A stretch of DNA of 64,000 bases from [Empedobacter] haloabium (GTDB lineage: Bacteria > Pseudomonadota > Gammaproteobacteria > Burkholderiales > Burkholderiaceae_D). The translations under genes were made by a program, and so were the position numbers. The notes below the pieces were generated by a model that searched no databases, was not told where the DNA came from, and saw only the letters and a list, made by a program, of their open reading frames with translations. Within the stretch, counting starts at the first letter, position 1, and each line of letters starts with the position of its first letter. Where the stretch lies: assembly GCA_008011715.2 (NCBI GenBank), contig CP136508.1:3658001-3722000 (forward strand), read 5' to 3'. Shown piece after piece: positions 1 to 64,000 of this stretch.

Positions 1-809
1 AGAGTCGCATATTTGCACTTGCCCCTACCACAGATGTGAAAGCACTAATGGTAGGCAACGATGGCAAGTATGACATCGCAATCGATCCGCTATGGAACGG
101 TGAGTACGAGCAGGAAGCCGAGCCCTTCGGCAAGGATGAGATCGCATTCTATCAGTGCGATCATCTGGGTACACCCCAAGAATTGACGGATCATCAGGGT
201 AAGGTCGCGTGGTCCGCGCAGTCTAGGGCGTGGGGGCGAGCGAAGGTAGCGATCAGCGAGGCTGCATACAAGGCAGGAATTCGGAATCCGATCCGGTTCC
301 AGGGCCAGTATATGGATGATGAGACGGGGCTGCATTACAACCGGTATCGGTATTACGACCCACATATCGGCAGATTCGTCTCCAGTGACCCTATCGGACT
401 CCAGGGTGGCCTGAATATACATCTGTATGCTCCCAGCCCAACCGGTTGGATTGATCCGCTAGGACTGTTGCCCAGCGGTGGAACACCAGCGCTAATTGGT
501 GGTGATTACCATCCCGACACGGTGGCAGCGAATTCAGCCCGAAATCAACAGTTTTATGGAAAGAAGTGTCCGACAGGCCATGCCGCAAAGGCTGTCAGCC
601 TTGGGTACAGAAGAACCAATGAGTTGTCGCATGGACAACCGGTATATACCAATCCAAAGGCGCGAAGCGCTTTAAAGTATATCTCGCCTGATGCAGATGG
701 GCACAACATTTCGAACGGGTGGAAAGGGGCGGATACTATTCCAAACCTGGGCAGCCGGCGCACGCGCTCGGGAACCTACGATGAAGATCTGAATAGAATT
801 GGAGATTGA
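1..809 (+). CDS. RHS-repeat protein, C-terminal part with polymorphic toxin tip (partial, 5' end outside window)
   Basis: The reading frame is open to the left edge, so only the end of a large RHS/YD-repeat protein is present. Numbering from the GTG at 36, residues 38-144 are the conserved RHS core: the HLGTPQELTD segment, NPIRFQGQYMDDETGLHYNR, YRYYDP, GRF, and DPIGL followed by the closing PLGL (140-144), which in this family marks self-cleavage before the variable toxin. Residues 145-257 are the variable tip. It ends in SPDADGHN, GWKGAD, TRSGTYDEDLNRIGD, which resembles from memory the Ntox21-type toxin ending; that family call is tentative. RHS proteins deliver such tips into competitor cells, often via type VI secretion. 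Base composition is much more A/T-rich than downstream genes, and the stop lies one base before the immunity-gene ATG. Confidence 0.85.
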   Translation, partial: SRIFALAPTTDVKALMVGNDGKYDIAIDPLWNGEYEQEAEPFGKDEIAFYQCDHLGTPQELTDHQGKVAWSAQSRAWGRAKVAISEAAYKAGIRNPIRFQGQYMDDETGLHYNRYRYYDPHIGRFVSSDPIGLQGGLNIHLYAPSPTGWIDPLGLLPSGGTPALIGGDYHPDTVAANSARNQQFYGKKCPTGHAAKAVSLGYRRTNELSHGQPVYTNPKARSALKYISPDADGHNISNGWKGADTIPNLGSRRTRSGTYDEDLNRIGD

Positions 810-810
810 A

Positions 811-1275
811 ATGGATTATTCTTATAGAATCACGAAATATAGGTATTTAACTTTCGGGGGAACGTTACGCTCGCCAGCTACTGAGTGGACGAGTTTTTCT
901 GAAATCGACCAGGAGGACGATGATCGCACGAGAGAATATCTAGCTATTGAAGGCGAATATATATCGCTAGCCATATATCTGTGTAACTCATTTGGCGCCA
1001 GCAGCTTGAAAGTTCAGGGGCTCGAGAACAGCAAACCAATTGAGAATGACATTTGCGAAGGGCAATCATTTACAATCGCACAAGTTCCAAAATTAATTGC
1101 TTCTATATTGCGAGAGGAGTTCTGGTGCCGTTTGATTGGCGATGGCATTGAGTTCCATTTCGGGTATGACTATTATATGTACTTCGTTTCAGACCGGGAT
1201 GCATCGGAATTCATATTGAATTCTAAGACGAAATTATTTACTCAAGAGTTTCTTTCGCCTTACATGATTGACTAA
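811..1275 (+). CDS. Probable immunity protein for the RHS toxin tip
   Basis: A 154-residue acidic protein begins at ATG 811, one base after the RHS stop, with GGAGA at 801-805 placed for this start; a TTG at 799 in the same frame is less likely. Position directly after an RHS toxin tip is where the cognate immunity gene lies, and the ending with WCRLIGDGIEFHFGYDYYMY resembles the FGYDYYMY tail of several small immunity families, though I cannot name one. It has no signal peptide or membrane segment, as expected of a cytoplasmic neutraliser. It is the most A/T-rich gene in the window, a sign of transfer with the toxin. The function is inferred mainly from context. Confidence 0.7.
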   Translation: MDYSYRITKYRYLTFGGTLRSPATEWTSFSEIDQEDDDRTREYLAIEGEYISLAIYLCNSFGASSLKVQGLENSKPIENDICEGQSFTIAQVPKLIASILREEFWCRLIGDGIEFHFGYDYYMYFVSDRDASEFILNSKTKLFTQEFLSPYMID

Positions 1276-1500
1276 AGCCGGCCCATCGGAGCGTTCGCAA
1301 TATTGCTACTCATCCATGATAGTCGCAAGGCACTAACCATGACAATGTCGATGCATCAATGTGGGTATATTGGCACATTCCCCCGACGAGGTAGGCTTCG
1401 TACTCGACATTAATCGCGCCGATGTGAATGCCGCGTGCATCCACGACTGGCTGGCGCAGACGCTGATGAGCCGGATGAGTAACACGAGCGGGTGGCGGCG
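1276..1500 (+). other. Junction between RHS island and native sequence, with gene debris
   Basis: Composition shifts here from A/T-rich to GC-rich. One frame (from about 1361) reads VGFVLDINRADVNAACIHDWL, reminiscent of the start of GNAT acetyltransferases, but it runs on into frame-shadow sequence of the next gene. A second frame gives a short tail ending at TAA 1480-1482, 18 bases before the next ATG. Both look like ends of genes broken at the island boundary. No intact gene, terminator or tRNA attachment site is visible. Confidence 0.35.
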
Positions 1501-2052
1501 ATGTCTACCGCCGTCGACGTCTCAGAGCAGGCCGGCGCCGTGCTGCAGGGCGGGCGCGTGGCGCCGGAGGTGGTCGCGGAAACGGAAGCGTGGAAGTTCG
1601 CCGTGTATGCCTGGGGTGCGGAAAAACTGGTGCTGCGCGTCGTCACGCTGGCGCCGGACGAGGACGAAGCCCCTGGCCGGCAGGGTCGCCGGCTGGCGGC
1701 ATTGCGCGTGGCCTTGCGCCTGGAAGTGGTCCTGCCCGGCCTGGGCAAGGTGGTGGTGCAAATGGAGCCGGCGCCGGGCGGCGTGCTGCTGGACATCGGC
1801 GCGGCGCAACAGGCAGCGATGCAGCACATGCGTACCCTGCTGCCGCAGATCGCCGTGCTGGCCAACCGCTGCGGCATCACGATCGGGCGCGCGCGCATGA
1901 TGCGCGAGCTGCCTGCCGCCGCCGGTAACCAGCCGACCGGGCGGCAGGTGGCGCAACTGACGCCCGCGCTGTTCCGCACGATGGCCGAGGTGGCGGTGTT
2001 GTTGTCGCAGCCGTTGCCGGCGGATGAGTTGTTTTTCGAGCCGCGCAGCTGA
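1501..2052 (+). CDS. Hypothetical protein with FliK/HrpP C-terminal-like segment
   Basis: This frame encodes 183 residues from ATG 1501 (GTG 1492 is an alternative; neither has a strong ribosome site). Composition is GC-rich like the chromosome. The middle, residues about 75-130, reads LPGLGKVVVQMEPAPGG, VLLDIGAA, then a helix-like stretch MQHMRTLLPQIAVLANRCGI. That strand-strand-helix pattern is how the C-terminal domains of hook/needle-length proteins (FliK, HrpP) look, but the similarity is weak and from memory. It is separated from the flagellar cluster by four unrelated genes and its upstream neighbour appears lost to the RHS insertion. The protein is soluble with no signal peptide. Treat the product as unknown. 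Confidence 0.6.
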   Translation: MSTAVDVSEQAGAVLQGGRVAPEVVAETEAWKFAVYAWGAEKLVLRVVTLAPDEDEAPGRQGRRLAALRVALRLEVVLPGLGKVVVQMEPAPGGVLLDIGAAQQAAMQHMRTLLPQIAVLANRCGITIGRARMMRELPAAAGNQPTGRQVAQLTPALFRTMAEVAVLLSQPLPADELFFEPRS

Positions 2053-2189
2053 GCTCTCTCAAATTCCGTCGGGCCTGTTCCTGGATGGGGCCGATGGCGA
2101 TCCTGCAAGCGCTCGGCGACGCAAAAAACCCCGGTGACAGGTACCTCGCAAGCCGGCAGCGAATCGGCGCGATAGCGGCCCTCAGCAAG

Positions 2190-3236
2190 CTATTTCGGGC
2201 TGCCCTTTGCCCGCTCCCTGCTAGCGCGTTCCGCCAGCTGCGCGCTGGCCAGGCCAGCCTCGAATGCACTTGGCTTCGCGGTCTTGCCGGCTCTGCTCTT
2301 TTGCGCGGCGGCGTCTTCGATCGTTTCGGCGATACGGAACCCTTCGCCGAGGCTGCTGCGATTGTCCAAGCCCGCGTGGCCGCGATGGGTCGGGCTGGCA
2401 CCGACCGCGCCATTGTTGTAGCTGCCGCCGCGATGGATCGCCATCGCCCCACCGTGGAACGTCGCGCACCCGCTTGTCCACGCGCTGCCGTCGGTGGGCG
2501 CGCCTTCATAGGACAGGTGCTGGCAATCTTCGACATACTCGCCGACGTTGCCGAGCATGTCATGCAAGCCGAACGCATTGGGTGCATACATGCCCACGAC
2601 CGTGGTGAACTCCGCCCCGTCATGGCATTTGACTTCGTCCCTGGATTTACCCGTCAGTCGCGCGATGGCGGCCTTGCCGCCGCGGTCGAACACATTGGCA
2701 TGCTTGCACAGGGCCGCGGGATCATCGCCAAACGGATAGCGGGCATTGCCGCCTGCGCGCGAGGCGTATTCCCATTCCGCCTCGCTGGGCAGGCGGTAAT
2801 GTTTTCCGGTTTGCTGGGACAACCATTCCAGATATGCATGGGCATCGTTCCAGCTGACGCACGTGACCGGGTGATAATCCGTGGGTGCATTAACGGGTGA
2901 ATCCCATGCGACCTGTCCGACTTCAATGCCCCATTCATTGGCGGCAAGTTTCCAGCAGTCGCCTTTGGCCTGATAGCCCGTCGCCTCGACGAATTGGCGG
3001 AATTGCTTCACCGTGGTCTCGTACTTGGACAAGCGGAAGGACTTTATCTTGACCGCATGTACCGGTTCGGAGGTCGGGTAATTCTCGTCCTTGGGATTGT
3101 CAAAACTGCCCATCAAGAATTCGCCGCCTTTAATCATTACCATCGGTGGGATGATCACGGCATCGCCAGCCGCCGCCAGAGGGCCGCTGACGGCAGCCAG
3201 GGCGGCCAGCGCTAAAACAAGGAGGATGTTTTTCAT
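2190..3236 (-). CDS. Secreted formylglycine-generating-enzyme-fold (SUMF1) protein
   Basis: A 348-residue protein; ATG at 3236 is chosen because it opens a clear signal peptide (MKNILLVLALAALAAVSGPL, then AAAGDA). The mature part is an FGE-sulfatase domain: MVMIKGGEFLMGS near the start, PVHAVKIKSFRLSKYETT, CVSWNDAHAYLEWLS, RLPSEAEWEYASRAG, GLHDMLGNVGEYVEDC, a GGSYNN loop and FRIAE. These are standard landmarks of the SUMF1/formylglycine fold. The paired catalytic cysteines of true formylglycine enzymes are not evident, so this more likely belongs to the large non-maturase branch of the fold. The last 50 residues are an Ala/Lys/Arg-rich tail. It follows the AraC-type gene in the same orientation with an 83-base gap, so the two may be co-transcribed. 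Confidence 0.85.
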   Translation of the reverse strand: MKNILLVLALAALAAVSGPLAAAGDAVIIPPMVMIKGGEFLMGSFDNPKDENYPTSEPVHAVKIKSFRLSKYETTVKQFRQFVEATGYQAKGDCWKLAANEWGIEVGQVAWDSPVNAPTDYHPVTCVSWNDAHAYLEWLSQQTGKHYRLPSEAEWEYASRAGGNARYPFGDDPAALCKHANVFDRGGKAAIARLTGKSRDEVKCHDGAEFTTVVGMYAPNAFGLHDMLGNVGEYVEDCQHLSYEGAPTDGSAWTSGCATFHGGAMAIHRGGSYNNGAVGASPTHRGHAGLDNRSSLGEGFRIAETIEDAAAQKSRAGKTAKPSAFEAGLASAQLAERASRERAKGSPK

Positions 3237-3319
3237 GAAGTATGTCGTAGGGATGAAAAACAGGGCACGGCCGGGATGATCGGCCGCCGCGCGGGACAAG
3301 ACGGCCTGTTGCCAGACAG

Positions 3320-4549
3320 CTAGGGGGAAGTTTGCCCCGACGCGCTTGCCGCAACGTCCTGGCCGATCGGCGCGGACGTCCATCCATGCAGGCGGCGCCA
3401 GCAGGACGGTGCCAAGCCACTGATTTTCTTGAAGGAAGCGTTGAACGTGGATTTGCTGTTGAAGCCAGCCGCGAACGCCAGGTCGAGCAGCGTGCGTGCC
3501 TCATTGCCGGGGTCGCGCATCATGTTGTGGATTTCCGCAACCCGCAAACCGTTGATGTATCCGAAAAAATTCATTCCCAGCACATCATTGAGATATTGCG
3601 ACAGCAGTTGTGGCGACGTGCCGATGCGTCCGGCCAGATCGGACAATTTGATATCGGGATCGCGATAACCGCACTCGTGCACGGCCCAATGCGCCAGACG
3701 CTGGCCAATCAAGTGGCTTGCCGCGTCCGTCATGCCGGATCGGGAATATTTATGCCCGCCGACGTCAACAGGGTCGCCGAAAGGCGACTCCTCAGCAGAC
3801 GCTACCGACTGAGTCACCGATATGATCGCGGCCCTGTCTTCTCCGGCAGGAACAGCCGGACTGGATTCCTCCACCGTGCCTATGCCAATTGGGGACATGA
3901 ATACCGCCGTCTGGCGCAAGCCGAACCACCCAACCAGATACAACGTGATCAAACGGCCGAGAATCAGCAGCAGGCTCCAGAAACCACCGAGCAGATTCGA
4001 CGGAATCCAGATGATCAATAACGCGATAAATATAATGCTGAGCCAGGACAGCCAGATCAGGTCACGCTGCCCGATCGAGGAATAGTGCTCACGCAAGCGT
4101 TGCCGATACTGGCTAAGCCGGTACAACGCGGCCAGGGCGTAGCCGGCCGCCAGCACCTGAAAGGCCAGCAGCGCCATGCTGAACACCGATCCTCGCAGCA
4201 GCAAACCCAACAAGTCCGGTCCCGAGAGTTGGGAGCGCCCATATAGCAGGGCGACAACCAGCAGCGCGAGCGGCACGAAGTGCCAGCGCTGCCGGAGTGA
4301 ATTACCCAGGCCGGTCACGCTGCGCACGTAGCAATAGAAAAATGGTCCGACGCTGGCCAGCGGCCAGTCGAACAAGCCAAATAGCGCGGGAAACCGGCTG
4401 TACATGGGGAACGCCAGCGACAGCAGGGAAACTGACAGGATAAACAGGCCCAACCATAGATTGGCCGGCCGACTGCCGGTCATCGCGATCAGCGGGATTG
4501 CCAGGAAAAAGCCAAGCAAGCCGGTCGAAATTTCGATGGCGGCTAACAT
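3320..4549 (-). CDS. Membrane-anchored AraC-family transcriptional regulator
   Basis: The 409-residue protein has two parts. Residues 1 to about 220 hold six to seven hydrophobic segments (starting LLGFFLAIPLIAMTG and ending LITLYLVGWFGL). After a linker, residues about 285-390 are an AraC/XylS double helix-turn-helix: KLSDLAGRIGTSPQLLSQYLN as the first HTH and DLAFAAGFNSKSTFNASFKK as the second, followed by the usual G.APS. This architecture is that of AraC regulators with a 7TM-like sensor domain, which bind DNA while tethered to the inner membrane. The signal sensed cannot be told from sequence. It lies upstream of the secreted SUMF1-fold gene, its most likely co-transcribed partner. Confidence 0.9.
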   Translation of the reverse strand: MLAAIEISTGLLGFFLAIPLIAMTGSRPANLWLGLFILSVSLLSLAFPMYSRFPALFGLFDWPLASVGPFFYCYVRSVTGLGNSLRQRWHFVPLALLVVALLYGRSQLSGPDLLGLLLRGSVFSMALLAFQVLAAGYALAALYRLSQYRQRLREHYSSIGQRDLIWLSWLSIIFIALLIIWIPSNLLGGFWSLLLILGRLITLYLVGWFGLRQTAVFMSPIGIGTVEESSPAVPAGEDRAAIISVTQSVASAEESPFGDPVDVGGHKYSRSGMTDAASHLIGQRLAHWAVHECGYRDPDIKLSDLAGRIGTSPQLLSQYLNDVLGMNFFGYINGLRVAEIHNMMRDPGNEARTLLDLAFAAGFNSKSTFNASFKKISGLAPSCWRRLHGWTSAPIGQDVAASASGQTSP

Positions 4550-4701
4550 GAAACCGCCTCGTCAACGGCGATGGATAAGGTCATTCTGCTACCGTATTGC
4601 TGTCAAGGCAGCAAGGATAGCGCAAATGCAAGCAATGCAATAAGAAATGCGTCGGCCAGCGTCGTCGAACACGCCATACCGGCGGCCCAGCCGCGCGAGA
4701 C

Positions 4702-5142
4702 TCATCCATGCCCAGGTGGGCGCCACGTGTTGACAAAGGGTATCAGCGATTCATAAAGGTAGCGCATATTCTTTGAAGTGCCGAGATGTATTTCCTGACC
4801 GCTCATCCGTACCACAATGCCCATGGCGCCCTCTTCCAGCCCCCAGTCGCCGCCAAAAGCAACATCCTCGATGAAGCATGATCGATAGGTTTTGTAGGGA
4901 ACAAAAAACCATTTACGCACGACTTCGACGTGATCGGGAAAGACCTGAATCGATGAACGAAGACCACCGATCAGAAGGAGACAAATCAGCGCAAGCGCTG
5001 CAAGCAGCTTCCAGCCAGCCCACTGCCCAGCAAGTATGCTAACAATTCCTCCGCCAGCAAACGGAATCAACCATACCGTGAACTGTGCCAGGGAATCGGC
5101 ACTCTCGAAGGCGAACAATGGGGTGTCGGACGCACAATCCAT
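4702..5142 (-). CDS. Small membrane protein of unknown function
   Basis: From ATG 5142 the product is 146 residues with two adjacent hydrophobic segments (FTVWLIPFAGGGIVSILAG and LLAALALICLLLIGG) followed by a soluble beta-rich domain (SSIQVFPDHVEVVRKWFFVPYKTY...), a layout like bacterial PH-type membrane proteins. A GTG at 5241 touches the flhA stop and would add 33 residues, so translational coupling to flhA is possible, but the added stretch looks less protein-like. It is the last same-strand gene after flhA, though no flagellar role is implied by its sequence. I do not recognise a named family. Confidence 0.65.
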   Translation of the reverse strand: MDCASDTPLFAFESADSLAQFTVWLIPFAGGGIVSILAGQWAGWKLLAALALICLLLIGGLRSSIQVFPDHVEVVRKWFFVPYKTYRSCFIEDVAFGGDWGLEEGAMGIVVRMSGQEIHLGTSKNMRYLYESLIPFVNTWRPPGHG

Positions 5143-5241
5143 CTCGGGTTCTGAGTTTTCAATTCGTGCTGAGAGATATTGCAGCGATCCCGGGCGTAAA
5201 GTCGGAACGGCGCCCGCAAACCGGCGCGCGGCCCCATTCAC

Positions 5242-7332
5242 CTACCCCACCGTCCCAATAATCGAAACCTCCCGATTCTCCGGCACCTCGTTATACGACA
5301 ACACATGCAAGCCCGGCGCAAATAACCGCGCATAGCGCGCCAACAGCGGCCGGATCTGCGGCAGCACCAGGAGGATCGGCGGCGTCGCGGCCTGCTTCAT
5401 CTGCTCGCGCGCCACCGGCATGTTGACCTGCAGCTGCGCCAGCAGGTGCGGGTCGATCGGGTAATTGTCCAGCACCACCTTGCCGCTCTGGCGCGCCTGA
5501 TTGAGTGAACCGAGCAGCATATTCTCCAGCTCGCCGCCCAGGTTAAACGCCAGCATTTCCTTCCGCTGCCCGAACAGGCTGCCCACGATCTGGCGCCGCA
5601 GCGCGCAGCGCACTTCCGCCGCCAGCAGGATCGGGTCCTTGGTCGTTTCGGCACTGTCCAGCAAGGTGGTGGCGATCGGCACGATGTCCTTCAAAGAGAC
5701 GTTCTCGGCCAGCAGCACCCGGAACACGCGCAAGAGCTGCGTGTGCGTCATCGCCTTGTCCAGCGCGGCGCCCAGCTTCGGGGCCAGCGCCGTCAAGCGC
5801 TCCATCAGCGCCGCCACGTCGTCGTGGCGGAACAGCTCCGGCAGGTATTCGCGGATCAATTTGGAGACGTGCGTGGCGATCGCGCTGGGCGCCTCCACCA
5901 CCTGGTAGCCCATGCCCAGCGCCTGCGCCTTGTCGGCCGGGTCGATCCAGACCACCGGCATGCCGTAGGCAGGCTCCACGCCGGGGATGCCGTCCACCTG
6001 CCCGTACATATTCGGCGACGGGATCGCCATCAGACGGTCGGGGAATACCTCGGCCTGCGCCACCGTGGCGCCACCCAGCACGACAGAGTATTGCGACGGC
6101 TTCAGGCCCAGGTCGTCGCGCACGCCGATCGGCGGCAGCACCATGCCCATCCCTTCGGACAGGCTCTGGCGCACGCCGCGAATGCGCTTGGTCAGCACCT
6201 CGCCTTGCGCCTTGTCGATCAGGCCGACCAGCTTGTAACCCAGCAGCACCTGCAGCGGGTGCACGATGGGCAGGCTTTGCCACTCCAGCTCCGGCGTCTT
6301 CTCTTCCGACAGCGCGGCCTGGATCGCCTCGATCTGTTTCGTGTCCGGCGGCGTGACCGCGCGCTGGGTCATGCGGTAGCCGGCATAGGCCAGCGCGCCG
6401 CCAAACGACAGGAACGGCAGCCACGGCATGCCCGGCACGATGCCCAGCACGACCATCAGGCCGGCGGCCGAGTACAGGATGTTCGGGCTGGCCAGCAGCT
6501 GCTTGCCCACCTCGCTTTCGAAGTCGCCCGCATCGGAAATACGGGTGACGATGATGGCGGCAGCGGCCGACAGCAGCAGCGCCGGGATCTGCGCGACCAG
6601 GCCGTCGCCGATGGTCAGCAGCGCGTACTGGCGGAACGCATCACCGAAGCTCATGTCCTGCATCAGCGAACCGATGGCGACACCGCCCACCAGGTTGATG
6701 ATCAGGATCAGGATCGAGGCGATGGCGTCGCCGCGCACGAACTTCGAGGCACCATCCATGGCGCCGTAGAAGTCCGCTTCCATCGCCACTTCACGCCGGC
6801 GCTGCTGCGCCTTTTCCTGGTTGATCAGGCCTGCGTTCAAGTCGGCATCGATGGCCATCTGCTTGCCGGGCAAGGCGTCCAGCGTGAACCGGGCCGACAC
6901 TTCCGAGATCCGTTCCGCGCCCTTCGTGACCACGGCGAAGTTGATGATCATCAGGATGACGAACACCACCAGGCCGACGACGAAATTACCGCCGATGACG
7001 ACGTTACCGAACGCCTCCACCACCCGACCCGCCGCATGCGTGCCCTCGTGGCCATGCAGCAGCACCACCCGGGTCGAGGCCACGTTCAAGGTCAGCCGCA
7101 GCATCGTGGTGGCCAGGATCACCGTGGGGAACACGGAGAAGTCCAGCGGCCGCTTGGCCTGCACCGAGACCAGGATGACGATCAGGGCCAGCACGATGTT
7201 GAACGTGAACAGCACGTCCAGCAGGATCGGTGGCAGCGGCAGGATGATCATGCCCAGGATGGACATGACGAACAGCGGCGTGGCGAACTTATGGCGGCGT
7301 AATTCGGCGACGATGCGGTTCAACAAATTCAT
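5242..7332 (-). CDS. flhA: Flagellar export gate protein FlhA
   Basis: The 696-residue protein has the full FlhA plan: eight N-terminal membrane helices in residues 1-330, the FHIPEP signature around residue 140-170 (ISEVSARFTLDALPGKQM, then AIDADLNAGLI), and a cytoplasmic C-terminal docking domain with GIRGVRQSLSEGMGMVLPPIGVRDD near 400. FlhA forms the nonameric export ring that couples proton flow to secretion and docks substrate-chaperone complexes. Length is normal for the family. Its ATG overlaps the flhB stop (ATGA), and it closes the fliMNPQR-flhBA operon, an order typical of lateral-type flagella. Confidence 0.97.
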   Translation of the reverse strand: MNLLNRIVAELRRHKFATPLFVMSILGMIILPLPPILLDVLFTFNIVLALIVILVSVQAKRPLDFSVFPTVILATTMLRLTLNVASTRVVLLHGHEGTHAAGRVVEAFGNVVIGGNFVVGLVVFVILMIINFAVVTKGAERISEVSARFTLDALPGKQMAIDADLNAGLINQEKAQQRRREVAMEADFYGAMDGASKFVRGDAIASILILIINLVGGVAIGSLMQDMSFGDAFRQYALLTIGDGLVAQIPALLLSAAAAIIVTRISDAGDFESEVGKQLLASPNILYSAAGLMVVLGIVPGMPWLPFLSFGGALAYAGYRMTQRAVTPPDTKQIEAIQAALSEEKTPELEWQSLPIVHPLQVLLGYKLVGLIDKAQGEVLTKRIRGVRQSLSEGMGMVLPPIGVRDDLGLKPSQYSVVLGGATVAQAEVFPDRLMAIPSPNMYGQVDGIPGVEPAYGMPVVWIDPADKAQALGMGYQVVEAPSAIATHVSKLIREYLPELFRHDDVAALMERLTALAPKLGAALDKAMTHTQLLRVFRVLLAENVSLKDIVPIATTLLDSAETTKDPILLAAEVRCALRRQIVGSLFGQRKEMLAFNLGGELENMLLGSLNQARQSGKVVLDNYPIDPHLLAQLQVNMPVAREQMKQAATPPILLVLPQIRPLLARYARLFAPGLHVLSYNEVPENREVSIIGTVG

Positions 7333-8462
7333 GACGGCGAAACCTCACTCATGGATGGTGGTACGACAATCTGGTCGGGGAATGCCGGCATGCCTTGCCG
7401 GCTCCCCGTCTTGAAGGCTTTCAGCTGCAGCACGTAGTGCAGCACCTGCGACACGGCCTGGTACAGCTGCACGGGAATCTGCTGGTTGACCTGGGCCGTG
7501 TTGTAGATCGCGCGCGCCAGCGGCGGCAAGGTCAGCACCTCGATCTGGTGCTCCTGCGCGATCGACTTGATGTACAGCGCCAGCTCGTCGACGCCCTTGG
7601 CCACGACGAACGGCGCCTCGGCGCGCTTCTCGTCGTACTTCAGCGCGACGGCATAGTGCTCGGGGTTGACGACGACCACGTCGGCCGTCGGCACGGTCTT
7701 GCGCGCGCTGCGCTGCGCCATCGCGCGCTGCAGCTGGCGGATGCGGCCCTTGACCTCGGGCCGGCCCTCGCTGCTCTTGTGCTCTTCCTTGACCTCCTGC
7801 TTGCTCATGCGCTGGCCCTTGGCGAAGAAGAACGCCTGCGCCGGCACGTCGAGGATGGCGAACAGGATGAAGATCGACACCAGCGCCATCAGGCCATCCG
7901 CCATCAGGTCGGCGCCCTTGATCATCGCTTCCGTCAGGGGCATCGACTGCAGCCGGGTGTAGTCGTGCAGGGTCGAACGGGCCAGGTGCACCAGCACCGC
8001 GATCAGGATGCCGGCCTTGCCGACCGACAGGGCCAGTTCGCCGCCATGCTTGGCCGAGAACAGGCGGCCCAGATTCGACATCGGGTTCATGCGCGAGAAC
8101 TTCGGCTGCAGGTTCTTCGCGCTCAGCACGAACCCGCCCGGCAGCACGGACGACAGCACGATACAGAACGGCACGATGAACAGCGGCGCCACCATCTGCA
8201 CCAGCAGCAGGCCGGCTTCGTAGAACACGTCGGACAGTGCGTTGCCGATGGTGTCGGTGCCGTCCAGCGCGATGAAGCTCTGGCCGAAGATGGCGCGGAA
8301 CTGGTCCAGGTAGGACGGCAGCAGGTAGATGAACAGCTTCAGGCTGACGAGGATGCCGACGGCCGTGGCCAGGTCCTTCGAACGGACCACCTGCCCTTCC
8401 TCGCGCGCCTTCCTCAGCTTCTGCTGTGACGCCTTCTCGGTCTTGTCGCTGCTGTCAGCCAT
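7329..8462 (-). CDS. flhB: Flagellar export switch protein FlhB
   Basis: The 377-residue protein opens with the FlhB hallmark (DKTEKASQQKLRKAREEGQV), then four membrane helices to about residue 210 and a cytoplasmic domain. The self-cleavage site at residues 266-269 reads NPEH instead of the usual NPTH; Asn and Pro, between which the chain breaks, are retained. The rest of the site (YAVALKYDE, then APFVVAKG) is canonical. FlhB switches export from rod/hook to filament substrates once FliK reports hook length. The C-terminus carries a roughly 30-residue tail rich in Pro and Ser. The gene overlaps fliR by 8 bases and flhA by 4, so translation is coupled. Confidence 0.96.
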   Translation of the reverse strand: MADSSDKTEKASQQKLRKAREEGQVVRSKDLATAVGILVSLKLFIYLLPSYLDQFRAIFGQSFIALDGTDTIGNALSDVFYEAGLLLVQMVAPLFIVPFCIVLSSVLPGGFVLSAKNLQPKFSRMNPMSNLGRLFSAKHGGELALSVGKAGILIAVLVHLARSTLHDYTRLQSMPLTEAMIKGADLMADGLMALVSIFILFAILDVPAQAFFFAKGQRMSKQEVKEEHKSSEGRPEVKGRIRQLQRAMAQRSARKTVPTADVVVVNPEHYAVALKYDEKRAEAPFVVAKGVDELALYIKSIAQEHQIEVLTLPPLARAIYNTAQVNQQIPVQLYQAVSQVLHYVLQLKAFKTGSRQGMPAFPDQIVVPPSMSEVSPS

Positions 8463-9276
8463 GATGCGGCACCTCCAGGGTAAGCGCGACGCGCGGCCGG
8501 GGAGCCGCGTGCATCTGCTGCCGGATCATCTCCAGCACCTGGCCCGACATGCGCGTGTAGTGGTCGGGAATGAAGCGTACCACCTGGCCCAGCATCAGGA
8601 GGCCATACACGGTAATGACGGAAAAGCCCAGCGAGAACAGGTTCAGCGACGGCGCCACGCGATTGAGGAAACCGAAGCCGATCTGCACCACGACGGTGGC
8701 GAACACGATCGGAATGGCCAGCAGCAGCGCGGCCGAGAAGATCCACGCCACGTTCCAGGCCACGGTCTGCAGCAGCAATGGCGCGAAGCCCCCACCCAGG
8801 GGCCAGGCCTTGAAGCTGGCGCCGATCACGTTGGTGATCACCAGGTGGCCGTCGATGGCGAAGAACACAATGATGGCCAGCATCGACAACAGGCCCGAGA
8901 CCACGTCCGACGAGGTGCCGTTGAGCGGGTCGTTCATGACGGCCATCGAAAAGCCCATCTGCGACGAGACGATGTAGCCGAGCAGGCTGATGACGGACAT
9001 GGCGAAGTGGAACGCCAGTCCCAGCACGAAGCCGATGACGGCCTGCTCCGCGGTGGCGACGGCGGCGGCCAGCGAGAACGGATCGATGACGACCATTTCC
9101 TTGCCGGTGATCGGCATCATCAGCACGGCGATGACGAGCGAGACCAGCAGCCGGATCGGCACCGGCACCATGGCTTCGCCCAGCACGGGCGCGGCCGACA
9201 GCAGCGCCATCGCGCGGACAAACGGCCACCACAACGCGTTCAGCAGGGGGAAGAGATTGGCGAGGACCTGTTCCAC
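8455..9276 (-). CDS. fliR: Flagellar export protein FliR
   Basis: GTG 9276 is taken as the start because it lies 11 bases after the fliQ stop and opens directly into a FliR-like N-terminus (EQVLANLFPLLNALWWPFVR). The same frame runs open much further upstream, but that part is antisense-like shadow over fliP and fliQ. The 273-residue product has six hydrophobic helices, the QMGFSMAVMNDPLNG segment and GLAFHFAMSVISLLGYIVS typical of FliR. FliR builds, with FliP and FliQ, the helical export channel in the MS-ring. The stop overlaps the flhB start. Confidence 0.93.
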   Translation of the reverse strand: MEQVLANLFPLLNALWWPFVRAMALLSAAPVLGEAMVPVPIRLLVSLVIAVLMMPITGKEMVVIDPFSLAAAVATAEQAVIGFVLGLAFHFAMSVISLLGYIVSSQMGFSMAVMNDPLNGTSSDVVSGLLSMLAIIVFFAIDGHLVITNVIGASFKAWPLGGGFAPLLLQTVAWNVAWIFSAALLLAIPIVFATVVVQIGFGFLNRVAPSLNLFSLGFSVITVYGLLMLGQVVRFIPDHYTRMSGQVLEMIRQQMHAAPRPRVALTLEVPHHG

Positions 9277-9287
9277 GAGTCGTTCGG

Positions 9288-9560
9288 CTAGCCCACCAGC
9301 GTGGCGGCGCGCGTGAAGATGGAAACGCAGTAGTCCATCAGGTAGCCCGCCATCCAGCGGCCCGTCAGGATGATGGCGAACAGTGTTACCAGGAGGCGCG
9401 GCAGGAACGACAGGGTCTGCTCGTTGATCTGCGTGGCCGCCTGGAACAGCGCCACCACCAGACCCATCACCAGCCCCGGGACCACGAGCACCATCACCAG
9501 CACCATCACGATGTGCAGGGCTTCGACGACCAGGTCGACCGCGACGTCGGGTGTCAGCAT
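9288..9560 (-). CDS. fliQ: Flagellar export protein FliQ
   Basis: A 90-residue protein with two hydrophobic hairpin helices (VMVLVMVLVVPGLVMGLVVA and LLVTLFAIILTGRWMAGYLM) and the conserved QAATQINEQTLSFLPR loop, matching FliQ in length and pattern. Four FliQ copies pack around the FliP5-FliR1 core of the export gate. It sits 12 bases downstream of fliP and 11 bases before the inferred fliR start. Confidence 0.95.
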   Translation of the reverse strand: MLTPDVAVDLVVEALHIVMVLVMVLVVPGLVMGLVVALFQAATQINEQTLSFLPRLLVTLFAIILTGRWMAGYLMDYCVSIFTRAATLVG

Positions 9561-9572
9561 GCGCGCTCCCTC

Positions 9573-10421
9573 CTAATACGCCTGGATGCTGGTGACCAGC
9601 GTGTTGACCGTCAGGGTCCAGCCGTCCACCAGCACGAACAGCAGCAGCTTGAACGGCAGCGAAATCACCAGCGGCGACAGCATCATCATGCCCATCGCCA
9701 TCAGGACCGACGATACCACGAGGTCGATGATCAGGAAGGGAATGAACAGCATGCAGCCGATCTGGAACGCGGTCTTCAGTTCGGACAGCACGAAGGCGGC
9801 CAGCTTGACGGCGAAGCCATGGTTCATCGGCACCGTCACGTTGCCCTCGCCCGCCAGGGTGGCGATCTGCTTCAGCGCCGCCTTGCTGGTCTGGGCCAGC
9901 ATGAAGCGCGACACGGGCTGCTCGGCGATGCGCAGGGCCTCGTTCAGGCCGATCCTGTCCTGGTCGTACGGCACGAACGCGTCGCGCCAGACCTGGTCGC
10001 CGATCGGCTTCATGACCAGCAAGGTGAGGATCAGGGCGATGCCGGTGATGATGCGGTTGGGCAGGCCCTGCTGCAGGCCCAGCGCGGAGCGCAGCAGGGA
10101 CAGCACGATGACGAAGCGGGTAAAGCTCGTCATCATCATGACCATCACGGGCAGCAGGCCCAGGAGGGTCATGACGATCAGGATCTGCATCTTGACCGAC
10201 AGGTCGGTGGCGGCACCCGGCACCACGCCGGCCAGCAGGTCCGGCGTGTTGGCGGGCGCCTGCGCCGCCGCTTGCGCCCAGCTCTCCAGGGGCAGGCCGG
10301 CCAGCACGGCTGCCAGCAAGACTAGTACAACAGGAAACAACCGTGGCAATCTCGTCAAGACACCCCCAAAAGCAAAAGGCCGGCTCAAGCGGCCGGCCAG
10401 GGTTGCAAGGCACGTCGTCAT
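9573..10421 (-). CDS. fliP: Flagellar export protein FliP
   Basis: The 282-residue frame from ATG 10421 overlaps the fliN stop (ATGA). FliP hallmarks are clear: MMTSFTRFVIVLSLLRSALG, MNHGFAVKLAAFVLSELKTAFQIG, then FIPFLIIDLVVSSVLMAMGMM and LPFKLLLFVLVDGW. A signal peptide-like stretch starts only around residue 22 (LTRLPRLFPVVLVLLAAVLAG). A TTG at 10358 preceded by GGGGGTG would start exactly there and give 261 residues, closer to family length. In that case residues 1-21 are not translated as part of FliP and the GC-rich hairpin at 10368-10398 lies in a short intergenic space. FliP forms the pentameric core of the export channel. Confidence 0.94.
   Translation of the reverse strand: MTTCLATLAGRLSRPFAFGGVLTRLPRLFPVVLVLLAAVLAGLPLESWAQAAAQAPANTPDLLAGVVPGAATDLSVKMQILIVMTLLGLLPVMVMMMTSFTRFVIVLSLLRSALGLQQGLPNRIITGIALILTLLVMKPIGDQVWRDAFVPYDQDRIGLNEALRIAEQPVSRFMLAQTSKAALKQIATLAGEGNVTVPMNHGFAVKLAAFVLSELKTAFQIGCMLFIPFLIIDLVVSSVLMAMGMMMLSPLVISLPFKLLLFVLVDGWTLTVNTLVTSIQAY
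10368..10398 (-). terminator. Terminator-like hairpin at the fliN-fliP junction
   Basis: Read on the minus strand, GGCCGGC, a 7-base loop CGCTTGA and GCCGGCC form a perfect 7-bp GC stem, followed at once by TTTTGCTTTT. That is the form of an intrinsic terminator or attenuator in the direction of fliN to fliP. It falls within the first 20 codons if fliP begins at ATG 10421, or in the leader if it begins at TTG 10358. Termination in mid-operon would lower export-gate gene expression relative to fliMN. Confidence 0.5.
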
Positions 10422-10813
10422 GACGTCATCATGTCGAGGTTCAACCCGTCCAGGTCGATCACCTTCAAACCGTAGTTCTCGCCGGCCACGACCACTTCGG
10501 CGCGGCCGATCGCGGTGCCGTTGACCTTGATGACGAGCGGCTCGCCGGCCAGCACGTCCAGTTCGACGACGCTTTCCGGTCCAATGCTCATCAGGTCCTG
10601 CAGCGAGATGCGGGCCGAGCCCACTTCCAGCGTCAGGGTGACGGGAATCTTGCGCATCATTTGCGGCAGGTCGCGGCGCGGGGCACGCGGCGCCGGCACG
10701 TCGGCCAGTTCGCCGGGCACGGGATCGAGGATCATCTCTTCCGTCACGTCTTCGAGCATCGCGTCGTTGGTGCCGTTAGCGTTTATGTTCATCATATTAT
10801 TCGACGTCTTCAA
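10418..10813 (-). CDS. fliN: Flagellar motor switch protein FliN
   Basis: A 131-residue protein whose C-terminal 80 residues are a SpoA domain: RKIPVTLTLEVGSARISLQD, LMSIGPESVVELD, AGEPLVIKVNGTAIGRAEVV, YGLKVIDL. This is the FliN core that builds the lower rim of the C-ring with FliM and docks FliH. The N-terminal 50 residues are Asn/acidic and Pro-rich and unconserved. The start overlaps the end of fliM by 17 bases and the stop overlaps the ATG of fliP. No fliO is found between fliN and fliP, where it usually sits. Confidence 0.94.
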   Translation of the reverse strand: MKTSNNMMNINANGTNDAMLEDVTEEMILDPVPGELADVPAPRAPRRDLPQMMRKIPVTLTLEVGSARISLQDLMSIGPESVVELDVLAGEPLVIKVNGTAIGRAEVVVAGENYGLKVIDLDGLNLDMMTS

Positions 10814-11654
10814 AAGAGGTTAGGCACAGTTTTCCCTTGTGTTCGGTCACCGCGGCCGTGAACAGCCGGGAGTCTTCCAGCATCACATCGGCCCTGTGCA
10901 GGCTGACCGGGATCACGTCGCCGACACGCAGGTCGAACAGCGCGCCCAGCGTCACTTCCTTGCTGACCAGCCTGCCGTTCAGCGACACCTGCATGCGCTG
11001 CGCCAGCGGGCTCGCCGGCTTCTGCGCTTTCGGTCCCGTGTCGCGCTCGGGCAACACGCCCCGCAATACGTCGCTGATCAGGTTCTTGTCCAGCGCAAAC
11101 CACACCTTGCCTTCCAGCTCGCCGTCGCGCACGTTCATCGTGACGATCCACGTACCCTTCGGCGGGTAGGAAGCGGCGATCGGGTGCACCTCGGCCGTGG
11201 CTGGATTGTCCACACCGGGCAGGTTCGCCGCGATGCGCTGGGCCACGACTGCCGACAGTTGTTGGCCCAAAACAACGGCCAGGCGCTCCTCCGTCGCTGT
11301 AACTTTTACGGTCGCCTCGTCCACCGCGGGACCGCTTTCCTTGCCACGACCATAACGGTTATTCAGCACGGACAGCAACACCTTACGTTCCAGCGCGAAG
11401 CCCAGCACGCCGCTGCCGGCCGCATAGTGCTGCCAGCGCACGCGCGCTTCGCTGCCGTCGAGGCGCGAGAAGTCCACCGCTTCGACAGCGAAATTGCCCC
11501 AGTAGCGCCGTACCGGCCCCTGGCGCAGGGCGGCGATCAGGTCGTCGCGCAGCTGCGCCGCGAAATGCGGCAGCCGGTGCACGGGCCGGCCCAGCAGGGC
11601 AGGATCCAGCACCAGCGGCTTGGCGGTCGTTTGTATTTTAGTCATCAGTGTCAT
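10797..11654 (-). CDS. fliM: Flagellar motor switch protein FliM, short form
   Basis: The 285-residue product aligns by eye with the middle and SpoA-type C-terminal domains of FliM: a CheC-like middle (residues about 25-190, with VRWQHYAAGSGVLGFALER) and a SpoA end (QRMQVSLNGRLVSKEVTLG, FDLRVGDVIPVSLH). Typical chemotactic FliM proteins are about 330 residues and begin with a CheY-P-binding EIDALL motif. Here the protein starts MTLMTKIQTTAKPLVLDPAL and that motif is absent; no upstream in-frame extension supplies it. An in-frame ATG at 11645 is an alternative start. Short FliM is a feature I associate with lateral/Flag-2 systems. First gene of the leftward operon. Confidence 0.88.
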   Translation of the reverse strand: MTLMTKIQTTAKPLVLDPALLGRPVHRLPHFAAQLRDDLIAALRQGPVRRYWGNFAVEAVDFSRLDGSEARVRWQHYAAGSGVLGFALERKVLLSVLNNRYGRGKESGPAVDEATVKVTATEERLAVVLGQQLSAVVAQRIAANLPGVDNPATAEVHPIAASYPPKGTWIVTMNVRDGELEGKVWFALDKNLISDVLRGVLPERDTGPKAQKPASPLAQRMQVSLNGRLVSKEVTLGALFDLRVGDVIPVSLHRADVMLEDSRLFTAAVTEHKGKLCLTSFEDVE

Positions 11655-11963
11655 CCGTCCGCATATTCCGTCTGCTTTTCACATCGTATCGCAAAGTATA
11701 CAAGTGGACGATCCAGGCACGGTAGAATACCCGAAATTCTCGGTTATTGCCACGCGTCAATACGCACAAATCCCCAAATTCCTCTTTACAGTGTTGTTGC
11801 CACCCGGTAAGCTTATCCCTGTCCCGAGCAACACACTGCTGTCCTGCAGCAAAATGACAAGCAGTGCCTAGTGTTTGATTATTAAGGACATTTGCCAAAG
11901 TAACAGCGTTTCTCTTACAGGAAACAATGCAGCGCACTGAATCGACCCTGGCACATTATTTCA

Positions 11964-11985
11964 GCATGATTGCAATTAATCATGC
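11964..11985. promoter_or_regulatory. Perfect palindrome, candidate operator
   Basis: GCATGATT at 11964-11971 and AATCATGC at 11978-11985 are exact inverted repeats separated by GCAATT. The half-site and spacing suit a dimeric helix-turn-helix regulator. It is centred in the divergent fliM/fliE promoter region, so it could control both operons. No T-tract follows, so it is not a terminator. Confidence 0.45.
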
Positions 11986-12027
11986 GGCTCATCCAGATAA
12001 TCGGATGCAGGTTATGTCAGCAGTTTT

Positions 12028-12076
12028 CGGTTTTCCAATCAGGTTGCAAGCGCTGGCAACCCGGACCGGAAAACCG
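12028..12076 (+). promoter_or_regulatory. Two-tier stem-loop in the fliE leader
   Basis: Outer arms CGGTTTTCC (12028-12036) and GGAAAACCG (12068-12076) enclose inner arms GGTTGC (12042-12047) and GCAACC (12056-12061), with an internal loop of 5 and 6 bases and an 8-base terminal loop. It ends about 100 bases before the fliE start. As RNA it would be a stable leader structure; as DNA it could be a composite operator. Confidence 0.4.
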
Positions 12077-12178
12077 ACCCGTAGCACCCCCTGAAGCCAG
12101 CCACGGTCCGCCCTGGCACCAACTCTGGGGTTGCACTATGGAAAACGTAGATCAACGTTGCAAGAAAGTGAGAAGCAA

Positions 12179-12535
12179 ATGGCAAACGATATCGCCGGCA
12201 TGATCCAAGCCGACCTGGCGTCCCTGAAGAACGCCGCCGCCGACCTGGCCCAGAATGCGGCCCAGATCGCCCCGGCCGCGCAGTTCGCGGACCCTTCCTT
12301 TGCCGGTGGTTCCACCGGTTCTTTCGCGCAAGCGATGCAGAACGCCGTCTCCGGCGTGAACGCGGCCGAGCAGGCTGCCAGCGCAAAAATGGCCGATGTC
12401 GACGCCGGCCGCAGTGACGACCTGGTCGGTGCCATGATGGCCAGCCAGGAAGCCAGCCTGTCCTTCTCCATGTTGATGCAGGTTCGCAACAAGGTGATGG
12501 GCGCTGTCGACGAGCTCATCAAGCTGCCGCTGTAA
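12179..12535 (+). CDS. fliE: Flagellar hook-basal body protein FliE
   Basis: The 118-residue product starts at ATG 12179, giving MANDIAGMIQADLASLK. The C-terminal half is the FliE domain: SFAQAMQNAVSGVNAAEQAA, DDLVGAMMASQEASLSFSML, MQVRNKVMGAVDELIKLPL, the last being the usual FliE ending. FliE connects the MS-ring to the proximal rod and is an early export substrate. The first 50 residues are Ala-rich and variable. It opens the rightward flagellar operon, with fliF following after 51 bases. Confidence 0.93.
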   Translation: MANDIAGMIQADLASLKNAAADLAQNAAQIAPAAQFADPSFAGGSTGSFAQAMQNAVSGVNAAEQAASAKMADVDAGRSDDLVGAMMASQEASLSFSMLMQVRNKVMGAVDELIKLPL

Positions 12536-12586
12536 TTTCGCCGTAGTTCAGCCGATCCTCCCTCTGTTTCAAGCGAAAGTTCCGAC

Positions 12587-14383
12587 GTGATCAATACTGT
12601 CAAGTCCGCCTTCGGGCGTTGGCGTGGTGCCCCCAATGGCATGGTGCCGCCTGCCCTGCTGAAAAACCTGTATCCGCTGCTGCTGCTCGCAGTCGGCGTG
12701 ACCGCTCTGGTCCTGATGTTCCTGTGGAAGGACCAGGCCGGCTACAAGCCCGTGTTCGGCGCCCGCGAGAAAGTCGCCGCGGCCGACATGATGGGCGTGC
12801 TCGAAGCGGAGCAGATTCCCTACCGCATCCACCCGGACAGCGGCCAGGTGCTGGTGCCGGACGCCCAACTGGGCAAGGTGCGCATGCTGTTGGCCTCGAA
12901 GGGCGTCACCGCCCAGCTGCCGGCCGGCCTGGAGCTGATGGACAAGAACGATCCGCTGGGCGTGTCGCAATTCGTGCAGGACGTGCGCTTCCGCCGCGGC
13001 CTGGAAGGCGAGCTGGCGCAGTCGATCATGACGCTGGACCCGATCGCCTCGGCGCGGGTGCACCTGTCGATCGCCAAGTCGACGTCGTTCGTGTCGTCGG
13101 ACGGTGAAAAGTCTTCCGCCTCGGTCGTGGTCGGCCTGAAGCCGGGCCGCACCCTGGCGCCCGAATCGATCGCCGCCATCGTCAACATGGTGTCGGGCAG
13201 CGTCGCCAGCCTGGCGCCGGCCCGCGTCAGCCTGGTCGACCAGGCCGGCAACCTGCTGTCCTCGCGCGTCGACCTGACCGATGGCTTCGACGCCACCGCC
13301 AGCGGCAACGAAAGCCAGAAGCGCATCCAGGAAGAGATCAAGGGCAATATCCGCGGCCTCCTGGGTCCGATCATGGGCGAAGACAACTTCAAGGTCAGCG
13401 TGACCGCCTCCGTGGACAACGACAAGGTCGAGGAAACCATCGAGAAGTACGGCGAGACGCCGAAGGTCACCAGCGAAGCGATGCGCGACGAGCAGGACCG
13501 CAACCGCATGGTGATGGGTGTGCCGGGCACGCTGTCGAACCGCCCGCCGCAAGCGGCCGCCGATCCGGCCGCAGCCGCGCCGGCCGCCGGTGCCGACGGT
13601 GCCGCCGCCGCCCCGGGCGCCCCGGGCCAGCTGCCCGACGGTACCGCACGCAAGAATGCAACCACGCGCCAGTATGCTTACGACCGCAGTATCGTACAGA
13701 CCAAGCGTGCCCGCGGCCGCCTGGAACACCAGAACGTCGCCGTCGTGCTGGCCCAAGCGGCCGCCATGAACCCGAAAACGGGCTGGACCGCCGCCGAGCT
13801 GGCCAACATCGACAAGGTGTTGCGCAACGGCCTGGGCATCAACGCCGAGCGTGGCGACACGCTGGTGGTGACGGCGATGAATTTCCCGCCGAAAGCCGCG
13901 CCGGTGCAATGGTGGGAAGAACGCGACAACATCGTCGACATGAGCGGCTGGGCCAGCTACGCGATCGCCACGCTGCTGGGTTACTTCCTGGTGCTGCGTC
14001 CGCTGCTGCGCCTGCTGACGAACCGCCTGGCCCCGGCCGGCACGACGAGCGCGGCGGCACTGGCGATCGATACCCGCAGCGGCGCGGACCGCCGCGCCGG
14101 CGAAGCGGCCGCCCTGCCGGTGAACGCCGAAGCGGTTGCCGGTACGCCAGCCGCGCTGGGCACGACGCCGGCAGCGACTGTCGTGGCCGGTGCCCCGGCC
14201 GCCGTCGAGATGAGCTCGTCGGGCATGCCGGTGGTGCCGCTGCTGGAAAACTATGATCTGCCGCCTGCCGGTTCGCCGGTCGATGTGATGGTCGATCACC
14301 TGAAGGTTCTGGCCGAGAAAGAGCCGGAGCGTGTTGCGGAAGTCGTCAAACAGTGGATGCAGAAAAATGGCCGAGCTCAATAA
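12587..14383 (+). CDS. fliF: Flagellar MS-ring protein FliF
   Basis: A 598-residue protein from GTG 12587. The N-terminal helix (LYPLLLLAVGVTALVLMFLW) and a second near residue 455 (ASYAIATLLGYFLVLRPLL) flank a large periplasmic region with ring-building motifs including FVQDVRFRRGLEGELAQSI, SARVHLSIAK and SASVVVGLKPG. The C-terminal tail, MVDHLKVLAEKEPERVAEVVKQW, is the FliG-binding segment. An Ala/Pro-rich low-complexity loop near 310-350 and an Ala-rich linker before the tail are variable. FliF is the platform on which the rod, C-ring and export gate assemble. Its end overlaps fliG by 17 bases. Confidence 0.96.
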   Translation: MINTVKSAFGRWRGAPNGMVPPALLKNLYPLLLLAVGVTALVLMFLWKDQAGYKPVFGAREKVAAADMMGVLEAEQIPYRIHPDSGQVLVPDAQLGKVRMLLASKGVTAQLPAGLELMDKNDPLGVSQFVQDVRFRRGLEGELAQSIMTLDPIASARVHLSIAKSTSFVSSDGEKSSASVVVGLKPGRTLAPESIAAIVNMVSGSVASLAPARVSLVDQAGNLLSSRVDLTDGFDATASGNESQKRIQEEIKGNIRGLLGPIMGEDNFKVSVTASVDNDKVEETIEKYGETPKVTSEAMRDEQDRNRMVMGVPGTLSNRPPQAAADPAAAAPAAGADGAAAAPGAPGQLPDGTARKNATTRQYAYDRSIVQTKRARGRLEHQNVAVVLAQAAAMNPKTGWTAAELANIDKVLRNGLGINAERGDTLVVTAMNFPPKAAPVQWWEERDNIVDMSGWASYAIATLLGYFLVLRPLLRLLTNRLAPAGTTSAAALAIDTRSGADRRAGEAAALPVNAEAVAGTPAALGTTPAATVVAGAPAAVEMSSSGMPVVPLLENYDLPPAGSPVDVMVDHLKVLAEKEPERVAEVVKQWMQKNGRAQ

Positions 14384-15407
14384 TATGAACGCGAACGAGA
14401 TGATGCCCGTCGAGGGCGCCAACCTGACCCCGGTCGAGCAGGCCGCCATCGTGCTGCTGTCGATCGGCGAGGAGCAGGCCGCGGCCGTGCTGCGCTGCCT
14501 GTCCCGCGAGGAACTGCTGGAAGTCACGCAGGTCATGTCGCGCATGAGCGGCATCAAGGTCGAGGCCGTGAAGACGGCGATCCAGACCTTCTTCGACGAC
14601 TACCGCGAGCAGTCCGGCGTGCACGGCGCGTCGCGCTCCTACCTGAAGCGCTCGCTGGACCTGGCGCTGGGCGGCGACATCGCCAACACGGTGCTGAACA
14701 ATATCTACGGCGACGAGCTGCGCCCGAAGATGGCACGCCTGCAGTGGGCCTCGCCGAAGTGGCTGGCCGACTACATCGCCAACGAGCACGTGCGCATGCA
14801 GGCCGTGTTCCTGGCCTTCCTGCCGCCCGCGCTGGCCGGCCAGATCATCGATGGCCTGCCGCTGGAAGGGCGCGACCTGGTGCTGCTGTCGCTGGCGCGC
14901 CTGGACGAGATCGACCGCGACCTCCTGGTCGAGCTGGACGAGCTGGTCGACCGCTGCCTGGCCTCCTTCGACATGCAGAGCACCAGCATCGAGGGCGTCA
15001 AGCAGGTGGCCGAGATCCTGAACCGCCTGCCGGGCAACCGTGCGCAAGTGGTGGAACTGCTGCGCGCCCATGACCCGTCGATCGTCGAGCAGATCGAGCT
15101 GTCGATGTACGACTTCCTGATCCTGTCGACGCAGACCGAAGCCGTGCTGTCGCGCATCATCGAGGAAGTGCCGCTGGAGCAATGGGCGATCGCGCTGAAG
15201 GGCGCCGAGCAGTCGATCCGCGACGCCGTGCTGCGGACGATGCCGAAACGCCAGGCGCAAGCCTTCGAGGACATGATGCGCCGCGCCGGTCCCGTGCCGA
15301 TGTCGCGCATCGAGGCGAGCCGCCAGGAAATCATGGCCACCGTCAAGGCGCTGGCCGATTCCGGCGAAGTCGAAGTGCAGCTGTTTGCCGAGACGGTGGT
15401 CGAATGA
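14367..15407 (+). CDS. fliG: Flagellar motor switch protein FliG
   Basis: From ATG 14367 the product is 346 residues, matching the family. Conserved segments are QAAIVLLSIGEEQAAAVLR at the FliF-binding N-terminus, YLKRSLDLALGGDIANTVLN in the middle domain, and the C-terminal torque domain with TQTEAVLSRIIEEVPLEQWA, IRDAVLRTMPKRQAQAFEDM and a final PVPMSRIEASRQEIMATVK. FliG links the MS-ring to FliM and contacts the stator. The start lies within the end of fliF and the stop overlaps the fliH ATG. Confidence 0.96.
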   Translation: MAELNNMNANEMMPVEGANLTPVEQAAIVLLSIGEEQAAAVLRCLSREELLEVTQVMSRMSGIKVEAVKTAIQTFFDDYREQSGVHGASRSYLKRSLDLALGGDIANTVLNNIYGDELRPKMARLQWASPKWLADYIANEHVRMQAVFLAFLPPALAGQIIDGLPLEGRDLVLLSLARLDEIDRDLLVELDELVDRCLASFDMQSTSIEGVKQVAEILNRLPGNRAQVVELLRAHDPSIVEQIELSMYDFLILSTQTEAVLSRIIEEVPLEQWAIALKGAEQSIRDAVLRTMPKRQAQAFEDMMRRAGPVPMSRIEASRQEIMATVKALADSGEVEVQLFAETVVE

Positions 15408-16108
15408 AGCAGTTCCGCCCTTACCGGTTCCCACCGCTGTCGCATCACACGCCGCCGGCGGGACAGCGCGGCAGCGGCCAGGGTGCGACGGTCGATGCCG
15501 CCCAGTGGCAGGCGTCGATCAGCGAGGGCTACGAGCAGGGGCAGCGCGACGGCTATGAAATCGGCCTGCAGCGCGGCCAGGAAGACGGCTACGAGGCCGG
15601 CCGCGAGCAAGGCATGGCCCAGGGCCGCGAGGAAGGCCGCCAGGAAACCCTGGTCGGCTTCGACCAGCTGGCCCGCCCCGTCGACGCGATGCTGAAGAGC
15701 CTGAAGAAGCTGCGCACGGATTACCGCGCGGCGCAGCGCAAGGAAGTGGTGGACCTGGTCGCCAAGGTGGCCCGCTCCGTCATCCGCGCCGAGCTGGCGC
15801 TGCAACCGGTGCAGATCATGGCCTTGGTGGACGAGACGCTGGCCTCGATGCCGCCGACGCGCGAGGAGATCGACGTCTACCTCAATCCGGAAGAGCTGAA
15901 GCGTGTGACGGAACTCGATCCGAAGCGCGCCAAGCGCTGGAACCTGATCGCCGATGCGCGCCTGGAACCGGGCGAATGCCGGATCCGCGCCGGCGACAGC
16001 GAAGTGGACGCCGGCTGCACGCAGCGCCTGGCGGCCGTGATGGAACAAGTGGACAAGCAACTGCAGGCCGCCGATGGCGGCGATGACGAAGACGAGAACG
16101 ACGAATGA
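15404..16108 (+). CDS. fliH: Flagellar export ATPase regulator FliH
   Basis: The 234-residue product begins at ATG 15404 in ATGA overlap with the fliG stop. Residues about 45-85 carry the repeated GY/G-x3-G pattern (SEGYEQGQRDGYEIGLQRGQ, then EDGYEAGREQGMAQGREEGR) that is diagnostic for FliH. A C-terminal FliH/V-ATPase E-subunit-like domain follows, including VVDLVAKVARSVIRAELALQ. FliH dimers tether the FliI ATPase to FliN at the C-ring and restrain its activity. It overlaps fliI by 4 bases. Confidence 0.94.
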   Translation: MKQFRPYRFPPLSHHTPPAGQRGSGQGATVDAAQWQASISEGYEQGQRDGYEIGLQRGQEDGYEAGREQGMAQGREEGRQETLVGFDQLARPVDAMLKSLKKLRTDYRAAQRKEVVDLVAKVARSVIRAELALQPVQIMALVDETLASMPPTREEIDVYLNPEELKRVTELDPKRAKRWNLIADARLEPGECRIRAGDSEVDAGCTQRLAAVMEQVDKQLQAADGGDDEDENDE

Positions 16109-17415
16109 TCGCTGACGCACTGCGCAAACTGGAGCTCGACGCCGTACCGATGGCGACCCCGACGGGCCGCCTGGTGGGTGCGCAGGGCTTGCTGCTGGAA
16201 GCGGTCGGCTGCCCGATGCACACGGGCCAGCGCTGCCAGATCGAGACGGTCGACGGCGGCTGGCTGGAAGCGCAGGTGGTCGGTTTCCGCGACAAGGTGT
16301 CGTACCTGATGCCGTTCAAGAAGGCCATCGGCCTGGCGACGGGCGCGCGGGTGCTGCCGCACGCCGACAAGGTCAACCTGCAGATCGGCAACGGCTGGCT
16401 GGGCCGCATGGTCAACGGCCTGGGCGAGCCGATCGACGGCCTGGGCAAGCTGACCGGCGAGCACGTGCTGGAAATGCAGCCGCCCAAGGTCAACCCGCTG
16501 AAGAAAAAGCCGGTGGAAGAGCCGCTCGACGTGGGCGTGCGCGCCATCAATTCCATGCTGACCCTGGGCAAGGGCCAGCGCGTGGGCCTGATGGCCGGCT
16601 CCGGCGTCGGCAAGTCCGTGCTGCTGGGCCTGATCACGCGGCAGACGGTGGCGGACGTCGTCGTCGTCGGCCTGATCGGCGAACGCTCGCGTGAGGTGCG
16701 CGAATTCGTCGACATGTCGCTGGGCGCCGAAGGCCTGAAGAAAGCCGTGCTGGTGATCGCGCCGGCGGACGAGTCGCCGATGATGCGCGTGATGGCAACC
16801 GAACTGTGCCATTCGATCGCGGCGCACTACCGCGACCAGGGCAAGAACGTGCTGCTGCTGGTGGACTCGCTGACGCGTTATGCGATGGCGCTGCGCGAAG
16901 TGGCGCTGGCGCTGGGCGAACCGCCCGCCACGAAAGGGTATCCGCCCTCGGTGTTCTCGAACCTGCCGCAGCTGGTGGAATCGGCCGGCAACGGCGAGCA
17001 CGAGGACGGCTCGATGAGCGCCATCTACACGGTGCTGGCCGAAGGCGACGACCAGCAGGACCCGATCGTCGATACGGCGCGGGCGATCCTGGACGGCCAC
17101 ATCGTGCTGACGCGTTCGCTGGCCGAGCGGGGCCACTACCCCGCCATCGACGTGGGCCAGTCGATCAGCCGTTGCATGAACGGCATCATCAGCAAGGACC
17201 ACATGCTGGCCGCGCGCGCCCTGAAGGCGGCGATGGCCAAGCACGACCGCGTGCGCGACCTGATCCCGCTGGGCGCCTACGTGCCCGGCGCCGATCCGGT
17301 GACGGACCGCGCGGTCCAGCTGCACCCGCATATCGAGGCGTTCCTGTGCCAGGGAACGAAAGAAGACGCACCGTACACGCCGTGCGTGGAGCAACTTGAA
17401 AGGCTGATGAAGTGA
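16105..17415 (+). CDS. fliI: Flagellum-specific ATP synthase FliI
   Basis: The 436-residue ATPase has Walker A GSGVGKS at residues 165-171, VVVGLIGERSREVREF, the Walker B region VLLLVDSLTRYAMALREVAL, and the F1-beta-like GEPPATKGYPPSVFSNLPQL and DGHIVLTRSLAERGHYPAID. These identify the FliI/SctN export ATPases. FliI forms a hexamer beneath FlhA and unfolds or releases substrates from chaperones. Translation is coupled by 4-base overlaps to fliH and fliJ. Confidence 0.97.
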   Translation: MIADALRKLELDAVPMATPTGRLVGAQGLLLEAVGCPMHTGQRCQIETVDGGWLEAQVVGFRDKVSYLMPFKKAIGLATGARVLPHADKVNLQIGNGWLGRMVNGLGEPIDGLGKLTGEHVLEMQPPKVNPLKKKPVEEPLDVGVRAINSMLTLGKGQRVGLMAGSGVGKSVLLGLITRQTVADVVVVGLIGERSREVREFVDMSLGAEGLKKAVLVIAPADESPMMRVMATELCHSIAAHYRDQGKNVLLLVDSLTRYAMALREVALALGEPPATKGYPPSVFSNLPQLVESAGNGEHEDGSMSAIYTVLAEGDDQQDPIVDTARAILDGHIVLTRSLAERGHYPAIDVGQSISRCMNGIISKDHMLAARALKAAMAKHDRVRDLIPLGAYVPGADPVTDRAVQLHPHIEAFLCQGTKEDAPYTPCVEQLERLMK

Positions 17416-17846
17416 GCGACCTGAACCTGATTCGCAACCTGTCGACCCTGGTAGCACTGCGCAATACGGAAGTGGAAAAGCTGCAGGCCGTGCAGGCCGA
17501 GAAGCAGGCCACGGCCGAGCGCTACCGCAAGAACCTGGAGCGCCTGCACAGCCTGGCGACCAACAGCGGTGCCTCCGGCGCCCTGCCGATCGCCCTGGCC
17601 GCCAACTGCGGCAACTACAAGCAGGCCGTGCTGGCGATGGCCGACAGCCACCGGCTCGACCTGACGATGCACGAGGCCGACATGGCGGTGTCGCAACGGG
17701 CGCTGACGGCGGCCTTCGTCAAGCGCGAGGTGCTGGGCCAGGTGCTGGAGAAAAAGCAGGCGGTGGTGACCACGGCGAAGAACGTGCAAGAACGCAAAGT
17801 GCATGACGACCTGGCTACGCAACTGTGGCTGCGGGGCCAAAAATAA
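17412..17846 (+). CDS. fliJ: Flagellar export protein FliJ
   Basis: A 144-residue, almost wholly helical, charged protein (ALRNTEVEKLQAVQAEKQAT..., LEKKQAVVTTAKNVQERKVH) with the length and coiled-coil look of FliJ, the stalk that links FliI to FlhA. FliJ sequences are poorly conserved, so the call rests on its position after fliI as much as on sequence. It overlaps fliI by 4 bases and ends this tight run; a 97-base gap follows. Confidence 0.88.
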   Translation: MSDLNLIRNLSTLVALRNTEVEKLQAVQAEKQATAERYRKNLERLHSLATNSGASGALPIALAANCGNYKQAVLAMADSHRLDLTMHEADMAVSQRALTAAFVKREVLGQVLEKKQAVVTTAKNVQERKVHDDLATQLWLRGQK

Positions 17847-17943
17847 GGCGTTTTGAATCCATACGGAAATAAATTTCATGAGAACGTGACTTTGGTCGCT
17901 TCTACCCAAGGTACACTCTCAATAATTTCCTCGGAGCACGAAA

Positions 17944-19332
17944 ATGGCAACGACCGCACCAACCTACGATCCGAAAAATACGGCGACCCAGCTGGCCACC
18001 GCCTACATCGCGGACCGCCAGCAGATCCTGACGACGCAGAACTCGGCCGCCACGTCGACGGAAAAAGCCCTGTCGAGCCTGAACTCGGCGCTGAACGCGT
18101 TCGAAAGCGTGATGTCCGGCCTGTCGCTGAAGAAATCGGTGCTGGCCACGTCCGCCACGTTCAGCTCGACCGTCGGCACGGCCTCGGCCAGCACGTCGGC
18201 CGCGCCCGGCAACTATTTCTTCTACGTGGAGCAACTGGCCACGGCGAACCAGGCCTCGTACGAGAACCTGAGCGATACCACGCCCATCGCCGAGGCGGGC
18301 ACGATCACCGTCTCGGTCGGTTCGACCAGCTTCCCGGTGGACCTGGCGACGGCGGACAAGAGCGGCGACGGCATCCTGTCGGTGAAGGAGCTGGCGGCGG
18401 CGATCAATATCGCGTCCGGCAACACGGCCAAAGTGACGGCCTCGACGATGACGGTGAACGGTGTCCAGCAGCTGGTGCTGACGGGCAGCGAAACGGGCGC
18501 GGCCAACACGGTGTCGATCGACGCCAGCGCCCTGCCCGCCGGCAACCTGAAGGATACCCTGAGCCTGGCGGGCAACCGCAAGGACCTGATGGTGGCGCAG
18601 GACGCCATCGTCTGGCTGGGCGACCAGGGTACCGGCACGCCGCTGCAGCAGGCCTCGAACACGTACAACGTCATCGACGGCGTGTCGATGACGTTCAACA
18701 AGGCGCAGACGGCCGGCGAAAAGCCGGTCAGCCTGACGGTGGGCACGGATTCCTCGGGCACCCAGGCCAACCTGCAGGGCTTCGTGGACGGCTGGAACGC
18801 GCTGGTCAAGACCTTGCAGGGCCTGACGAACTCGGGCGACGCGGTCAAGGGCCAGTCGGCCGGTGCGTTCAGCTCGGACGCCGGGGTGCAGGCGCTGCGC
18901 ACGCGCATGCAGGCGGCACTGCGCCAGGAAGTGGGCGGCGTCAGCCTGGTGAACTACGGCATCACGGCCCAGCGCGACGGTACGCTGAGCCTGAATACGA
19001 CGCGCCTGGACAAGGCGCTGGCGGCCAATCCGACCGGCCTGGATGCCATCATGGGCTCGTCCAGCCTGACCACGCCGTCCGGTGTCATGGGCAGCCTGGA
19101 CAAGCTGATGGACCAGTGGACGGACACGTCGACGGGCCAGATCACGAAGCGGCGCGACAACAACACCAAGTTGCAGAGCTCGATCATGGACCGCCAGGCC
19201 CGCCTGGACAAGCAGTACGAGTCGGCCTACGTGCGCTACCTGAACCAATTTACCAAGCTGCAGACGCTGCAAGCGCAGATGGGCAGCAATACCAGTATTT
19301 TCGACGCCCTGTTCGGCGATAAATCGAACTGA
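17944..19332 (+). CDS. fliD: Flagellar filament cap protein FliD (LafB position)
   Basis: The 462-residue protein starts DPKNTATQLATAYIADRQQI, the FliD N-terminal coiled region. The middle contains VVSV-type beta domains and the FLGFVDGWNALVKTLQGL-like segment LQGFVDGWNALVKTLQGL. The end, RLDKQYESAYVRYLNQFTKL, then LQAQMGSN, is the FliD C-terminal coil. FliD pentamers cap the filament and fold incoming flagellin. In lateral flagellar loci the flagellin gene lafA lies just upstream of this position; here the 97-base gap after fliJ holds none. Confidence 0.94.
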   Translation: MATTAPTYDPKNTATQLATAYIADRQQILTTQNSAATSTEKALSSLNSALNAFESVMSGLSLKKSVLATSATFSSTVGTASASTSAAPGNYFFYVEQLATANQASYENLSDTTPIAEAGTITVSVGSTSFPVDLATADKSGDGILSVKELAAAINIASGNTAKVTASTMTVNGVQQLVLTGSETGAANTVSIDASALPAGNLKDTLSLAGNRKDLMVAQDAIVWLGDQGTGTPLQQASNTYNVIDGVSMTFNKAQTAGEKPVSLTVGTDSSGTQANLQGFVDGWNALVKTLQGLTNSGDAVKGQSAGAFSSDAGVQALRTRMQAALRQEVGGVSLVNYGITAQRDGTLSLNTTRLDKALAANPTGLDAIMGSSSLTTPSGVMGSLDKLMDQWTDTSTGQITKRRDNNTKLQSSIMDRQARLDKQYESAYVRYLNQFTKLQTLQAQMGSNTSIFDALFGDKSN

Positions 19333-19392
19333 GCCTGACGGCCGGCCGAGCGAGCAGGGCAACCCAGAATTCAAGCATAGAACGGTGACCCC

Positions 19393-19782
19393 ATGATGAA
19401 TCACGACGCATACAGCGAATACCACTCGACCAACCTGGACGCGCAGACCGCGCGCGCCTCGCCGATCGAGCTGGTGCTGGTCCTGACCGACGGCCTGCTG
19501 GAAGAGCTGGCGCGGGCGCGCGGCCACGTCGTGGGCAAGCGCTACGAGCTGAAGGCCACGAGCCTGGACAAGTGCACGCAGATCATCAACGGCCTGTCCA
19601 GCTCGCTCGATTTCGACAACGGCGGCGAAGTCGTCGCCAACCTCGGCCGCCTGTACGACTACTGCGCCGCGCGCCTGTACCGGGCCGGCATCGACATGGA
19701 CCCGGCCATCATCGACGAGGTCGTGGGCCTGCTGTCGACGATTCGCCAGGGCTGGCTTGGCGTGCAGGCCAAACATGGATAG
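19393..19782 (+). CDS. fliS: Flagellar export chaperone FliS (LafC position)
   Basis: A 129-residue helical protein with FliS traits: Y..YHSTNLDAQTARASPIEL, LVLVLTDGLLEELARAR, KATSLDKCTQIINGLSSSLD, GGEVVANLGRLYDYC. FliS binds flagellin C-termini and prevents cytoplasmic polymerisation, so its presence implies that a flagellin exists in the genome even though none lies in this window. Start is at one of two adjacent ATGs (19393 or 19396). Its end overlaps the next gene by 8 bases. Confidence 0.93.
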   Translation: MMNHDAYSEYHSTNLDAQTARASPIELVLVLTDGLLEELARARGHVVGKRYELKATSLDKCTQIINGLSSSLDFDNGGEVVANLGRLYDYCAARLYRAGIDMDPAIIDEVVGLLSTIRQGWLGVQAKHG

Positions 19783-20086
19783 GCAACAGCAGTTGTTGCG
19801 GATGGGCCAGCGCCTGTCCGCGGCCAGCGCGGCGTCCGACTGGGACGCGCTGGCGGAAATCAATACGTTGATGGCGTCCTCCTTGCCGGCCATGGCCGCC
19901 CAGGGCAAGTGGACGCCAGCCGAAAAGGCGGCCCTGGCCGCCTTGCGCCAGCTGCACCGCGAAGCGGTCCAGAAGGTCGCAGCGGCCGGCGCGGAACTGG
20001 GCAAACATTTGCAGCACATGAACACGCACAAGGAGGGCTGGCTGGCTTATGCCCTCGATAACGATTTTGCCGGAACCGAAGCATGA
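19775..20086 (+). CDS. FliT/LafD-like flagellar chaperone
   Basis: The 103-residue helical protein (start ATG 19775 inside the fliS end) is placed exactly where lafD or fliT follows fliS. Sequence features are two amphipathic helices (QLLRMGQRLSAASAASDWDA and EKAALAALRQLHREAVQKV) and the ending NTHKEGWLAYALD. FliT-type chaperones bind FliD. Sequence alone is too divergent to prove this; the call rests on helical content, size and gene order. The stop overlaps the fliK start. Confidence 0.7.
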   Translation: MDRQQQLLRMGQRLSAASAASDWDALAEINTLMASSLPAMAAQGKWTPAEKAALAALRQLHREAVQKVAAAGAELGKHLQHMNTHKEGWLAYALDNDFAGTEA

Positions 20087-21300
20087 TGATGACTTTCCCC
20101 TCCGCGCCGGGTGGCGCGACTCCCGATACTACACTGCCGGGCACCCCCGCGCCCGCATCCGGTATCCCTGGCGTTGAAGGCCAGGCCGAAGCGACCGGCC
20201 TGCCGGCCCTGTTCGCGCAACTGCTCGACGTGGCGGCAGCCGCGGTGCCCGGCCTGGACATGGCCGGCCTGCAGGGCGCCAGCGCACCCGCGGGCGACGC
20301 CCCCGCGGCCACGGCCGAAGGCGCAGCGGAAGGCACGGATGCGGCCGCCGCGCCGCTGGCCGCGATGCTGCCGATGATGAACTTTGCCGCGCTGGCCGTG
20401 GCGCGCCCGGACACGGCCACGACGCCGGTGACCGGCGCGCCAGCCGCCGGCACGGCCACCGCTGCCGTCAACGGCAACGGCCTGGCGGCGCTGGACGGCG
20501 CCGCCGGCCAGGTGCGCAACCTGTCGCTGCTGGCCGCCACGTCGGACCAGGCGCGCCAGGCAGCCGCCAATGCCATCACGGCCGCGGCGCTGCCGGGCAA
20601 CCTGCGCACGCCGGCAACCGCCGCCGCGCCGGTCCAGGGCGAGGAGGCACCGGCGGCCGGCAACGGCCGCACCGCCCTGCCCGCGACCACGCCGGCCGCA
20701 ACCGGCACCGGCACCGCCGCGGCAGCGCCGCTGACGGCCGTGGCGCAGGATGCCGGCCTGGCGTCGGACAGCAACGCCCGCCGCGACGACAGCGGCCAGA
20801 ACCCGTCGTTCCGCAGCGTGATGTCGGCGGCGGCTCCGGCCGCGCCGGAGAGCGCCAACGCGACCGCCACGGTGAAACTGGCCGGCAATCCGGAGCAGTG
20901 GCAGCAGCCGCTGCGCGCCGCCCTGGGCGACCGCCTGCAGCTGCAACTGCAGCGCAACAACGAACACGCGGTGATCCGCCTGGAACCGCCGAACCTGGGC
21001 AGCATCGAGATCTCGATCCGCCACACGGCCGGCGCGCTGCAGGTGAATCTGTCGGCCAGCAACAGCGATGTGCTGCGCCAGTTGAACAACGTCAGCGACA
21101 ACATGCGCCAGGATCTGTCGCAACGCCAGTTCAGCGACGTGGCGGTGACGGTGTCCTCGTCCGCCAATCGCGGCCTGGCCGACGGCGGCGGCGGTGGCCG
21201 CCAGGGCGAGCGCGAGCAGCAGGAACGCGGCCCGGGCCGTGCCCTGTCGGACGACGACACGCCCTCCTCCACCTTTGCCATGCTGACCGAGCGGGAGTAA
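20083..21300 (+). CDS. fliK: Flagellar hook-length control protein FliK (LafE position)
   Basis: The 405-residue protein starts at one of three consecutive ATG codons. Residues 1-260 are Ala/Pro/Thr-rich and poorly ordered, as in the ruler part of FliK. Residues about 265-365 are the FliK C-terminal domain: LGDRLQLQLQRNNEHAVIRL, EPPNLGSIEISIRHTAGALQ, VNLSASNSDVLRQLNN. This domain contacts FlhB to trigger the switch in export specificity. The tail is a Gly/Gln/Arg-rich stretch. It overlaps the fliT-like gene and is followed by fliL after 7 bases. Confidence 0.93.
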   Translation: MMMTFPSAPGGATPDTTLPGTPAPASGIPGVEGQAEATGLPALFAQLLDVAAAAVPGLDMAGLQGASAPAGDAPAATAEGAAEGTDAAAAPLAAMLPMMNFAALAVARPDTATTPVTGAPAAGTATAAVNGNGLAALDGAAGQVRNLSLLAATSDQARQAAANAITAAALPGNLRTPATAAAPVQGEEAPAAGNGRTALPATTPAATGTGTAAAAPLTAVAQDAGLASDSNARRDDSGQNPSFRSVMSAAAPAAPESANATATVKLAGNPEQWQQPLRAALGDRLQLQLQRNNEHAVIRLEPPNLGSIEISIRHTAGALQVNLSASNSDVLRQLNNVSDNMRQDLSQRQFSDVAVTVSSSANRGLADGGGGGRQGEREQQERGPGRALSDDDTPSSTFAMLTERE

Positions 21301-21307
21301 CGAGTAA

Positions 21308-21823
21308 ATGAACAAGAAGATGATCATCGCCTTCGCCGCCGTGGCGCTGTTGTGCGCCGGCGGCGCGGGCGGGGCGGTATGGTATTTCGCGGCGCCGAAG
21401 GCCGATGCCGAGCATGCCGAGGAAGAAGTAAAGGACGGCAAGCACGCCAAGGGCGACAAGGCCAAGAAAAAGAAGAAGGACGAGAAATCGGACGAGGAAG
21501 CCGAGCCGCTGAAGTACCTGACGGTGGAGAAGGTCATCGTCATGCTGCGTCGTGGCGAGGGCGAGAACGTGTCGCACTACCTGTCGGCCGACCTGGTCGT
21601 GGCCACGCCCGTCAAGCAGGAAAAGGAAGCCAAGGAACACCTGCCGCTGCTGCGCAGCGTGGCGGTGCGCCAGCTGTCCGACCTGTCGGTGGACAAGGCG
21701 CGGGGCATGACGATCGACCAGTTTGCCGAAGAGCTGAACAAGGCCTACGAAGAGACGTACGAGAAGGAAGGCCGGGAACAGCCGTTCAAGGAAGTCATGA
21801 TCGGCAAGCTGATCATCGAGTGA
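21308..21823 (+). CDS. fliL: Flagellar basal body protein FliL (LafF position)
   Basis: A 171-residue protein with one N-terminal membrane helix (IIAFAAVALLCAGGAGGAVWYF), a strongly Lys/Glu-rich linker (residues about 35-65) and a periplasmic FliL domain (YLTVEKVIVMLRR..., HYLSADLVVATPVKQEK, LPLLRSVAVRQLSDLS, then FKEVMIGKLIIE). FliL surrounds the stator and supports torque under load. It sits between fliK and the sigma factor gene, as lafF does in lateral systems. Confidence 0.92.
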   Translation: MNKKMIIAFAAVALLCAGGAGGAVWYFAAPKADAEHAEEEVKDGKHAKGDKAKKKKKDEKSDEEAEPLKYLTVEKVIVMLRRGEGENVSHYLSADLVVATPVKQEKEAKEHLPLLRSVAVRQLSDLSVDKARGMTIDQFAEELNKAYEETYEKEGREQPFKEVMIGKLIIE

Positions 21824-21850
21824 TGCGGCTGGAACGAGAGTGAGGCAAGC

Positions 21851-22621
21851 ATGGCGTTGGTAGCAACCGAAAACTATTCCGAAAGCTATGGCGCGAGCTA
21901 TGGCGAAAGCTACGGCGAAGCATTCGCCGCAACCACCGCGGCCGCGGCAATGACCCCGGCCGATGAACAAAAGCACCTGCTGGCGTACGCGCCGCTGGTC
22001 AAGAAGATCGTGCGCCAGCTCAATTCCCAGGTGGCCGGCGCCATCGACCGCGAGGACATGGAGCAGATCGGCCTGATGGGCTTGCTGGAAGCGCTGCGCC
22101 GCTACGGCGAGCCCGATGCGGGCTTCGGCAGCTATGCCAGCCTGCGCATCCGCGGCGCCATCCTGGACGAACTGCGCCGGCAGGACTGGCGTCCGCGCGC
22201 CGTGCGCCAGCAGAGCCACAAGCTGCGCGACGCCGTGCGCGCGCTGACGCGCAAGCTGGGCCGCGAGCCGAGCGAACAGGAAGCCATCGCCGGCCTGGGC
22301 ATCACGGCCGACGAATACATGGCCTACCAGCTCGACGAGAACGCCGAGGTACTGGCCAGCTTCGACGACCTGCTGCAGGAGCAAGGGTCGGAAATGGGCG
22401 CGGGCCACTCGCCCAGCCCGGAAGAGCAATTGATGGTACGGCGCAGCCTGGAGCAGGCCCTGAACGGCCTGAACGAGCGCGAGCAGCGCGTCGTGCAGAT
22501 GTATTACGAGTTCGAGCTGAGCTACAAGGAAATCGCGGCCGTGCTGGACCTGACGGATGCCCGCGTATGCCAGCTCAACAAGGCTGCGCTGAACAAGATG
22601 AAAGCGGTGCTGCAGGCGTAA
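21851..22621 (+). CDS. fliA: Flagellar sigma-28 factor FliA (LafS position)
   Basis: The 256-residue protein is a sigma-70 family member of the FliA type: region 2 (YAPLVKKIVRQLNSQVAGAI, DREDMEQIGLMGLLEALRRY, FGSYASLRIRGAILDELRRQ), a region 3 with KLRDAVRALTRKLGREPSEQ, and region 4 HTH (LNEREQRVVQMYYEFELSYK, EIAAVLDLTDARVCQL). It would transcribe late flagellar genes after FlgM is exported. An unusual N-terminal extension of about 30 residues contains SYG(A/E)SYGE-like repeats. It stands next to motAB, with flgM just beyond. Confidence 0.95.
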   Translation: MALVATENYSESYGASYGESYGEAFAATTAAAAMTPADEQKHLLAYAPLVKKIVRQLNSQVAGAIDREDMEQIGLMGLLEALRRYGEPDAGFGSYASLRIRGAILDELRRQDWRPRAVRQQSHKLRDAVRALTRKLGREPSEQEAIAGLGITADEYMAYQLDENAEVLASFDDLLQEQGSEMGAGHSPSPEEQLMVRRSLEQALNGLNEREQRVVQMYYEFELSYKEIAAVLDLTDARVCQLNKAALNKMKAVLQA

Positions 22622-22651
22622 AGCCCGGCCCGGTAAAAAAGGAACTTCACC

Positions 22652-23560
22652 ATGCAGCAGATCATTGGTTTTGTCATCATTTTCGGTAGTGTCTTCGGCG
22701 GCTTCGTGCTGATGGGCGGCACGTTCGCCGCCATCTGGCACCCGATCGAGGTGCTCGTCATCGCCGGCGCCGGCGCCGGCGCGCTGGTACTGGGCAACCC
22801 GGGCCACGTGCTGCACGAGCTGACCCACCAGCTGAAGAAGATCGTCGTGCGCAAGAAGTACGACTCCGAGTTCCAGCGCCAGCTGCTGCTGCTGATGTAC
22901 GAGCTGCTGCAACTGGCGGCTGGCGGCCTGAAGGCCCTGGACGCCCACGTCGAGGCGCCCAAGGACAGCGCCATCTTCCAGCGCTATCCGCTGGTGCTGG
23001 AGGAGCCCAAGCTGCTGGCGTTTATCGTCGATAACTTCCGCCTGATGGCGATGGGCAAGATCAACGCGCACGAGCTGGAAGGCGTGCTGGAGCAGGAACT
23101 GGAGCTGATCCACGAAGAACTGACGCAGCCGGCCAAGTCGCTCAACAAGATTGGCGAAGCAATGCCGGGCTTCGGTATTCTGGCTGCCGTGCTGGGCATC
23201 GTCATCACGATGGGCACGGTGGGCGAAGGCGCCTCCTCCGGCGAGATCGCCGAGAAGGTCGGCGCCGCCATGGTCGGCACGTTCATCGGTATCTTCCTGT
23301 GCTACGGCCTGATCGACCCGATATGCAATATGCTCAAGCAGCTGGTGGGCGAGGAAGCGTCGACGATGGAAATCGTCAAGGTCGTGCTGGTGACGCACGT
23401 GGCCGGCAAGCCCGCCCTGCTGGCGATCGACGCGGGCCGCCGCCTGGTGCAGCTGAACACCAAGCCGAGTTTCGCCCAACTGGAAAGCTGGATCACCGCG
23501 ATGGAAGGCGGCGACGACGGCGGCAGCAGCCGAGGAGGTGGCCGTGCAAAAGCCGCATGA
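22652..23560 (+). CDS. motA: Flagellar stator protein MotA (LafT position)
   Basis: A 302-residue inner-membrane protein with four hydrophobic helices: IIGFVIIFGSVFGGFVLMGG, a second near residues 35-50, PGFGILAAVLGIVITMG, and GAAMVGTFIGIFLCYGLIDP. The cytoplasmic loop contains the usual charged patch (ELEGVLEQELELIHEEL). MotA and MotB make the ion-conducting stator. The two prolines bordering helices 3 and 4 (in AMPGFG and LIDPI) are present. The end overlaps motB. LafT-type stators are generally proton-driven; the sequence alone does not prove the ion here. Confidence 0.95.
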   Translation: MQQIIGFVIIFGSVFGGFVLMGGTFAAIWHPIEVLVIAGAGAGALVLGNPGHVLHELTHQLKKIVVRKKYDSEFQRQLLLLMYELLQLAAGGLKALDAHVEAPKDSAIFQRYPLVLEEPKLLAFIVDNFRLMAMGKINAHELEGVLEQELELIHEELTQPAKSLNKIGEAMPGFGILAAVLGIVITMGTVGEGASSGEIAEKVGAAMVGTFIGIFLCYGLIDPICNMLKQLVGEEASTMEIVKVVLVTHVAGKPALLAIDAGRRLVQLNTKPSFAQLESWITAMEGGDDGGSSRGGGRAKAA

Positions 23561-24518
23561 TAAACACCATGAGATGACGATCGTCAAGCGCGGCGGCGGC
23601 AAGCACGCGCATGACGAACACGGCGGCGCATGGAAGGTCGCGTTCGCGGACTTCTGCCTGGCCCTGATGTGCCTGTTCCTCGTGCTGTGGCTGATGGCCT
23701 CGCGCAACACGGAAAGCCTGCAGCAGATCCTGACCCAGTCGGACGGCAACAAGACCGACCAGGGCAAGGGCGTGATGCCGGAGCAGATCGGCGGTCCGCG
23801 CGGCAGCCTGATCGAGCGTTTCCCGATGCCGCGCACGGGCAATTCGGACACCGACGGCAAGGCCGAGAAAAGCACGGAGAACAGCCCGGAGGCGGCGCCA
23901 TCGAAGGTCAGCTACGACACGCCCGACGACCTGGCAGTACTTGCCAAAGCGCTCAAGGAAATGAGCCAGGACGCGGGCCTGGCCAGCAACCTGCAATCGG
24001 TGGTCACGCCCTACGGTTTGCGCGTGATGCTGCACGATACTGATAAACAAGGCATGTTTGTGCGTGGCAGCGCCATCCCGACGGGCAAATTTACGACACT
24101 TATGCGCCAGATGGGCCCCCTTTTTGCACGCATGGAGAACCAAATGCTGATCGTTGGCCACACGGATTCGCTACAATATGCGGATACCAGCCACTCCGCA
24201 TTTTCTAACTGGAACCTGTCGTCGAACCGCGCCATGTCCGCGCGGGCCCAGCTGCTCGCGGGCAGCATGCCGGCCGACAGCGTCCTGCAAGTCGTCGGCA
24301 TGGCCGACCGGGCCCCGCTCGATACGAAGAATGCCGCCGCCGGCGTCAACCGCCGCATCGAACTGCTGATCCTGACCCGCGGCCAGGCCAGCGCGATCGC
24401 CGCGATGTTCGGCATGCCGGGCGATAAAGAAAGATTGGCGCCGGGCGTCGACACCGAACTGCCGGATGTCAACGTACTGAAACAGCTGCGCGACAAGCTG
24501 CAGTCCGGCGGGAGGTAA
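23544..24518 (+). CDS. motB: Flagellar stator protein MotB (LafU position)
   Basis: GTG 23544 is preferred because GAGGAGG ends 5 bases before it; GTG 23538 lies on that site. The 324-residue protein has a single N-terminal helix (WKVAFADFCLALMCLFLVLW) with the ion-binding aspartate D36, then a linker and an OmpA-like peptidoglycan-binding domain (LIVGHTDSLQYADTSHSAFS, NWNLSSNRAMSARAQLL, VNRRIELLIL). MotB anchors the stator to the cell wall. It overlaps motA by 17 bases and precedes flgM by 5. Confidence 0.95.
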   Translation: MQKPHDKHHEMTIVKRGGGKHAHDEHGGAWKVAFADFCLALMCLFLVLWLMASRNTESLQQILTQSDGNKTDQGKGVMPEQIGGPRGSLIERFPMPRTGNSDTDGKAEKSTENSPEAAPSKVSYDTPDDLAVLAKALKEMSQDAGLASNLQSVVTPYGLRVMLHDTDKQGMFVRGSAIPTGKFTTLMRQMGPLFARMENQMLIVGHTDSLQYADTSHSAFSNWNLSSNRAMSARAQLLAGSMPADSVLQVVGMADRAPLDTKNAAAGVNRRIELLILTRGQASAIAAMFGMPGDKERLAPGVDTELPDVNVLKQLRDKLQSGGR

Positions 24519-24523
24519 CGGAC

Positions 24524-24826
24524 ATGGCAATTGAAACGAAGTCAAGAGGTCAACGTATGCGTATTTCTAGTGGAGCTCCCGGTACCGTCGCCGTCCAGAC
24601 GGTTACCGACAGCGCGCCGGCCGAATCGGTCCGCGCGCCGGCCCAGGTTGCCCGGGAAACCCTGCAGTCGGCGGTGATGCAGCCGGCCCTGCAGGCGATG
24701 AAGGACATGCCGGACATCGACCACGAGAAAGTGGCGATGCTGCGCGACGCGCTGGCGAAGGGCGAACTGCCCTTCAATGCGAACAAGCTCGCGGGCCTGA
24801 TCCAGCGTTTCCACGGAGAGCATTGA
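24524..24826 (+). CDS. flgM: Anti-sigma-28 factor FlgM
   Basis: The 100-residue protein starts at ATG 24524 behind GGGAGG. Residues about 62-98 are a FlgM core: MPDIDHEKVAMLRDALAKG, ELPFNANKLAGLIQRFHGE. FlgM holds FliA inactive until it is exported through the completed hook-basal body. The first 50 residues are flexible. Its stop abuts the flgN GTG. Being next to flgN and in the same run as fliA and motAB, it completes the sigma-28 checkpoint within this locus. Confidence 0.9.
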   Translation: MAIETKSRGQRMRISSGAPGTVAVQTVTDSAPAESVRAPAQVARETLQSAVMQPALQAMKDMPDIDHEKVAMLRDALAKGELPFNANKLAGLIQRFHGEH

Positions 24827-25270
24827 GTGAACGGCAAGACCGTCCCGGCGCTGTCGCGCCAGGAAGCGATGCAGCAGCTGTTGCAGGGCGTGGCAGACGA
24901 CAAGGCCGGCTACGCCCGGCTGCTGGAACTGCTGGACGAGCAGTTCGATGCCGCCATCCGGCACCAGCGCGAGCGCCTCGGCAGCATTGCCGCGGCGATC
25001 GGCACGCTGGTGGACACCCTGGAATCGCGCCGTGCGCGCCGTGTCGAGCTGGCCACCGTGCTGGCCGGCCCGGCGCCGACGATGGCGGCGATCTTTGCCC
25101 TGCTGCGCCCGGAATCGCGGGCGCGCGTGCAGGAAGACTGGGCCGCGCTGGAGCAGATGGTGGGTGCGGCCAAGGCCGGCGGCAAGCGCAACGGCGACTT
25201 GCTGGCCGAACAATACACGATCATGCAGCGCGTGCTGCACGGCGAAGATCAACTCTATGAACCGGTCTGA
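24827..25270 (+). CDS. flgN: Flagellar chaperone FlgN
   Basis: A 147-residue helical protein from GTG 24827, immediately after the flgM stop. FlgN-like features are the N-terminal coiled helix (DKAGYARLLELLDEQFDAAI), a central ESRRARRVELATVLAG segment and C-terminal helices ending MQRVLHGEDQLYEPV. FlgN escorts the hook-filament junction proteins FlgK and FlgL. FlgN is weakly conserved, so position next to flgM carries much of the weight. The end overlaps the muramidase gene by 14 bases. Confidence 0.85.
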   Translation: MNGKTVPALSRQEAMQQLLQGVADDKAGYARLLELLDEQFDAAIRHQRERLGSIAAAIGTLVDTLESRRARRVELATVLAGPAPTMAAIFALLRPESRARVQEDWAALEQMVGAAKAGGKRNGDLLAEQYTIMQRVLHGEDQLYEPV

Positions 25271-26054
25271 TTTCACGTTTGCGACAAAGCCCACCCAGGC
25301 GACCGCGGCTACCGCCTCGAACATGACGGCGGCCCGCCCCGCCCTGCCCGCCGGCTTCTCTGGCGGCAGCGGCGGCGCCGGCTTCTCCAGCACGTTCCGC
25401 CAGGTGCAGTCCGACGTGGCCGCCTTCATCGGCAACGGCGGCGGCGGCTTCGTCAATGACTCGTCCACGCCGCTGTCGGCCGACGGGGCGGCCTTGCGCG
25501 CGCGCCTGACCGCCAATGCCTTGGGCGGTGCCGACAGCAACGGCGCCATCGACGGCGCGGCGGAGGTGAACGGCCAGCACGGCATCGACGGCGACCTGCA
25601 GCAGCAGTTCCTGGCGTCGATCCGGCCGCATGCCGAGGAAGCGGCGCGCAAGCTGGGCGTCTCGCCCGATATCGTTGCCGCGCATGCCGCGCTGGAATCG
25701 GGCTGGGGCCAGCGTCCCCTGCGCAACGGCACGGCGGATACGCACAACCTGTTCGGCATCAAGGCCGGCGGTTCGTGGCAGGGCGACGTGGCGGCCAACA
25801 TGACGACCGAATACGAGCACGGCGCGGCGGTGAAGAAAGTGGAGAAGTTCCGCAGCTATCCGGACCAGGCCAGCGCGTTCCGCGACTATGCCGGCATGCT
25901 GGCATCCAATCCGCGCTACCAGAAGGCCCTGAACACGGGCAGCGACGCGCATGCGTTCGCCCAGGGGCTGCAGCAAGGCGGCTACGCCACCGATCCCGCG
26001 TACGCGCAGAAGCTGGCCAAGCTGGCGGCGCGTGTCGCGCGGACGGAGTATTGA
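25257..26054 (+). CDS. Free-standing FlgJ-type flagellar muramidase
   Basis: The 265-residue product starts at ATG 25257 within the end of flgN. Residues about 115-262 are a glucosaminidase/lysozyme-like domain: HAALESGWGQRPLRNG with the likely catalytic Glu147, DTHNLFGIKAGGSWQG, FRSYPDQASAFRDYAGML, YATDPAYAQKL. These match the C-terminal half of two-domain FlgJ. The rod-scaffold half is absent here; instead residues 1-110 are a Gly/Ala/Ser-rich linker. The scaffold half is encoded separately at 34623. The enzyme would cut peptidoglycan to let the rod through. No signal peptide is present, so export by the flagellar apparatus is likely, as for FlgJ. Confidence 0.92.
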   Translation: MNRSDFTFATKPTQATAATASNMTAARPALPAGFSGGSGGAGFSSTFRQVQSDVAAFIGNGGGGFVNDSSTPLSADGAALRARLTANALGGADSNGAIDGAAEVNGQHGIDGDLQQQFLASIRPHAEEAARKLGVSPDIVAAHAALESGWGQRPLRNGTADTHNLFGIKAGGSWQGDVAANMTTEYEHGAAVKKVEKFRSYPDQASAFRDYAGMLASNPRYQKALNTGSDAHAFAQGLQQGGYATDPAYAQKLAKLAARVARTEY

Positions 26055-26072
26055 CACCTGCGGCGCCGCAGT

Positions 26073-26169
26073 CTGGGGTCTGTCCCCATGGGGACTGACC
26101 CCGAAGTTTTGCAAACTCCGCCGACACCCTGGCAAACTTCGGGGTCAGTCCCGAAGGGACAGACCCCAG
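26073..26169. repeat. GGGGTC inverted-repeat element, copy 1
   Basis: CTGGGGTCTG at 26073-26082 and CAGACCCCAG at 26160-26169 are exact inverted repeats closing a 97-base element. Inside are GGGGACTGACCCCGAAGTTT and its near-complement AACTTCGGGGTCAGTCCC. It occupies nearly the whole gap between two convergent genes (muramidase and a PEP-CTERM gene). Related copies occur at 38514 and 41854. Confidence 0.9.
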
Positions 26170-26171
26170 CG

Positions 26172-26798
26172 TTAGTTCTCCTCCCGCCGTCGCAGGAACA
26201 ACACCCCCAACCCCGCCAGCACCATCCCCACCGCCCCCGGCTCCGGCACCGGCGCCAGCACCACGTCGCGCCCGAACAGCGCCAGCGACGAGAAATCCGG
26301 CGGCACGCCGGCGCGGTTGGTCCACCTCACTTCCCACGTACCGTCCAGCGTCTGCCCGGGCAGGATCGCCTGGTCGTCGAACAGCCAGGCCGCGCCCGGG
26401 CTGCCGGCGTGGATGGCGAACGCGAGATCGAGCGTGACGCCCGTCGTGGCGCTGGTATTGGTGACCGACCACACACCCGTCGTGCTGCTGGTTTCGCTGA
26501 AGGTGAAACGCAGCGGGCCCAGGTTGCGGAAATCCGCGCGGTGGTCGTACTTGTCGAGCAAGGTCCAGGCGCCGCTGCCGTAGGGATCGAACGCCGGCGC
26601 CAGGCCGCTGCGGTTGCCATCCGGGCCGGCATGCGGGTTCCAGCCCGAAACGAACACGAAGGCGTCGGCCGGGCTGCCGGCCAGCGTCGCGTCGGCACTG
26701 CTGGCGTCGGCCACGGCCGCGTGGGCGGTAGCGCTGAAATTGAAGAGCAGTAAAGTGGCGGTCACACCGGCCGCCAGGTGTCGCATGAATGGTTTCAT
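26172..26798 (-). CDS. PEP-CTERM exported protein, paralogue 1
   Basis: The 208-residue protein has an N-terminal signal peptide (AAGVTATLLLFNFSATAHA) and a C-terminal sorting tag: VPEPGAVGMVLAGLGVLFLR followed by RRREEN, the Pro-Glu-Pro, hydrophobic helix and Arg cluster of PEP-CTERM/exosortase substrates. The body is beta-rich, with SGWNPHAGPDGNRSG and WLFDDQAILPGQTLDGTW. About half the residues match the next gene, so the two are tandem duplicates. PEP-CTERM proteins are released or anchored at the surface by EpsH-type exosortases, often with exopolysaccharide. It has no flagellar signature. Confidence 0.9.
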   Translation of the reverse strand: MKPFMRHLAAGVTATLLLFNFSATAHAAVADASSADATLAGSPADAFVFVSGWNPHAGPDGNRSGLAPAFDPYGSGAWTLLDKYDHRADFRNLGPLRFTFSETSSTTGVWSVTNTSATTGVTLDLAFAIHAGSPGAAWLFDDQAILPGQTLDGTWEVRWTNRAGVPPDFSSLALFGRDVVLAPVPEPGAVGMVLAGLGVLFLRRREEN

Positions 26799-26869
26799 CG
26801 TCGTTTCCTGTAGGTCTGTCGGTCGAGATTGGTCGGCGCTGCGAAAACCCGAGGGTCAGCCGCCGGCAG

Positions 26870-27496
26870 TCAGCTCTTGCCGCGGCGCCGTAACGCCAAT
26901 AAACCCAGGCCCGCCATCAACATCGCGTACGCGCCCGGCTCCGGAATCGGCGTCAGCACGATGTCGCGGCCGAACATCGTCACGTTGGAAAACGCCGGCA
27001 CGCTGCCGCCGCCGTTCAGCCACTGGATCTGCCAGGTGCCGTCCAGCGTCTCGCCGGGCAGGATCGTCTGGTCATCGAACAGCCAGGCGCCGGCCGCGTT
27101 GCCGGCGCCGATGGCCATGACCAGGTCCAGCGTGATGATCGTCGTGCTGCTGGTATTGGTGACGGTCCACAGACCTGTCGTCGCGGACGTTTCCGTCAGC
27201 GCGAAGTTGAGCTGGCCCGTGTTGTCGAAACCGTCCCAATGGTCGGCGCGGTCGAGCAATTGCCAGGCGCCGCTGCCGTGGGCGTCGAAGGCATTGCCGA
27301 ATCCGCTGGTGTCGCCGTTCGGGCCGGAGTGGGGATTCCAGTCGTCGGCAAAAGCAAAGGCGTCCGCCGGCTGGTCATCCAGCGTGGCATCGGCCGCATC
27401 CGCGCCGCCGATCGCGGCATGGGCGCTGGCGGCCAGGACCAGGGAAGCTAAAGTGGCGGCCAGACCGGCCGTAAAGCGTTGTACGAGCGTTTTCAT
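26870..27496 (-). CDS. PEP-CTERM exported protein, paralogue 2
   Basis: Also 208 residues, with signal peptide (AGLAATLASLVLAASAHA) and C-terminal IPEPGAYAMLMAGLGLLALR plus RRGKS. The middle repeats the landmarks of the neighbour (DDWNPHSGPNGDTSG, TSATTGLWTVTNTSSTT, WLFDDQTILPGETLDGTW). It is separated from paralogue 1 by 71 bases in the same orientation, suggesting co-transcription. The pair interrupts the flagellar locus between the muramidase gene and flgA. Its binding target or structural role is unknown. Confidence 0.9.
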   Translation of the reverse strand: MKTLVQRFTAGLAATLASLVLAASAHAAIGGADAADATLDDQPADAFAFADDWNPHSGPNGDTSGFGNAFDAHGSGAWQLLDRADHWDGFDNTGQLNFALTETSATTGLWTVTNTSSTTIITLDLVMAIGAGNAAGAWLFDDQTILPGETLDGTWQIQWLNGGGSVPAFSNVTMFGRDIVLTPIPEPGAYAMLMAGLGLLALRRRGKS

Positions 27497-27660
27497 CGGT
27501 CACTCCTGTGGGTTGCTGGTTGAGAAATATCACGGGGCCTGAGCTCCGCCATCTCAACTTAGCAGTCCACGCGACCGTTACACGGCCAACCCGCGCACCC
27601 GTTGACTATCTTCCAAGTGTCTGATTTTTCGACAGAATTTCCGATTATCAAGGCTTGCCG

Positions 27661-28371
27661 TCAGTCCACCGGCTCGACCTGGCCCAGTTCCGTCACGCGG
27701 GCGCGGATCGTCACCCCGCTGGCGTTCTTGACACGGATCGTGGCGCCGCGCGCGCCCGTGTCGAGCGCCTCGCCACCCATGCTGACTTCGATCTGGTCGC
27801 GCTTGGCGACGATGCGCACCGGCTCGCCCCGCTTCACCAGGGTCGGTGCCACGAGCATATTGGCCCGGATCACGTCGCCGGCGCGGATCGTCCGGCGCGT
27901 CGCCAGCTCCTGCACGGCCGCAATGTCCGAGAACGCATCCGGCGTGCCGGTGATATCGTGGCGCTCCAGCAACACATCTTCCGCCGATACGGTTTTACCA
28001 CTTGACAAGTCATTTGCTGCAACGACAACACGAGCCGAGATCTTCGCGCGCGTGACGAAATCGTATCGCCAGCCGCCGGCATCTGGACAGATTGCCACGA
28101 AGCGCATCCGCGCCGGGCTGCGCACATCGGCCGCCTCCACTCTGGGGGCCGCGTTGCAGGGCCCGATCGGCCTGGTATTCCGGACAACCTCGACGTCGAA
28201 CTGCGGTTCGCTCCAGTTGGACAGTTCGGCATGCCGCTTTAATTCTTGTTGCGCCGCCTGTTGCACCTGGGCGACAAGCTTGTCCGGGGCCACAGGGGCG
28301 GACCACGAAACTTTAGTCGTTCCGATGAGCAACAGAGTGAGAAACCGGGGTAAAATTCGTTTGTTGAACAT
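27661..28371 (-). CDS. flgA: P-ring assembly chaperone FlgA
   Basis: From ATG 28371 the product is 236 residues with a signal peptide (ILPRFLTLLLIGTTKVSWSA). The C-terminal SAF/FlgA domain shows LSSGKTVSAEDVLLERHDIT, TRRTIRAGDVIRANMLVAPT, VKRGEPVRIVAKRDQIEVSM and GATIRVKNASGVTIRARV, all typical of FlgA. FlgA assists FlgI assembly into the P-ring in the periplasm. It is divergent from flgB, the standard arrangement in enterobacteria and lateral loci, but here it is cut off from flgM and flgN by the PEP-CTERM pair. Confidence 0.94.
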   Translation of the reverse strand: MFNKRILPRFLTLLLIGTTKVSWSAPVAPDKLVAQVQQAAQQELKRHAELSNWSEPQFDVEVVRNTRPIGPCNAAPRVEAADVRSPARMRFVAICPDAGGWRYDFVTRAKISARVVVAANDLSSGKTVSAEDVLLERHDITGTPDAFSDIAAVQELATRRTIRAGDVIRANMLVAPTLVKRGEPVRIVAKRDQIEVSMGGEALDTGARGATIRVKNASGVTIRARVTELGQVEPVD

Positions 28372-28506
28372 GGGCAATACCTTTAAACTGAAGTCAGGAC
28401 GGGCGAAACGTTTGATGCAACATAACATTCGCCGCGCGCCAAGGCCGTAGCCATTTTACATGGGCTGTTCCGCCATGTAGGCGGCTCATTGAAGGGGAGA
28501 AACAGT
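28372..28506. promoter_or_regulatory. Divergent flgA/flgB control region with inverted repeat
   Basis: The 135-base gap must promote flgA leftward and the flgB operon rightward. It contains TACATGG (28457-28463) and CCATGTA (28473-28479), exact 7-base inverted repeats with a 9-base spacer, about 30 bases before flgB. A GGGGAG ribosome site lies at 28494-28499. I could not identify a sigma-54 or sigma-28 promoter with confidence. Confidence 0.4.
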
Positions 28507-28869
28507 ATGGGAATCAATTTCAAGGAAGCGACCGGCGTGCACGCCGACGCACTGCACCTGCGCTCGGAGCGCACGCGCATCCTGGCGTCCAACATCGCCA
28601 ACGAGAACACCCCGGGCTACCAGGCCCAGGACATGGACTTCTCGGCGTCGATGGCGCAACTGCAGGCCGGCAAGGAAGGCGGCCTGTCCCTGATGTCCGA
28701 CAGCGACCCGCTGTACCGCGTGCCGTTCCACCCGACCACCGACGGCAACACCGTCGAGATCGGCGTCGAGCAGGCGGCGTTCTCGCAGAACGCGACCGAC
28801 TTCCAGACCAGTCTCACCTTCATCAATATGAAGCTGAAAGGTCTGGCCAAGGCCATCAACGGCCAGTGA
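28507..28869 (+). CDS. flgB: Proximal rod protein FlgB
   Basis: ATG 28507 is chosen for the GGGGAG at 28494-28499; the product is 120 residues. Rod-protein landmarks are RILASNIANENTPGYQAQDM near residue 30 and the C-terminal FQTSLTFINMKLKGLAKAI helix. FlgB starts the rod just above FliE. It leads the flgBCDEFGHIJKL operon, with flgC 23 bases downstream. Length is slightly below the usual 130-140 residues. Confidence 0.94.
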   Translation: MGINFKEATGVHADALHLRSERTRILASNIANENTPGYQAQDMDFSASMAQLQAGKEGGLSLMSDSDPLYRVPFHPTTDGNTVEIGVEQAAFSQNATDFQTSLTFINMKLKGLAKAINGQ

Positions 28870-28892
28870 CCAACCTTTAGCGGAGTTATACG

Positions 28893-29309
28893 ATGAGCTT
28901 CAAGGACATCTCCCAGATCGCCGGCTCGGCCATGGCGGCGCAGACCGTGCGCCTCAATACCGTGGCGTCGAACCTGGCCAATGCCGATTCCGTGTCCGGC
29001 AACGAGAACGACACCTACCGCGCCCGCAAGCCCGTGTTCGCGGCCGTGATGAACGAAGGCCCGAACGCGGCCGCTGGCGGCAAGGTCCAGGTGCTGGACG
29101 TCGTCGAGAGCGCCGAGCCGCTGCGCAAGGTGTACGAGCCGGACAATCCCCTGGCCAACGCCGAGGGCATGGTGTTCTACCCCAACGTCAACCAGGTGGC
29201 CGAGATGACGGACATGATGTCCGCCTCGCGCGCCTTTGAAACCAATGTCGAAGTGCTGGGCCGCATCCGGACCATGCAGCAATCCCTCCTGAAACTGGGT
29301 GAAATGTAA
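28893..29309 (+). CDS. flgC: Proximal rod protein FlgC
   Basis: A 138-residue protein with the N-terminal rod motif (GSAMAAQTVRLNTVASNLAN, ADSVSGNENDTYRARKPVF), the VVESAEPLRKVYEPDNPLAN segment typical of FlgC, and the C-terminal MVFYPNVNQVAEMTDMMSAS, RAFETNV. FlgC stacks on FlgB in the rod. Its TAA overlaps the flgD ATG (TAATG), so translation is coupled. Confidence 0.95.
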   Translation: MSFKDISQIAGSAMAAQTVRLNTVASNLANADSVSGNENDTYRARKPVFAAVMNEGPNAAAGGKVQVLDVVESAEPLRKVYEPDNPLANAEGMVFYPNVNQVAEMTDMMSASRAFETNVEVLGRIRTMQQSLLKLGEM

Positions 29310-30013
29310 TGGAAACGAATCTGTTCACGAACGCGGCCGGCATCGGTGCCGGCACCGGCGCCAGCACCGGCGCACCCGCGGCCAATGCCGCCAGCGACAG
29401 CAAGGAAATGTTCACCAAGCTGCTGGTGGCGCAGATCCAGAACCAGGATCCGCTGGAGCCGTCCGACCCGTCGCAATTCGTCCAGCAGCTGACCCAGCTG
29501 TCGCAGACGGAAGCGATGCAGAACCTGGCATCGCTGACCAGTGCCAACGCCAGCGTGCTGCAAAGCATGCAAGTGCTGGCGATGGGCGGCCAGGTCGGCT
29601 CGGAAGTGATGGCCAACGTCGACAGCGTCAAGCTGGACGGCCACAAGGTCAACGGCGCCGTGACGCTGTCCAACAACAGCAGCAAAACCACGCTGGTGCT
29701 GACGGACGCGGGTGGCCAGGACCACGAACTGGCACTCGGCCCGTTGTCGCAAGGCAGCGTGCCATTCTCGATCGATCCGACGGCAATGGGTCTGCCGGCC
29801 GGTTCCTACAAGATGAAGGTCGTCACCAGCTCGGGCGAGCAACCACCGGTCGATATCGCCGGTCGCCTGAACAGCGTGCGCCTGGGCTCGAACGGCAGCA
29901 TTGTGCTGAACATCGCCAACGTCGGCGAAGTGGCACCGAGCAACGTTACCGCTTTCAACGGTAAACCCCAAACCGCTGTCGCCGCTGCCGGCGCTGCCAA
30001 CACCACTCTGTAA
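29309..30013 (+). CDS. flgD: Hook-cap scaffold FlgD
   Basis: The 234-residue protein has the FlgD N-terminal signature after a short Gly/Ala lead: MFTKLLVAQIQNQDPLEPSD, PSQFVQQLTQLSQTEAMQNL. A FnIII/tudor-like C-terminal half follows (GAVTLSNNSSKTTLVLTDAG, LPAGSYKMKVVTSSGE). FlgD caps the growing hook and is discarded at completion. Coupled to flgC by TAATG and followed by flgE after 11 bases. Confidence 0.94.
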   Translation: METNLFTNAAGIGAGTGASTGAPAANAASDSKEMFTKLLVAQIQNQDPLEPSDPSQFVQQLTQLSQTEAMQNLASLTSANASVLQSMQVLAMGGQVGSEVMANVDSVKLDGHKVNGAVTLSNNSSKTTLVLTDAGGQDHELALGPLSQGSVPFSIDPTAMGLPAGSYKMKVVTSSGEQPPVDIAGRLNSVRLGSNGSIVLNIANVGEVAPSNVTAFNGKPQTAVAAAGAANTTL

Positions 30014-30024
30014 GGACCTCCGTC

Positions 30025-31215
30025 ATGAGTTTCAATATCGCACTGTCCGGCATCCAGGCCATCAACGAGCAGCTCAACAGCATTTCCAACAACATCGCCA
30101 ACGCGGGCACCTACGGCTACAAGGCCCAGCGCGCCAACTTCTCGTCGATGTACGCCGGCAGCCAGCCGACCGGTACCCAGATCGGCTCGACCACGCAGAA
30201 CATCAGCCTGACGGGCGGCATCCTGAACACGGGCCGCGCGATGGACGCTTCCATCGACGGCCGCGGCTTCTTCATCAGCAAGACCTCGACGGGCCAGGAA
30301 GTCTACAGCCGCGTCGGCATCTTCACCAAGGGCGGCGACGACTTCCTGGTCGACAGCGCCGGCCGCCGTGTGCAGGGCAACCAGCTGACCCCGGGCGAAG
30401 CCAGCGAAGGCAAGTTCGGCGACATCAAGGTGCCGGCCGGCGACCTGGCCGCCAAGGCCACGACGGAAATCGACTTCGCCGCCAATATGTCGGCCGACTG
30501 GAAGGCGCCGGCGCTGCCGTTCGACGCGGCCGACCCGGCCACCTACAACATGACCAAGGTCACCGTGGCGTTCGACAGCCTGGGCAAGGCCCACACGGTC
30601 AGCCAGTACTTCCGTCGTGCCGACGACGCCACCCGCGACATCTCGGTCGTGACGATGGTGGATGGCGTCGCCCCGACCGGCGGCACCACGACCCTGCAGT
30701 TCGACACCAGCGGCAAGCTGATCAACAGCCCGCCGACGATGGACGTCTCGTTCGCCGACGCCACCGCGGCCGACGTCGAGATCACCGTGGACTACACCGG
30801 CACCACGTTCCAGGCCGGCGAAGCGACCACGTCGACCAATATCGCCGACGGCTACGCCACCGGCAAGTACATCGGCGTCGAACTGGGTTCCGACGGCAAG
30901 GTGATCGCCAAGTACTCGAACGGCGAAGCGCAGGCCGTGGCCCAGATCAAGCTGGCCACGTTCTCCAACGACGACGCCCTGACCCCGGTCAACGACACCA
31001 GCTGGACGGCCGGCGGCGACGTGGGCACGAAGAGCCTGAGCGACCCGGGTTCGGGTCCGGCCGGCAGCCTGGCCATCGCCACGCTGGAAGGCTCGAACGT
31101 GGACATCACGTCGGAACTGGTCGGCTTGATGGGTTCGCAGCGCAACTACCAGGCGAACTCGAAGGTCATCACGACCGAGAACCAGATGCTGCAATCGCTG
31201 ATGCAGGCCCTGTAA
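30025..31215 (+). CDS. flgE: Flagellar hook protein FlgE
   Basis: A 396-residue protein starting SFNIALSGIQAINEQLNSIS, NNIANAGTYGYKAQRANF, the FlgE/F/G N-terminal motif. It carries ASIDGRGFFISK and the C-terminal LEGSNVDITSELVGLMGSQR, NYQANSKVITTENQMLQSLM. FlgE polymerises into the universal joint of the hook. The length is typical for a hook without large surface insertions. It is followed by flgF after 15 bases. Confidence 0.95.
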   Translation: MSFNIALSGIQAINEQLNSISNNIANAGTYGYKAQRANFSSMYAGSQPTGTQIGSTTQNISLTGGILNTGRAMDASIDGRGFFISKTSTGQEVYSRVGIFTKGGDDFLVDSAGRRVQGNQLTPGEASEGKFGDIKVPAGDLAAKATTEIDFAANMSADWKAPALPFDAADPATYNMTKVTVAFDSLGKAHTVSQYFRRADDATRDISVVTMVDGVAPTGGTTTLQFDTSGKLINSPPTMDVSFADATAADVEITVDYTGTTFQAGEATTSTNIADGYATGKYIGVELGSDGKVIAKYSNGEAQAVAQIKLATFSNDDALTPVNDTSWTAGGDVGTKSLSDPGSGPAGSLAIATLEGSNVDITSELVGLMGSQRNYQANSKVITTENQMLQSLMQAL

Positions 31216-31230
31216 GCGGAGCGAGCGTAA

Positions 31231-31959
31231 ATGGATGCACTGATCTACACCGCGATGAGCGGCGCCGAGCGGGCCCTGCGGGGCCAGCAGGTGCACGCCA
31301 ACAACCTGGCGAACGCCGACACGGCGGGCTTTCGCGCCAACCTGGAACTGGCCACGGCGCAAGCCGCCCAGGGCTATGGCTACGACGACCGCCACATGTC
31401 GCAGATGCAGGCCAACGCCATCTCGACCAAGCAGGGCACGCTGCGCCCGACCGGCCGCGAACTGGACGTGGCGATCTCCGGCCAGGGCATGTTCGCCGTG
31501 CAGGGCCCGACGGGCGAAGCCTACACCCGCGCCGGCAACATCACGCTGGACGCGGACGGCACGATGACCGTCAACGGCATGCAGCTGCTGGGCGAAGGCG
31601 GCCCCATCACCCTGCCGCAGAACGCCCGCATCGAGATCGGCCAGGACGGTACCGTGTCGATCCAGAGCCCGGGTGGCAAGGGCGAGATGCAGGTGATCGA
31701 CAAACTCAAGCTCGTCAAGGCCGAAGGCTCCGAGCTGACCAAGAACGAGGCAGGCCTGATCGTCGCACGCGACGGTGCCACCCTGCCCACGGATAACACG
31801 GTGCAGGTGCGCGCCGGTCATCTGGAAGGGAGCAACGTGTCCGCCGTCGAAGAGATGGTGGCCACGATGAGCCTGACTCGCACCTTCGAAGTCCAGATGA
31901 AACTGTTCAAGGCCGCGGACGACATGACCCAGGCCGGCAACCGCCTGATCGGCGGCTGA
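31231..31959 (+). CDS. flgF: Proximal rod protein FlgF
   Basis: A 242-residue rod protein: MDALIYTAMSGAERALRGQQ, VHANNLANADTAGFRANLEL, RELDVAISGQGMFAVQGPTG, EAYTRAGNITLDADGTM and the C-terminal HLEGSNVSAVEEMVATMSLT. FlgF and FlgG share these motifs; the shorter length, the DALIYTAMSGA opening typical of FlgF, and position before the distal rod gene decide the name. A hairpin follows the stop before flgG. Confidence 0.93.
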   Translation: MDALIYTAMSGAERALRGQQVHANNLANADTAGFRANLELATAQAAQGYGYDDRHMSQMQANAISTKQGTLRPTGRELDVAISGQGMFAVQGPTGEAYTRAGNITLDADGTMTVNGMQLLGEGGPITLPQNARIEIGQDGTVSIQSPGGKGEMQVIDKLKLVKAEGSELTKNEAGLIVARDGATLPTDNTVQVRAGHLEGSNVSAVEEMVATMSLTRTFEVQMKLFKAADDMTQAGNRLIGG

Positions 31960-31966
31960 TGGCACT

Positions 31967-31990
31967 TCCGGCAACATTAAAGTTGCCGGA
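31967..31990 (+). promoter_or_regulatory. Intercistronic hairpin between flgF and flgG
   Basis: TCCGGCAAC (31967-31975) and GTTGCCGGA (31982-31990) are perfect 9-base inverted repeats around the loop ATTAAA. No T-run follows, so it is unlikely to terminate transcription. It begins 7 bases after the flgF stop and may protect the upstream mRNA or separate expression of flgB-F from flgG-L. Confidence 0.45.
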
Positions 31991-32037
31991 GAGAATGCCG
32001 TAACAGTCCCAAGCGCAACACACTACAGGAGTATCCG

Positions 32038-32829
32038 ATGAATCCAGCAATGTGGATCAGCAAGACCGGCGTGCAGGCACAAGATGCCAAGCTGCAGGCC
32101 ATCGCCAACAACCTCGCCAACGCCAACACGGTCGGCTTCAAGAAGGACCGCGTGGTCTTCGAAGACCTGTTCTACTCGGTCGAAGGCCAGCCGGGCGCGC
32201 AGCGCGCCGACAACAACACGCTGGCGCCGACCGGCGTGCAGCTGGGTAACGGTACCCATATCGTCGGCACGCAGAAAGTGTTCTCGACGGGTAACGCGCA
32301 GATCACCAGCAACCAGTTCGACGTGATGATCAGCGGCAACGGCTTCCTGCAAGTGCAGCGCCCGAACGGCGAGGCGGGCTACACCCGCGCCGGCCAGCTG
32401 GGCCTGGACGCCAACGGCGTGCTGATCAACGCCCAGGGCCTGCCCCTGGTGCCGCAGATCACCGTGCCGGCCAATGCCACCTCCGTCACGATCGCCGAGA
32501 ACGGCACCGTGTCGGTGACGATGCCGGGCAATGCCGCGCCGCAGCAGGTGGGCCAGCTGACCCTGACCTCGTTCATCAACCCGGCCGGCCTGCAGGCGCT
32601 GGGCGAGAACCTGTTCCAGGAAACCGCCGCCTCCGGCGCGCCGACCGAAGGCCGCCCCGGCGACGCCCAGTTCGGCAAGCTGAAACAGGGCGCGTTGGAA
32701 GCCTCCAACGTCCAGGTGGTCGAGGAGATGGTCGACATGATCGCCGCCCAGCGCACCTATGAAATGAATACGAAGGTTCTGTCCGCAGCAGACAATATGC
32801 TGCAATATCTCGCACAGGCAGCACGATAA
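32038..32829 (+). CDS. flgG: Distal rod protein FlgG
   Basis: The 263-residue protein shows the FlgG set: MWISKTGVQAQDAKLQAIAN, NLANANTVGFKKDRVVFEDL, FDVMISGNGFLQVQRPNGEA, GYTRAGQLGLDANGVLINAQ, and the end QVVEEMVDMIAAQRTYEMNT, KVLSAADNMLQYL. Length is exactly that of distal rod proteins. FlgG runs through the P- and L-rings. A 78-base gap with a hairpin precedes it, larger than other gaps in the operon, and the TAA overlaps the flgH ATG. Confidence 0.96.
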   Translation: MNPAMWISKTGVQAQDAKLQAIANNLANANTVGFKKDRVVFEDLFYSVEGQPGAQRADNNTLAPTGVQLGNGTHIVGTQKVFSTGNAQITSNQFDVMISGNGFLQVQRPNGEAGYTRAGQLGLDANGVLINAQGLPLVPQITVPANATSVTIAENGTVSVTMPGNAAPQQVGQLTLTSFINPAGLQALGENLFQETAASGAPTEGRPGDAQFGKLKQGALEASNVQVVEEMVDMIAAQRTYEMNTKVLSAADNMLQYLAQAAR

Positions 32830-33494
32830 TGATGAAAGCGCAACTGAGCGCAATGGCCGCGTTGTTGCTGGCCGGTTGCGCCACCATCCAGCCGGCCGCC
32901 GTCCGCCCCGGCCCCTTCGACGAACCGCCCGCCGTGGCCCGCTCCAGCGCGCCACGCGGCGTGTCCGGCGGCGTGTTCTCGGCCGACGCCGGCCTGTCGC
33001 TGACCTCGGACAGCCGCGCCTTCCGCGTCGGCGACCTGGTCACCGTCATCCTGCAGGAAACCACGCAGGCGTCGAAATCGGCCGGCACCAAGCTGGGCAA
33101 GGATTCCGGCGTGGGCGTGGCCGCCCCTTCCCTGCTGGGCAAGACGTTCCCGAAAGCGGGTGTCGAGCTGAACTCGAACCACTCGTTCCAGGGCGACGCC
33201 ACCGCCACGCAGCAGAATGCCCTGTCCGGCGCGATCACCGTGATCGTGCAGGAAGTGATGCCGAACGGCCTGTTGAAGGTCGCCGGCGAAAAAGGCCTGA
33301 CCCTGAACCACGGCGAGGAATTCGTGCGCCTGCGCGGCTACCTGCGCGCCGCCGACATCGACGCCAACAACCAGGTGTCCTCGCAACGCATCGCCAATGC
33401 CCGCATCGCCTATTCGGCGCAAGGCACCCTGGCCGATACTCAGCAGCCGGGCTGGCTGTCCCGCTTCTTCCTCGGCCCATTGATGCCGTTCTGA
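32829..33494 (+). CDS. flgH: L-ring lipoprotein FlgH
   Basis: A 221-residue lipoprotein: signal [20 protein letters not shown] with lipobox LAGC (acylated Cys about residue 17). FlgH motifs follow: [91 protein letters not shown], and the ending [13 protein letters not shown]. It forms the outer-membrane bushing for the rod. The TAATG overlap couples it to flgG. Confidence 0.96.
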
Positions 33495-33501
33495 GGTGCA
33501 G

Positions 33502-34623
33502 ATGAACCACCGTGCTGTCAAACAACTCGTCGCCGCCACCCTGGTCGGCTCCTCGCTGCTGCTGTCCGCCCTGCCCGCCCAGGCCGCCCAGGTGCTGCGC
33601 AACCTCGTCTCGATCGAAGGCGTGCGGGAAAACCCGCTGGTCGGCTACGGCATCGTCGTCGGCCTGAACGGCTCGGGCGACTCGACCCAGGTGAAGTTCG
33701 CCAGCCAGTCCGTCGTCAACATGCTGAAGCAGTTCGGCGTCAAGATGCCGGACGGCGCCGACGCGAAAAGCAAGAACGTGGCGGCCGTGATGGTGTCGGC
33801 CGTGTTCCCGCCCGGCTACCGCCGCGGCCAGCCGATCGACGTCACCGTCTCCTCGCTGGGCGATGCGAAAAGCCTGCGCGGCGGTTCGCTGCTGCTGACG
33901 CCGCTGCGCGCGGCCGACAACGAAACCTATGCGCTGGCGCAGGGCAACGTGGTCGTCGGTGGCCTGGCGGCGGCCGGCAAGAGCGGCTCCTCCGTCACCG
34001 TCAACACCCCGACCACGGGCCGCATCCCGAACGGCGCCATGATCGAGCGCGAGATCGCCACCGATTTCTCGACCAATTCGACCGTGCGCCTGTCGCTGAA
34101 GCGCCCGTCGTTCGAGACGGCCACCAATATCGTCGACTCGATCAACAAGAAGTTCGGCAACGTGGCCAGCACGGACGATGCCACCAGCATCGCCGTGATC
34201 GCGCCGGAAAACCCGACCCAGCGCGTGGCCTTCATGGCCAAGCTGGAAAGCCTGACCATCGAGCAGGGCCAGGAAAACCCGAAGGTCGTGTTCAACTCGC
34301 GCACCGGCACCGTCGTCATCGCCGAAGGCCTGCGTGTCAAGGCCGCGGCCGTCACGCACGGCTCGCTCAAGGTGGTCATCTCGGAAAGCTCGAAGGTCAG
34401 CCAGCCGGGCCCGCTGTCGGGCGGCCGCACCGCCGTCACGCCGAACTCCAACGTCAGCGTGGACCAGGGCTCGGGCCAGATGTTCAAGTGGCCGGCCGGC
34501 GCCAAGCTGCAGGCCATCATCGACGTCGTCAACAGCCTGGGCGCGACCCCGGACGACATCATGGCGATCCTGCAGGCCCTCGACCAGGCCGGCGCCATCG
34601 AAGGCGAACTGGTGGTGATCTGA
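33502..34623 (+). CDS. flgI: P-ring protein FlgI
   Basis: The 373-residue product starts at ATG 33502 with GAGG at 33493-33496 (a GTG at 33496 sits on that site). A signal peptide ends PAQAAQ. Family motifs: [79 protein letters not shown], and the C-terminal [38 protein letters not shown]. FlgI builds the periplasmic ring around the rod. The TGATG overlap couples it to flgJ. Confidence 0.96.
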
Positions 34624-35039
34624 TGGATACCCGCCTGCACGCAGCAAGCCTGCCCGCCGCGCATGCGGCGGAGGACACGTCCGCGCCGGCCATCGCGCCG
34701 GCGGACGACGCGGCCTACCGCAAGAAAGCGGAACAGGCCGCCGTCAAGTTCGAGAGCTTCTTCATCGGCCACATGCTGAAACAGATGCGCAACTCGACCA
34801 AGGAGCTGTCGGCCGAGGACAGCGTCTACAAGAACTCGATCAACAGCGACATGCTGGACATGGCGGACGGCCTGGTGGCCGACCAGCTGGCCGGCCAACG
34901 CGCGTTCGGCGTCGCCGACGCCATCCTGCGCCAGCTGATGCCGGCGCCGGCCGCGCCCCGCGGCCCTGCCCTGACCACCTCCGACGTTACCCTTAAGACA
35001 ACGCAAATTGTCGACGCGAAAAATAAGCCGCAGGCTTAA
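34623..35039 (+). CDS. flgJ: Rod scaffold protein FlgJ, N-domain-only form
   Basis: Only 138 residues, against about 300 or more for two-domain FlgJ. It contains the rod-binding domain: KKAEQAAVKFESFFIGHMLK, QMRNSTKELSAEDSVYKNSI, NSDMLDMADGLVADQLAGQR, then FGVADAILRQLM. There is no muramidase domain downstream in any frame, and the protein ends in a short polar tail. The enzymatic half is a separate gene at 25257. FlgJ of this type acts as a cap for rod assembly. ATG overlaps the flgI stop. Confidence 0.92.
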   Translation: MDTRLHAASLPAAHAAEDTSAPAIAPADDAAYRKKAEQAAVKFESFFIGHMLKQMRNSTKELSAEDSVYKNSINSDMLDMADGLVADQLAGQRAFGVADAILRQLMPAPAAPRGPALTTSDVTLKTTQIVDAKNKPQA

Positions 35040-35133
35040 TGTAACGCAGGGCGCGGTCGCCTTTAACAAGTAACGGTGCTGGCGGGGAACGAACTCCCCG
35101 GCCCGCACGGCCGATACCAGGAACCTTTCCGCC

Positions 35134-36507
35134 ATGACCATTCTTAACAACGCACTGTCCGGCGCGTCCGCTGCCCAGGCTTCACTGAATGCCTCCAGCC
35201 AGAACATCGCCAACCTGCAGACCAAAGGCTACACCCGCCAGGGCGTGCTGCTGACGGCCATCACGGCCGGCATCGGCACCCAGGGCGCCGGCTCCGGCGT
35301 CAAGCTGAGCGCGATGATCCGCTTCTCGGACTCGTACAAGAGCCAGCAGCTGTGGCGTGCCAACGCCGAGCTGGGCCAGCGCACCCAGGTCCAGCCTTAC
35401 CTGACCCAGCTGGAACAGGTGATGGGCGACGACCAGTCCAGCCTGTCCAACGGCGTCGACAACTTCTTCAAGGCACTGAACGCGGTCGGCGAGGACCCGA
35501 TGTCCGGCCCGCTGCGCGGCCAGGTCGTCACGGCCGCCAATGCCATGGCGGAGAGCTTCAACAGCATCTATGCCGTCACGCGCAACCAGCAGATCTCGGT
35601 GCAGCAGCAGCGCGACTCGGTGCTGCCGAAGTTCAACACGCTGACGAAGAACATCGCCTCGCTGAACGAGCGCATCATCGCCGCCGGCGCCCAGGGCACC
35701 AATACGTCCGGCCTGATCGACGAGCGCGACGTCGCCATCGACCAGCTGTCGCAGCTGGCCGCGATCGAGGTGCTGGAACAGCCGGACGGCTCGCGCACCG
35801 TGTCGCTGAAGACGGGCCAGCCGCTGGTGGTCGGCAAGCTGGCCGGTTCGCTGGTGATCGACTCGACCAGCGGCAGCCCCGTGCTGCAGGCCTCGTTTGC
35901 CGGCACCAACTATGCGGTGGACGACAGCCGCATGGGTGGCCAGCTGGGCGGCCTGGGCAACTTCGAACGCAACACGCTGCTGCCGCTGCAAACGTCCATC
36001 AAGGAGATGGCCGAGCAGCTGGCCACGGCCGTCAACACGACCCTGGCCGGCGGCAGCGATCCGGCCGGCAACCCTGGCCAGCCCCTGTTCGCGCTGGGCG
36101 GCGGCGGCGCCGGCGGCATCCTGTCGGTGCCGAGCGGTTTCGCCGCGACGGACCTGGCATTCGCCGGGGCCGGCTTGCCACCCGGCGACAGCACCAACCT
36201 GCAGGCCCTGGTCGCGATCAAGCAGCAGGCCATCACGCTGACCTCGGTCGGCAGCGTGACGATCGGCGACGCCGACACGCAGATGGTGGGCAAGCTGGCC
36301 ATCGACAGCCAGCAGAACCAGTCGCTGCTGAACACCGCGACGACGATCCGCCGCCAGGCCGAGGACGACTGGGCCTCCACCAGCGGCGTCAACCGGGACG
36401 AGGAAGCCATGAACCTCGTCGAGTTCCAGAATATGTACCAGGCCAATATGAAGGTACTGGCGGTGGCGAACCAGCTGTTCGATTCCACGCTGTCCATGTT
36501 CGGCTAA
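35134..36507 (+). CDS. flgK: Hook-filament junction protein FlgK (HAP1)
   Basis: The 457-residue protein begins TILNNALSGASAAQASLNAS, SQNIANLQTKGYTRQGVLL, the FlgK start. Conserved segments include LTQLEQVMGDDQSSLSNGVD, NFFKALNAVGEDPMSGPLRG and LIDERDVAIDQLSQLAAIEV. The C-terminus ends NLVEFQNMYQANMKVLAVAN, QLFDSTLSMFG. It is shorter than most FlgK (about 550 or more) because the variable surface domain is small, as in lateral systems. FlgK and FlgL bridge hook and filament and are FlgN clients. Confidence 0.95.
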   Translation: MTILNNALSGASAAQASLNASSQNIANLQTKGYTRQGVLLTAITAGIGTQGAGSGVKLSAMIRFSDSYKSQQLWRANAELGQRTQVQPYLTQLEQVMGDDQSSLSNGVDNFFKALNAVGEDPMSGPLRGQVVTAANAMAESFNSIYAVTRNQQISVQQQRDSVLPKFNTLTKNIASLNERIIAAGAQGTNTSGLIDERDVAIDQLSQLAAIEVLEQPDGSRTVSLKTGQPLVVGKLAGSLVIDSTSGSPVLQASFAGTNYAVDDSRMGGQLGGLGNFERNTLLPLQTSIKEMAEQLATAVNTTLAGGSDPAGNPGQPLFALGGGGAGGILSVPSGFAATDLAFAGAGLPPGDSTNLQALVAIKQQAITLTSVGSVTIGDADTQMVGKLAIDSQQNQSLLNTATTIRRQAEDDWASTSGVNRDEEAMNLVEFQNMYQANMKVLAVANQLFDSTLSMFG

Positions 36508-36517
36508 GGAGCACACC

Positions 36518-37414
36518 ATGCGTATCGCAACCACCCAATACCAGGCCACGCTGGGCCGCTCGCTGGAGCTGAACCAGACGATGGCGTCGCGCATCTCGCA
36601 GCAGATGTCCACCGGCCGCACCATCCTCGTGCCGTCGGACGATCCCGTGACGAACGTGCGCATCTCGCGCCTGACGCGCGAGGAATCGATCGTCGGCCAG
36701 TACCGCGAGAACATCGCGTCGGTCAAGATCCGCCTGACCAAGAACGAAAGCTACATGTCGGGCATGGTCGGCGACCTGCACGCCGCGCACGACCTGCTGG
36801 TCTGGGCCGCCGACGGCAGCAACACGCCGGACGACCTGAAGTCGATGGTCGGCAGCCTGGAAGCGCTGCGCGACTCGATCCTGTACAACGCCAACACGCG
36901 TGACCAGGAAGGCAAGTACATCTTCGCCGGCACGGCGGTGACGACCAAGCCGATCGAGTTCGACGGCACCGCCTACAGCTTCGCCGGCAATACCGGCGAG
37001 CAGAAGGTGGTGGTCGGCAACGGTATCACGCAGACCGTCAACGTCGACGTGTCCGGCGTGGAAACGGTGCTGAACGACCTGAATACCGCCATCGAGGCGC
37101 TGCGCAACACGACCACGGACTCGTCGCACGATCCGCTCAAGAGTGTGCTCAGCAACACGATGGCCAGCGTGGAATCGGCGCAGGAAGCCCTGGCCGCGAA
37201 GATCGCCAAGTTCGGCGGCGCACAGAACGTGCTGACCACGCTGGACGGCAACCACGCCAACGTCAGCCTGTCCAACAAGACGGCGATGAGGGACCTCGGA
37301 CAGCTCGATTACGGTGTCGCATCGACCGAGCTGGCGGGCTACAATATGGCTCTACAGGCCAGCTATCAGTCGTACTCCAAGATCAGCAATCTGTCGCTGT
37401 TCAACGTACTCTGA
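36518..37414 (+). CDS. flgL: Hook-filament junction protein FlgL (HAP3)
   Basis: A 298-residue flagellin-fold protein. Its N-terminus reads RIATTQYQATLGRSLELNQT, MASRISQQMSTGRTILVPSD, DPVTNVRISRLTREES, a variant of the FlgL/flagellin D0-D1 start. It contains RDQEGKYIFAGTAVTTKPIE, the FlgL-specific FAG segment, and ends TELAGYNMALQASYQSYSKI, SNLSLFNVL. The FAG motif and position after flgK identify FlgL rather than flagellin. It joins the hook to the first filament subunit. Confidence 0.94.
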   Translation: MRIATTQYQATLGRSLELNQTMASRISQQMSTGRTILVPSDDPVTNVRISRLTREESIVGQYRENIASVKIRLTKNESYMSGMVGDLHAAHDLLVWAADGSNTPDDLKSMVGSLEALRDSILYNANTRDQEGKYIFAGTAVTTKPIEFDGTAYSFAGNTGEQKVVVGNGITQTVNVDVSGVETVLNDLNTAIEALRNTTTDSSHDPLKSVLSNTMASVESAQEALAAKIAKFGGAQNVLTTLDGNHANVSLSNKTAMRDLGQLDYGVASTELAGYNMALQASYQSYSKISNLSLFNVL

Positions 37415-37465
37415 ACAATATGATCCGCTTTCTAACAATGTAGTTATTCTCGTACTGTATACGCT

Positions 37466-38506
37466 ATGCAAATCATACAGCGCTCCAGTTCCTCCGGCAT
37501 CGCCACGGACTCCGCCGGCTCAGCATCCGCGCTGGACCAGGCCGGTGTGGCGAACGCGGGCGCTGCCCGGGACGCGGCGCCGCTCAACGGCGCCCCTGCT
37601 CCGGCCCCGCTGCGGCGCGGCCTGAGCAACTGGGACCAGCCCCTTCAGAACGACATCTCCACGGCCCAGCAGGCGGTGGACTTCCTCGAGCAGAGCGCGG
37701 CCCAGCTGCGCGCGCTGAAGAGCGACCTGTCGGCCAAGCTGGCGGCGCGCCAGATGCGCGACGGCCAGGTCGAGCAGCAGGTGCGCCAGTTCAGCGACTC
37801 CTGGCGCTCGCGCCGCGAGGCGACCGGGGGCTCGCTGGACGGCCGGCTCAATTTCACGAAAGGCGAGCCGGCCAGCCAGCGCTTCTCGGTGCGCGGCATG
37901 AACCTGGCCAACCTGCGCAACGGCGCGCGCGAGACGCTGGCCGTCTCGCTGGGCGGCGGCACGCAGGGTCTGCGCTCGGTGCACCTGTCGCCGGGGCTGT
38001 CGGACAACGAGATCGTCGGCCGCTTCGACCAGGCGCTGGCGCCGGCCGGCGTGCGCGTCTCGATGGGCCAGAACGGCGAACTGGTGTTCTCCACCGACGA
38101 AGCCAACTTCCCGGCCGTGCGCGACGCCTTTGCCGTGCAGGGCAGCGGCATCCGCTTCCCCACCGGCCAGCTGAACCGGCTGAAGGTGGAGGAGGAAGCG
38201 CCGCTCGTGATGCCGGAAAACTGGGGCACGGGCGATATCGAGCAGATGCGCGAGACGCTGCACCAGGTCATGCAGGCGCTGTCGCACGTGGAGGCGGCGC
38301 TGTCCAAGGTGCGCCAGGAGCTGGCCACGGCGCAGGCCCGCGCCGAAAGCAGCATGCCGGAAATCGAGACGGCCGGCGTGGAGGACATCGCCGACAAGTT
38401 CGCCACGATTGCCAAGGAGCCGGGCTACCAGTCGCTGCAGGCGCTGACGTCCGCGCTGGTGGGCATCAATCGCGAGCGGGTGGTGTCGCTGCTGACGCTG
38501 CGCTGA
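37466..38506 (+). CDS. LafW-like hook/filament-associated protein (flagellin-IN-like motif)
   Basis: The 346-residue protein has no signal peptide. An N-terminal helix (QNDISTAQQAVDFLEQSAAQ, LRALKSDLSAKLAARQ) is followed by a beta region with NGARETLAVSLGGGTQGLRS, VHLSPGLSDNEIVGRFDQAL and GVRVSMGQNGELVFSTDEAN, the pattern of the flagellin hook-IN motif, then a C-terminal coil (IEQMRETLHQVMQALSHVEA, ALSKVRQELATAQARAE). It lies right after flgL, the position of lafW in lateral/Flag-2 loci. It ends GINRERVVSLLTLR and lacks the flagellin D0 ends. I infer a structural role at the hook-filament zone; exact function is unknown. Confidence 0.7.
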   Translation: MQIIQRSSSSGIATDSAGSASALDQAGVANAGAARDAAPLNGAPAPAPLRRGLSNWDQPLQNDISTAQQAVDFLEQSAAQLRALKSDLSAKLAARQMRDGQVEQQVRQFSDSWRSRREATGGSLDGRLNFTKGEPASQRFSVRGMNLANLRNGARETLAVSLGGGTQGLRSVHLSPGLSDNEIVGRFDQALAPAGVRVSMGQNGELVFSTDEANFPAVRDAFAVQGSGIRFPTGQLNRLKVEEEAPLVMPENWGTGDIEQMRETLHQVMQALSHVEAALSKVRQELATAQARAESSMPEIETAGVEDIADKFATIAKEPGYQSLQALTSALVGINRERVVSLLTLR

Positions 38507-38513
38507 CGTATCA

Positions 38514-38651
38514 GGCTTGGGGTCTGTCCCCGCATGGGGACTGACCCCGGTTTCTATCGTAGGCGGATGCGTGTCCGGAGATCTCTTCTGGCAACTCGTC
38601 GGCTGCGGAAAAAAACCGGGGTCAGTCCCTTTCAGGGACAGACCCCAAGCC
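38514..38651. repeat. GGGGTC inverted-repeat element, copy 2
   Basis: GGCTTGGGGTCTGTCCC (38514-38530) and GGGACAGACCCCAAGCC (38635-38651) are 17-base exact inverted repeats. Inside each end lies the second motif (GGGGACTGACCCCGGTTT and AAACCGGGGTCAGTCCC). The interior is longer than in copy 1 and unrelated. It fills the gap between the convergent LafW-like and GGDEF-EAL genes. Confidence 0.9.
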
Positions 38652-38676
38652 CGCAAACGCCGGCTTGACTCATCCG

Positions 38677-40977
38677 TCACGGCGCGGCGGCACTCGCCAC
38701 CGCCCCCGCCCCGGCCCGCGCCCCCGCATTCATCCCCACCCCGCCATCGGCCGTCAACGCCGGCCGCACCCCCGAGCGGGCCAGCGCCAGCAGTTGCCCG
38801 GCCGGCGCCGGCCGCGCGATGCCGTAGCCCTGCGCATAGTCGCATCCCGCCGCGCGCAGCAGCGCCAGCTGGGCGTCGTTCTCCACCCCTTCCGCCACCA
38901 CTTCCAGGCCCAGCTTGTGCGCCAGCACGATGATGGCCTCGCACAGCGCCAGGTCGCCCGAATCCCCCGTCAGGCCGGCGACGAAGCTGCGGTCGATCTT
39001 CAGGTAGTCGATGTCGAACTGCTTCAGTTGCGCCAGCGCCGAATGGCCGGTGCCGAAATCGTCCAGCGCCACCTGCAGGCCCATCGCGCGCAGCTGGCGC
39101 AGCTGCTCCAGCGCGGCGCCATCGGCCTCGCCCAGCAGGTCTTCCGGCACGTCGACGACGATGCTGCGCGGCGGCAGCTGCAGGCTGTCCAGGTAGGCGC
39201 GCCAGCCGTGGTTGTCGCCGCGCAGCTCGGCCGGCGAGCGGTTGATGCTGATCTGGAACGGCCGGCCCAGCTCGCGCTGCCAGGCCAACACCTGGTCGGC
39301 CGCCTGCCGGAAGGCCCAGGCGCCGATGTCCTGCAGCACGCCGGCCGACTCGGCGCCGGCGATGAAGTCGCCCGGGTTGAGCAGGCCGCGCTCCGGATGG
39401 TGCCAGCGCAGCAGTGCTTCGGCGCGCTCGATGCCGCCGCTTTGCAGGTTGATGATGGGCTGGTAGTACAGCTCGAACTCCTGCTGCGCGGCGGCGCGGC
39501 GCAGTTCGCTGGCCAGGCGCAGCCGTTGCTGCGCGGCCGCCTGCATGTCCGGGGTGAAGTAGCTGTAGCGGTTGCGCCCGCCGTTCTTGGCCGCATACAT
39601 CGCCTGGTCGGCATGGCGCAGCAGTTCCTCGGCATCGGCCGCGTCGGACGGGTACAGCGCGATGCCCACGCTGCCGGAAATCAGGCCCTGCTGGCCGGAC
39701 AGGTCGAACGGCCGGTTCAGCACGGCGATGACGTCCTGCGCCACCCGTTCCGCATCCTGCATGGCCGCCAGCCCCGGCAGGATGGCGACGAACTCGTCGC
39801 CGCCGATGCGCGCCAGCGTGTCCGACGCGCGCATGCAGCCGCCGATGCGCCGCGTCGCCTCGATCAGCAGCGCGTCGCCCTGGGCGTGGCCGAAGGTGTC
39901 GTTGATCTGCTTGAACTGGTCCAGGTCGATGAACAGCAGCGCCAGGTAGCTGCCATCGCGGCGCGCCTTGCGCATCTCGTGGCGCAGGCGCTCCTGGAAC
40001 ATATTGCGGTTGGGCAGCCCGGTCAGCGCATCGAAGTTGGCCTGGTGCCAGGCCAGGTCGGCCGCCTCCTTGTGTTGCGTGATGTCGGACACCAGGGCCA
40101 GGGCGCCCAGGTAGCCGCCCTGCGCGTCCAGCAACGGGCTGGTGGCCAGGTGCGCCCACAGCTCGCTGCCGTCGCGCCGGATGAACTTGAACTCGCGCCG
40201 CTCCGGCATGCCCTGCTGGCGCCGGGCGATGTTGCGCTCCAGGATCGAGCGCCCTTCCGCGTCCATGAAGCTGACCAGCGGGCGGTCCAGCATGTCCTCG
40301 ATGCGGTAGCCCAGCATGTCCGCCAGGCGCGGGTTGACGAAGGTGGTGCGCGCCGCCGCATCCAGTTCCCAGATGCCTTCGCGTGCCGACTGCACGATGC
40401 GGCGGAAGCGCTCCTCGCTTTTCTCCAGCGCGGCCAGCCGCCCTTCGGCGCTCTCCAGCGTGACGCGCAGGTGGACTCCGTCGCCGCTGGCGACCAGGGT
40501 CACGGGCACGCCGGCCTCGCCGCGCGTCGGCTGCAGTTGCAGTTGCTGGCGCAGCGGCTGGGCGCTGGTGCGCGCGCGTTCGATGAAGGCGTCGAAATCG
40601 GCCAGGAAGCGTTGCGCGATGAAACCGCGCAGCCGGTATCGCTGGGCGCTGGCGCGGTCGATGCCCAGCTGGCCGGCGCCGACCAGGTTGACCTGGAGGA
40701 TCGTCGTGCCGGCATCGAGCAGCAGGCAGCCCACCGGGGCCAGCAGGTGCAGTTCGCCGAACAGCGCCGCCTCGCGCTCGGCCGGCAGGCCCGGGGTGCC
40801 GGGCGCGCCCGGCAGCGGGTCGGCGCCGATCGCCAGCAGCAGCGCCTCGCGCGAATGTTGTCCGAGCAGGTGGTCGAAGCCGGCGATGACGGGCAGGCTA
40901 GCCCCGGGCAGGCCGGCCCCGGCTTCGTTAGAGACAGGAAGAACCTCGTTTGCCGCCGCGCGATCCCTGTTATCCAT
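38677..40977 (-). CDS. PAS-PAS-GGDEF-EAL cyclic-di-GMP signalling protein
   Basis: From ATG 40977 (AGGGA just upstream) the product is 766 residues without membrane segments. A divergent first PAS-like domain (about 75-180) is followed by a typical PAS/PAC (about 188-303, SEERFRRIVQSAREGIWELD ... ALVSDITQHKEA). The GGDEF domain has an intact GGDEF at 392-396 and an RxxD inhibitory site at 383-386. The EAL domain has EAL at 520-522, DDFGTGHSALAQLKQFDIDY with KIDRSF, and EGVEN. Both catalytic centres look usable, though N in INRSPAEL is set in a variant context. It may tune motility versus sessile life near the flagellar locus; linkage is only by proximity. Confidence 0.95.
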   Translation of the reverse strand: MDNRDRAAANEVLPVSNEAGAGLPGASLPVIAGFDHLLGQHSREALLLAIGADPLPGAPGTPGLPAEREAALFGELHLLAPVGCLLLDAGTTILQVNLVGAGQLGIDRASAQRYRLRGFIAQRFLADFDAFIERARTSAQPLRQQLQLQPTRGEAGVPVTLVASGDGVHLRVTLESAEGRLAALEKSEERFRRIVQSAREGIWELDAAARTTFVNPRLADMLGYRIEDMLDRPLVSFMDAEGRSILERNIARRQQGMPERREFKFIRRDGSELWAHLATSPLLDAQGGYLGALALVSDITQHKEAADLAWHQANFDALTGLPNRNMFQERLRHEMRKARRDGSYLALLFIDLDQFKQINDTFGHAQGDALLIEATRRIGGCMRASDTLARIGGDEFVAILPGLAAMQDAERVAQDVIAVLNRPFDLSGQQGLISGSVGIALYPSDAADAEELLRHADQAMYAAKNGGRNRYSYFTPDMQAAAQQRLRLASELRRAAAQQEFELYYQPIINLQSGGIERAEALLRWHHPERGLLNPGDFIAGAESAGVLQDIGAWAFRQAADQVLAWQRELGRPFQISINRSPAELRGDNHGWRAYLDSLQLPPRSIVVDVPEDLLGEADGAALEQLRQLRAMGLQVALDDFGTGHSALAQLKQFDIDYLKIDRSFVAGLTGDSGDLALCEAIIVLAHKLGLEVVAEGVENDAQLALLRAAGCDYAQGYGIARPAPAGQLLALARSGVRPALTADGGVGMNAGARAGAGAVASAAAP

Positions 40978-41190
40978 AATTCCCTGGAATGACTTCGCTG
41001 GAAAATTGTATGGGTATCCGATGCGCACGCCGCTGTCGGGCGTGCGACCGGCCTATCCTGCACGATTGGCGTCGTCGAGCCAATCCCTGGCGCCATTCTC
41101 GCGCCACGGCGCGCGCCGTGGCGCCACGCTGGCGCACGGCGATCGGGGTCTTGAAAGGCGCCGCGCGGCGCCCATGTGGACAGCGTGAAG

Positions 41191-41598
41191 TCAGCGCAGG
41201 CGCTGGCGGCCGAAGTTGTGGCCGACTACCAGCGTGGTGCTGGCGATCAGGCTGGACAGGCCCATGATCAGCTGGATCAGCTTGTCGTCCGGCAGGATCC
41301 ACAACGAGCCCTTGGGCGGCTCGACGCGGGCGACGGCGACGATCAGCGGCGCCACCCACTCGGCGTCGGCGCTAACATCGAGCACGATGGCATTGTCCAC
41401 CGTCTGCATGAAGATGTCGCCGCCCTCGGCCAGCGTGAACTGCACGCCGTAGCCCGTCTCATGGGGCCGGATGTGCTCCTGCAGCGCCAGGTTGTATTCG
41501 GCGATCCACAACTCGACGTCGGCCGGGGTTTCCAGCCCCGTCCAGGGAACGGGCCGGAAGCGCGGACGCTCGGCGTCCTGATCATTGATGTCCTGCAT
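41191..41598 (-). CDS. Hypothetical soluble protein
   Basis: A 135-residue protein from ATG 41598. An acidic first third (QDAERPRFRPVPWTGLETPA) leads into a mixed alpha/beta region (FTLAEGGDIFMQTVDNAIVL, VARVEPPKGSLWILPDDKL) and a C-terminal hydrophobic helix (IQLIMGLSSLIASTTLVVGH). The beta-strand followed by helix end recalls type III secretion chaperones of the CesT fold, but the likeness is weak. It is divergent from the DUF3460-like gene. I do not recognise a family. Confidence 0.6.
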   Translation of the reverse strand: MQDINDQDAERPRFRPVPWTGLETPADVELWIAEYNLALQEHIRPHETGYGVQFTLAEGGDIFMQTVDNAIVLDVSADAEWVAPLIVAVARVEPPKGSLWILPDDKLIQLIMGLSSLIASTTLVVGHNFGRQRLR

Positions 41599-41660
41599 GG
41601 GTTTGCTTGGAAAGAAGTGATTGACGGCAGCCCGGCAGTGTAACCGAAGGAGGAGCAATC

Positions 41661-41846
41661 ATGAAGCTGACGCAATATGTCTCGGAATTCGAGCAGTTCC
41701 TGAACGGCTACAAGCACGACCACCCGAACGTGGAAGAAGACCAGCGCCGCGGCTGGCGGATCTGGTGGGACCACCGGCTGGACCTGGATGCGGTGGACCG
41801 GCAGAAGCAGGATTCGGTGCCGCCCAATCCGTACTACTACAGCTGA
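41661..41846 (+). CDS. DUF3460-like small protein
   Basis: The 61-residue protein begins MKLTQYVSEFEQFLNGYKHD and includes HPNVEEDQRRGWRIWWD and the ending PPNPYYYS. The EDQRRGR.I.WD core and the tyrosine-rich end are what I recall for the betaproteobacterial DUF3460 family. GGAGGAG at 41648-41654 gives a strong ribosome site. Family function is unknown. Confidence 0.8.
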   Translation: MKLTQYVSEFEQFLNGYKHDHPNVEEDQRRGWRIWWDHRLDLDAVDRQKQDSVPPNPYYYS

Positions 41847-41853
41847 ACGCAGT

Positions 41854-41937
41854 GGGGTCTGTCCCCGCAGGGGACTGACCCCGAAGTTAACGGTCCGCCA
41901 GCAAACTTCGGGGTCAGTCCCTGAAGGGACTGACCCC
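41854..41937. repeat. GGGGTC inverted-repeat element, copy 3
   Basis: GGGGTCTGTCCCC (41854-41866) and GGGGACTGACCCCGAAGTT near the left are mirrored by AACTTCGGGGTCAGTCCC and GGGACTGACCCC at the right. The right tip reads ACTGACCCC instead of the ACAGACCCC of copies 1 and 2, so its outermost pair is imperfect. It fills the gap between the convergent DUF3460-like and DUF882 genes. Confidence 0.88.
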
Positions 41938-41941
41938 GACC

Positions 41942-42577
41942 TCAACCCTTCCAGGTACGCTTCAATCCCGTATCCGCATGGATCCACCCGCCGCGCGGCC
42001 CGCCGCGGTAGTAGAACCCCACCCCGCCCTGCCGGAAGCTCTTCACCAGGCCGCCCAGCACTTCCTCGTTCAGGTTGGCGATGCGGATGTCGGCCGCCTT
42101 GCCTTCCATGTGCAGCGACTGGCGCGCGGCCGGGATGCCCTGCTCGCGCAGGCGCTGGTTGGAGGCCGGCGTGCGGTAGCCGGACAGGATTTCGACCGGG
42201 CTCTCGATGCCGTAGCGCGCCACGAACGCCTGCGCGCCCCACAGCGTTTCCAATAGTTTCGGATCGATCCGCGCCGTTTCCTTGCCGTTCACGTCGCGCA
42301 GCAGGTGGCACAGCTGCTCGTAGGCCGAGTCGATCATTTCGCCGTCGCGCCAGTACAGCACGGAGGCTTTCTCGCCGCTCTGCGGCCGCGTCACGGTCAG
42401 GGTGCGCGGCTTGACCCAGAACTCCAGGTCCAGGGCCTGGGCGTCGAAGATGTCGGGCGGTGGCTGCAGGCCGTCCTGCGCCGCCCGGGCCGGGGCCAGG
42501 CCGACCAGGGGCGCGCCGATGAAGCTGGCGGCCGTCAGGCCCAGCGTATTGCGTAAGAATGTTCTGCGTGTTGCCAT
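41942..42577 (-). CDS. DUF882/YcbK-like Tat-exported M15-fold protein
   Basis: The 211-residue protein starts with a twin-arginine signal (ATRRTFLRNTLGLTAASFIG). The mature part matches the DUF882 / peptidase M15-like fold: GMI-type DSAYEQLCHLLRDV, VEILSGYRTPASNQRLREQG, SLHMEGKAADIRI, FYYRGGPRGGWIHADTGLKR. S-x-H-x3-x-A-x-D and the late W-x-H-x-D supply metal-ligand-like residues (H in SLHMEGKAAD, H in WIHAD). Such proteins (YcbK) act on or near peptidoglycan in the periplasm. Length is normal. Confidence 0.9.
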   Translation of the reverse strand: MATRRTFLRNTLGLTAASFIGAPLVGLAPARAAQDGLQPPPDIFDAQALDLEFWVKPRTLTVTRPQSGEKASVLYWRDGEMIDSAYEQLCHLLRDVNGKETARIDPKLLETLWGAQAFVARYGIESPVEILSGYRTPASNQRLREQGIPAARQSLHMEGKAADIRIANLNEEVLGGLVKSFRQGGVGFYYRGGPRGGWIHADTGLKRTWKG

Positions 42578-42704
42578 GATGTCTCAAAAAACGGGTTCTG
42601 CGCGCTTTGCAGCGGAATCGACCGACACTATAGCCGATCGCCGCCCGAACTTGAGAAATCACTTTAACTGTGTGGCCGGCCCCGCAACAGAATTTAAGCG
42701 GACC

Positions 42705-43526
42705 TTAAGCCGCGGCCCGCGCCACCACGCCCGGCAGCACGGCACGCGGCAGGTCCAGCGCATGCCCCTGCACCAGCGGCACCCACGATGCCAGCGCGGC
42801 GATACCATGCAGCGCCGTCAGCGCCTCCGGCCGCTCGGCATGGTGGAACAGCACCCGGCCGCCGGCGTCGCCGGCGACGTCGATCAGCCGCGCCAGCGCC
42901 TCCCAGTCGCGCGCCAACCGGGCATCGACGCGGACGATGGCCGGCCGCACACGCTCGACCAGCGCGATGCCCTCCTGCGCGCTGGCCACCGTGACGGCGA
43001 AGCGGAACCCGTTGCGGCGGTAATTGTCGGCCACGTAGTTCAGCAGCCAGGTCTGCTGCGGCACCGTGGCCGGCAATTGCAGCACGATGCGCGCCAGCGG
43101 CAGTTCGAGCGCATCCAGGATGCGGCGGAACGCGAAGCCGTGGTTGCTGCTGACGGCGCTCAGCAGGCGGCCGTGCACGTTCAGGTGCAGGTCGACGTGC
43201 GCGCTGTCCGCCTGCCGGAAGAAATTGATGGCGTGCAGCATGCGGCACAGCCGGTCCAGTTCGACGGATTCGTCGTCGCTGGCCGCGTGCTCCAGCAGGC
43301 GCCACAGCGACAAGCCTTCGTCTTCGGCCGAAACGCCCCGGGCCAGCCCCTCGCAGGCCGCGAGCGAGCCGCTGTCGAGGATGCGCACGGGCTGGAACAC
43401 ACTCGTCATGGTGCAGTTGAAGAAACGGCCATGGGCCCGCCCCGACGCGTCCAGCCACAGCGAGGACGACGCATCGGCCCGTTGAACGAGCCCGGCCAGA
43501 TATTGATTCAGGATCGGATAACGCAT
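42705..43526 (-). CDS. Degenerate EAL-domain protein, probably non-catalytic
   Basis: The 273-residue protein follows the EAL TIM-barrel layout without its active site. FQPVRILDSGSLAACEGLAR stands for FQPI...G...EAL.R, with EGL (59-61) in place of EAL. LHLNVHGRLLSAV resembles the N-containing second strand. The catalytic Glu strand reads IVLQLPATVP (Gln for Glu), and the DDFG loop is replaced by VASAQEGIALVERVRPAIVR. It cannot be a usual phosphodiesterase. It may bind c-di-GMP or a protein partner. No membrane segment or other domain is present. Confidence 0.75.
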   Translation of the reverse strand: MRYPILNQYLAGLVQRADASSSLWLDASGRAHGRFFNCTMTSVFQPVRILDSGSLAACEGLARGVSAEDEGLSLWRLLEHAASDDESVELDRLCRMLHAINFFRQADSAHVDLHLNVHGRLLSAVSSNHGFAFRRILDALELPLARIVLQLPATVPQQTWLLNYVADNYRRNGFRFAVTVASAQEGIALVERVRPAIVRVDARLARDWEALARLIDVAGDAGGRVLFHHAERPEALTALHGIAALASWVPLVQGHALDLPRAVLPGVVARAAA

Positions 43527-43764
43527 TGCTGCCTTTCGCCAGGAGATGGAGTGAGCACAGCGTACGCTCCGCGCAGCCTGCGCAAAACGAATCGTTTCAA
43601 CGTTTGTTATGCGCCGGACGAATAAAACGGCCCAGCCAGTTGCCGCACAACAACACCCTTGCTGCGCTACATAAGCATATTGGAAAAGATTCGTTCCCTC
43701 GGCAGTCGCGCGGGCGTATTGTTACCCTAGCTCAACAAAATCCTTAACGTGATTCGGTGTCGCC

Positions 43765-44454
43765 ATGTGCCAGCTTCTCGGATTGAACAGCAGTCTACCC
43801 GCCGGGCTCGGCCCGTTCTTCGACGTGTTCGCCGAACGGGGCGGCCGCACCGACGAGCACAAGGACGGCTGGGGCATCGCCTTTCACAGCGGCAAGCGCT
43901 GCCGCTTGTTTACCGATCACCGCGCCGCCATCGACTCGCCGCTGGCGGCACGCATCCGCCGCCGTCCGCTGCGCGCCCGCAATATCCTGGCGCACATCCG
44001 CAAGGCCACGCAAGGCCGCATCGCGCTGGAGAACAGCCATCCGTTCGCGCGCCGGCTGTGGGACCAGACCTGGAGCTTCGCGCATAACGGCGACTTGAAG
44101 GGATTCGCGCCGCCGGCCGGCCTGTACCGCCCGCAAGGCGACACCGACAGCGAGGCCGCCTTCTGCCACCTGCTGTCGCGGCTGGCGCAGCGCTTCCCGC
44201 ACGGCGCGCCGGCGCCGCAGCTGCTGCGCGCGGCGATGGCCGAGCTGGCGGCGGAGATCGCCGCCCACGGCACCTTCAACTTCCTCCTGTCCAACGGCGA
44301 CACGCTGTTCGCGCACTGCTCGACCAACCTGCACTACCGGCTGGCGGCCGGCAAGGCGATCGTGGCCACCCAGCCGGTGGACGACACGTCCGGCTGGACC
44401 GCGTTCGCCCCGGGCGAACTGAAGGCGTTCGGCCAGGGCCTGCTGCGCGGCTGA
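43765..44454 (+). CDS. Class II glutamine amidotransferase (YafJ-like)
   Basis: The 229-residue protein has the Ntn-hydrolase start MCQLLGLNSS with Cys2 as likely nucleophile after Met removal. It also has HKDGWGIAFHSGKRCRLF, ARNILAHIRKATQGRIALEN, SHPFAR and FAHNGDL, all typical of YafJ/GATase_6 proteins. The end IVATQPVDDTSGWTAFAPGE also fits. It would release ammonia from glutamine, but no synthase domain is attached and the acceptor is unknown. It is a little shorter than E. coli YafJ. Confidence 0.92.
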   Translation: MCQLLGLNSSLPAGLGPFFDVFAERGGRTDEHKDGWGIAFHSGKRCRLFTDHRAAIDSPLAARIRRRPLRARNILAHIRKATQGRIALENSHPFARRLWDQTWSFAHNGDLKGFAPPAGLYRPQGDTDSEAAFCHLLSRLAQRFPHGAPAPQLLRAAMAELAAEIAAHGTFNFLLSNGDTLFAHCSTNLHYRLAAGKAIVATQPVDDTSGWTAFAPGELKAFGQGLLRG

Positions 44455-44460
44455 GCCGGC

Positions 44461-44817
44461 TCAGCGCCGGATCGGGCTGTTGATGATCTGCGGATCGATC
44501 TGCACCGATCCCGTCGGGGTCGTCAGCGTGATGGCCACCTGGTAGGTCTTTTCCGTCGTGCTCTGCGAATCCGTGTCGGCCAGGATGATCAGCCGGCCGC
44601 CCGCCGCGATGCTCGAGACGAACGGCGCGCCCGCCGGCGTCACCTCCACGCTGCCGAACGTCACCCCGGCCGGCGCCTCGGTCAGCTCGTAGACGATGAC
44701 CGATTTCGGATAGGTGCTGTTTATCACCGGATAGTCGTAGTACGCCTTGTACGTCGGCGTGGTCAGTTCGAACACGCGCACGGGCACGTTGAAGAAATGG
44801 GTGTTCACGATGGTCAT
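44461..44817 (-). CDS. Hypothetical beta-rich protein
   Basis: A 118-residue protein of alternating strands (VPVRVFELTTPTYKAYYDYP, SVIVYELTEAPAGVTFGSVE, GRLIILADTDSQSTTEKTYQ, VAITLTTPTGSVQIDPQIIN). It has no signal peptide or cysteine and would form a small beta-sandwich. It lies 10 bases downstream of the large STAND regulator in the same orientation, so the two may be co-transcribed. I do not recognise a family with certainty. Confidence 0.6.
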   Translation of the reverse strand: MTIVNTHFFNVPVRVFELTTPTYKAYYDYPVINSTYPKSVIVYELTEAPAGVTFGSVEVTPAGAPFVSSIAAGGRLIILADTDSQSTTEKTYQVAITLTTPTGSVQIDPQIINSPIRR

Positions 44818-44827
44818 GTAAGGCCTT

Positions 44828-47800
44828 TCATGGTGAGGTGAGGGAAATCGGTGCGGCCTGCAGCGCGCGCAGGTACGGCGAAGCCCGGTAGCCCATCCGG
44901 ACCAGGCTGGACGCGGCGGCGCTTGCCCTGGCCGGCGTGCCCAGGCAATGCTGGCTCAGGACCCAGGCCGACAGCACGCGGTAGTCGCCGCTATCCTGTG
45001 CCACCGGGGCAAGCAGCGCATGGGCGCGCTCGCAGGCCTGGCGGGCCGCGGCCGCGTCGCCTTCGTCACGCTGCAGCGCGGCCAGGGTCAGCCAGCCGTC
45101 CACCAGGGCGTCCAGCAGCTTTTCGGTCGCCGGGGCGGTCTGGTGCAGCTGGTCGAGCCGGGCCAGCGCCGGCGTCAGCGCCTGCCGCGCTTCGCGCAGG
45201 CGGCCGGCGCGCCGCTGCAATGCGGCCTCGGCCACCCGGGTGGCCGCCGCCAGTCCCGCCAGGTGGACTTTCTGCGGCTCCAGCGCCGCCAGCGTGTCGA
45301 ACTCGTGCGCGGCCAGCCGCAGTTGCGCCAGCGCCGTGCGCGTATCCGTCGCGACCCGCGCTTGGCCCAGCAGCAGCGCGGCGCGTTCGGCCTGCCAGTC
45401 GCGGTTGCTGGCGTCCTGCTCCACCAGCCGCCCAAACAGCTCGGCGGCCTGTGCCAGCGCCGTTGCCGCGGCCGCATCCCGTCCCAGCGCCAGCAACAGC
45501 TCGCCCTTCTGCCACAGGGCGACGGCATAACGATGGGTCCACAGGCCGTCGCCCGGCTTGGCGCGGTGCAGCGCCAGCAGCAGGGCTTCCTGTCGCTCGT
45601 ACAGCGCGGCCGCCTGGGCCAGCTCGCCAAGGCGCTCACGCGCGGTGGCCAGCCAGGACAGGCTGTCGGCCAGGTCGGCCCGCAGTTGCGCATCGGCGGG
45701 CCGCACCGCCAGGGCCCTGCCCTTCAGGTCCACCGACAACGCGAACTCGCGCGCCGCCGCCGCAGCACGCCCCTGCTGCAGCGCCAGCGTGCCCAGCGTA
45801 TTGGCCGCGTACGACTGCTCGATCCAGGCGCCCGGGTCGTGCGGTGCCAGCGCGGCCACGGTGTCGCTGACGTCGCGGTATTCCAGGAAGTACGGTGCCG
45901 CCTGGTCCAGCTCGTTGGCATCGAAGTGCAGCTGCCCCAGCAGGAAGGCGTTGGCGCCGTAGTTGACCAGCACGTCGCGCGCGCGCGGCTGTTCGCGCCG
46001 CTGCTGTTGCAAAATCGCACGCGCGCGCCGCAACGCGACGCGCGCGGCGGCCGGGTCGGCCCGCGCCAGCTTGACCTCGGCGATCAGCTGCAATGCCTTG
46101 GCGCGCTGGGTCAGTTCGACGGAACTGGCGTGGCCGTGTCCGGTGTCGGACAGGTAGGTCAGTGCGCGCGTGCTGACGCTGTCGAGCAGGTCGAGCCGGC
46201 CCAGCGGGCGCAGCCGGTCGACGAATTCGCCCAGCATGTAGGTCATCAGCGTTTCGGCTTCGCCGCGGTGCAGCTCGGCACGCTGGCGCGCCACCTGGGC
46301 CGCGATGCCGAGCCCGATCGCCAGCAACGCCAACAGCACCAGCGCACCGCCCACCAGCAGGCGCAGCCGCTCGCCGCGGCGCGCCCGGCCGAGCGAGGCC
46401 AGGACGAAGTCACGCTCCAGCGCCGGCAAGGTGAACTCGGTCGATTCCAGCAGCGCGGCGGCCTGGCGCGCCTGCAAGCCGGCCGGCAGCAGCAGGTCGG
46501 CCGGCCGGCCCGCCCCATGCCAGCGCGCCGCCTGGGCGCCGGTGCGGGTCAGTTCCTGCAGCGCCTGCCGATGGCGCTCGATCCACTCGAGCGCACGCGG
46601 CCAGCGCCGCAGCAGCGCCTCGTGGGCGATGCCGTAGGTGGCCGTGTCCGCCGCCAGGTCGGTGACGAACAGGCGCGCATCGACCAGCGCCTGCACCAGT
46701 GCCTGTTCGGCCCCGGGGCGCAACGTCGACCACGGCACGGCGCGCGCCGTCACGGCCAGTTGGTTGTCGGCGATACTGACGAGCTGGGCCAGCACGCGCG
46801 GCAGCGCCGCCGCTTCGGCCGGGCCCAGCGCACCCACGACCTGTTCCGCGCGCGCGCCGATGGCGCCCTCGATGCCGCCCAGCTCGCGGTAAACGGCGAA
46901 CGTCAGCATGCCGTCCTGGTCGCGCCGCCGGTACAGCTCGTGCAAGCAGTATTCCAGCAGCGGCAGCATGTCGCCGCTGCCGGCCGCGTCGGAGCACAGT
47001 ACGTCGTCGAGCCGGGCGCCGCTGGCCGCGTCCGTCTCGAAGCGCAGCCCGGCCGCCTGCGCGGGCAGGCGGATGATCTGGGCGATCTCGGCCGGTCCGG
47101 GCGGCGCCAGGTCGAAGTGGCCGCCCCGTGCCTTCAGCGCGCACAGCGGGGCGGAGGTCATCAGCTCCGGATAGAAATCGTTGCGGCAGGCCAGCACGAC
47201 CAGCATCCGGCCGCTGCGCGCCAGCGCTTCCAGCGCCGCGACGAAGGCGGTGCGCTGCCATTCCCCGACGTGGCGGAAGATCGCTTCCAGGTGATCGACG
47301 AACAGGCACACGCCGGCTGCTGGCAGGCGTGCCTGCAGTTGCGCCGCCACCCCGGCCATGTCGTCGCGCAGCCGCGCGCCCAGGCTGGCCGCGCTGTCAT
47401 TGGCAAACAGCCCGGCGCCATCGACTTCGGCGTCGAGCAGCACGCTGCCCAGGGCGTCGAACGGACCGACCGCGCCGAGGTCGGCGCAATCGAGCGTCAG
47501 TGTGTCCGCCAGCAGGATGCCGGGCGGCGGCGCCGTGCGCAGCCGGGCGATCAGGCCGGCCTGCACCAGCGAGCTCTTGCCCGAACCGGATGGCCCGAGC
47601 ACGGCCACCAGCGCACAGCCGGCCTCGATCTGGCGGCGCACCACCTGGACCAGCTGTTCCGTCGCCTGGCGGCGGCCATGGAAGATGGCCGCGTCGTCCG
47701 GACCGAACGCGTCCAGCCCGCGGAACGGCGCGCCCGTCCAGCGCTGCGGCTGTGGCTCGACCTGCACGGCCGCAATAGCGCGGTAGCCGCGCTTGCGGAT

Positions 47801-48091
47801 GGTTTCGATATAGCGGGGCGTGGTCGCGGAGTCGCCCAGCGCCTGGCGCAGCTGGGTCAGGATCTTGTGCAGCGGATTGTCGCCGGTCGGGGTACCGCCC
47901 CAGCAGGTATCCAGGATGGTGTCGGCGGACAGCACCTCGCCGGCATGCCGGCACAGCAGGGCCAGCACCTCCATCGCACGCGGCTCCAGCTGGCGCCGCT
48001 GACCGTCGCGATACAGGGAATTGCTTCCCGGCTCGACCCGCCAGTCGCCGAAGTCGAACCCCCGGTCCAGGAACCGCTCGCCGTTTCCCAT
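44828..48091 (-). CDS. Winged-helix / nSTAND1 NTPase / TPR regulator with one membrane helix
   Basis: From ATG 48091 the product is 1087 residues (TTG 48112 is an alternative). Residues about 14-105 are an OmpR/CadC-type winged helix (DFGDWRVEPGSNSLYRDGQR, LEPRAMEVLALLCRHAGEVL, GDNPLHKILTQLRQALGD, YIETIRKRGYR). Then comes an nSTAND1-type NTPase: PFRGLDAFGPDDAAIFHGRR, Walker A GPSGSGKS at 166-173, Walker B CLFVDHLE near 262-269. A single membrane helix lies at about 577-600, followed by about 480 residues of TPR-like helices. The plan suggests a membrane-tethered transcription regulator switched by NTP binding and a periplasmic TPR sensor. Targets unknown; divergent from the gene at 48230. Confidence 0.88.
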   Translation of the reverse strand: MGNGERFLDRGFDFGDWRVEPGSNSLYRDGQRRQLEPRAMEVLALLCRHAGEVLSADTILDTCWGGTPTGDNPLHKILTQLRQALGDSATTPRYIETIRKRGYRAIAAVQVEPQPQRWTGAPFRGLDAFGPDDAAIFHGRRQATEQLVQVVRRQIEAGCALVAVLGPSGSGKSSLVQAGLIARLRTAPPPGILLADTLTLDCADLGAVGPFDALGSVLLDAEVDGAGLFANDSAASLGARLRDDMAGVAAQLQARLPAAGVCLFVDHLEAIFRHVGEWQRTAFVAALEALARSGRMLVVLACRNDFYPELMTSAPLCALKARGGHFDLAPPGPAEIAQIIRLPAQAAGLRFETDAASGARLDDVLCSDAAGSGDMLPLLEYCLHELYRRRDQDGMLTFAVYRELGGIEGAIGARAEQVVGALGPAEAAALPRVLAQLVSIADNQLAVTARAVPWSTLRPGAEQALVQALVDARLFVTDLAADTATYGIAHEALLRRWPRALEWIERHRQALQELTRTGAQAARWHGAGRPADLLLPAGLQARQAAALLESTEFTLPALERDFVLASLGRARRGERLRLLVGGALVLLALLAIGLGIAAQVARQRAELHRGEAETLMTYMLGEFVDRLRPLGRLDLLDSVSTRALTYLSDTGHGHASSVELTQRAKALQLIAEVKLARADPAAARVALRRARAILQQQRREQPRARDVLVNYGANAFLLGQLHFDANELDQAAPYFLEYRDVSDTVAALAPHDPGAWIEQSYAANTLGTLALQQGRAAAAAREFALSVDLKGRALAVRPADAQLRADLADSLSWLATARERLGELAQAAALYERQEALLLALHRAKPGDGLWTHRYAVALWQKGELLLALGRDAAAATALAQAAELFGRLVEQDASNRDWQAERAALLLGQARVATDTRTALAQLRLAAHEFDTLAALEPQKVHLAGLAAATRVAEAALQRRAGRLREARQALTPALARLDQLHQTAPATEKLLDALVDGWLTLAALQRDEGDAAAARQACERAHALLAPVAQDSGDYRVLSAWVLSQHCLGTPARASAAASSLVRMGYRASPYLRALQAAPISLTSP

Positions 48092-48229
48092 GGAAAAACC
48101 CAATGTATTCAAACGCTTGACGCGCCCGAAGGTTTTCAGAAGGCAGCATGCCCGGCCCGGGGCTACAGTCCGTTCACACCTGCCGGAGCCACCGGAACTG
48201 GTGTCATCTTAACATCGTTCGGAGGCGCT

Positions 48230-48988
48230 ATGAACTTCCCGTCACTCACTTTTTGCAACCCGTTCGAGCCGAACGACATCGCCCCGGAAGCGGTCCGCGA
48301 GCAGCTCGGCCGCATCCTGTCCAGCGCCCTGTTCGGCCGTGCCCACCGCAGCGCGGAACTGCTGGATTACCTCGTCAGCCGGCATCTCGACCGGCCCGAC
48401 GAACCCATCAAGGAGCTGATGGTCGGCATCGACGTCTACCGCCGCGATGCCCGCACTTACCGGCCCGACGTGGACCCGATCGTGCGCATCCAGGCCGGCC
48501 GCCTGCGCCGGCGCCTGGACGATTACTATGCAGGCCACGGCCGCGGCGATCCCGTCCGCATCCGCGTGCCCCGGCGCGGCTACGTGCCCGAGCTCACGCG
48601 CCAGCACGCGGAGGCGCCCGGCCACGCCAGGGTGTTGCTGCTGCCGGTCGTGGCCGGCGACCAGGGCGAGGCGAGCATCTTTGCCGCCGGCCTGGCGGCG
48701 GAGCTGCGCCACCGGCTGCACCGCGACCTGGGCAACCGCCTGATCGACGGCAAGCCCGGCTTCGTCCTGCCCGACCACGGCGTGGCGCCAGCCTACGTGG
48801 TGGAAGGCAGCGTGCGCGCCGACGGCGTCGTGATGCGCACCCAGCTGGCGATGACGGCCGTGCGCGAAGGCAACATCGTCTGGAGCGAACAGGCCGACGT
48901 GGGCGCCGGCCCCGCCATCGCACGGCAGGAGCAGCTGGCGCAGCTGTGCTGCTCGGCCGTGCTGGCCCGGCTGGGTGTGCCGGGCTGA
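48230..48988 (+). CDS. TolB-like protein with conserved N-terminal signalling domain
   Basis: The 252-residue product starts at ATG 48230 behind GGAGG (48221-48225). Residues about 20-120 (REQLGRILSSALFGRAHRSA, ELLDYLVSRHL, PIKELMVGIDVYRRD, VDPIVRIQAGRLRRRLDDYY, RIRVPRRGYVP) match a domain that commonly opens TPR and cyclase-like signalling proteins. Residues about 130-245 (ARVLLLPVVAGDQGEASIFA, AGLAAELRHRLHRDLG) resemble the TolB/FlgO-type nucleotide-binding-like fold. No TPRs, membrane helix or catalytic domain follow, unlike longer relatives. It is divergent from the STAND regulator and is a likely target or partner. Confidence 0.8.
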   Translation: MNFPSLTFCNPFEPNDIAPEAVREQLGRILSSALFGRAHRSAELLDYLVSRHLDRPDEPIKELMVGIDVYRRDARTYRPDVDPIVRIQAGRLRRRLDDYYAGHGRGDPVRIRVPRRGYVPELTRQHAEAPGHARVLLLPVVAGDQGEASIFAAGLAAELRHRLHRDLGNRLIDGKPGFVLPDHGVAPAYVVEGSVRADGVVMRTQLAMTAVREGNIVWSEQADVGAGPAIARQEQLAQLCCSAVLARLGVPG

Positions 48989-48994
48989 GCGGGC

Positions 48995-49429
48995 TCAAGC
49001 GCTGCCGCCAGCCGCGACGGCGTGCAGGTGCCATTGCCGGGCGGCGGCGGGGTCCAGCGCGCGCACCCGCACCGGATTGCCTTCGGCGGGCCGGCCATCC
49101 GCGTTGTCCAGCACCAGCTTCGGGTACAGCTTGTTGACGATCGCCCCGCCGGCGCGACACCAGTGCTGCGCCAGCCGGCCCGGCATCACCGTGGCCAGGC
49201 AGGTCCGCCCCGTGCCGCCGCTGACGCCGCACACCTCCACGCACAGGCCGGCGTCGGCGAGCGGGCGGATCAGGCCGTCCGTGCCGCACACCCAGCGCAC
49301 CGTCGCGTCCCGCTCGTCGTACCGCTTCAGCTCCAGCGGCATCGCGGGCGCGACAGCGCGCACGCCGAGGCAGAACCGTTCGTCACTGGCCAGCATGATG
49401 AGATACGCCTGCATGGGCTGTCGGGACAT
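48995..49429 (-). CDS. Beta-trefoil (ricin-B-like) hypothetical protein
   Basis: From ATG 49429 (AGGAG upstream) the product is 144 residues. Three imperfect repeats can be seen, ending around GLCVEVCGVSGGTGRTCLAT, AQHWCRAGGAIVNKLYPKLV and LDNADGRPAEGNPVRVRALD with ARQWHL. The L-D-N-x-x-G-x...G-x-P-V-x-V...QW pattern is that of ricin-B beta-trefoil lectins. No signal peptide is present. Several cysteines are unusual for a cytoplasmic protein. It is convergent with the gene at 48230; ligand unknown. Confidence 0.65.
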   Translation of the reverse strand: MSRQPMQAYLIMLASDERFCLGVRAVAPAMPLELKRYDERDATVRWVCGTDGLIRPLADAGLCVEVCGVSGGTGRTCLATVMPGRLAQHWCRAGGAIVNKLYPKLVLDNADGRPAEGNPVRVRALDPAAARQWHLHAVAAGGSA

Positions 49430-49580
49430 GTGCGCTCCTGGGCCTGTCGGAGATGGAATCCGGCGCGCGCGATGCGCGTCTCGCTGCAACAACCATAATC
49501 CCGCCAGGCGGCGGCGCCAAGTAACAACAGGTAACGCCGAGGTAACATGCCACGGCATGCAGTTATGGCAACAGGCGCCG

Positions 49581-49586
49581 TATAAT
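49581..49586 (+). promoter_or_regulatory. Candidate -10 box for the PBP2-anchor/rodA pair
   Basis: TATAAT at 49581-49586 is a perfect -10 hexamer 30 bases before the ATG at 49616. No convincing -35 hexamer lies 16-18 bases upstream, so the promoter assignment is tentative. Confidence 0.4.
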
Positions 49587-49615
49587 GTCGTCCGCCCGAA
49601 CTCCCGTTGCGACCG

Positions 49616-49735
49616 ATGCCCCCCGATCCCGCCACCGCCCGCTTCAAGCGCCGCCTGCTCTCCCTGGCCATCATTGCCGCCGCCGGCATGGCCCTGCTCG
49701 CCGGGCGCCTCGTCTGGTTGCAGGCGCTGCAGTGA
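49616..49735 (+). CDS. 39-residue PBP2-like membrane anchor peptide
   Basis: ATG 49616 opens a 39-residue frame ending in TGA that overlaps the rodA GTG by 4 bases (GTGA). The peptide has a charged N-terminus (FKRRLLS) and a single hydrophobic helix ending in GRLVWLQALQ. That is how PBP2/FtsI-type transpeptidases begin, where R-L-x-x-L-Q-x-x-x follows the membrane helix and the catalytic protein continues for about 600 residues. Here it stops. mrdA (PBP2) normally precedes rodA, so this is either a truncated remnant or a deliberately retained mini-partner. The tight overlap favours translation. Confidence 0.6.
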   Translation: MPPDPATARFKRRLLSLAIIAAAGMALLAGRLVWLQALQ

Positions 49736-50844
49736 ATCCGCCGGGCCCATGGGCGCGGCTGCGCCCGATCGTGGCGGTGGACCTGCCGCTGCTGCTGTGC
49801 ATCGCCCTGCTGCTGGCGACGGGCCTGCTGACCGTGTATTCGGCCGCCGCCGACTTTCCCGGCCGCTTCGCGGCCCAGCTGCGCAATGTCGGCATTGCGC
49901 TGGGCATCCTGTGGCTGGCCGCCAACGTGCCGCCGCGCCAGCTGATGCGCTACGCGCTGGCCATCTACGGGATCGGCGTGCTGATGTTGCTGGCGGTGCA
50001 GTTCGCCGGGGTCAACAAGAAGGGGGCGACGCGCTGGCTGTACGTGGGCTTCGAGTTCCAGCCTTCCGAGATCATGAAGATCGCCATGCCGCTGATGCTG
50101 GCGTGGTTCTTCCACCACTACCGCGGCGCGCCGCGCACGCAGACCTTTGCCGCGGCGGCCGTGCTGCTGGCCATACCGGTCGGCCTGATCATGAAGCAGC
50201 CCGACCTGGGCACCGCCCTGCTGGTGCTGGCGGCAGGATTCTATGTGATCGTGCTGGCGGGATTGTCGTGGCGAGCTCTGCTGGGACTAGCCATTGCCGG
50301 CATCATGGCGATTCCGCTGTCGTGGCCGTTACTGCACGACTACCAGCGCCACCGCGTGATGACCCTGCTGAATCCGGAAGCCGATCCGCTCGGCAAGGGA
50401 TTCCAGATCAAGCAGGCCGGCATCGCCATCGGCGCCGGCGGCGTTTCCGGCCAGGGCTGGCTGGCGGGCACCCAGGGTCACCTGGGCTTCGTGCCGGAAC
50501 GCTCGACCGACTTCATCTTTTCCGTGTTCGCCGAGGAATTTGGCCTGGCCGGCAATTGCGTGCTGCTGGTGCTGTATTTCCTGCTGATCCTGCGTGGGCT
50601 GCAGATCACGGCAGGCGCCGCGACACCGTTCTCGCGCCTGCTGGCCGGCGCCGTGACGATGATCCTGTTTACCTATGCCTTCATCAATATCGGCATGGTC
50701 AGCGGCCTCTTCCCTGTCGTGGGCGTGCCGCTGCCTTTCATCAGCTATGGCGGCACGGCCCTGATGACCCTGGGATTGGGCTGCGGCATGCTGATGGCGA
50801 TCCGGCGCGAGGCGCTGGCCTTGCAGCGCGGCCGGCTGGGGTAA
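49732..50844 (+). CDS. rodA: RodA/FtsW-family peptidoglycan polymerase
   Basis: A 370-residue SEDS protein from GTG 49732. It has about ten membrane helices and the family motifs GATRWLYVGFEFQPSEIMKI, MKQPDLGTALLVLAAGFYVI, KQAGIAIGAGGVSGQGWLAG, TQGHLGFVPERSTDFIFSVF, AEEFGLAG, and GLFPVVGVPLPFISYGGTAL. The catalytic Asp region (PERSTDFIF) is intact. RodA polymerises glycan strands with PBP2 in the elongasome. Standard rod genes (mreBCD, full mrdA) are not adjacent, so this may be a second copy. It overlaps the 39-residue anchor peptide. Confidence 0.95.
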   Translation: MNPPGPWARLRPIVAVDLPLLLCIALLLATGLLTVYSAAADFPGRFAAQLRNVGIALGILWLAANVPPRQLMRYALAIYGIGVLMLLAVQFAGVNKKGATRWLYVGFEFQPSEIMKIAMPLMLAWFFHHYRGAPRTQTFAAAAVLLAIPVGLIMKQPDLGTALLVLAAGFYVIVLAGLSWRALLGLAIAGIMAIPLSWPLLHDYQRHRVMTLLNPEADPLGKGFQIKQAGIAIGAGGVSGQGWLAGTQGHLGFVPERSTDFIFSVFAEEFGLAGNCVLLVLYFLLILRGLQITAGAATPFSRLLAGAVTMILFTYAFINIGMVSGLFPVVGVPLPFISYGGTALMTLGLGCGMLMAIRREALALQRGRLG

Positions 50845-50847
50845 GGT

Positions 50848-51375
50848 TCAGGCCGAGCTGCAATTGCAGAAGCGCTTGCGCTGCGAGTCGGGCGCGCTGG
50901 CGTCCGCCACCAGCGGTTTCCAGAACAGCACCGTGTCGATGCCGTACGGCGCGCGCAGCAGGCCGTCGCGCCGATAGCCGCGGCCGGCGAAGAAGCCCTC
51001 CGCCGTGACCGTACTGTGCAGGAACACCGTCTTCATGCCCAACGCCAGCGCCTGCTGTTCGATGCGCGCCAGCATGGCCTTGCCGGCTCCCTGGCGCAGG
51101 GCCTCCGGTTCCAGGTAGCACAGCGCCAGCTTGCCGGCAGCGGTCAGCAAGGCGACGCCGACGATGGTTTCGCCGCGCACGGCCACCAGCGGATAATTGG
51201 TGGGCGACTCGAACCACGTCGTGACCATCTTCGGTGTCTTGTTGCCCAGCCAGGCGGCCAGGATGGCGGGATCGCCATGATGGTCGAGGCCGCAACACTC
51301 CTCGATGGAGCGACGCAGCACCGCGCAGGCGGCGGCGGCATCTTGCGGTACGGCTGGTCGAATGTCGAAACTCAT
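50848..51375 (-). CDS. GNAT-family N-acetyltransferase
   Basis: From ATG 51375 the product is 175 residues. GNAT landmarks: IRPAVPQDAAAACAVLRRSI at the start, YPLVAVRGETIVGVALLTAA for strands 2-3, LEPEALRQGAGKAMLARIEQ for the acetyl-CoA loop (R/Q-x-x-G-x-G/A), and HSTVTAEGFFAGRGYRRDGL for the late helix. A C-terminal CNC motif is unusual. The substrate cannot be told. It is convergent with rodA, with 3 bases between stops. Confidence 0.88.
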   Translation of the reverse strand: MSFDIRPAVPQDAAAACAVLRRSIEECCGLDHHGDPAILAAWLGNKTPKMVTTWFESPTNYPLVAVRGETIVGVALLTAAGKLALCYLEPEALRQGAGKAMLARIEQQALALGMKTVFLHSTVTAEGFFAGRGYRRDGLLRAPYGIDTVLFWKPLVADASAPDSQRKRFCNCSSA

Positions 51376-51556
51376 GTGCTGAAAAATCCGGATGACTGCT
51401 GGCAGCGGGCCTGTGACAGCCGGACTATACACGAGTCGGCCTGATGCCGTGCTGACGCCACGCTTGTCGCGGCATCTAAGCATATTACGAAAATTTAGTA
51501 TCTTTTCGGCGGGGAATTGCCGACCATTGATATCTGTTTTCCACCACGAGCACACC

Positions 51557-52582
51557 ATGCCAAATAAGAAAATCGCATTTAGCGCCGGGCGCCGCCTGGT
51601 CCTGGCCGCACTGGCCGCCGCATCGCTGGGCCTGCCCGGTGCCGCGTCCGCCGCCGACGTGACCCTGCTGAACGTTTCCTACGACGTGGCGCGCGAGCTG
51701 TACCAGGACATCAATCCGGCGTTCGAGGCGCAGTTCCAGAAGAGCACCGGCAAGACCATCCAGATCAAGCAGTCGCACGGCGGCTCGTCCAAGCAGGCGC
51801 GCGCCGTCGCCGACGGCCTGGAGGCCTCGGTCGTGACGATGAACCAGGCCAACGATATCGACATGCTGGCCGACAAGGGCCTGGTGGCCAAGGACTGGGC
51901 CAAGAAATTCCCGCACAACGCGGCGCCAAGCTATTCGACGATGGTGTTCCTGGTGCGCAAGGGTAATCCGAAAGCCATCAAGGACTGGGCCGACCTGGCC
52001 AAGCCAGGCACCGCGGTCGTGATCCCGAATCCGAAGACGGCCGGCAACGGCCGCTATACCTACCTGGCCGCCTGGGGCTCCGTGCTGCAGGCGGGCGGCA
52101 GCGACGCCCAGGCGCGCGAGCTGGTCACGAAGATCTTCAAGAACGTGCCGATCCTGGACACGGGCGGCCGCGCCGCCACGACCACCTTCACGCAGCGCCA
52201 GATCGGCGACGTGCTGGTGACGTTCGAGAATGAGGTGCAGCTGGTGCGCAAGGAGTTCGGCCAGAACTTCGACATCGTCTACCCTGCCACCTCGATCCTG
52301 GCGGAATCGCCGGTGGCGGTGGTGGACAAGGTGGTCGACAAGCGCGGCGTGCGCAAGGAAGCGACGGCCTACCTGAACTTCCTGTACACGGAACAAGGCC
52401 AGGAAATCATCGCCAAGCACTTCCTGCGCCCGCGCTCGGCCGCGGTGGCGAAGAAATACGAGGCCACGTTCAAGCCCGTCAAGCTGTTCACGGTGGACGA
52501 CGTGTTCGGTGGCTGGCGCGCGGCGCAGAAGCGCCATTTCGACGACGGCGGCGAGTTCGACAAGATCTACGCCAGCAAGTAG
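51557..52582 (+). CDS. sbp: Sulfate ABC transporter substrate-binding protein
   Basis: The 341-residue protein starts at ATG 51557 and has a signal peptide ending GAASA. Sbp/CysP motifs: LLNVSYDVARELYQDINPAF, KQSHGGSSKQARAVADGLEA, VVTMNQANDIDMLADKG, VVIPNPKTAGNGRYTYLAAW and FENEVQLVRKEFGQNFDIVY. It binds sulfate or thiosulfate in the periplasm and hands it to CysTWA. No permease or ATPase gene is next to it; a terminator follows directly, so it is a single-gene unit and the rest of the transporter must be elsewhere. Confidence 0.95.
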   Translation: MPNKKIAFSAGRRLVLAALAAASLGLPGAASAADVTLLNVSYDVARELYQDINPAFEAQFQKSTGKTIQIKQSHGGSSKQARAVADGLEASVVTMNQANDIDMLADKGLVAKDWAKKFPHNAAPSYSTMVFLVRKGNPKAIKDWADLAKPGTAVVIPNPKTAGNGRYTYLAAWGSVLQAGGSDAQARELVTKIFKNVPILDTGGRAATTTFTQRQIGDVLVTFENEVQLVRKEFGQNFDIVYPATSILAESPVAVVDKVVDKRGVRKEATAYLNFLYTEQGQEIIAKHFLRPRSAAVAKKYEATFKPVKLFTVDDVFGGWRAAQKRHFDDGGEFDKIYASK

Positions 52583-52602
52583 ACAAGTCTTATAGGACGC
52601 TT

Positions 52603-52627
52603 AAAAGGAGGCTTCGGCCTCCTTTTT
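52603..52627 (+). terminator. Intrinsic terminator after the sulfate-binding gene
   Basis: AAAAGGAGGC, loop TTCG, GCCTCCTTTT form a perfect 10-base stem with a stable tetraloop and a T-run. It lies 20 bases after the stop and ends the sbp transcript. Confidence 0.93.
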
Positions 52628-52793
52628 CGTTGGCTGAGGGAAAAAATCCCCGTCGCGCACTGCTGACACCGTCTGGACTGGGCCGCGCATCGATGCTATC
52701 TTCTGTACTTCAAGTAAGTTGCCGCATGGATAGATGTCGTCTCGACGCTGTCCACGTGCCGCCCTGCGCCCCGACTTCCCATCTCATGCCAAA

Positions 52794-53747
52794 ATGATCA
52801 GAAAACTTGCCGTTGCCCTGCTGCTGTCGTGTTCCGTGGCTGCCGTCTTTGCCGCCGATGCGCCTGATGTCCGGCTGGGTTCGCAATCCGTGCTGGTCGT
52901 CGAAGACGGCACCGGCAAGGTGCTGGTGGAAAAGAACTCCACCGCCATCGTCCCGATCGCCTCGCTGACCAAGCTGATGACCGCCATGGTCGTGCTGGAC
53001 GCCAAACTGGACATGGAAGAACAGATCAGCATCGACCAGCAGGACGTGGACGTGCTCAAGCACAGCACGTCGCGCGTGCCGGTTGGCGCCACCCTGTCGC
53101 GCGGCGCAGTACTGCAGCTGGCGCTGATGTCTTCCGACAACCGCGCCGCCGCCTCGCTGGCCCGCACCTTCCCGGGCGGCCCCGCCGCGTTCAAGGCCGC
53201 CGTGGACCGCAAGATCCGGGCGCTGGGCATGACGCAGACTCGCATCGCCGAGCCGACCGGCCTGTCGCCGGCCAACACGTCGACGGCCGCCGACCTGGTC
53301 AAGATGGCCACGGCGGCCGCGGCGTATCCGGACATCACCCGCATCACGACGGACACCCGCGAGGTCATCAACGTCAAGGGCCGCAGCGTCGAGTACCACA
53401 ACACCAACCGCCTGGTCGGCGCCAAGGGCTGGGACATCGGCCTGTCCAAGACCGGCTACACGGAAGAAGCGGGCCGCTGCCTGATCATGCGCATCAAGGC
53501 CGCCGGCAAGAACGCGACGGTGGTGCTGCTGAACGCCCGCGCCAACTCGGCCCGCATCATGGACGCGCTCAATATCCGCCGCTACATCACGGGCGACCAG
53601 GGGCGCGCCGCCACCCGCGTGGCACGCGCGGCGCCGGCGTCGCTGATCAAGGCTTCGGCCGGGCGCATGAAGGCGGCCAAGGTCACCAACAATGGCCGCA
53701 AGAAGGCGGCACCGAGCAAGAAGCCGCGCCGCCGCCGCGCCGAGTAA
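52794..53747 (+). CDS. pbpG: D-alanyl-D-alanine endopeptidase, PBP7 type
   Basis: From ATG 52794 the product is 317 residues with a signal peptide (KLAVALLLSCSVAAVFAA). The serine-peptidase S11 triad is complete: SLTK with Ser57 and Lys60, SDN at 114-116, and KTG at 219-221 (LSKTGYTEEAGRCLIM). PBP7 proteins cut D-Ala-meso-DAP cross-links in the periplasm. The C-terminal 50 residues are very Lys/Arg-rich (KKAAPSKKPRRRRAE) and not typical; they may bind the wall or membranes. The gene stands alone and converges with the envelope protein gene. Confidence 0.93.
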   Translation: MIRKLAVALLLSCSVAAVFAADAPDVRLGSQSVLVVEDGTGKVLVEKNSTAIVPIASLTKLMTAMVVLDAKLDMEEQISIDQQDVDVLKHSTSRVPVGATLSRGAVLQLALMSSDNRAAASLARTFPGGPAAFKAAVDRKIRALGMTQTRIAEPTGLSPANTSTAADLVKMATAAAAYPDITRITTDTREVINVKGRSVEYHNTNRLVGAKGWDIGLSKTGYTEEAGRCLIMRIKAAGKNATVVLLNARANSARIMDALNIRRYITGDQGRAATRVARAAPASLIKASAGRMKAAKVTNNGRKKAAPSKKPRRRRAE

Positions 53748-53750
53748 GCG

Positions 53751-54608
53751 TCAGAACTTCACACCCAGGTAGATACCGGTGCGGTTCTTGCGTACCGGCT
53801 GGCCTTCCAGCGGATCGGAGCCGACCCGGCGCTCCGCGATCAGCGAGAAGCGCGCCGCGCCCGGCGGCGGCGGCGCCTTGAAGTCATAGAACAGGTATTC
53901 GGCCGTCAGCACGTGCTTGCGGTAGGTTTCCTTGATCCGGTTGCCGGACACGCTGGCGTCGCGCGAGACCTTGCCACTGTACGTGACGCGGGTGCGGCTG
54001 CTGAACTTCGGGAAGAAGTCGAAGCCCAGCTCGAGCAGCGCCCCTTTGCCGGAACCCGTCGGCACCAGCACCGGATCGTCCGTCTCGTCCGTTTTTGCGT
54101 AATAGATGCCCACGCGGGGCCGGATGAACAGGCCCCACTCCCCCGGCGTGTAGCCGACCCCGAACTTGAGCTTCTTGCTGACCAGTTCCGCCGTCGCGCG
54201 CGCATAAGCCCCTTCCGTGCCGGCGCCACGGTCGCGGTTCTTGCCCAGGCCCGCATCGAGCAGCCAGCTGTTGGTCGACTCGAACTGGTCGCCGATGGTG
54301 GCGCGCACGCCCAGCTCGATCGCCTTGCGGTCGGTGCTGGTGGTGTCGTCGTCCTCGATGCCCAGCGCGATGTACGGCTCGGCGATGGTGTCGCGGCCCG
54401 GCTCCATCGGCTTGAACGTATAGGTCAGCGCCAGCGCGATGGCGGCGGCCTCCTCCCCGTTATTGCGCGAGTAGCCCAGCCGCGCCGGCTTGTTGCTGGT
54501 GCCTGGGTCCTCGAATTCCGCGCTCTGGCGCAGGGTCAGCTGGGCCTGCGCGGCGGCGCAGCACAGCAGCAGTACGGCGGCCAGCGTGGTCTTCACGGTG
54601 CGTGCCAT
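53751..54608 (-). CDS. Probable outer-membrane beta-barrel protein
   Basis: ATG 54608 gives 285 residues with a signal peptide (VKTTLAAVLLLCCAAAQA). The rest is a series of amphipathic strands with alternating polar and aromatic residues (IALALTYTFKPM, WGLFIRPRVGIYYAKTDE, LLELGFDFFPKFSSRTRVTY) ending in TGIYLGVKF, whose final Phe is the usual outer-membrane barrel signal. I do not recognise a named family. It starts 1 base after the stop of the 100-residue gene, so the two form an operon. Confidence 0.75.
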   Translation of the reverse strand: MARTVKTTLAAVLLLCCAAAQAQLTLRQSAEFEDPGTSNKPARLGYSRNNGEEAAAIALALTYTFKPMEPGRDTIAEPYIALGIEDDDTTSTDRKAIELGVRATIGDQFESTNSWLLDAGLGKNRDRGAGTEGAYARATAELVSKKLKFGVGYTPGEWGLFIRPRVGIYYAKTDETDDPVLVPTGSGKGALLELGFDFFPKFSSRTRVTYSGKVSRDASVSGNRIKETYRKHVLTAEYLFYDFKAPPPPGAARFSLIAERRVGSDPLEGQPVRKNRTGIYLGVKF

Positions 54609-54609
54609 G

Positions 54610-54912
54610 TCATTCCCCCGCAAATGGCTGGCCGGTGGCGGCAGCCGTGGTCAGGTCGATCGCGCCGCCCACCGTCTTCAACGCTACCGTCTCGACGTAC
54701 GAGATGGGACGGCTGTTCTGGTCGCCATGCCGGCGCGCCACCTTGGTCAACGGCACGTTCAACGCACGCTTCATGGAGTCGTCGAATCCCGACGTGAAAT
54801 CGATCCGCACCGCCTCGACGGCGGCGGCGTCGTACGACGCCAGGTCCAGCGGCGAGATGAAATCAAGGCCCTGGACCACGTCGGTCTTGATCCGGTCGCG
54901 CAGTGTTGTCAT
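54610..54912 (-). CDS. Hypothetical 100-residue protein
   Basis: A 100-residue soluble protein from ATG 54912 (TTLRDRIKTDVVQGLDFISP ... MKRALNVPLTKVARRHGDQN). No signal peptide, membrane segment or known motif is visible. It precedes the outer-membrane protein gene with almost no gap and would be translated from the same mRNA, so a shared role is possible. Family unknown. Confidence 0.65.
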   Translation of the reverse strand: MTTLRDRIKTDVVQGLDFISPLDLASYDAAAVEAVRIDFTSGFDDSMKRALNVPLTKVARRHGDQNSRPISYVETVALKTVGGAIDLTTAAATGQPFAGE

Positions 54913-55052
54913 GACACCCCCGATGGTATGTTGTAGTTTCGCTATTGTTGCGACAATCTTGATCGGAAGTCAAAAATGAATGGCGCCTGACGGTTGGGTG
55001 GTGCGAGTTTGCAACAACGTGCATCCGGGCCCAGCGGGACGGGCGCCAGTGC

Positions 55053-56516
55053 TCAGGCTGCCTCGCCCAGCCTGGCGTCGCGCGCGGCTAGCTCGACCGT
55101 GCTGCCCGGCAGCAGCGTTTCCTGGCCCAGCGCCGCGAGGTACCGCTCGCGCCGCTCGTCGCGCTGTTCCTGCGACAGATCCTTGCCATCGGCCCGGTAC
55201 GGCTGGAGGGTATCCACCAGGTCGCGCACCAACTGCCGCTGCAGCGGGGTGTCGTGAGCGGATTTGAGCTTGCCCAGCAAGTATTCCTCCACGTGCTCCG
55301 ACTGGCTCACCGACTGGCGCAGGCTCGCCCCCAGCAGGCGCCCGTCCCGGTAGCGCAGTTCGACGTCGCTGCTGGCGCTGTCCTCGATCGTGCTGTACCG
55401 ATAGTTCTGCGACTCGGCCGCGTAGTCGAACGCCAGCGGCGCGCCCGGCGTCAGCGGCTCGTGGAACTGCGCCGACAGGCGCGACTGCTGCGACTGGGCG
55501 ATCGAACGCGCGTCGCGCGACGCGCCGCCCACGCGGGTCTGCTGCGACACCTCGTACTCGAAGCCGGCGACCTCGGTGCGCCGCACCGGATTGTCCCAGC
55601 GCGGCGTTTGCGCCACCGTCGCGCTGAAGTCGGACAAGCCGGTCAGCATGGCGCGGTCCTGCGGCGCCAGCCAGGCACGCGTGGGCGCCGGCGTGGCGGG
55701 AGCGTCGGCGGCGGTGCGGGACAGGCCGGCGAACGCATCCTTGAACATCGTCATCAGGCCGGCATCGCCATGGCCACGCGCGGCGGCCTGGTCGAACTGG
55801 CGCAGGTAGCTTTCGATGGCGCGCTCCTGCTGCTGGCGACCGCCGGGCGGCATCGGCGTGTCGGTCTTCACCGCCAGGTTGACCTGGCCGGCGGGGCCGT
55901 CCAGCGCGACGCTGCGCTGCGCGTCGTCCAGGTGGAAGGCCAGCGACTGCGTGGCCGCCGGCACGGTCGGCAAGGTCACCTGGGCGTCCAGGTCGACCGA
56001 CGCCAGTAGCCCGCTGCCCGGTTGCGCCAGCTTGCCCAACGCGATCCGGGGCGGCTGCGCCGACAGCCCGTCGATGGCTGCCTGGTAGCCCTCGGCCAGC
56101 GCCGCCACGGCGTCGCGTTCCTCGGCGCTCAACGCCGCGTCGGCTTTTACTTGCACCAGCAGCTCGTCGCCGCGGCTGGCCAAGGTCAGGCCGACCTTGG
56201 TGCCGGCGGCCGTCACGATGTCGAGGGTGAAACGGTTGTCGAGGTCTTTGGGCAGCACGTCGGCGCCGATCGTCACCGGCGCCCCGCTCTTCAGCGCGGC
56301 AAACATGGGTGCCGCGAGGTCCTGGAAGCGCAGGCCCGGCGGCGTCGGCGCGGTACTGGCATCCGCCGCCTGCGCGGCCAGACCGGCGGCGCTGAGGTTG
56401 ACGACGGTGGAGGGTGCCGCGGCGCCGGCCAGTGCCGGTGTGGCGGGCTGGCGGGAGGCCGGAACCGCTGTACGCAGGGCGGCGGGCAGGCTGGGCAGGA
56501 ATGAAATCGCGGTCAT
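55053..56516 (-). CDS. Conserved hypothetical protein
   Basis: The 487-residue protein has an Ala/Pro-rich N-terminus (AISFLPSLPAALRTAVPASR, then STVVNLSAAGLAAQA), a beta-rich middle (FTLDIVTAAGTKVGLTLASR, DELLVQVKADAALSAEERDA) and a charged C-terminal coil (EEYLLGKLKSAHDTPLQRQL, QEQRDERRERYLAALGQE). No signal peptide or membrane helix is evident. The N-terminal style recalls flagellar FliK-like or hook-associated proteins, but no defining motif is found. A decayed copy of its first 75 or so codons lies just upstream (56613-56917). Function unknown. Confidence 0.75.
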   Translation of the reverse strand: MTAISFLPSLPAALRTAVPASRQPATPALAGAAAPSTVVNLSAAGLAAQAADASTAPTPPGLRFQDLAAPMFAALKSGAPVTIGADVLPKDLDNRFTLDIVTAAGTKVGLTLASRGDELLVQVKADAALSAEERDAVAALAEGYQAAIDGLSAQPPRIALGKLAQPGSGLLASVDLDAQVTLPTVPAATQSLAFHLDDAQRSVALDGPAGQVNLAVKTDTPMPPGGRQQQERAIESYLRQFDQAAARGHGDAGLMTMFKDAFAGLSRTAADAPATPAPTRAWLAPQDRAMLTGLSDFSATVAQTPRWDNPVRRTEVAGFEYEVSQQTRVGGASRDARSIAQSQQSRLSAQFHEPLTPGAPLAFDYAAESQNYRYSTIEDSASSDVELRYRDGRLLGASLRQSVSQSEHVEEYLLGKLKSAHDTPLQRQLVRDLVDTLQPYRADGKDLSQEQRDERRERYLAALGQETLLPGSTVELAARDARLGEAA

Positions 56517-56612
56517 GCTGAATTAACGGCATGTTTTCCGGGAAGTTTAGTGTTGGTTAGTTTTACCCCGCAATTGGTAGTATGCCTGTCAGCTGGGCCC
56601 GTCATTTTGGGA

Positions 56613-56917
56613 TTAAGAGTCGACTGCTACCGATCCTGTTTGCACAGGGTTTTGTGGGAAAGGTCGGCGTCTAGGCCGGCTCTTGCGTGCCGCAGGCCGA
56701 CATTCCTGCCTAGCGATCGAGGCCGTAAAAGCGCGCGTCGGTGGCGCGGCAGCGGGTATGGCGTCCTTGGCCTGCGCGGGGAGGCCGACGGCACTGAGCG
56801 TGATGACAGGTGATGGCGCCGCGTTGCCGGGCGCCGCTGGGCGGTGGATTGGCGCCGTGCCGGCATTGCCGCGCGCCTGGGGACGGCAGGTTCGGCAGAA
56901 ACTAGATGGGACGTCAT
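56613..56917 (-). pseudogene. Decayed duplicate of the N-terminus of the 55053-56516 gene
   Basis: ATG 56917 is preceded by TCAGC, as in the intact gene. The first 33 or so codons resemble its start, then a frameshift moves the likeness to the next frame: APSPVITLSAVGLPAQAKDA here against APSTVVNLSAAGLAAQAADA in the intact protein, continuing with a PPTRAFTASIAR-like match to PPGLRFQDLAAP. The match then fades and a TAA stops the frame at 56613. No other gene fits in 56517-57025. Confidence 0.7.
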
Positions 56918-57025
56918 GCTGACTTGTCGGGCGAAGAATATGCCCTTGAAAACCGACGACGCATGATGCGCGCCCGTGTCCCTCGCAAGCCAACGCGGGC
57001 GGAACGTCGCGGCGCGCGCCGGGCA

Positions 57026-57283
57026 TCAAGGCGTGCCGTCACCACCCCGCAGCAGAATCGCCAACTGCATCGTATCGCGGATGCCCAGCTTGCGCAGGAT
57101 GTTCTCGCGATGCTTGCGAACTGTCAGCGGACTGATTCCCAATTCTCGCGCCACCATCTTGCTGGTCTTGCCCTGTACGATCTGGCACGCGATGGTCTGT
57201 TCCCTCCTGCTCAAGCTGTCCAACGCGTGGTCGGGTGCGGCGGTCCCCGCGCCTCCCGTCTGCCGCCCTTTGCCAGCGCGCAT
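57026..57283 (-). CDS. LuxR-type HTH protein, downstream member of overlapping pair
   Basis: The HTH reads LDSLSRREQTIACQIVQGKT, SKMVARELGISPLTVRKHRE, NILRKLGIRDTMQLAILLRG, a full GerE/LuxR C-terminal domain. ATG 57283 gives 85 residues and lies inside the upstream HTH gene in another frame; no good ribosome site precedes it. It may therefore be the second half of one frameshifted tandem-HTH protein. There is no sensory domain, so it would be a solo DNA-binding regulator. Start uncertain. Confidence 0.6.
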   Translation of the reverse strand: MRAGKGRQTGGAGTAAPDHALDSLSRREQTIACQIVQGKTSKMVARELGISPLTVRKHRENILRKLGIRDTMQLAILLRGGDGTP

Positions 57284-57495
57284 CTCGTGAGTTCGATGCC
57301 GTTGCGCAGCCCCAGCTTCGCCAGCAGACTGGCGCGATGCTTTTTTACGGTGTACTCGCTGATGCCAAGCCGTCTGGCGATCGTCTTGCAAGAATTGCCT
57401 TCGGCCACTTGTTGCAGGACTTCGCGTTCACGCGGGGTCAAAGTGATGGCACGGTTCAGCTGAATGGGCCTTCTTGTCGCGGGTGGGTAAGCCAT
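57211..57495 (-). CDS. LuxR-type HTH protein, upstream member of overlapping pair
   Basis: From ATG 57495 (57507 is an alternative) the product is 94 residues. The HTH is ITLTPREREVLQQVAEGNSC, KTIARRLGISEYTVKKHRAS, LLAKLGLRNGIELTRCALAK. The remaining residues (GGRREARGPPHPTTRWTA) look like out-of-frame coding. It overlaps the next HTH by about 70 bases. The two domains are alike enough to be tandem duplicates. No ligand or receiver domain is attached. Confidence 0.65.
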   Translation of the reverse strand: MAYPPATRRPIQLNRAITLTPREREVLQQVAEGNSCKTIARRLGISEYTVKKHRASLLAKLGLRNGIELTRCALAKGGRREARGPPHPTTRWTA

Positions 57496-57565
57496 GATGG
57501 TGCCCATTTATCGTTGCGGTTGACCGACGGCGTGCCGCCTTCCCGACACGCCGCGCGTCGCGCTA

Positions 57566-59443
57566 CTACATTCGCCGAGCCCCCGCCGGTTGCAGCGCGG
57601 CCAACCCGCTCACCAGCGCTGCGCGCACCAGTTCCTCCAGCTGCGCCTGCGAAACATGGTCGTTCGCTCCGCCGTTCCAGCCCGACATCGCATCGAACGC
57701 TGCGGCCGTCGCGGGCGCGCCGGCCGTCACCCGCGGCAGCCCGGCGCCGGCCTGCTGTCGTGGGATCGGCAACGGTGCGGCCGCCGCGGCGATCAACTGG
57801 AAGGCGCGGTCCACCCGGGCCGTGCCGCGCAGTGCGTTCGGGCCCATAAACTCAGGGTGGCTGCCCATCACTAGCGCGACCAGCCCCGTCACCGCGGGCG
57901 TTGCCATCGAGGTGCCGTCCCAGGCCGCATAGCCACCGCCCGGCACGCTGCTGATAACGGCCACTCCGGGCGCGCACACCCCCACCTGTGGACCACGGCA
58001 TGAGAACGTGGCCGCGAACAATCCATTTGGCCCGGCGCTGCCCTGGGCACAGGTCTGGGCGTGGTAGGTGGTATCGGGAAAAGCGCCTGTCGCGCCGATG
58101 GCCGCGACGCACATGACACCGGGGACGCTGGCCGGAAATTGCACGGGACCGCTGGAGTTCCCGGCCGCGACGACGACGGCCACGCCCGCCTGGCGTGCCT
58201 CGTCGACCAGTTGTGCGATCGCCTCGGAAGTCTGATCCCCGCCGAGACTGCAATTGACGACATCGATCTGGTTGTCGATGCAGTAATGCAGCGCCGCAGC
58301 CAGGTTATTGAAGGCACCGCCCGGGAACAGCTTGAGCACATGTACCTCTGCGTCAGGCACAAACCCGCGGATGTGGCCGTCACGGCCGTTGCCCGTGATG
58401 ACGCCAGCGCAGTGCGTGCCGTGCGACATCGTATCCGTGACCCAGGAACTGCTGTCGGGACGCTGGTCGCCGTCGAGGTTCGTATAGTCCTGACCGATCG
58501 TAACGTGCGTCAGCGCCGGATGTGTATTGTCGCAACCGCTGTCGATAATGGCCACTTTGATGCCGCGTCCGCGCGCCGCGCCTCGCGCCGCTTCCGTCAA
58601 GCCCATGAGACGCGCGCCCCAACCGGCAAAGCCGTCACTGCCTGCCGTCGGCGCGGCAAAGCCCGCTCCACTGAATTCAGGCAATCGCTGCAACTGCACG
58701 GGGTTGATATCGTCGACGCTGAGTACCGGGCGGTAGCGGAACCACTCCCAGCAGTCGGCAAAAGGCTTGACGTATATGGCTGCGATGTCGTTGACGTATC
58801 CCACCGGCACGGCAATGCTGGCCCTGCCCTGGGCATCGGTCATGCCCTGTGCCTCGGCGCCGCCATTGGTGTACAGAACAACGGCACAGTTCTGTTGCGG
58901 CGCCTCCCTCGTATCGCGCACTTGGAAGCGCAGCGTCGTGCTGGCCGGGATAACGTTTAGCGGACGCAAGCCTATCGTTGGCGACAGGCGTGGTCCCGTA
59001 TCGGCCAAGTGACCCAGCAAGTGATCGCGCTCGACGATCAGACCTGGGTGGGCCAATGCCGACAGGGCGCCCACTGCACCCGGGCTCGTCCGCACGACGA
59101 TGATATCGTGGCTCCCCGATGCCGGTCCATTACCCATCAACGCCAACCGGTTCGACTGGACGCGGCGCACGACGGTGACGTTGCGCATCGTGCGCAGTAG
59201 GTTATGTACCCGGTCCATGTCCGGCTGGCCCAGTGCGGGCAAGCCGGACAGGCCGGTCAGGGCCAGCGCGGGTCGCCGCCTCAGCGTGACAAGATACTGC
59301 ACATGGCGTTCGCCGGTTGTCCCCCGGCCGTCATCGCTTACGGGGACGGTGGCTTCGGAGCGGCCGGCGCTCGCATCGGCGGCGTCAGCGCTTGCGGCCT
59401 CGCTACGACGCGGTTTTTGCTGGTCTTTCGGATTGTCAGACAT
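57566..59443 (-). CDS. Subtilisin-family (S8) serine peptidase
   Basis: From ATG 59443 (AGGAAG upstream) the product is 625 residues. The catalytic triad is complete: Asp301 (VAIIDSGC), His341 (HGTHCAGVITGNG), Ser512 (WDGTSMATPAVTG), with Asn429 (AAGNS) for the oxyanion hole. Residues 1-280 are a pro-region or adaptor with a YLVTLRRRPALALTGLSG segment, a beta-sandwich-like part (LRFQVRDTREAPQQN) and a short insert. No classical signal peptide is present; the start is hydrophilic. Several cysteines occur near the active site. It is the last gene of a three-gene leftward group with the 76-residue and repeat proteins. Confidence 0.94.
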   Translation of the reverse strand: MSDNPKDQQKPRRSEAASADAADASAGRSEATVPVSDDGRGTTGERHVQYLVTLRRRPALALTGLSGLPALGQPDMDRVHNLLRTMRNVTVVRRVQSNRLALMGNGPASGSHDIIVVRTSPGAVGALSALAHPGLIVERDHLLGHLADTGPRLSPTIGLRPLNVIPASTTLRFQVRDTREAPQQNCAVVLYTNGGAEAQGMTDAQGRASIAVPVGYVNDIAAIYVKPFADCWEWFRYRPVLSVDDINPVQLQRLPEFSGAGFAAPTAGSDGFAGWGARLMGLTEAARGAARGRGIKVAIIDSGCDNTHPALTHVTIGQDYTNLDGDQRPDSSSWVTDTMSHGTHCAGVITGNGRDGHIRGFVPDAEVHVLKLFPGGAFNNLAAALHYCIDNQIDVVNCSLGGDQTSEAIAQLVDEARQAGVAVVVAAGNSSGPVQFPASVPGVMCVAAIGATGAFPDTTYHAQTCAQGSAGPNGLFAATFSCRGPQVGVCAPGVAVISSVPGGGYAAWDGTSMATPAVTGLVALVMGSHPEFMGPNALRGTARVDRAFQLIAAAAAPLPIPRQQAGAGLPRVTAGAPATAAAFDAMSGWNGGANDHVSQAQLEELVRAALVSGLAALQPAGARRM

Positions 59444-59523
59444 GACGCTTCCTTTCTGGACGAAATAGGGGATCTGCGGCGCGCCATGCGCGCCAGCCGG
59501 CAATACAGACAGGGAAAAGTGGT

Positions 59524-59754
59524 CTACAGGTGCAGCGGCGGATTGCTGTCGACCATGTAGAAGGGCTGCAGCAGCGCACGCACGCGCGCGAGATCGGCTT
59601 CGGGCACGCTGACGATCACGGCCTGGGCGCCACGATCATTGCAGCGCCACTGCAAACCGCTGATGCCAAGAAGCCGTACCTGGATGTCGGCCCAGGCAGC
59701 CTCGAGATCGTGGCGTGCGTTGCGCTCGCGGGGTGTGATGGCGATGTCGGACAT
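59524..59754 (-). CDS. Hypothetical 76-residue protein of the S8 cluster
   Basis: A 76-residue protein (MSDIAITPRERNARHDLEAA ... VIVSVPEADLARVRALLQPF). The helix-strand-strand-helix pattern and size recall subtilisin propeptide-like inhibitors (I9 fold), but no sequence signature confirms this. It starts 53 bases after the repeat-protein gene and ends 80 bases before the peptidase. GGAGC lies just before its ATG. Family unknown. Confidence 0.65.
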   Translation of the reverse strand: MSDIAITPRERNARHDLEAAWADIQVRLLGISGLQWRCNDRGAQAVIVSVPEADLARVRALLQPFYMVDSNPPLHL

Positions 59755-59807
59755 GGCACGGCTCCTTTGGTCGTGACAGCAAGCGCCCTCGCGGGCGCCT
59801 GACGCGC

Positions 59808-60419
59808 TTACTGCGCGGTGCCCTGGTTGCCCAGGAAGTGTTGCAGAACGCCGTTGGCGATCGCAGGGATTTGCGGGGCGATGGCGCCGGCGACAGTTCG
59901 CGCAATGGCGCCAAAGTCGATGCCCTGTGCCTGCAGTTGCTGTACCTGTGGCTGGGCGCTCAGTAGTCCCGTCAGCAGCACCGGCAGCGCTTGTGCCGCG
60001 CCGTTGGCGATGGTCCCAAGGATGCTGCCAAAATCGATGCCTTGCGGCGCGAGACCGGCGCCATTGCTACCCAGCTGTGGCCGGTTTTCCGCAACCGAGA
60101 ACCCGCCAATTGGCGTGTAAAAGCTGAAGCTTTGCGGCGCCACGCCTGCACCGTTGCCCGCAACGCCCAGCTGCGGTTTGCTGTCCGACACGGAGAAGCC
60201 GCCTAATAGCGTGTTTACACTAAAGCTCTGGGGCGTCACTCCTGGGCGCGCGCCCTGCAACTGCGGGTGGGCGGACAGCAGCCCCATCAACAGGCCTGGC
60301 AGCAGCTGCACGGCATGCTGCGCGACCGCGCCGACGATGCCACCAATATCTACACCCTGTGGCGCGACGTTCGGACCGGCGGCGTATGCTTGAAAATTCT
60401 GGAATTGAGCGGTAGACAT
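59808..60419 (-). CDS. Repeat protein with A-B-B-A-a architecture
   Basis: ATG 60419 (GGAAACTCC upstream) gives 203 residues. Two repeat types are visible. A units start PQG(V/I)D(I/F)G and continue with a hydrophobic helix ending LLMGLLSAHPQLQ or LLTGLLSAQPQVQ (residues 20-55, 125-160), with a shortened A at 164-197. B units read PQSFS...GGFSV...(K/R)PQLG (63-85, 95-117). Linkers are GNGAGVA and SNGAGLA. There is no signal peptide or cysteine. The hydrophobic helices could be membrane-active or self-assembling. It leads the group containing the 76-residue and S8 genes and could be the peptidase substrate. I know no matching family. Confidence 0.8.
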   Translation of the reverse strand: MSTAQFQNFQAYAAGPNVAPQGVDIGGIVGAVAQHAVQLLPGLLMGLLSAHPQLQGARPGVTPQSFSVNTLLGGFSVSDSKPQLGVAGNGAGVAPQSFSFYTPIGGFSVAENRPQLGSNGAGLAPQGIDFGSILGTIANGAAQALPVLLTGLLSAQPQVQQLQAQGIDFGAIARTVAGAIAPQIPAIANGVLQHFLGNQGTAQ

Positions 60420-60671
60420 GGAGTTTCCCTTCGATGAATTTGACGGTTGAACCCGGGCCGAGCTCTCGCTGGCTAGGGGCCTGCAGCGATTGCGGCGGGC
60501 ACGACAGAGGATGCGCTCAGGGCGGCGCACCGGATATGGCTCCGGTGTCGTATTGACAATGCATTACCAAACTCATGCATGAAGTCGCCTACCCACGGCA
60601 GGCGATCGAAAGGAAACCGGACAGCGACCAGCATGGTACCGGCGGCGGCAGGCACCTGGCTGCCAAGACCT

Positions 60672-62684
60672 CTACCGCAACAAGGCCTCGCGCAAGCCAC
60701 TGGCGCGCTGCGTGCGCTCGGCAATGGCCTGGCCCAGCACGGCCGCGTTCGGCGACACCAGCGTGAAGAACTCGCGCGCCCGCGTGATGCCGGTGTAGAC
60801 CAGCTCGCGCGCCAGCACGGCGTTCATCTCGCGCGGCAGCACCATCGCCGTGTGGGTGAATTCCGAGCCCTGCGATTTGTGCACCGTCATCGCGAACGCC
60901 GTCTCCACGTCGCGCAGGCGCGTGGCCAGCACGCTGCGGATCGCATCGCCGTCGGCGAACCACACGCGCAGCGAGCCGGGCCGCTGCGGGTCCGGCAGGG
61001 TCAGGCCGATGTCGCCGTTGTACACGCCGGTGGCGTAGTCGTTGCGCGTGACCATGACCGGCCGGCCGACGTACCACTCGCCACGGCGGCGAATCAGCCG
61101 GGCCGCGTCCAGGCGCGCCTCGATCGCTTCGTTCAGGCCGGCCACGCCCCACTCGCCCGCGCGCACGGCGCACAGCAGGCGGAACTGCTCGAAGCGGCGC
61201 AGCACCGCGCGCACCCAGCCCGTGTAGTCGCTGCCCCAGGCCTCCGGTCCTTCCTGCACCAGCGTCAGGTAATCGCGGTAGCCCTGCGGCGCGCCGGCGC
61301 GCCCCTCGACCGCCAGCGCCAGCGCGTCCGGCGGGGTAGCGCCTTCGATCCAGTGCACGCGGCCGCCGTGTTCGTCCGGCCCGGCGCGCAGCACGGCGCG
61401 GGCGGCGTCGCCGTCGCCCCGGTTGACGGCCAGCGCCAGCGCGCCGATCGGACCGCCGAAGCGGCGGCTCTGGCGCAGCATGACGATGCTTTGCGCCAGC
61501 GCGCCGCCGTCGCGCAGCGCGTAGTCTGCCGGGATGGTCTCGCCGGTGGCGGCCTGCACGTAGGCGACCGTGTCCTCGGCGTAGTTGCCGCTTTCCGCCT
61601 CGGCGCACAGGTCGCCCAGCACGGCGCCCGCCTCCACCGATGCCAATTGATCCTTGTCGCCCAACAGGATCAGGCGCGCGTGCGCCGGCAGCGCCGCCAG
61701 CAGGGACGCCATCATTTCCAGGTGCACCATCGAGGCTTCGTCGACGATCAGCACGTCCACGTCGAGCGGATTGCCGGCGTGGTAGGCGAAGCTGCGCGTG
61801 TCCGGCCGTGCGCCCAGCAGCGAGTGCAGGGTGCGGGCGGCGCCCATGCGCGCGGCCAGTTCGCGCAGCGGCAGCGTGTCGCCCAGCTTGTCCGCCAGCT
61901 CGTCCAGGGCCTGGTCGATCGACTGCTTCAGGCGCGCGGCCGCCTTGCCGGTGGGCGCCGCCAGCGCGATGCGCAGGCCGTGCGCCTGACCTGCGCCGGC
62001 CATGGCGAACAGCAGGGCCAGCAAGCGTGCCACCGTGTAGGTCTTGCCGGTGCCCGGACCGCCCGTGATGATGGCCAGCTCGCTGCGCAGCGCGATGGCG
62101 CAGGCGATCTTCTGCCAGTCCGGGCCCGCCGCATCGGCACGCGCATCGTCACGCGGCTCGAACAGCCGGTCCAGCCAGCGCCGCACGGCGGCCGCATCGA
62201 CCGGGCGTTCGGTGCCGGCGCGGCGCAGCACGGAGGCCGCCACCATGGTCTCGTCGCGCCAGTAGCGGCGCAGGTACAGCCGTTCGCCGTCGAGCACCAG
62301 CGGCTGGTTGAAATCCAGGTCGCCCACCGGCCACACCTGTTCGCAGGCCTGCAGCAGGTTGCGCCAGTCGGCCGCCTTCTTCGGCAGCGGGCCGGCCACC
62401 GCGCGCAGCGCCGCCCACTCGCCATCGAGCCAGCCCAGTTGCGCCGACGGGTCGTGCGCCAGGTCGGCCAGCACCAGGCAGCTGTGGCCGCGCCCTTCCA
62501 GCTCGGACAGCAGCGCGCCGGCCACCAGCAGCGGCGCCGGTGCCTGGCCCAGCGTCGCGACGAAGCGGGCGAACGCGCCGGCCAGGCGGCGCAGCTTGCC
62601 CGCCTCGGTCAGTGCATCCAGCTGCGCCAGCGTGGCGGCGGATCGTGCCATCTCGGCCTGGGGATCGGTGGCGTTCTTCTTCAT
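60672..62684 (-). CDS. recD: Exodeoxyribonuclease V alpha subunit RecD
   Basis: The 670-residue protein starts at ATG 62684, overlapping the recB stop (ATGA). Motif I (Walker A) is GGPGTGKT at 208-215. Helicase motifs continue with IALAAPTGKAAARLKQSIDQ, TLHSLLGARPDTRSF, DVLIVDEASMV, LILLGDKDQLASVEAGAVLG, and near the end AFAMTVHKSQGSEFTHTAMV and ELVYTGITRAREFFTLV. RecD is the fast 5'-3' helicase of RecBCD in double-strand break repair. Length fits. Confidence 0.97.
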   Translation of the reverse strand: MKKNATDPQAEMARSAATLAQLDALTEAGKLRRLAGAFARFVATLGQAPAPLLVAGALLSELEGRGHSCLVLADLAHDPSAQLGWLDGEWAALRAVAGPLPKKAADWRNLLQACEQVWPVGDLDFNQPLVLDGERLYLRRYWRDETMVAASVLRRAGTERPVDAAAVRRWLDRLFEPRDDARADAAGPDWQKIACAIALRSELAIITGGPGTGKTYTVARLLALLFAMAGAGQAHGLRIALAAPTGKAAARLKQSIDQALDELADKLGDTLPLRELAARMGAARTLHSLLGARPDTRSFAYHAGNPLDVDVLIVDEASMVHLEMMASLLAALPAHARLILLGDKDQLASVEAGAVLGDLCAEAESGNYAEDTVAYVQAATGETIPADYALRDGGALAQSIVMLRQSRRFGGPIGALALAVNRGDGDAARAVLRAGPDEHGGRVHWIEGATPPDALALAVEGRAGAPQGYRDYLTLVQEGPEAWGSDYTGWVRAVLRRFEQFRLLCAVRAGEWGVAGLNEAIEARLDAARLIRRRGEWYVGRPVMVTRNDYATGVYNGDIGLTLPDPQRPGSLRVWFADGDAIRSVLATRLRDVETAFAMTVHKSQGSEFTHTAMVLPREMNAVLARELVYTGITRAREFFTLVSPNAAVLGQAIAERTQRASGLREALLR

Positions 62685-64000
62685 TGCTCGTCCATCGTGG
62701 TGTCGGGCGCGCCGGCGTGCAGCAGCGCGTCCAGGCCGTCCAGCAACGCTTCGTCCGGGCCGATCAGGTGGCAGCCGCGCGTCGCCGTATTGCCGACGCC
62801 GCGCAGGAACCAGAACACGGCGCCGCCCAGGTGCCGCGCCGGCTGGTACGCCTCGCCCAGCCGGCTGCGCAGCAGCCGGTGCAGCGCCAGCAGGTAGATC
62901 GCGCCCTGCACGTCGTAGCGGTGCTCGGCCATGCCGTGCGCCAGCGCCGCCGCGTGGTAGGCGCTGTCGCGGTTGCCCAGCGCATTCGATTTGTAGTCCA
63001 GCACCCAGTAGCGCCCTGCGTGCTCGAACACCAGGTCGGAAAAGCCCTTCAGCATGCCGTGCAGCGCGCGCTGCGGCAGCGGTGGGCGGGCCATGCCATC
63101 CAGCAGGTGGCGCCGGCACAGCGCGTCCAGCGCGCCGGTGGCCAGGCGCTCGCTGGGGAACCAGAACTCCATCTCCGGCAGCAGCATGCCAACGTCCTGC
63201 AGTGCCGCGCCCAGCGGCGGCAAGTGCGTGACGACCAGTTCGCGCAGCCAGGCGATCGTGTCCTCCAGCCGGTGGCCCCAGCCGGCGCGCTCGATGCGGC
63301 GGCCGATGCGGGCGTCGAAGCCGGCATCATGAATGCTGTCGAAGCCTTCCTGCGCCAGCCATTCCAGCTGCTCGTGCAGGAAGTTGCCGGGCACGGAACC
63401 GCGCGGGAAACGGTGCCATGGTGCTTCCTGCACCGCCGCGCCGCTCGCGGCCGGGTCGCCGTCCTCGCCCTCCAGCAGCGTCGCCTCCAGCGCGTCGCGC
63501 GGCACCGGCACCGGTACCTCGACCTGGACGCCACGCGTCAGCGACGTGAAGCTGCCGACCGACCAGTCGCGCTCGAACTGGGCGTCGAACGGCGCCGCCT
63601 CCAGCAGCGGTGGTTTGTGCTCGACGCGGTTCAGCAAGGTGACCCGCTCGGGCGCGCCGGCACTGGCGATGCCGATGGCGGCGCAGTCGCCGCGCAAATG
63701 CTGCCAGCGTTCCTGCAGCGCATCGGCCGGCAGCGGCGCGCCGCCGGTCAGCAGGTAGCCCAGCGCCGATTCGTGCAGCACGTTGGCGCCTTTGGCCTTG
63801 GCCGGCAGCGCGGCCACGCCCAGCCACAGGAAGTGGCGCGCCCGCGTCAGCGCCACGTACAAGAGGCGCAGCTCCTCCTCGATGCGGGCCGCTTCCACCG
63901 CCGCATGGGCGTCGTCGGACAGCGCCATGTCGATGCGGCGCACGCCATCGCCGTCGGTGTACTCGAAGAAGCTGCGGTTGCGCCGCTCGACCTTGCGCGC
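62681..64000 (-). CDS. recB: Exodeoxyribonuclease V beta subunit RecB, C-terminal part (partial)
   Basis: The frame runs off the right edge; about 440 residues of the C-terminal end are present. It includes the last helicase motif (RLLYVALTRARHFLWLGVA) and the nuclease domain: GSVPGNFLHEQLEWLAQEGF, LKGFSDLVFEHAGRYWVLDY and KSNALG, which carry the metal-binding Asp residues and catalytic Lys of RecB. The nuclease therefore looks active. recC is expected upstream, outside the window. The stop overlaps the recD start. Confidence 0.96.
   Translation of the reverse strand, partial: ARKVERRNRSFFEYTDGDGVRRIDMALSDDAHAAVEAARIEEELRLLYVALTRARHFLWLGVAALPAKAKGANVLHESALGYLLTGGAPLPADALQERWQHLRGDCAAIGIASAGAPERVTLLNRVEHKPPLLEAAPFDAQFERDWSVGSFTSLTRGVQVEVPVPVPRDALEATLLEGEDGDPAASGAAVQEAPWHRFPRGSVPGNFLHEQLEWLAQEGFDSIHDAGFDARIGRRIERAGWGHRLEDTIAWLRELVVTHLPPLGAALQDVGMLLPEMEFWFPSERLATGALDALCRRHLLDGMARPPLPQRALHGMLKGFSDLVFEHAGRYWVLDYKSNALGNRDSAYHAAALAHGMAEHRYDVQGAIYLLALHRLLRSRLGEAYQPARHLGGAVFWFLRGVGNTATRGCHLIGPDEALLDGLDALLHAGAPDTTMDEQ

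Follow-up and report, generated by a model that had tools for sequence, protein, structure and literature searches.

The DNA analysed here, referred to as the window, is a 64 kb stretch at positions 3658001-3722000 of a single-contig genome of 6,478,808 bases. Coordinates below are those of the window unless genome coordinates are stated. From 5242 to 38506 the window is occupied by flagellar genes. A sequence-only reading had called them a near-complete lateral (Flag-2-like) set in which the cap, the flagellin chaperone, the junction proteins and the motor are all encoded; both the extent of the locus and these gene identities are confirmed by Pfam, for part of the genes, and by comparison with Escherichia coli proteins.

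Genes and sites of the lateral locus

5242..7332, minus strand: lateral FlhA (Pfam FHIPEP; 61% to E. coli Flag-2 FlhA, against 44% to Flag-1 and to the host's own polar protein)
7329..8462, minus: lateral FlhB (Pfam Bac_export_2; best match Flag-2)
8455..9276, minus: lateral FliR (Pfam Bac_export_1; E. coli comparison)
9288..9560, minus: lateral FliQ (58% to Flag-2 FliQ)
9573..10307, minus: lateral FliP (Pfam FliP; E. coli comparison)
10418..10795, minus: lateral FliN (Pfam FliMN_C; E. coli comparison)
10797..11645, minus: lateral FliM, divergent (Pfam FliMN_C; 23% to Flag-2 FliM)
11646..12178: fliM-fliE intergenic region, with a sigma-70-like TTTACA-N17-TAAGCT read by eye
12179..17846, plus: fliE (12179), fliF (12641), fliG (14367), fliH (15404), fliI (16105; 66% to Flag-2 FliI) and fliJ (17412) (Pfam for E, F, G, H and J; all six by E. 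coli comparison)
17944..21823, plus: fliD (17944), fliS (19393), a FliT-like gene (19775), fliK (20083) and fliL (21308) (Pfam; E. coli comparison)
21851..22621, plus: lateral sigma-28 factor FliA/LafS (sigma-70 regions 2-4; FliA/WhiG subfamily above cut-off; 52% to Flag-2 LafS, against 34% to the own polar region)
22652..24518, plus: motA (22652) and motB/lafU (23544) (MotA1 equivalog above cut-off; E. coli comparison; for MotB the LafU model scores best yet stays below its cut-off)
24557..25270, plus: flgM (24557) and flgN (24827) (Pfam)
25323..26054, plus: FlgJ-type muramidase, a separate protein (Glucosaminidase; TIGR02541 above cut-off)
27661..28428, minus: flgA, divergent from flgB (ChapFlgA on 27661-27975; the 255 aa frame is 28% to Flag-2 FlgA)
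28507..35039, plus: flgB, C, D, E, F, G, H, I and the rod-binding FlgJ half (34623) (Pfam, NCBIfam, E. coli comparison)
35036..35068, plus: predicted lateral sigma-28 promoter TTAAT-N14-GGTCGCCTT, 98 bases 5′ of the flgK ATG
35134..37414, plus: flgK (35134) and flgL (36518; Flagellin_N domain) (Pfam; E. coli comparison)
37466..38506, plus: LafW, putative lateral hook-associated protein (E. coli Flag-2 LafW position; hhalign)

Three assignments call for comment. The earlier reading had placed flgA directly ahead of flgB; it is in fact on the minus strand, divergent, and behind two PEP-CTERM genes. The FlgJ functions are split, with the stand-alone muramidase at 25323-26054 and the rod-binding half apart from it at 34623-35039. 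The LafW-like assignment at 37466 is upheld by its place after FlgL as in E. coli Flag-2 and by an hhalign probability of 93% over 256 columns against the E. coli LafW profile; plain tblastn with E. coli LafW gives no match to this gene, neither Pfam nor NCBIfam matches it, and AlphaFold models it with low confidence (mean pLDDT 63, pTM 0.34).

Kinship and comparison with known systems

The 37 lateral proteins of the window, together with LafA1 (described below), were compared with E. coli RM9088 Flag-2, E. coli K-12 Flag-1 and the host's own polar region. Flag-2 supplied the best match for 35 of the 38. The muramidase (25323) alone was closest to the own polar region; the FliT-like protein (19775) and LafW had no match at E 0.01 in any set. 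Phylogenetic trees of FliF (13 rows) and FlhA (12 rows, two over-long frames being trimmed by column filtering) place the window locus, five Oxalobacteraceae loci and Flag-2 in one group (support 99/98 and 98/95), apart from which fall Flag-1 and the own polar set; FliF and FlhA of Vibrio campbellii chromosome 2 also branch outside it. Gene content, best matches and trees thus agree on the lateral/Flag-2 kinship that had been proposed from gene order.

Synteny with E. coli Flag-2 (RM9088) is likewise found, with the blocks in a different order. Common to both are flhAB-fliRQPNM divergent from fliEFGHIJ, the fliD-S-T-K-L-fliA-motA-lafU block, flgB-L followed by LafW, the lack of fliO and a rod-binding FlgJ half without muramidase. 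Here, in contrast, the fliD-motB block has moved beside fliJ, flgM-flgN lie on the plus strand away from flgA, there is an extra separate muramidase, lafK and lafZ were not found, and lafA lies beyond flhA instead of adjoining fliD, with copies scattered over the chromosome.

The laf systems of Vibrio, Aeromonas and Plesiomonas, as described in PMC4481668 and PMC4960245, are similar in being a second set beside a polar one, with its own LafS, LafA and LafT/LafU motor; they differ in LafK, which was not found here. FliO is confined to the polar set in Aeromonas, according to PMC4960245, and the same holds in this genome.

The closest relatives of the window FliF, among the 80 named loci retained from 129 confirmed ones, are those of Pseudoduganella buxea (86%), P. 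flava (81%) and P. umbonata (80%), from which we take the host, a soil bacterium, to be a Pseudoduganella-like member of the Oxalobacteraceae. The same locus is present in other Oxalobacteraceae (Janthinobacterium, Massilia, Duganella and Rugamonas; the 80 loci kept, L047-L126), with FliF identity of 64-86%, lafA beside flhA in many and the same promoter motif; the present genome, by contrast, has lafA in three copies, with an Rhs region between flhA and lafA1. That Janthinobacterium SLB01 has genes for both polar and lateral flagella is already noted in PMC8929069.

Among the upper regulators, a search with E. coli LafK gave 11 genome matches at E <= 1e-10, all sigma-54 activators and none of them in the window, and no match at 1e-8 in the loci of the 80 relatives. 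For LafZ, the best tblastn match over 82 kb was no better than E 6.6, in a search that also misses LafW, so that a diverged LafZ may be present. The fliM-fliE intergenic region, where lafK is sited in E. coli Flag-2, contains no gene here. Upper regulation therefore probably differs from that of Vibrio, Aeromonas and E. coli Flag-2. LafK is treated in PMC6993521 as a mark of enterobacterial Flag-2 loci, and so the locus is a lateral-type relative and not an enterobacterial Flag-2 in the strict sense. FlhC is encoded elsewhere, at genome 4049908. Among the fliM-fliE intergenic regions of the 80 loci, AAGCTTAC occurs in 56 and GGTAAGCTTA in 35. Control of the basal-body genes by sigma-54 was weighed and rejected: a sigma-54-like pattern occurs in 7 of the 80 regions and is absent from this one.

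Flagellin genes

A Flagellin_N profile search of the whole genome gave seven matches, five of which are flagellins, listed here by genome coordinates:

3651761-3652660: lafA1, a 299-aa lateral-type flagellin, 5,341 bases before the window start; 10,582 bases separate it from the 3′ end of flhA
2598473 and 3348037: two further lafA copies, their proteins 96% and 95% identical to the lafA1 product
4673827: polar fliC, 490 aa, inside the polar cluster
About 233920: short polar-type flagellin, 275 aa

The other two matches are FlgL proteins. The sequence-only reading had held that no protein with flagellin D0 ends is encoded in the window. It was right in that no filament flagellin was found within the 64 kb, but the lateral FlgL (window 36518) does carry a Flagellin_N domain. 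The genome-wide check that it proposed locates lafA1 5.3 kb to the left of the window and the two dispersed copies beyond, so that the apparent lack of a flagellin is a window-edge effect.

The LafA1 protein is 46% to E. coli LafA; its best NCBIfam models are LafA_2 and LafA_1, both below cut-off. The interval between lafA1 and flhA contains an Rhs gene ending in Ntox21, another Rhs-Ntox21 tail (window 36-809) and a partial second copy of the FliK-like gene (about window 1492-2052), which makes the separation an insertion or rearrangement at the locus edge.

A motif common to lafA and flgK

Upstream stretches of lafA-like genes, after removal of duplicates and of those with <150 bases upstream, numbered 71; they are related sequences, paralogues included. 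A strict pattern, TTAAT-N14-GGTCGTCTTGTACT with a fixed 14-base gap and a variable spacer, is present in 68 of these 71 distinct stretches. Of the three misses, one (locus L101) has a near variant and two come from flagellins about 50% identical.

Across the 6.48 Mb genome the form TTAAT-N14-GGTCGYCYT is matched exactly at four sites and no more, upstream of the three lafA genes and upstream of flgK. A weight matrix built from the lafA sites and run over 82 kb found one further site, that 5′ of flgK (35036), which scored 19.9; the highest score among 20 mononucleotide shuffles was 14.4. The spacing and GTCGCC recur upstream of flgK in all 14 loci with a readable start (our own and 13 relatives; 2 of 16 were unreadable), with scores from -1.9 to 32.7, all above the -2.9 that marks the 99% level of window 200-mers. 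Relaxed patterns carry little: up to three mismatches gave one match in the window against 0.47 expected, at least one being present in 42 of 100 shuffles, and one mismatch gave eight matches in the whole genome against six for a reversed control pattern, the four one-mismatch sites being inside genes or before no called gene. Only the exact sites are therefore informative. The motif score gives no signal at lafA or flgK of E. coli Flag-2, nor at fliD, motA, flgM, flgB or fliE of the window.

The classical sigma-28 promoter is TAAA-N15-GCCGATAA. Set in the same register, the lateral motif becomes TAAT-N15-GTCGYC; upstream of the host's own polar fliC we read, by eye, TAAA-N15-ACCGTTAC. We interpret the motif as a probable lateral sigma-28 promoter, which, standing before all three lafA genes and flgK, would link the unlinked flagellins to the window locus.

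The conserved block upstream of lafA might instead be an RNA regulatory element, and a short hairpin close to where the message is presumed to begin, paired in 90% of cells and with a covariation score reached by only 2 of 500 shuffles, speaks for it. Yet two-sided change is seen in just one of its five pairs, which 297 of 500 shuffles equal, no Rfam family reaches its gathering score in eight loci, the fixed 14-base gap with a variable spacer fits a two-part promoter, and the block also stands before flgK, where the sequence downstream is different. We rejected a lafA-leader RNA element: plausible as the hairpin is, the conserved core has the behaviour of a two-part promoter, and we give the RNA reading roughly a one-in-ten standing. 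Sub-threshold Rfam matches to Qrr and mir-598 were taken as chance.

Distribution and duplication of lafA

In 78 of the 80 relatives' loci the sequence includes the flhA 3′ end and runs on for 1 kb or more. In 53 of these 78 a lafA (at least 60% identity) lies 0.88-2.48 kb past flhA, and 25 are without one; in P. buxea the distance is 4.0 kb. At the same identity, lafA matches were found in 23 of 25 genomes of the genus, this one included (one match is partial; two genomes have none), and in none of the 16 genomes that represent other families of the order. More than one copy is present in three of the 25, with 3, 2 and 5 copies. Multiple lafA copies also occur in E. coli Flag-2, in 156 of 592 strains (De Maayer and co-workers, PMC6993521).

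Homology among the three copies of the present genome covers the coding sequence and about 100-120 bases upstream, and ends at the stop codon. P. buxea also has three copies, of which one is syntenic with lafA1 and the others occupy different sites. Nucleotide identity is 93-94% within this genome, 94-96% within P. buxea and 89-91% across the two species. In the stretches compared, no lafA is present at the P. buxea counterpart of the lafA2 site or at the P. flava counterpart of the lafA3 site, and the gene next to lafA3 has no match in P. buxea. Gene conversion among the copies was considered and set aside as less probable, since with differing sites and with the lafA2 and lafA3 sites empty in relatives, separate duplications would explain the closer identities within each genome. 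Lineage-specific duplication thus appears the simplest account. Between the three copies dN is 0.02-0.03 and dS 0.19-0.24; for comparison, dS between species is 0.27-0.43 for lafA and 0.34 for fliF.

Interpretation

We hold with high confidence that this is a complete Oxalobacteraceae lateral system whose LafA comes from lafA1 outside the window and from the two dispersed copies, while a separate polar flagellum is the primary one. The finding is in this respect largely ordinary: a complete Flag-2 family system with its filament gene lafA1 just outside the window. Gene content, kinship, flagellin genes and the common motif, all of them observed, are its basis. The window encodes the export gate, basal body, hook, cap, chaperones, sigma-28/anti-sigma pair and motor. 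On completion of the hook, FlgM would be exported and the lateral FliA (LafS) released; free FliA would then transcribe the late genes, the three lafA and flgKL-lafW, from TTAAT-N14-GGTCGYCTT, and the filament would be assembled from LafA made by lafA1 and the two dispersed copies. The polar flagellum, with its own fliC, would serve as the primary system. Recognition of the motif by the lateral FliA, use of all three flagellins, and a lateral placement with a role in surface movement are probable extensions of this scheme.

Of the two possibilities that the sequence-only reading had left for the missing filament gene, an unlinked flagellin is the right one. The other, an apparatus that stops at hook and cap as a secretion or surface-sensing device, drew on a window without flagellin and could still point to lafA1 lying 10.6 kb from flhA behind the Rhs region. 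Set against it are three intact lateral flagellin frames whose dN is far below dS, lafA promoters in common with flgK, and retention of FliS, FliD and FlgK/L in the locus. With three lafA genes bearing the same promoter motif as flgK, such a device is not needed, and we regard it as very improbable. Less probable still is that the window locus is the primary system and its fliC has been dispersed: the flagellins do lie scattered, and by their motif those of lateral type would be under this FliA, but the search for another flagellar set found one at 4.67-4.73 Mb, with FliF, FlhA, FliA, FlgB-K and its own fliC, and in the trees the proteins of the window fall with Flag-2 and apart from both Flag-1 and the own polar set. 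The window locus is therefore the secondary system of a dual-flagellated bacterium.

A wider proposal, which we favour by a narrow balance, is that the lateral FliA of the Oxalobacteraceae reads a promoter code of its own, TTAAT-N14-GGTCGYCYT, distinct from the polar one, and that the two regulons are thereby insulated. Promoter and flagellin would form a mobile unit, such that lafA copies can settle at unlinked sites and yet stay under lateral control. Parallel three-copy lafA sets are found in this species and in P. buxea, and five copies in tandem in another relative.

These results remove a spurious 'flagellum without flagellin' and illustrate a general trap, in that a filament gene may sit past the far end of its locus. 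What remains of use is the proposed promoter code, together with the way in which lafA has spread within particular lineages. The predicted lateral sigma-28 promoter is concrete and testable, with four exact sites in the genome, and may aid in asking how dual-flagellar cells keep their regulons separate; the lafA genes exemplify how a lateral flagellin can multiply in a lineage-specific way.

Dispersed flagellin genes

The lateral flagellin gene lafA is present in three dispersed copies, which have in common a predicted promoter, the leader and the coding sequence and no other DNA:

L010:6358-7375, lafA copy
L011:6029-7055, lafA copy
L008:11641-12662, lafA copy

P. buxea has a separate lafA set of its own, also of three copies, and another relative (L147) carries five copies in tandem. 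An orphan polar-type flagellin of 275 aa, encoded at 233 kb (L012:6915-7742), compares with the polar FliC at 54%.

In relatives a short hairpin is found 50-60 bases 5′ of lafA; 90% of cells in the upstream alignment (A1) are paired, with weak covariation, and the hairpin presumably lies at about the 5′ end of the lafA message.

Region between lafA and flhA

Four features were located here, two in the own-genome stretch L008 and two in the window:

L008:12756-13712, FliK-like gene, about 318 aa
L008:14007-18809, Rhs protein with an Ntox21 end
window 36-809, displaced Rhs tail carrying another Ntox21
window 1492-2052, partial second FliK-like copy, adjoining the Rhs tail

The FliK-like gene was matched in 65 of the 80 relatives' loci, with lafA on one side and flhA on the other in the eight loci listed, and the Flg_hook domain was found in 25 of its 32 homologues (E 0.1).

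Genes within and beside the flagellar locus

window 26172-27496, two PEP-CTERM proteins in tandem (208 aa each), within the locus between a muramidase and flgA
window 38677-40977, PAS-GGDEF-EAL protein (c-di-GMP turnover), immediately 3′ of lafW
window 44828-48091, protein of 1087 aa that combines an nSTAND1 NTPase domain with a Trans_reg_C domain (DNA binding)
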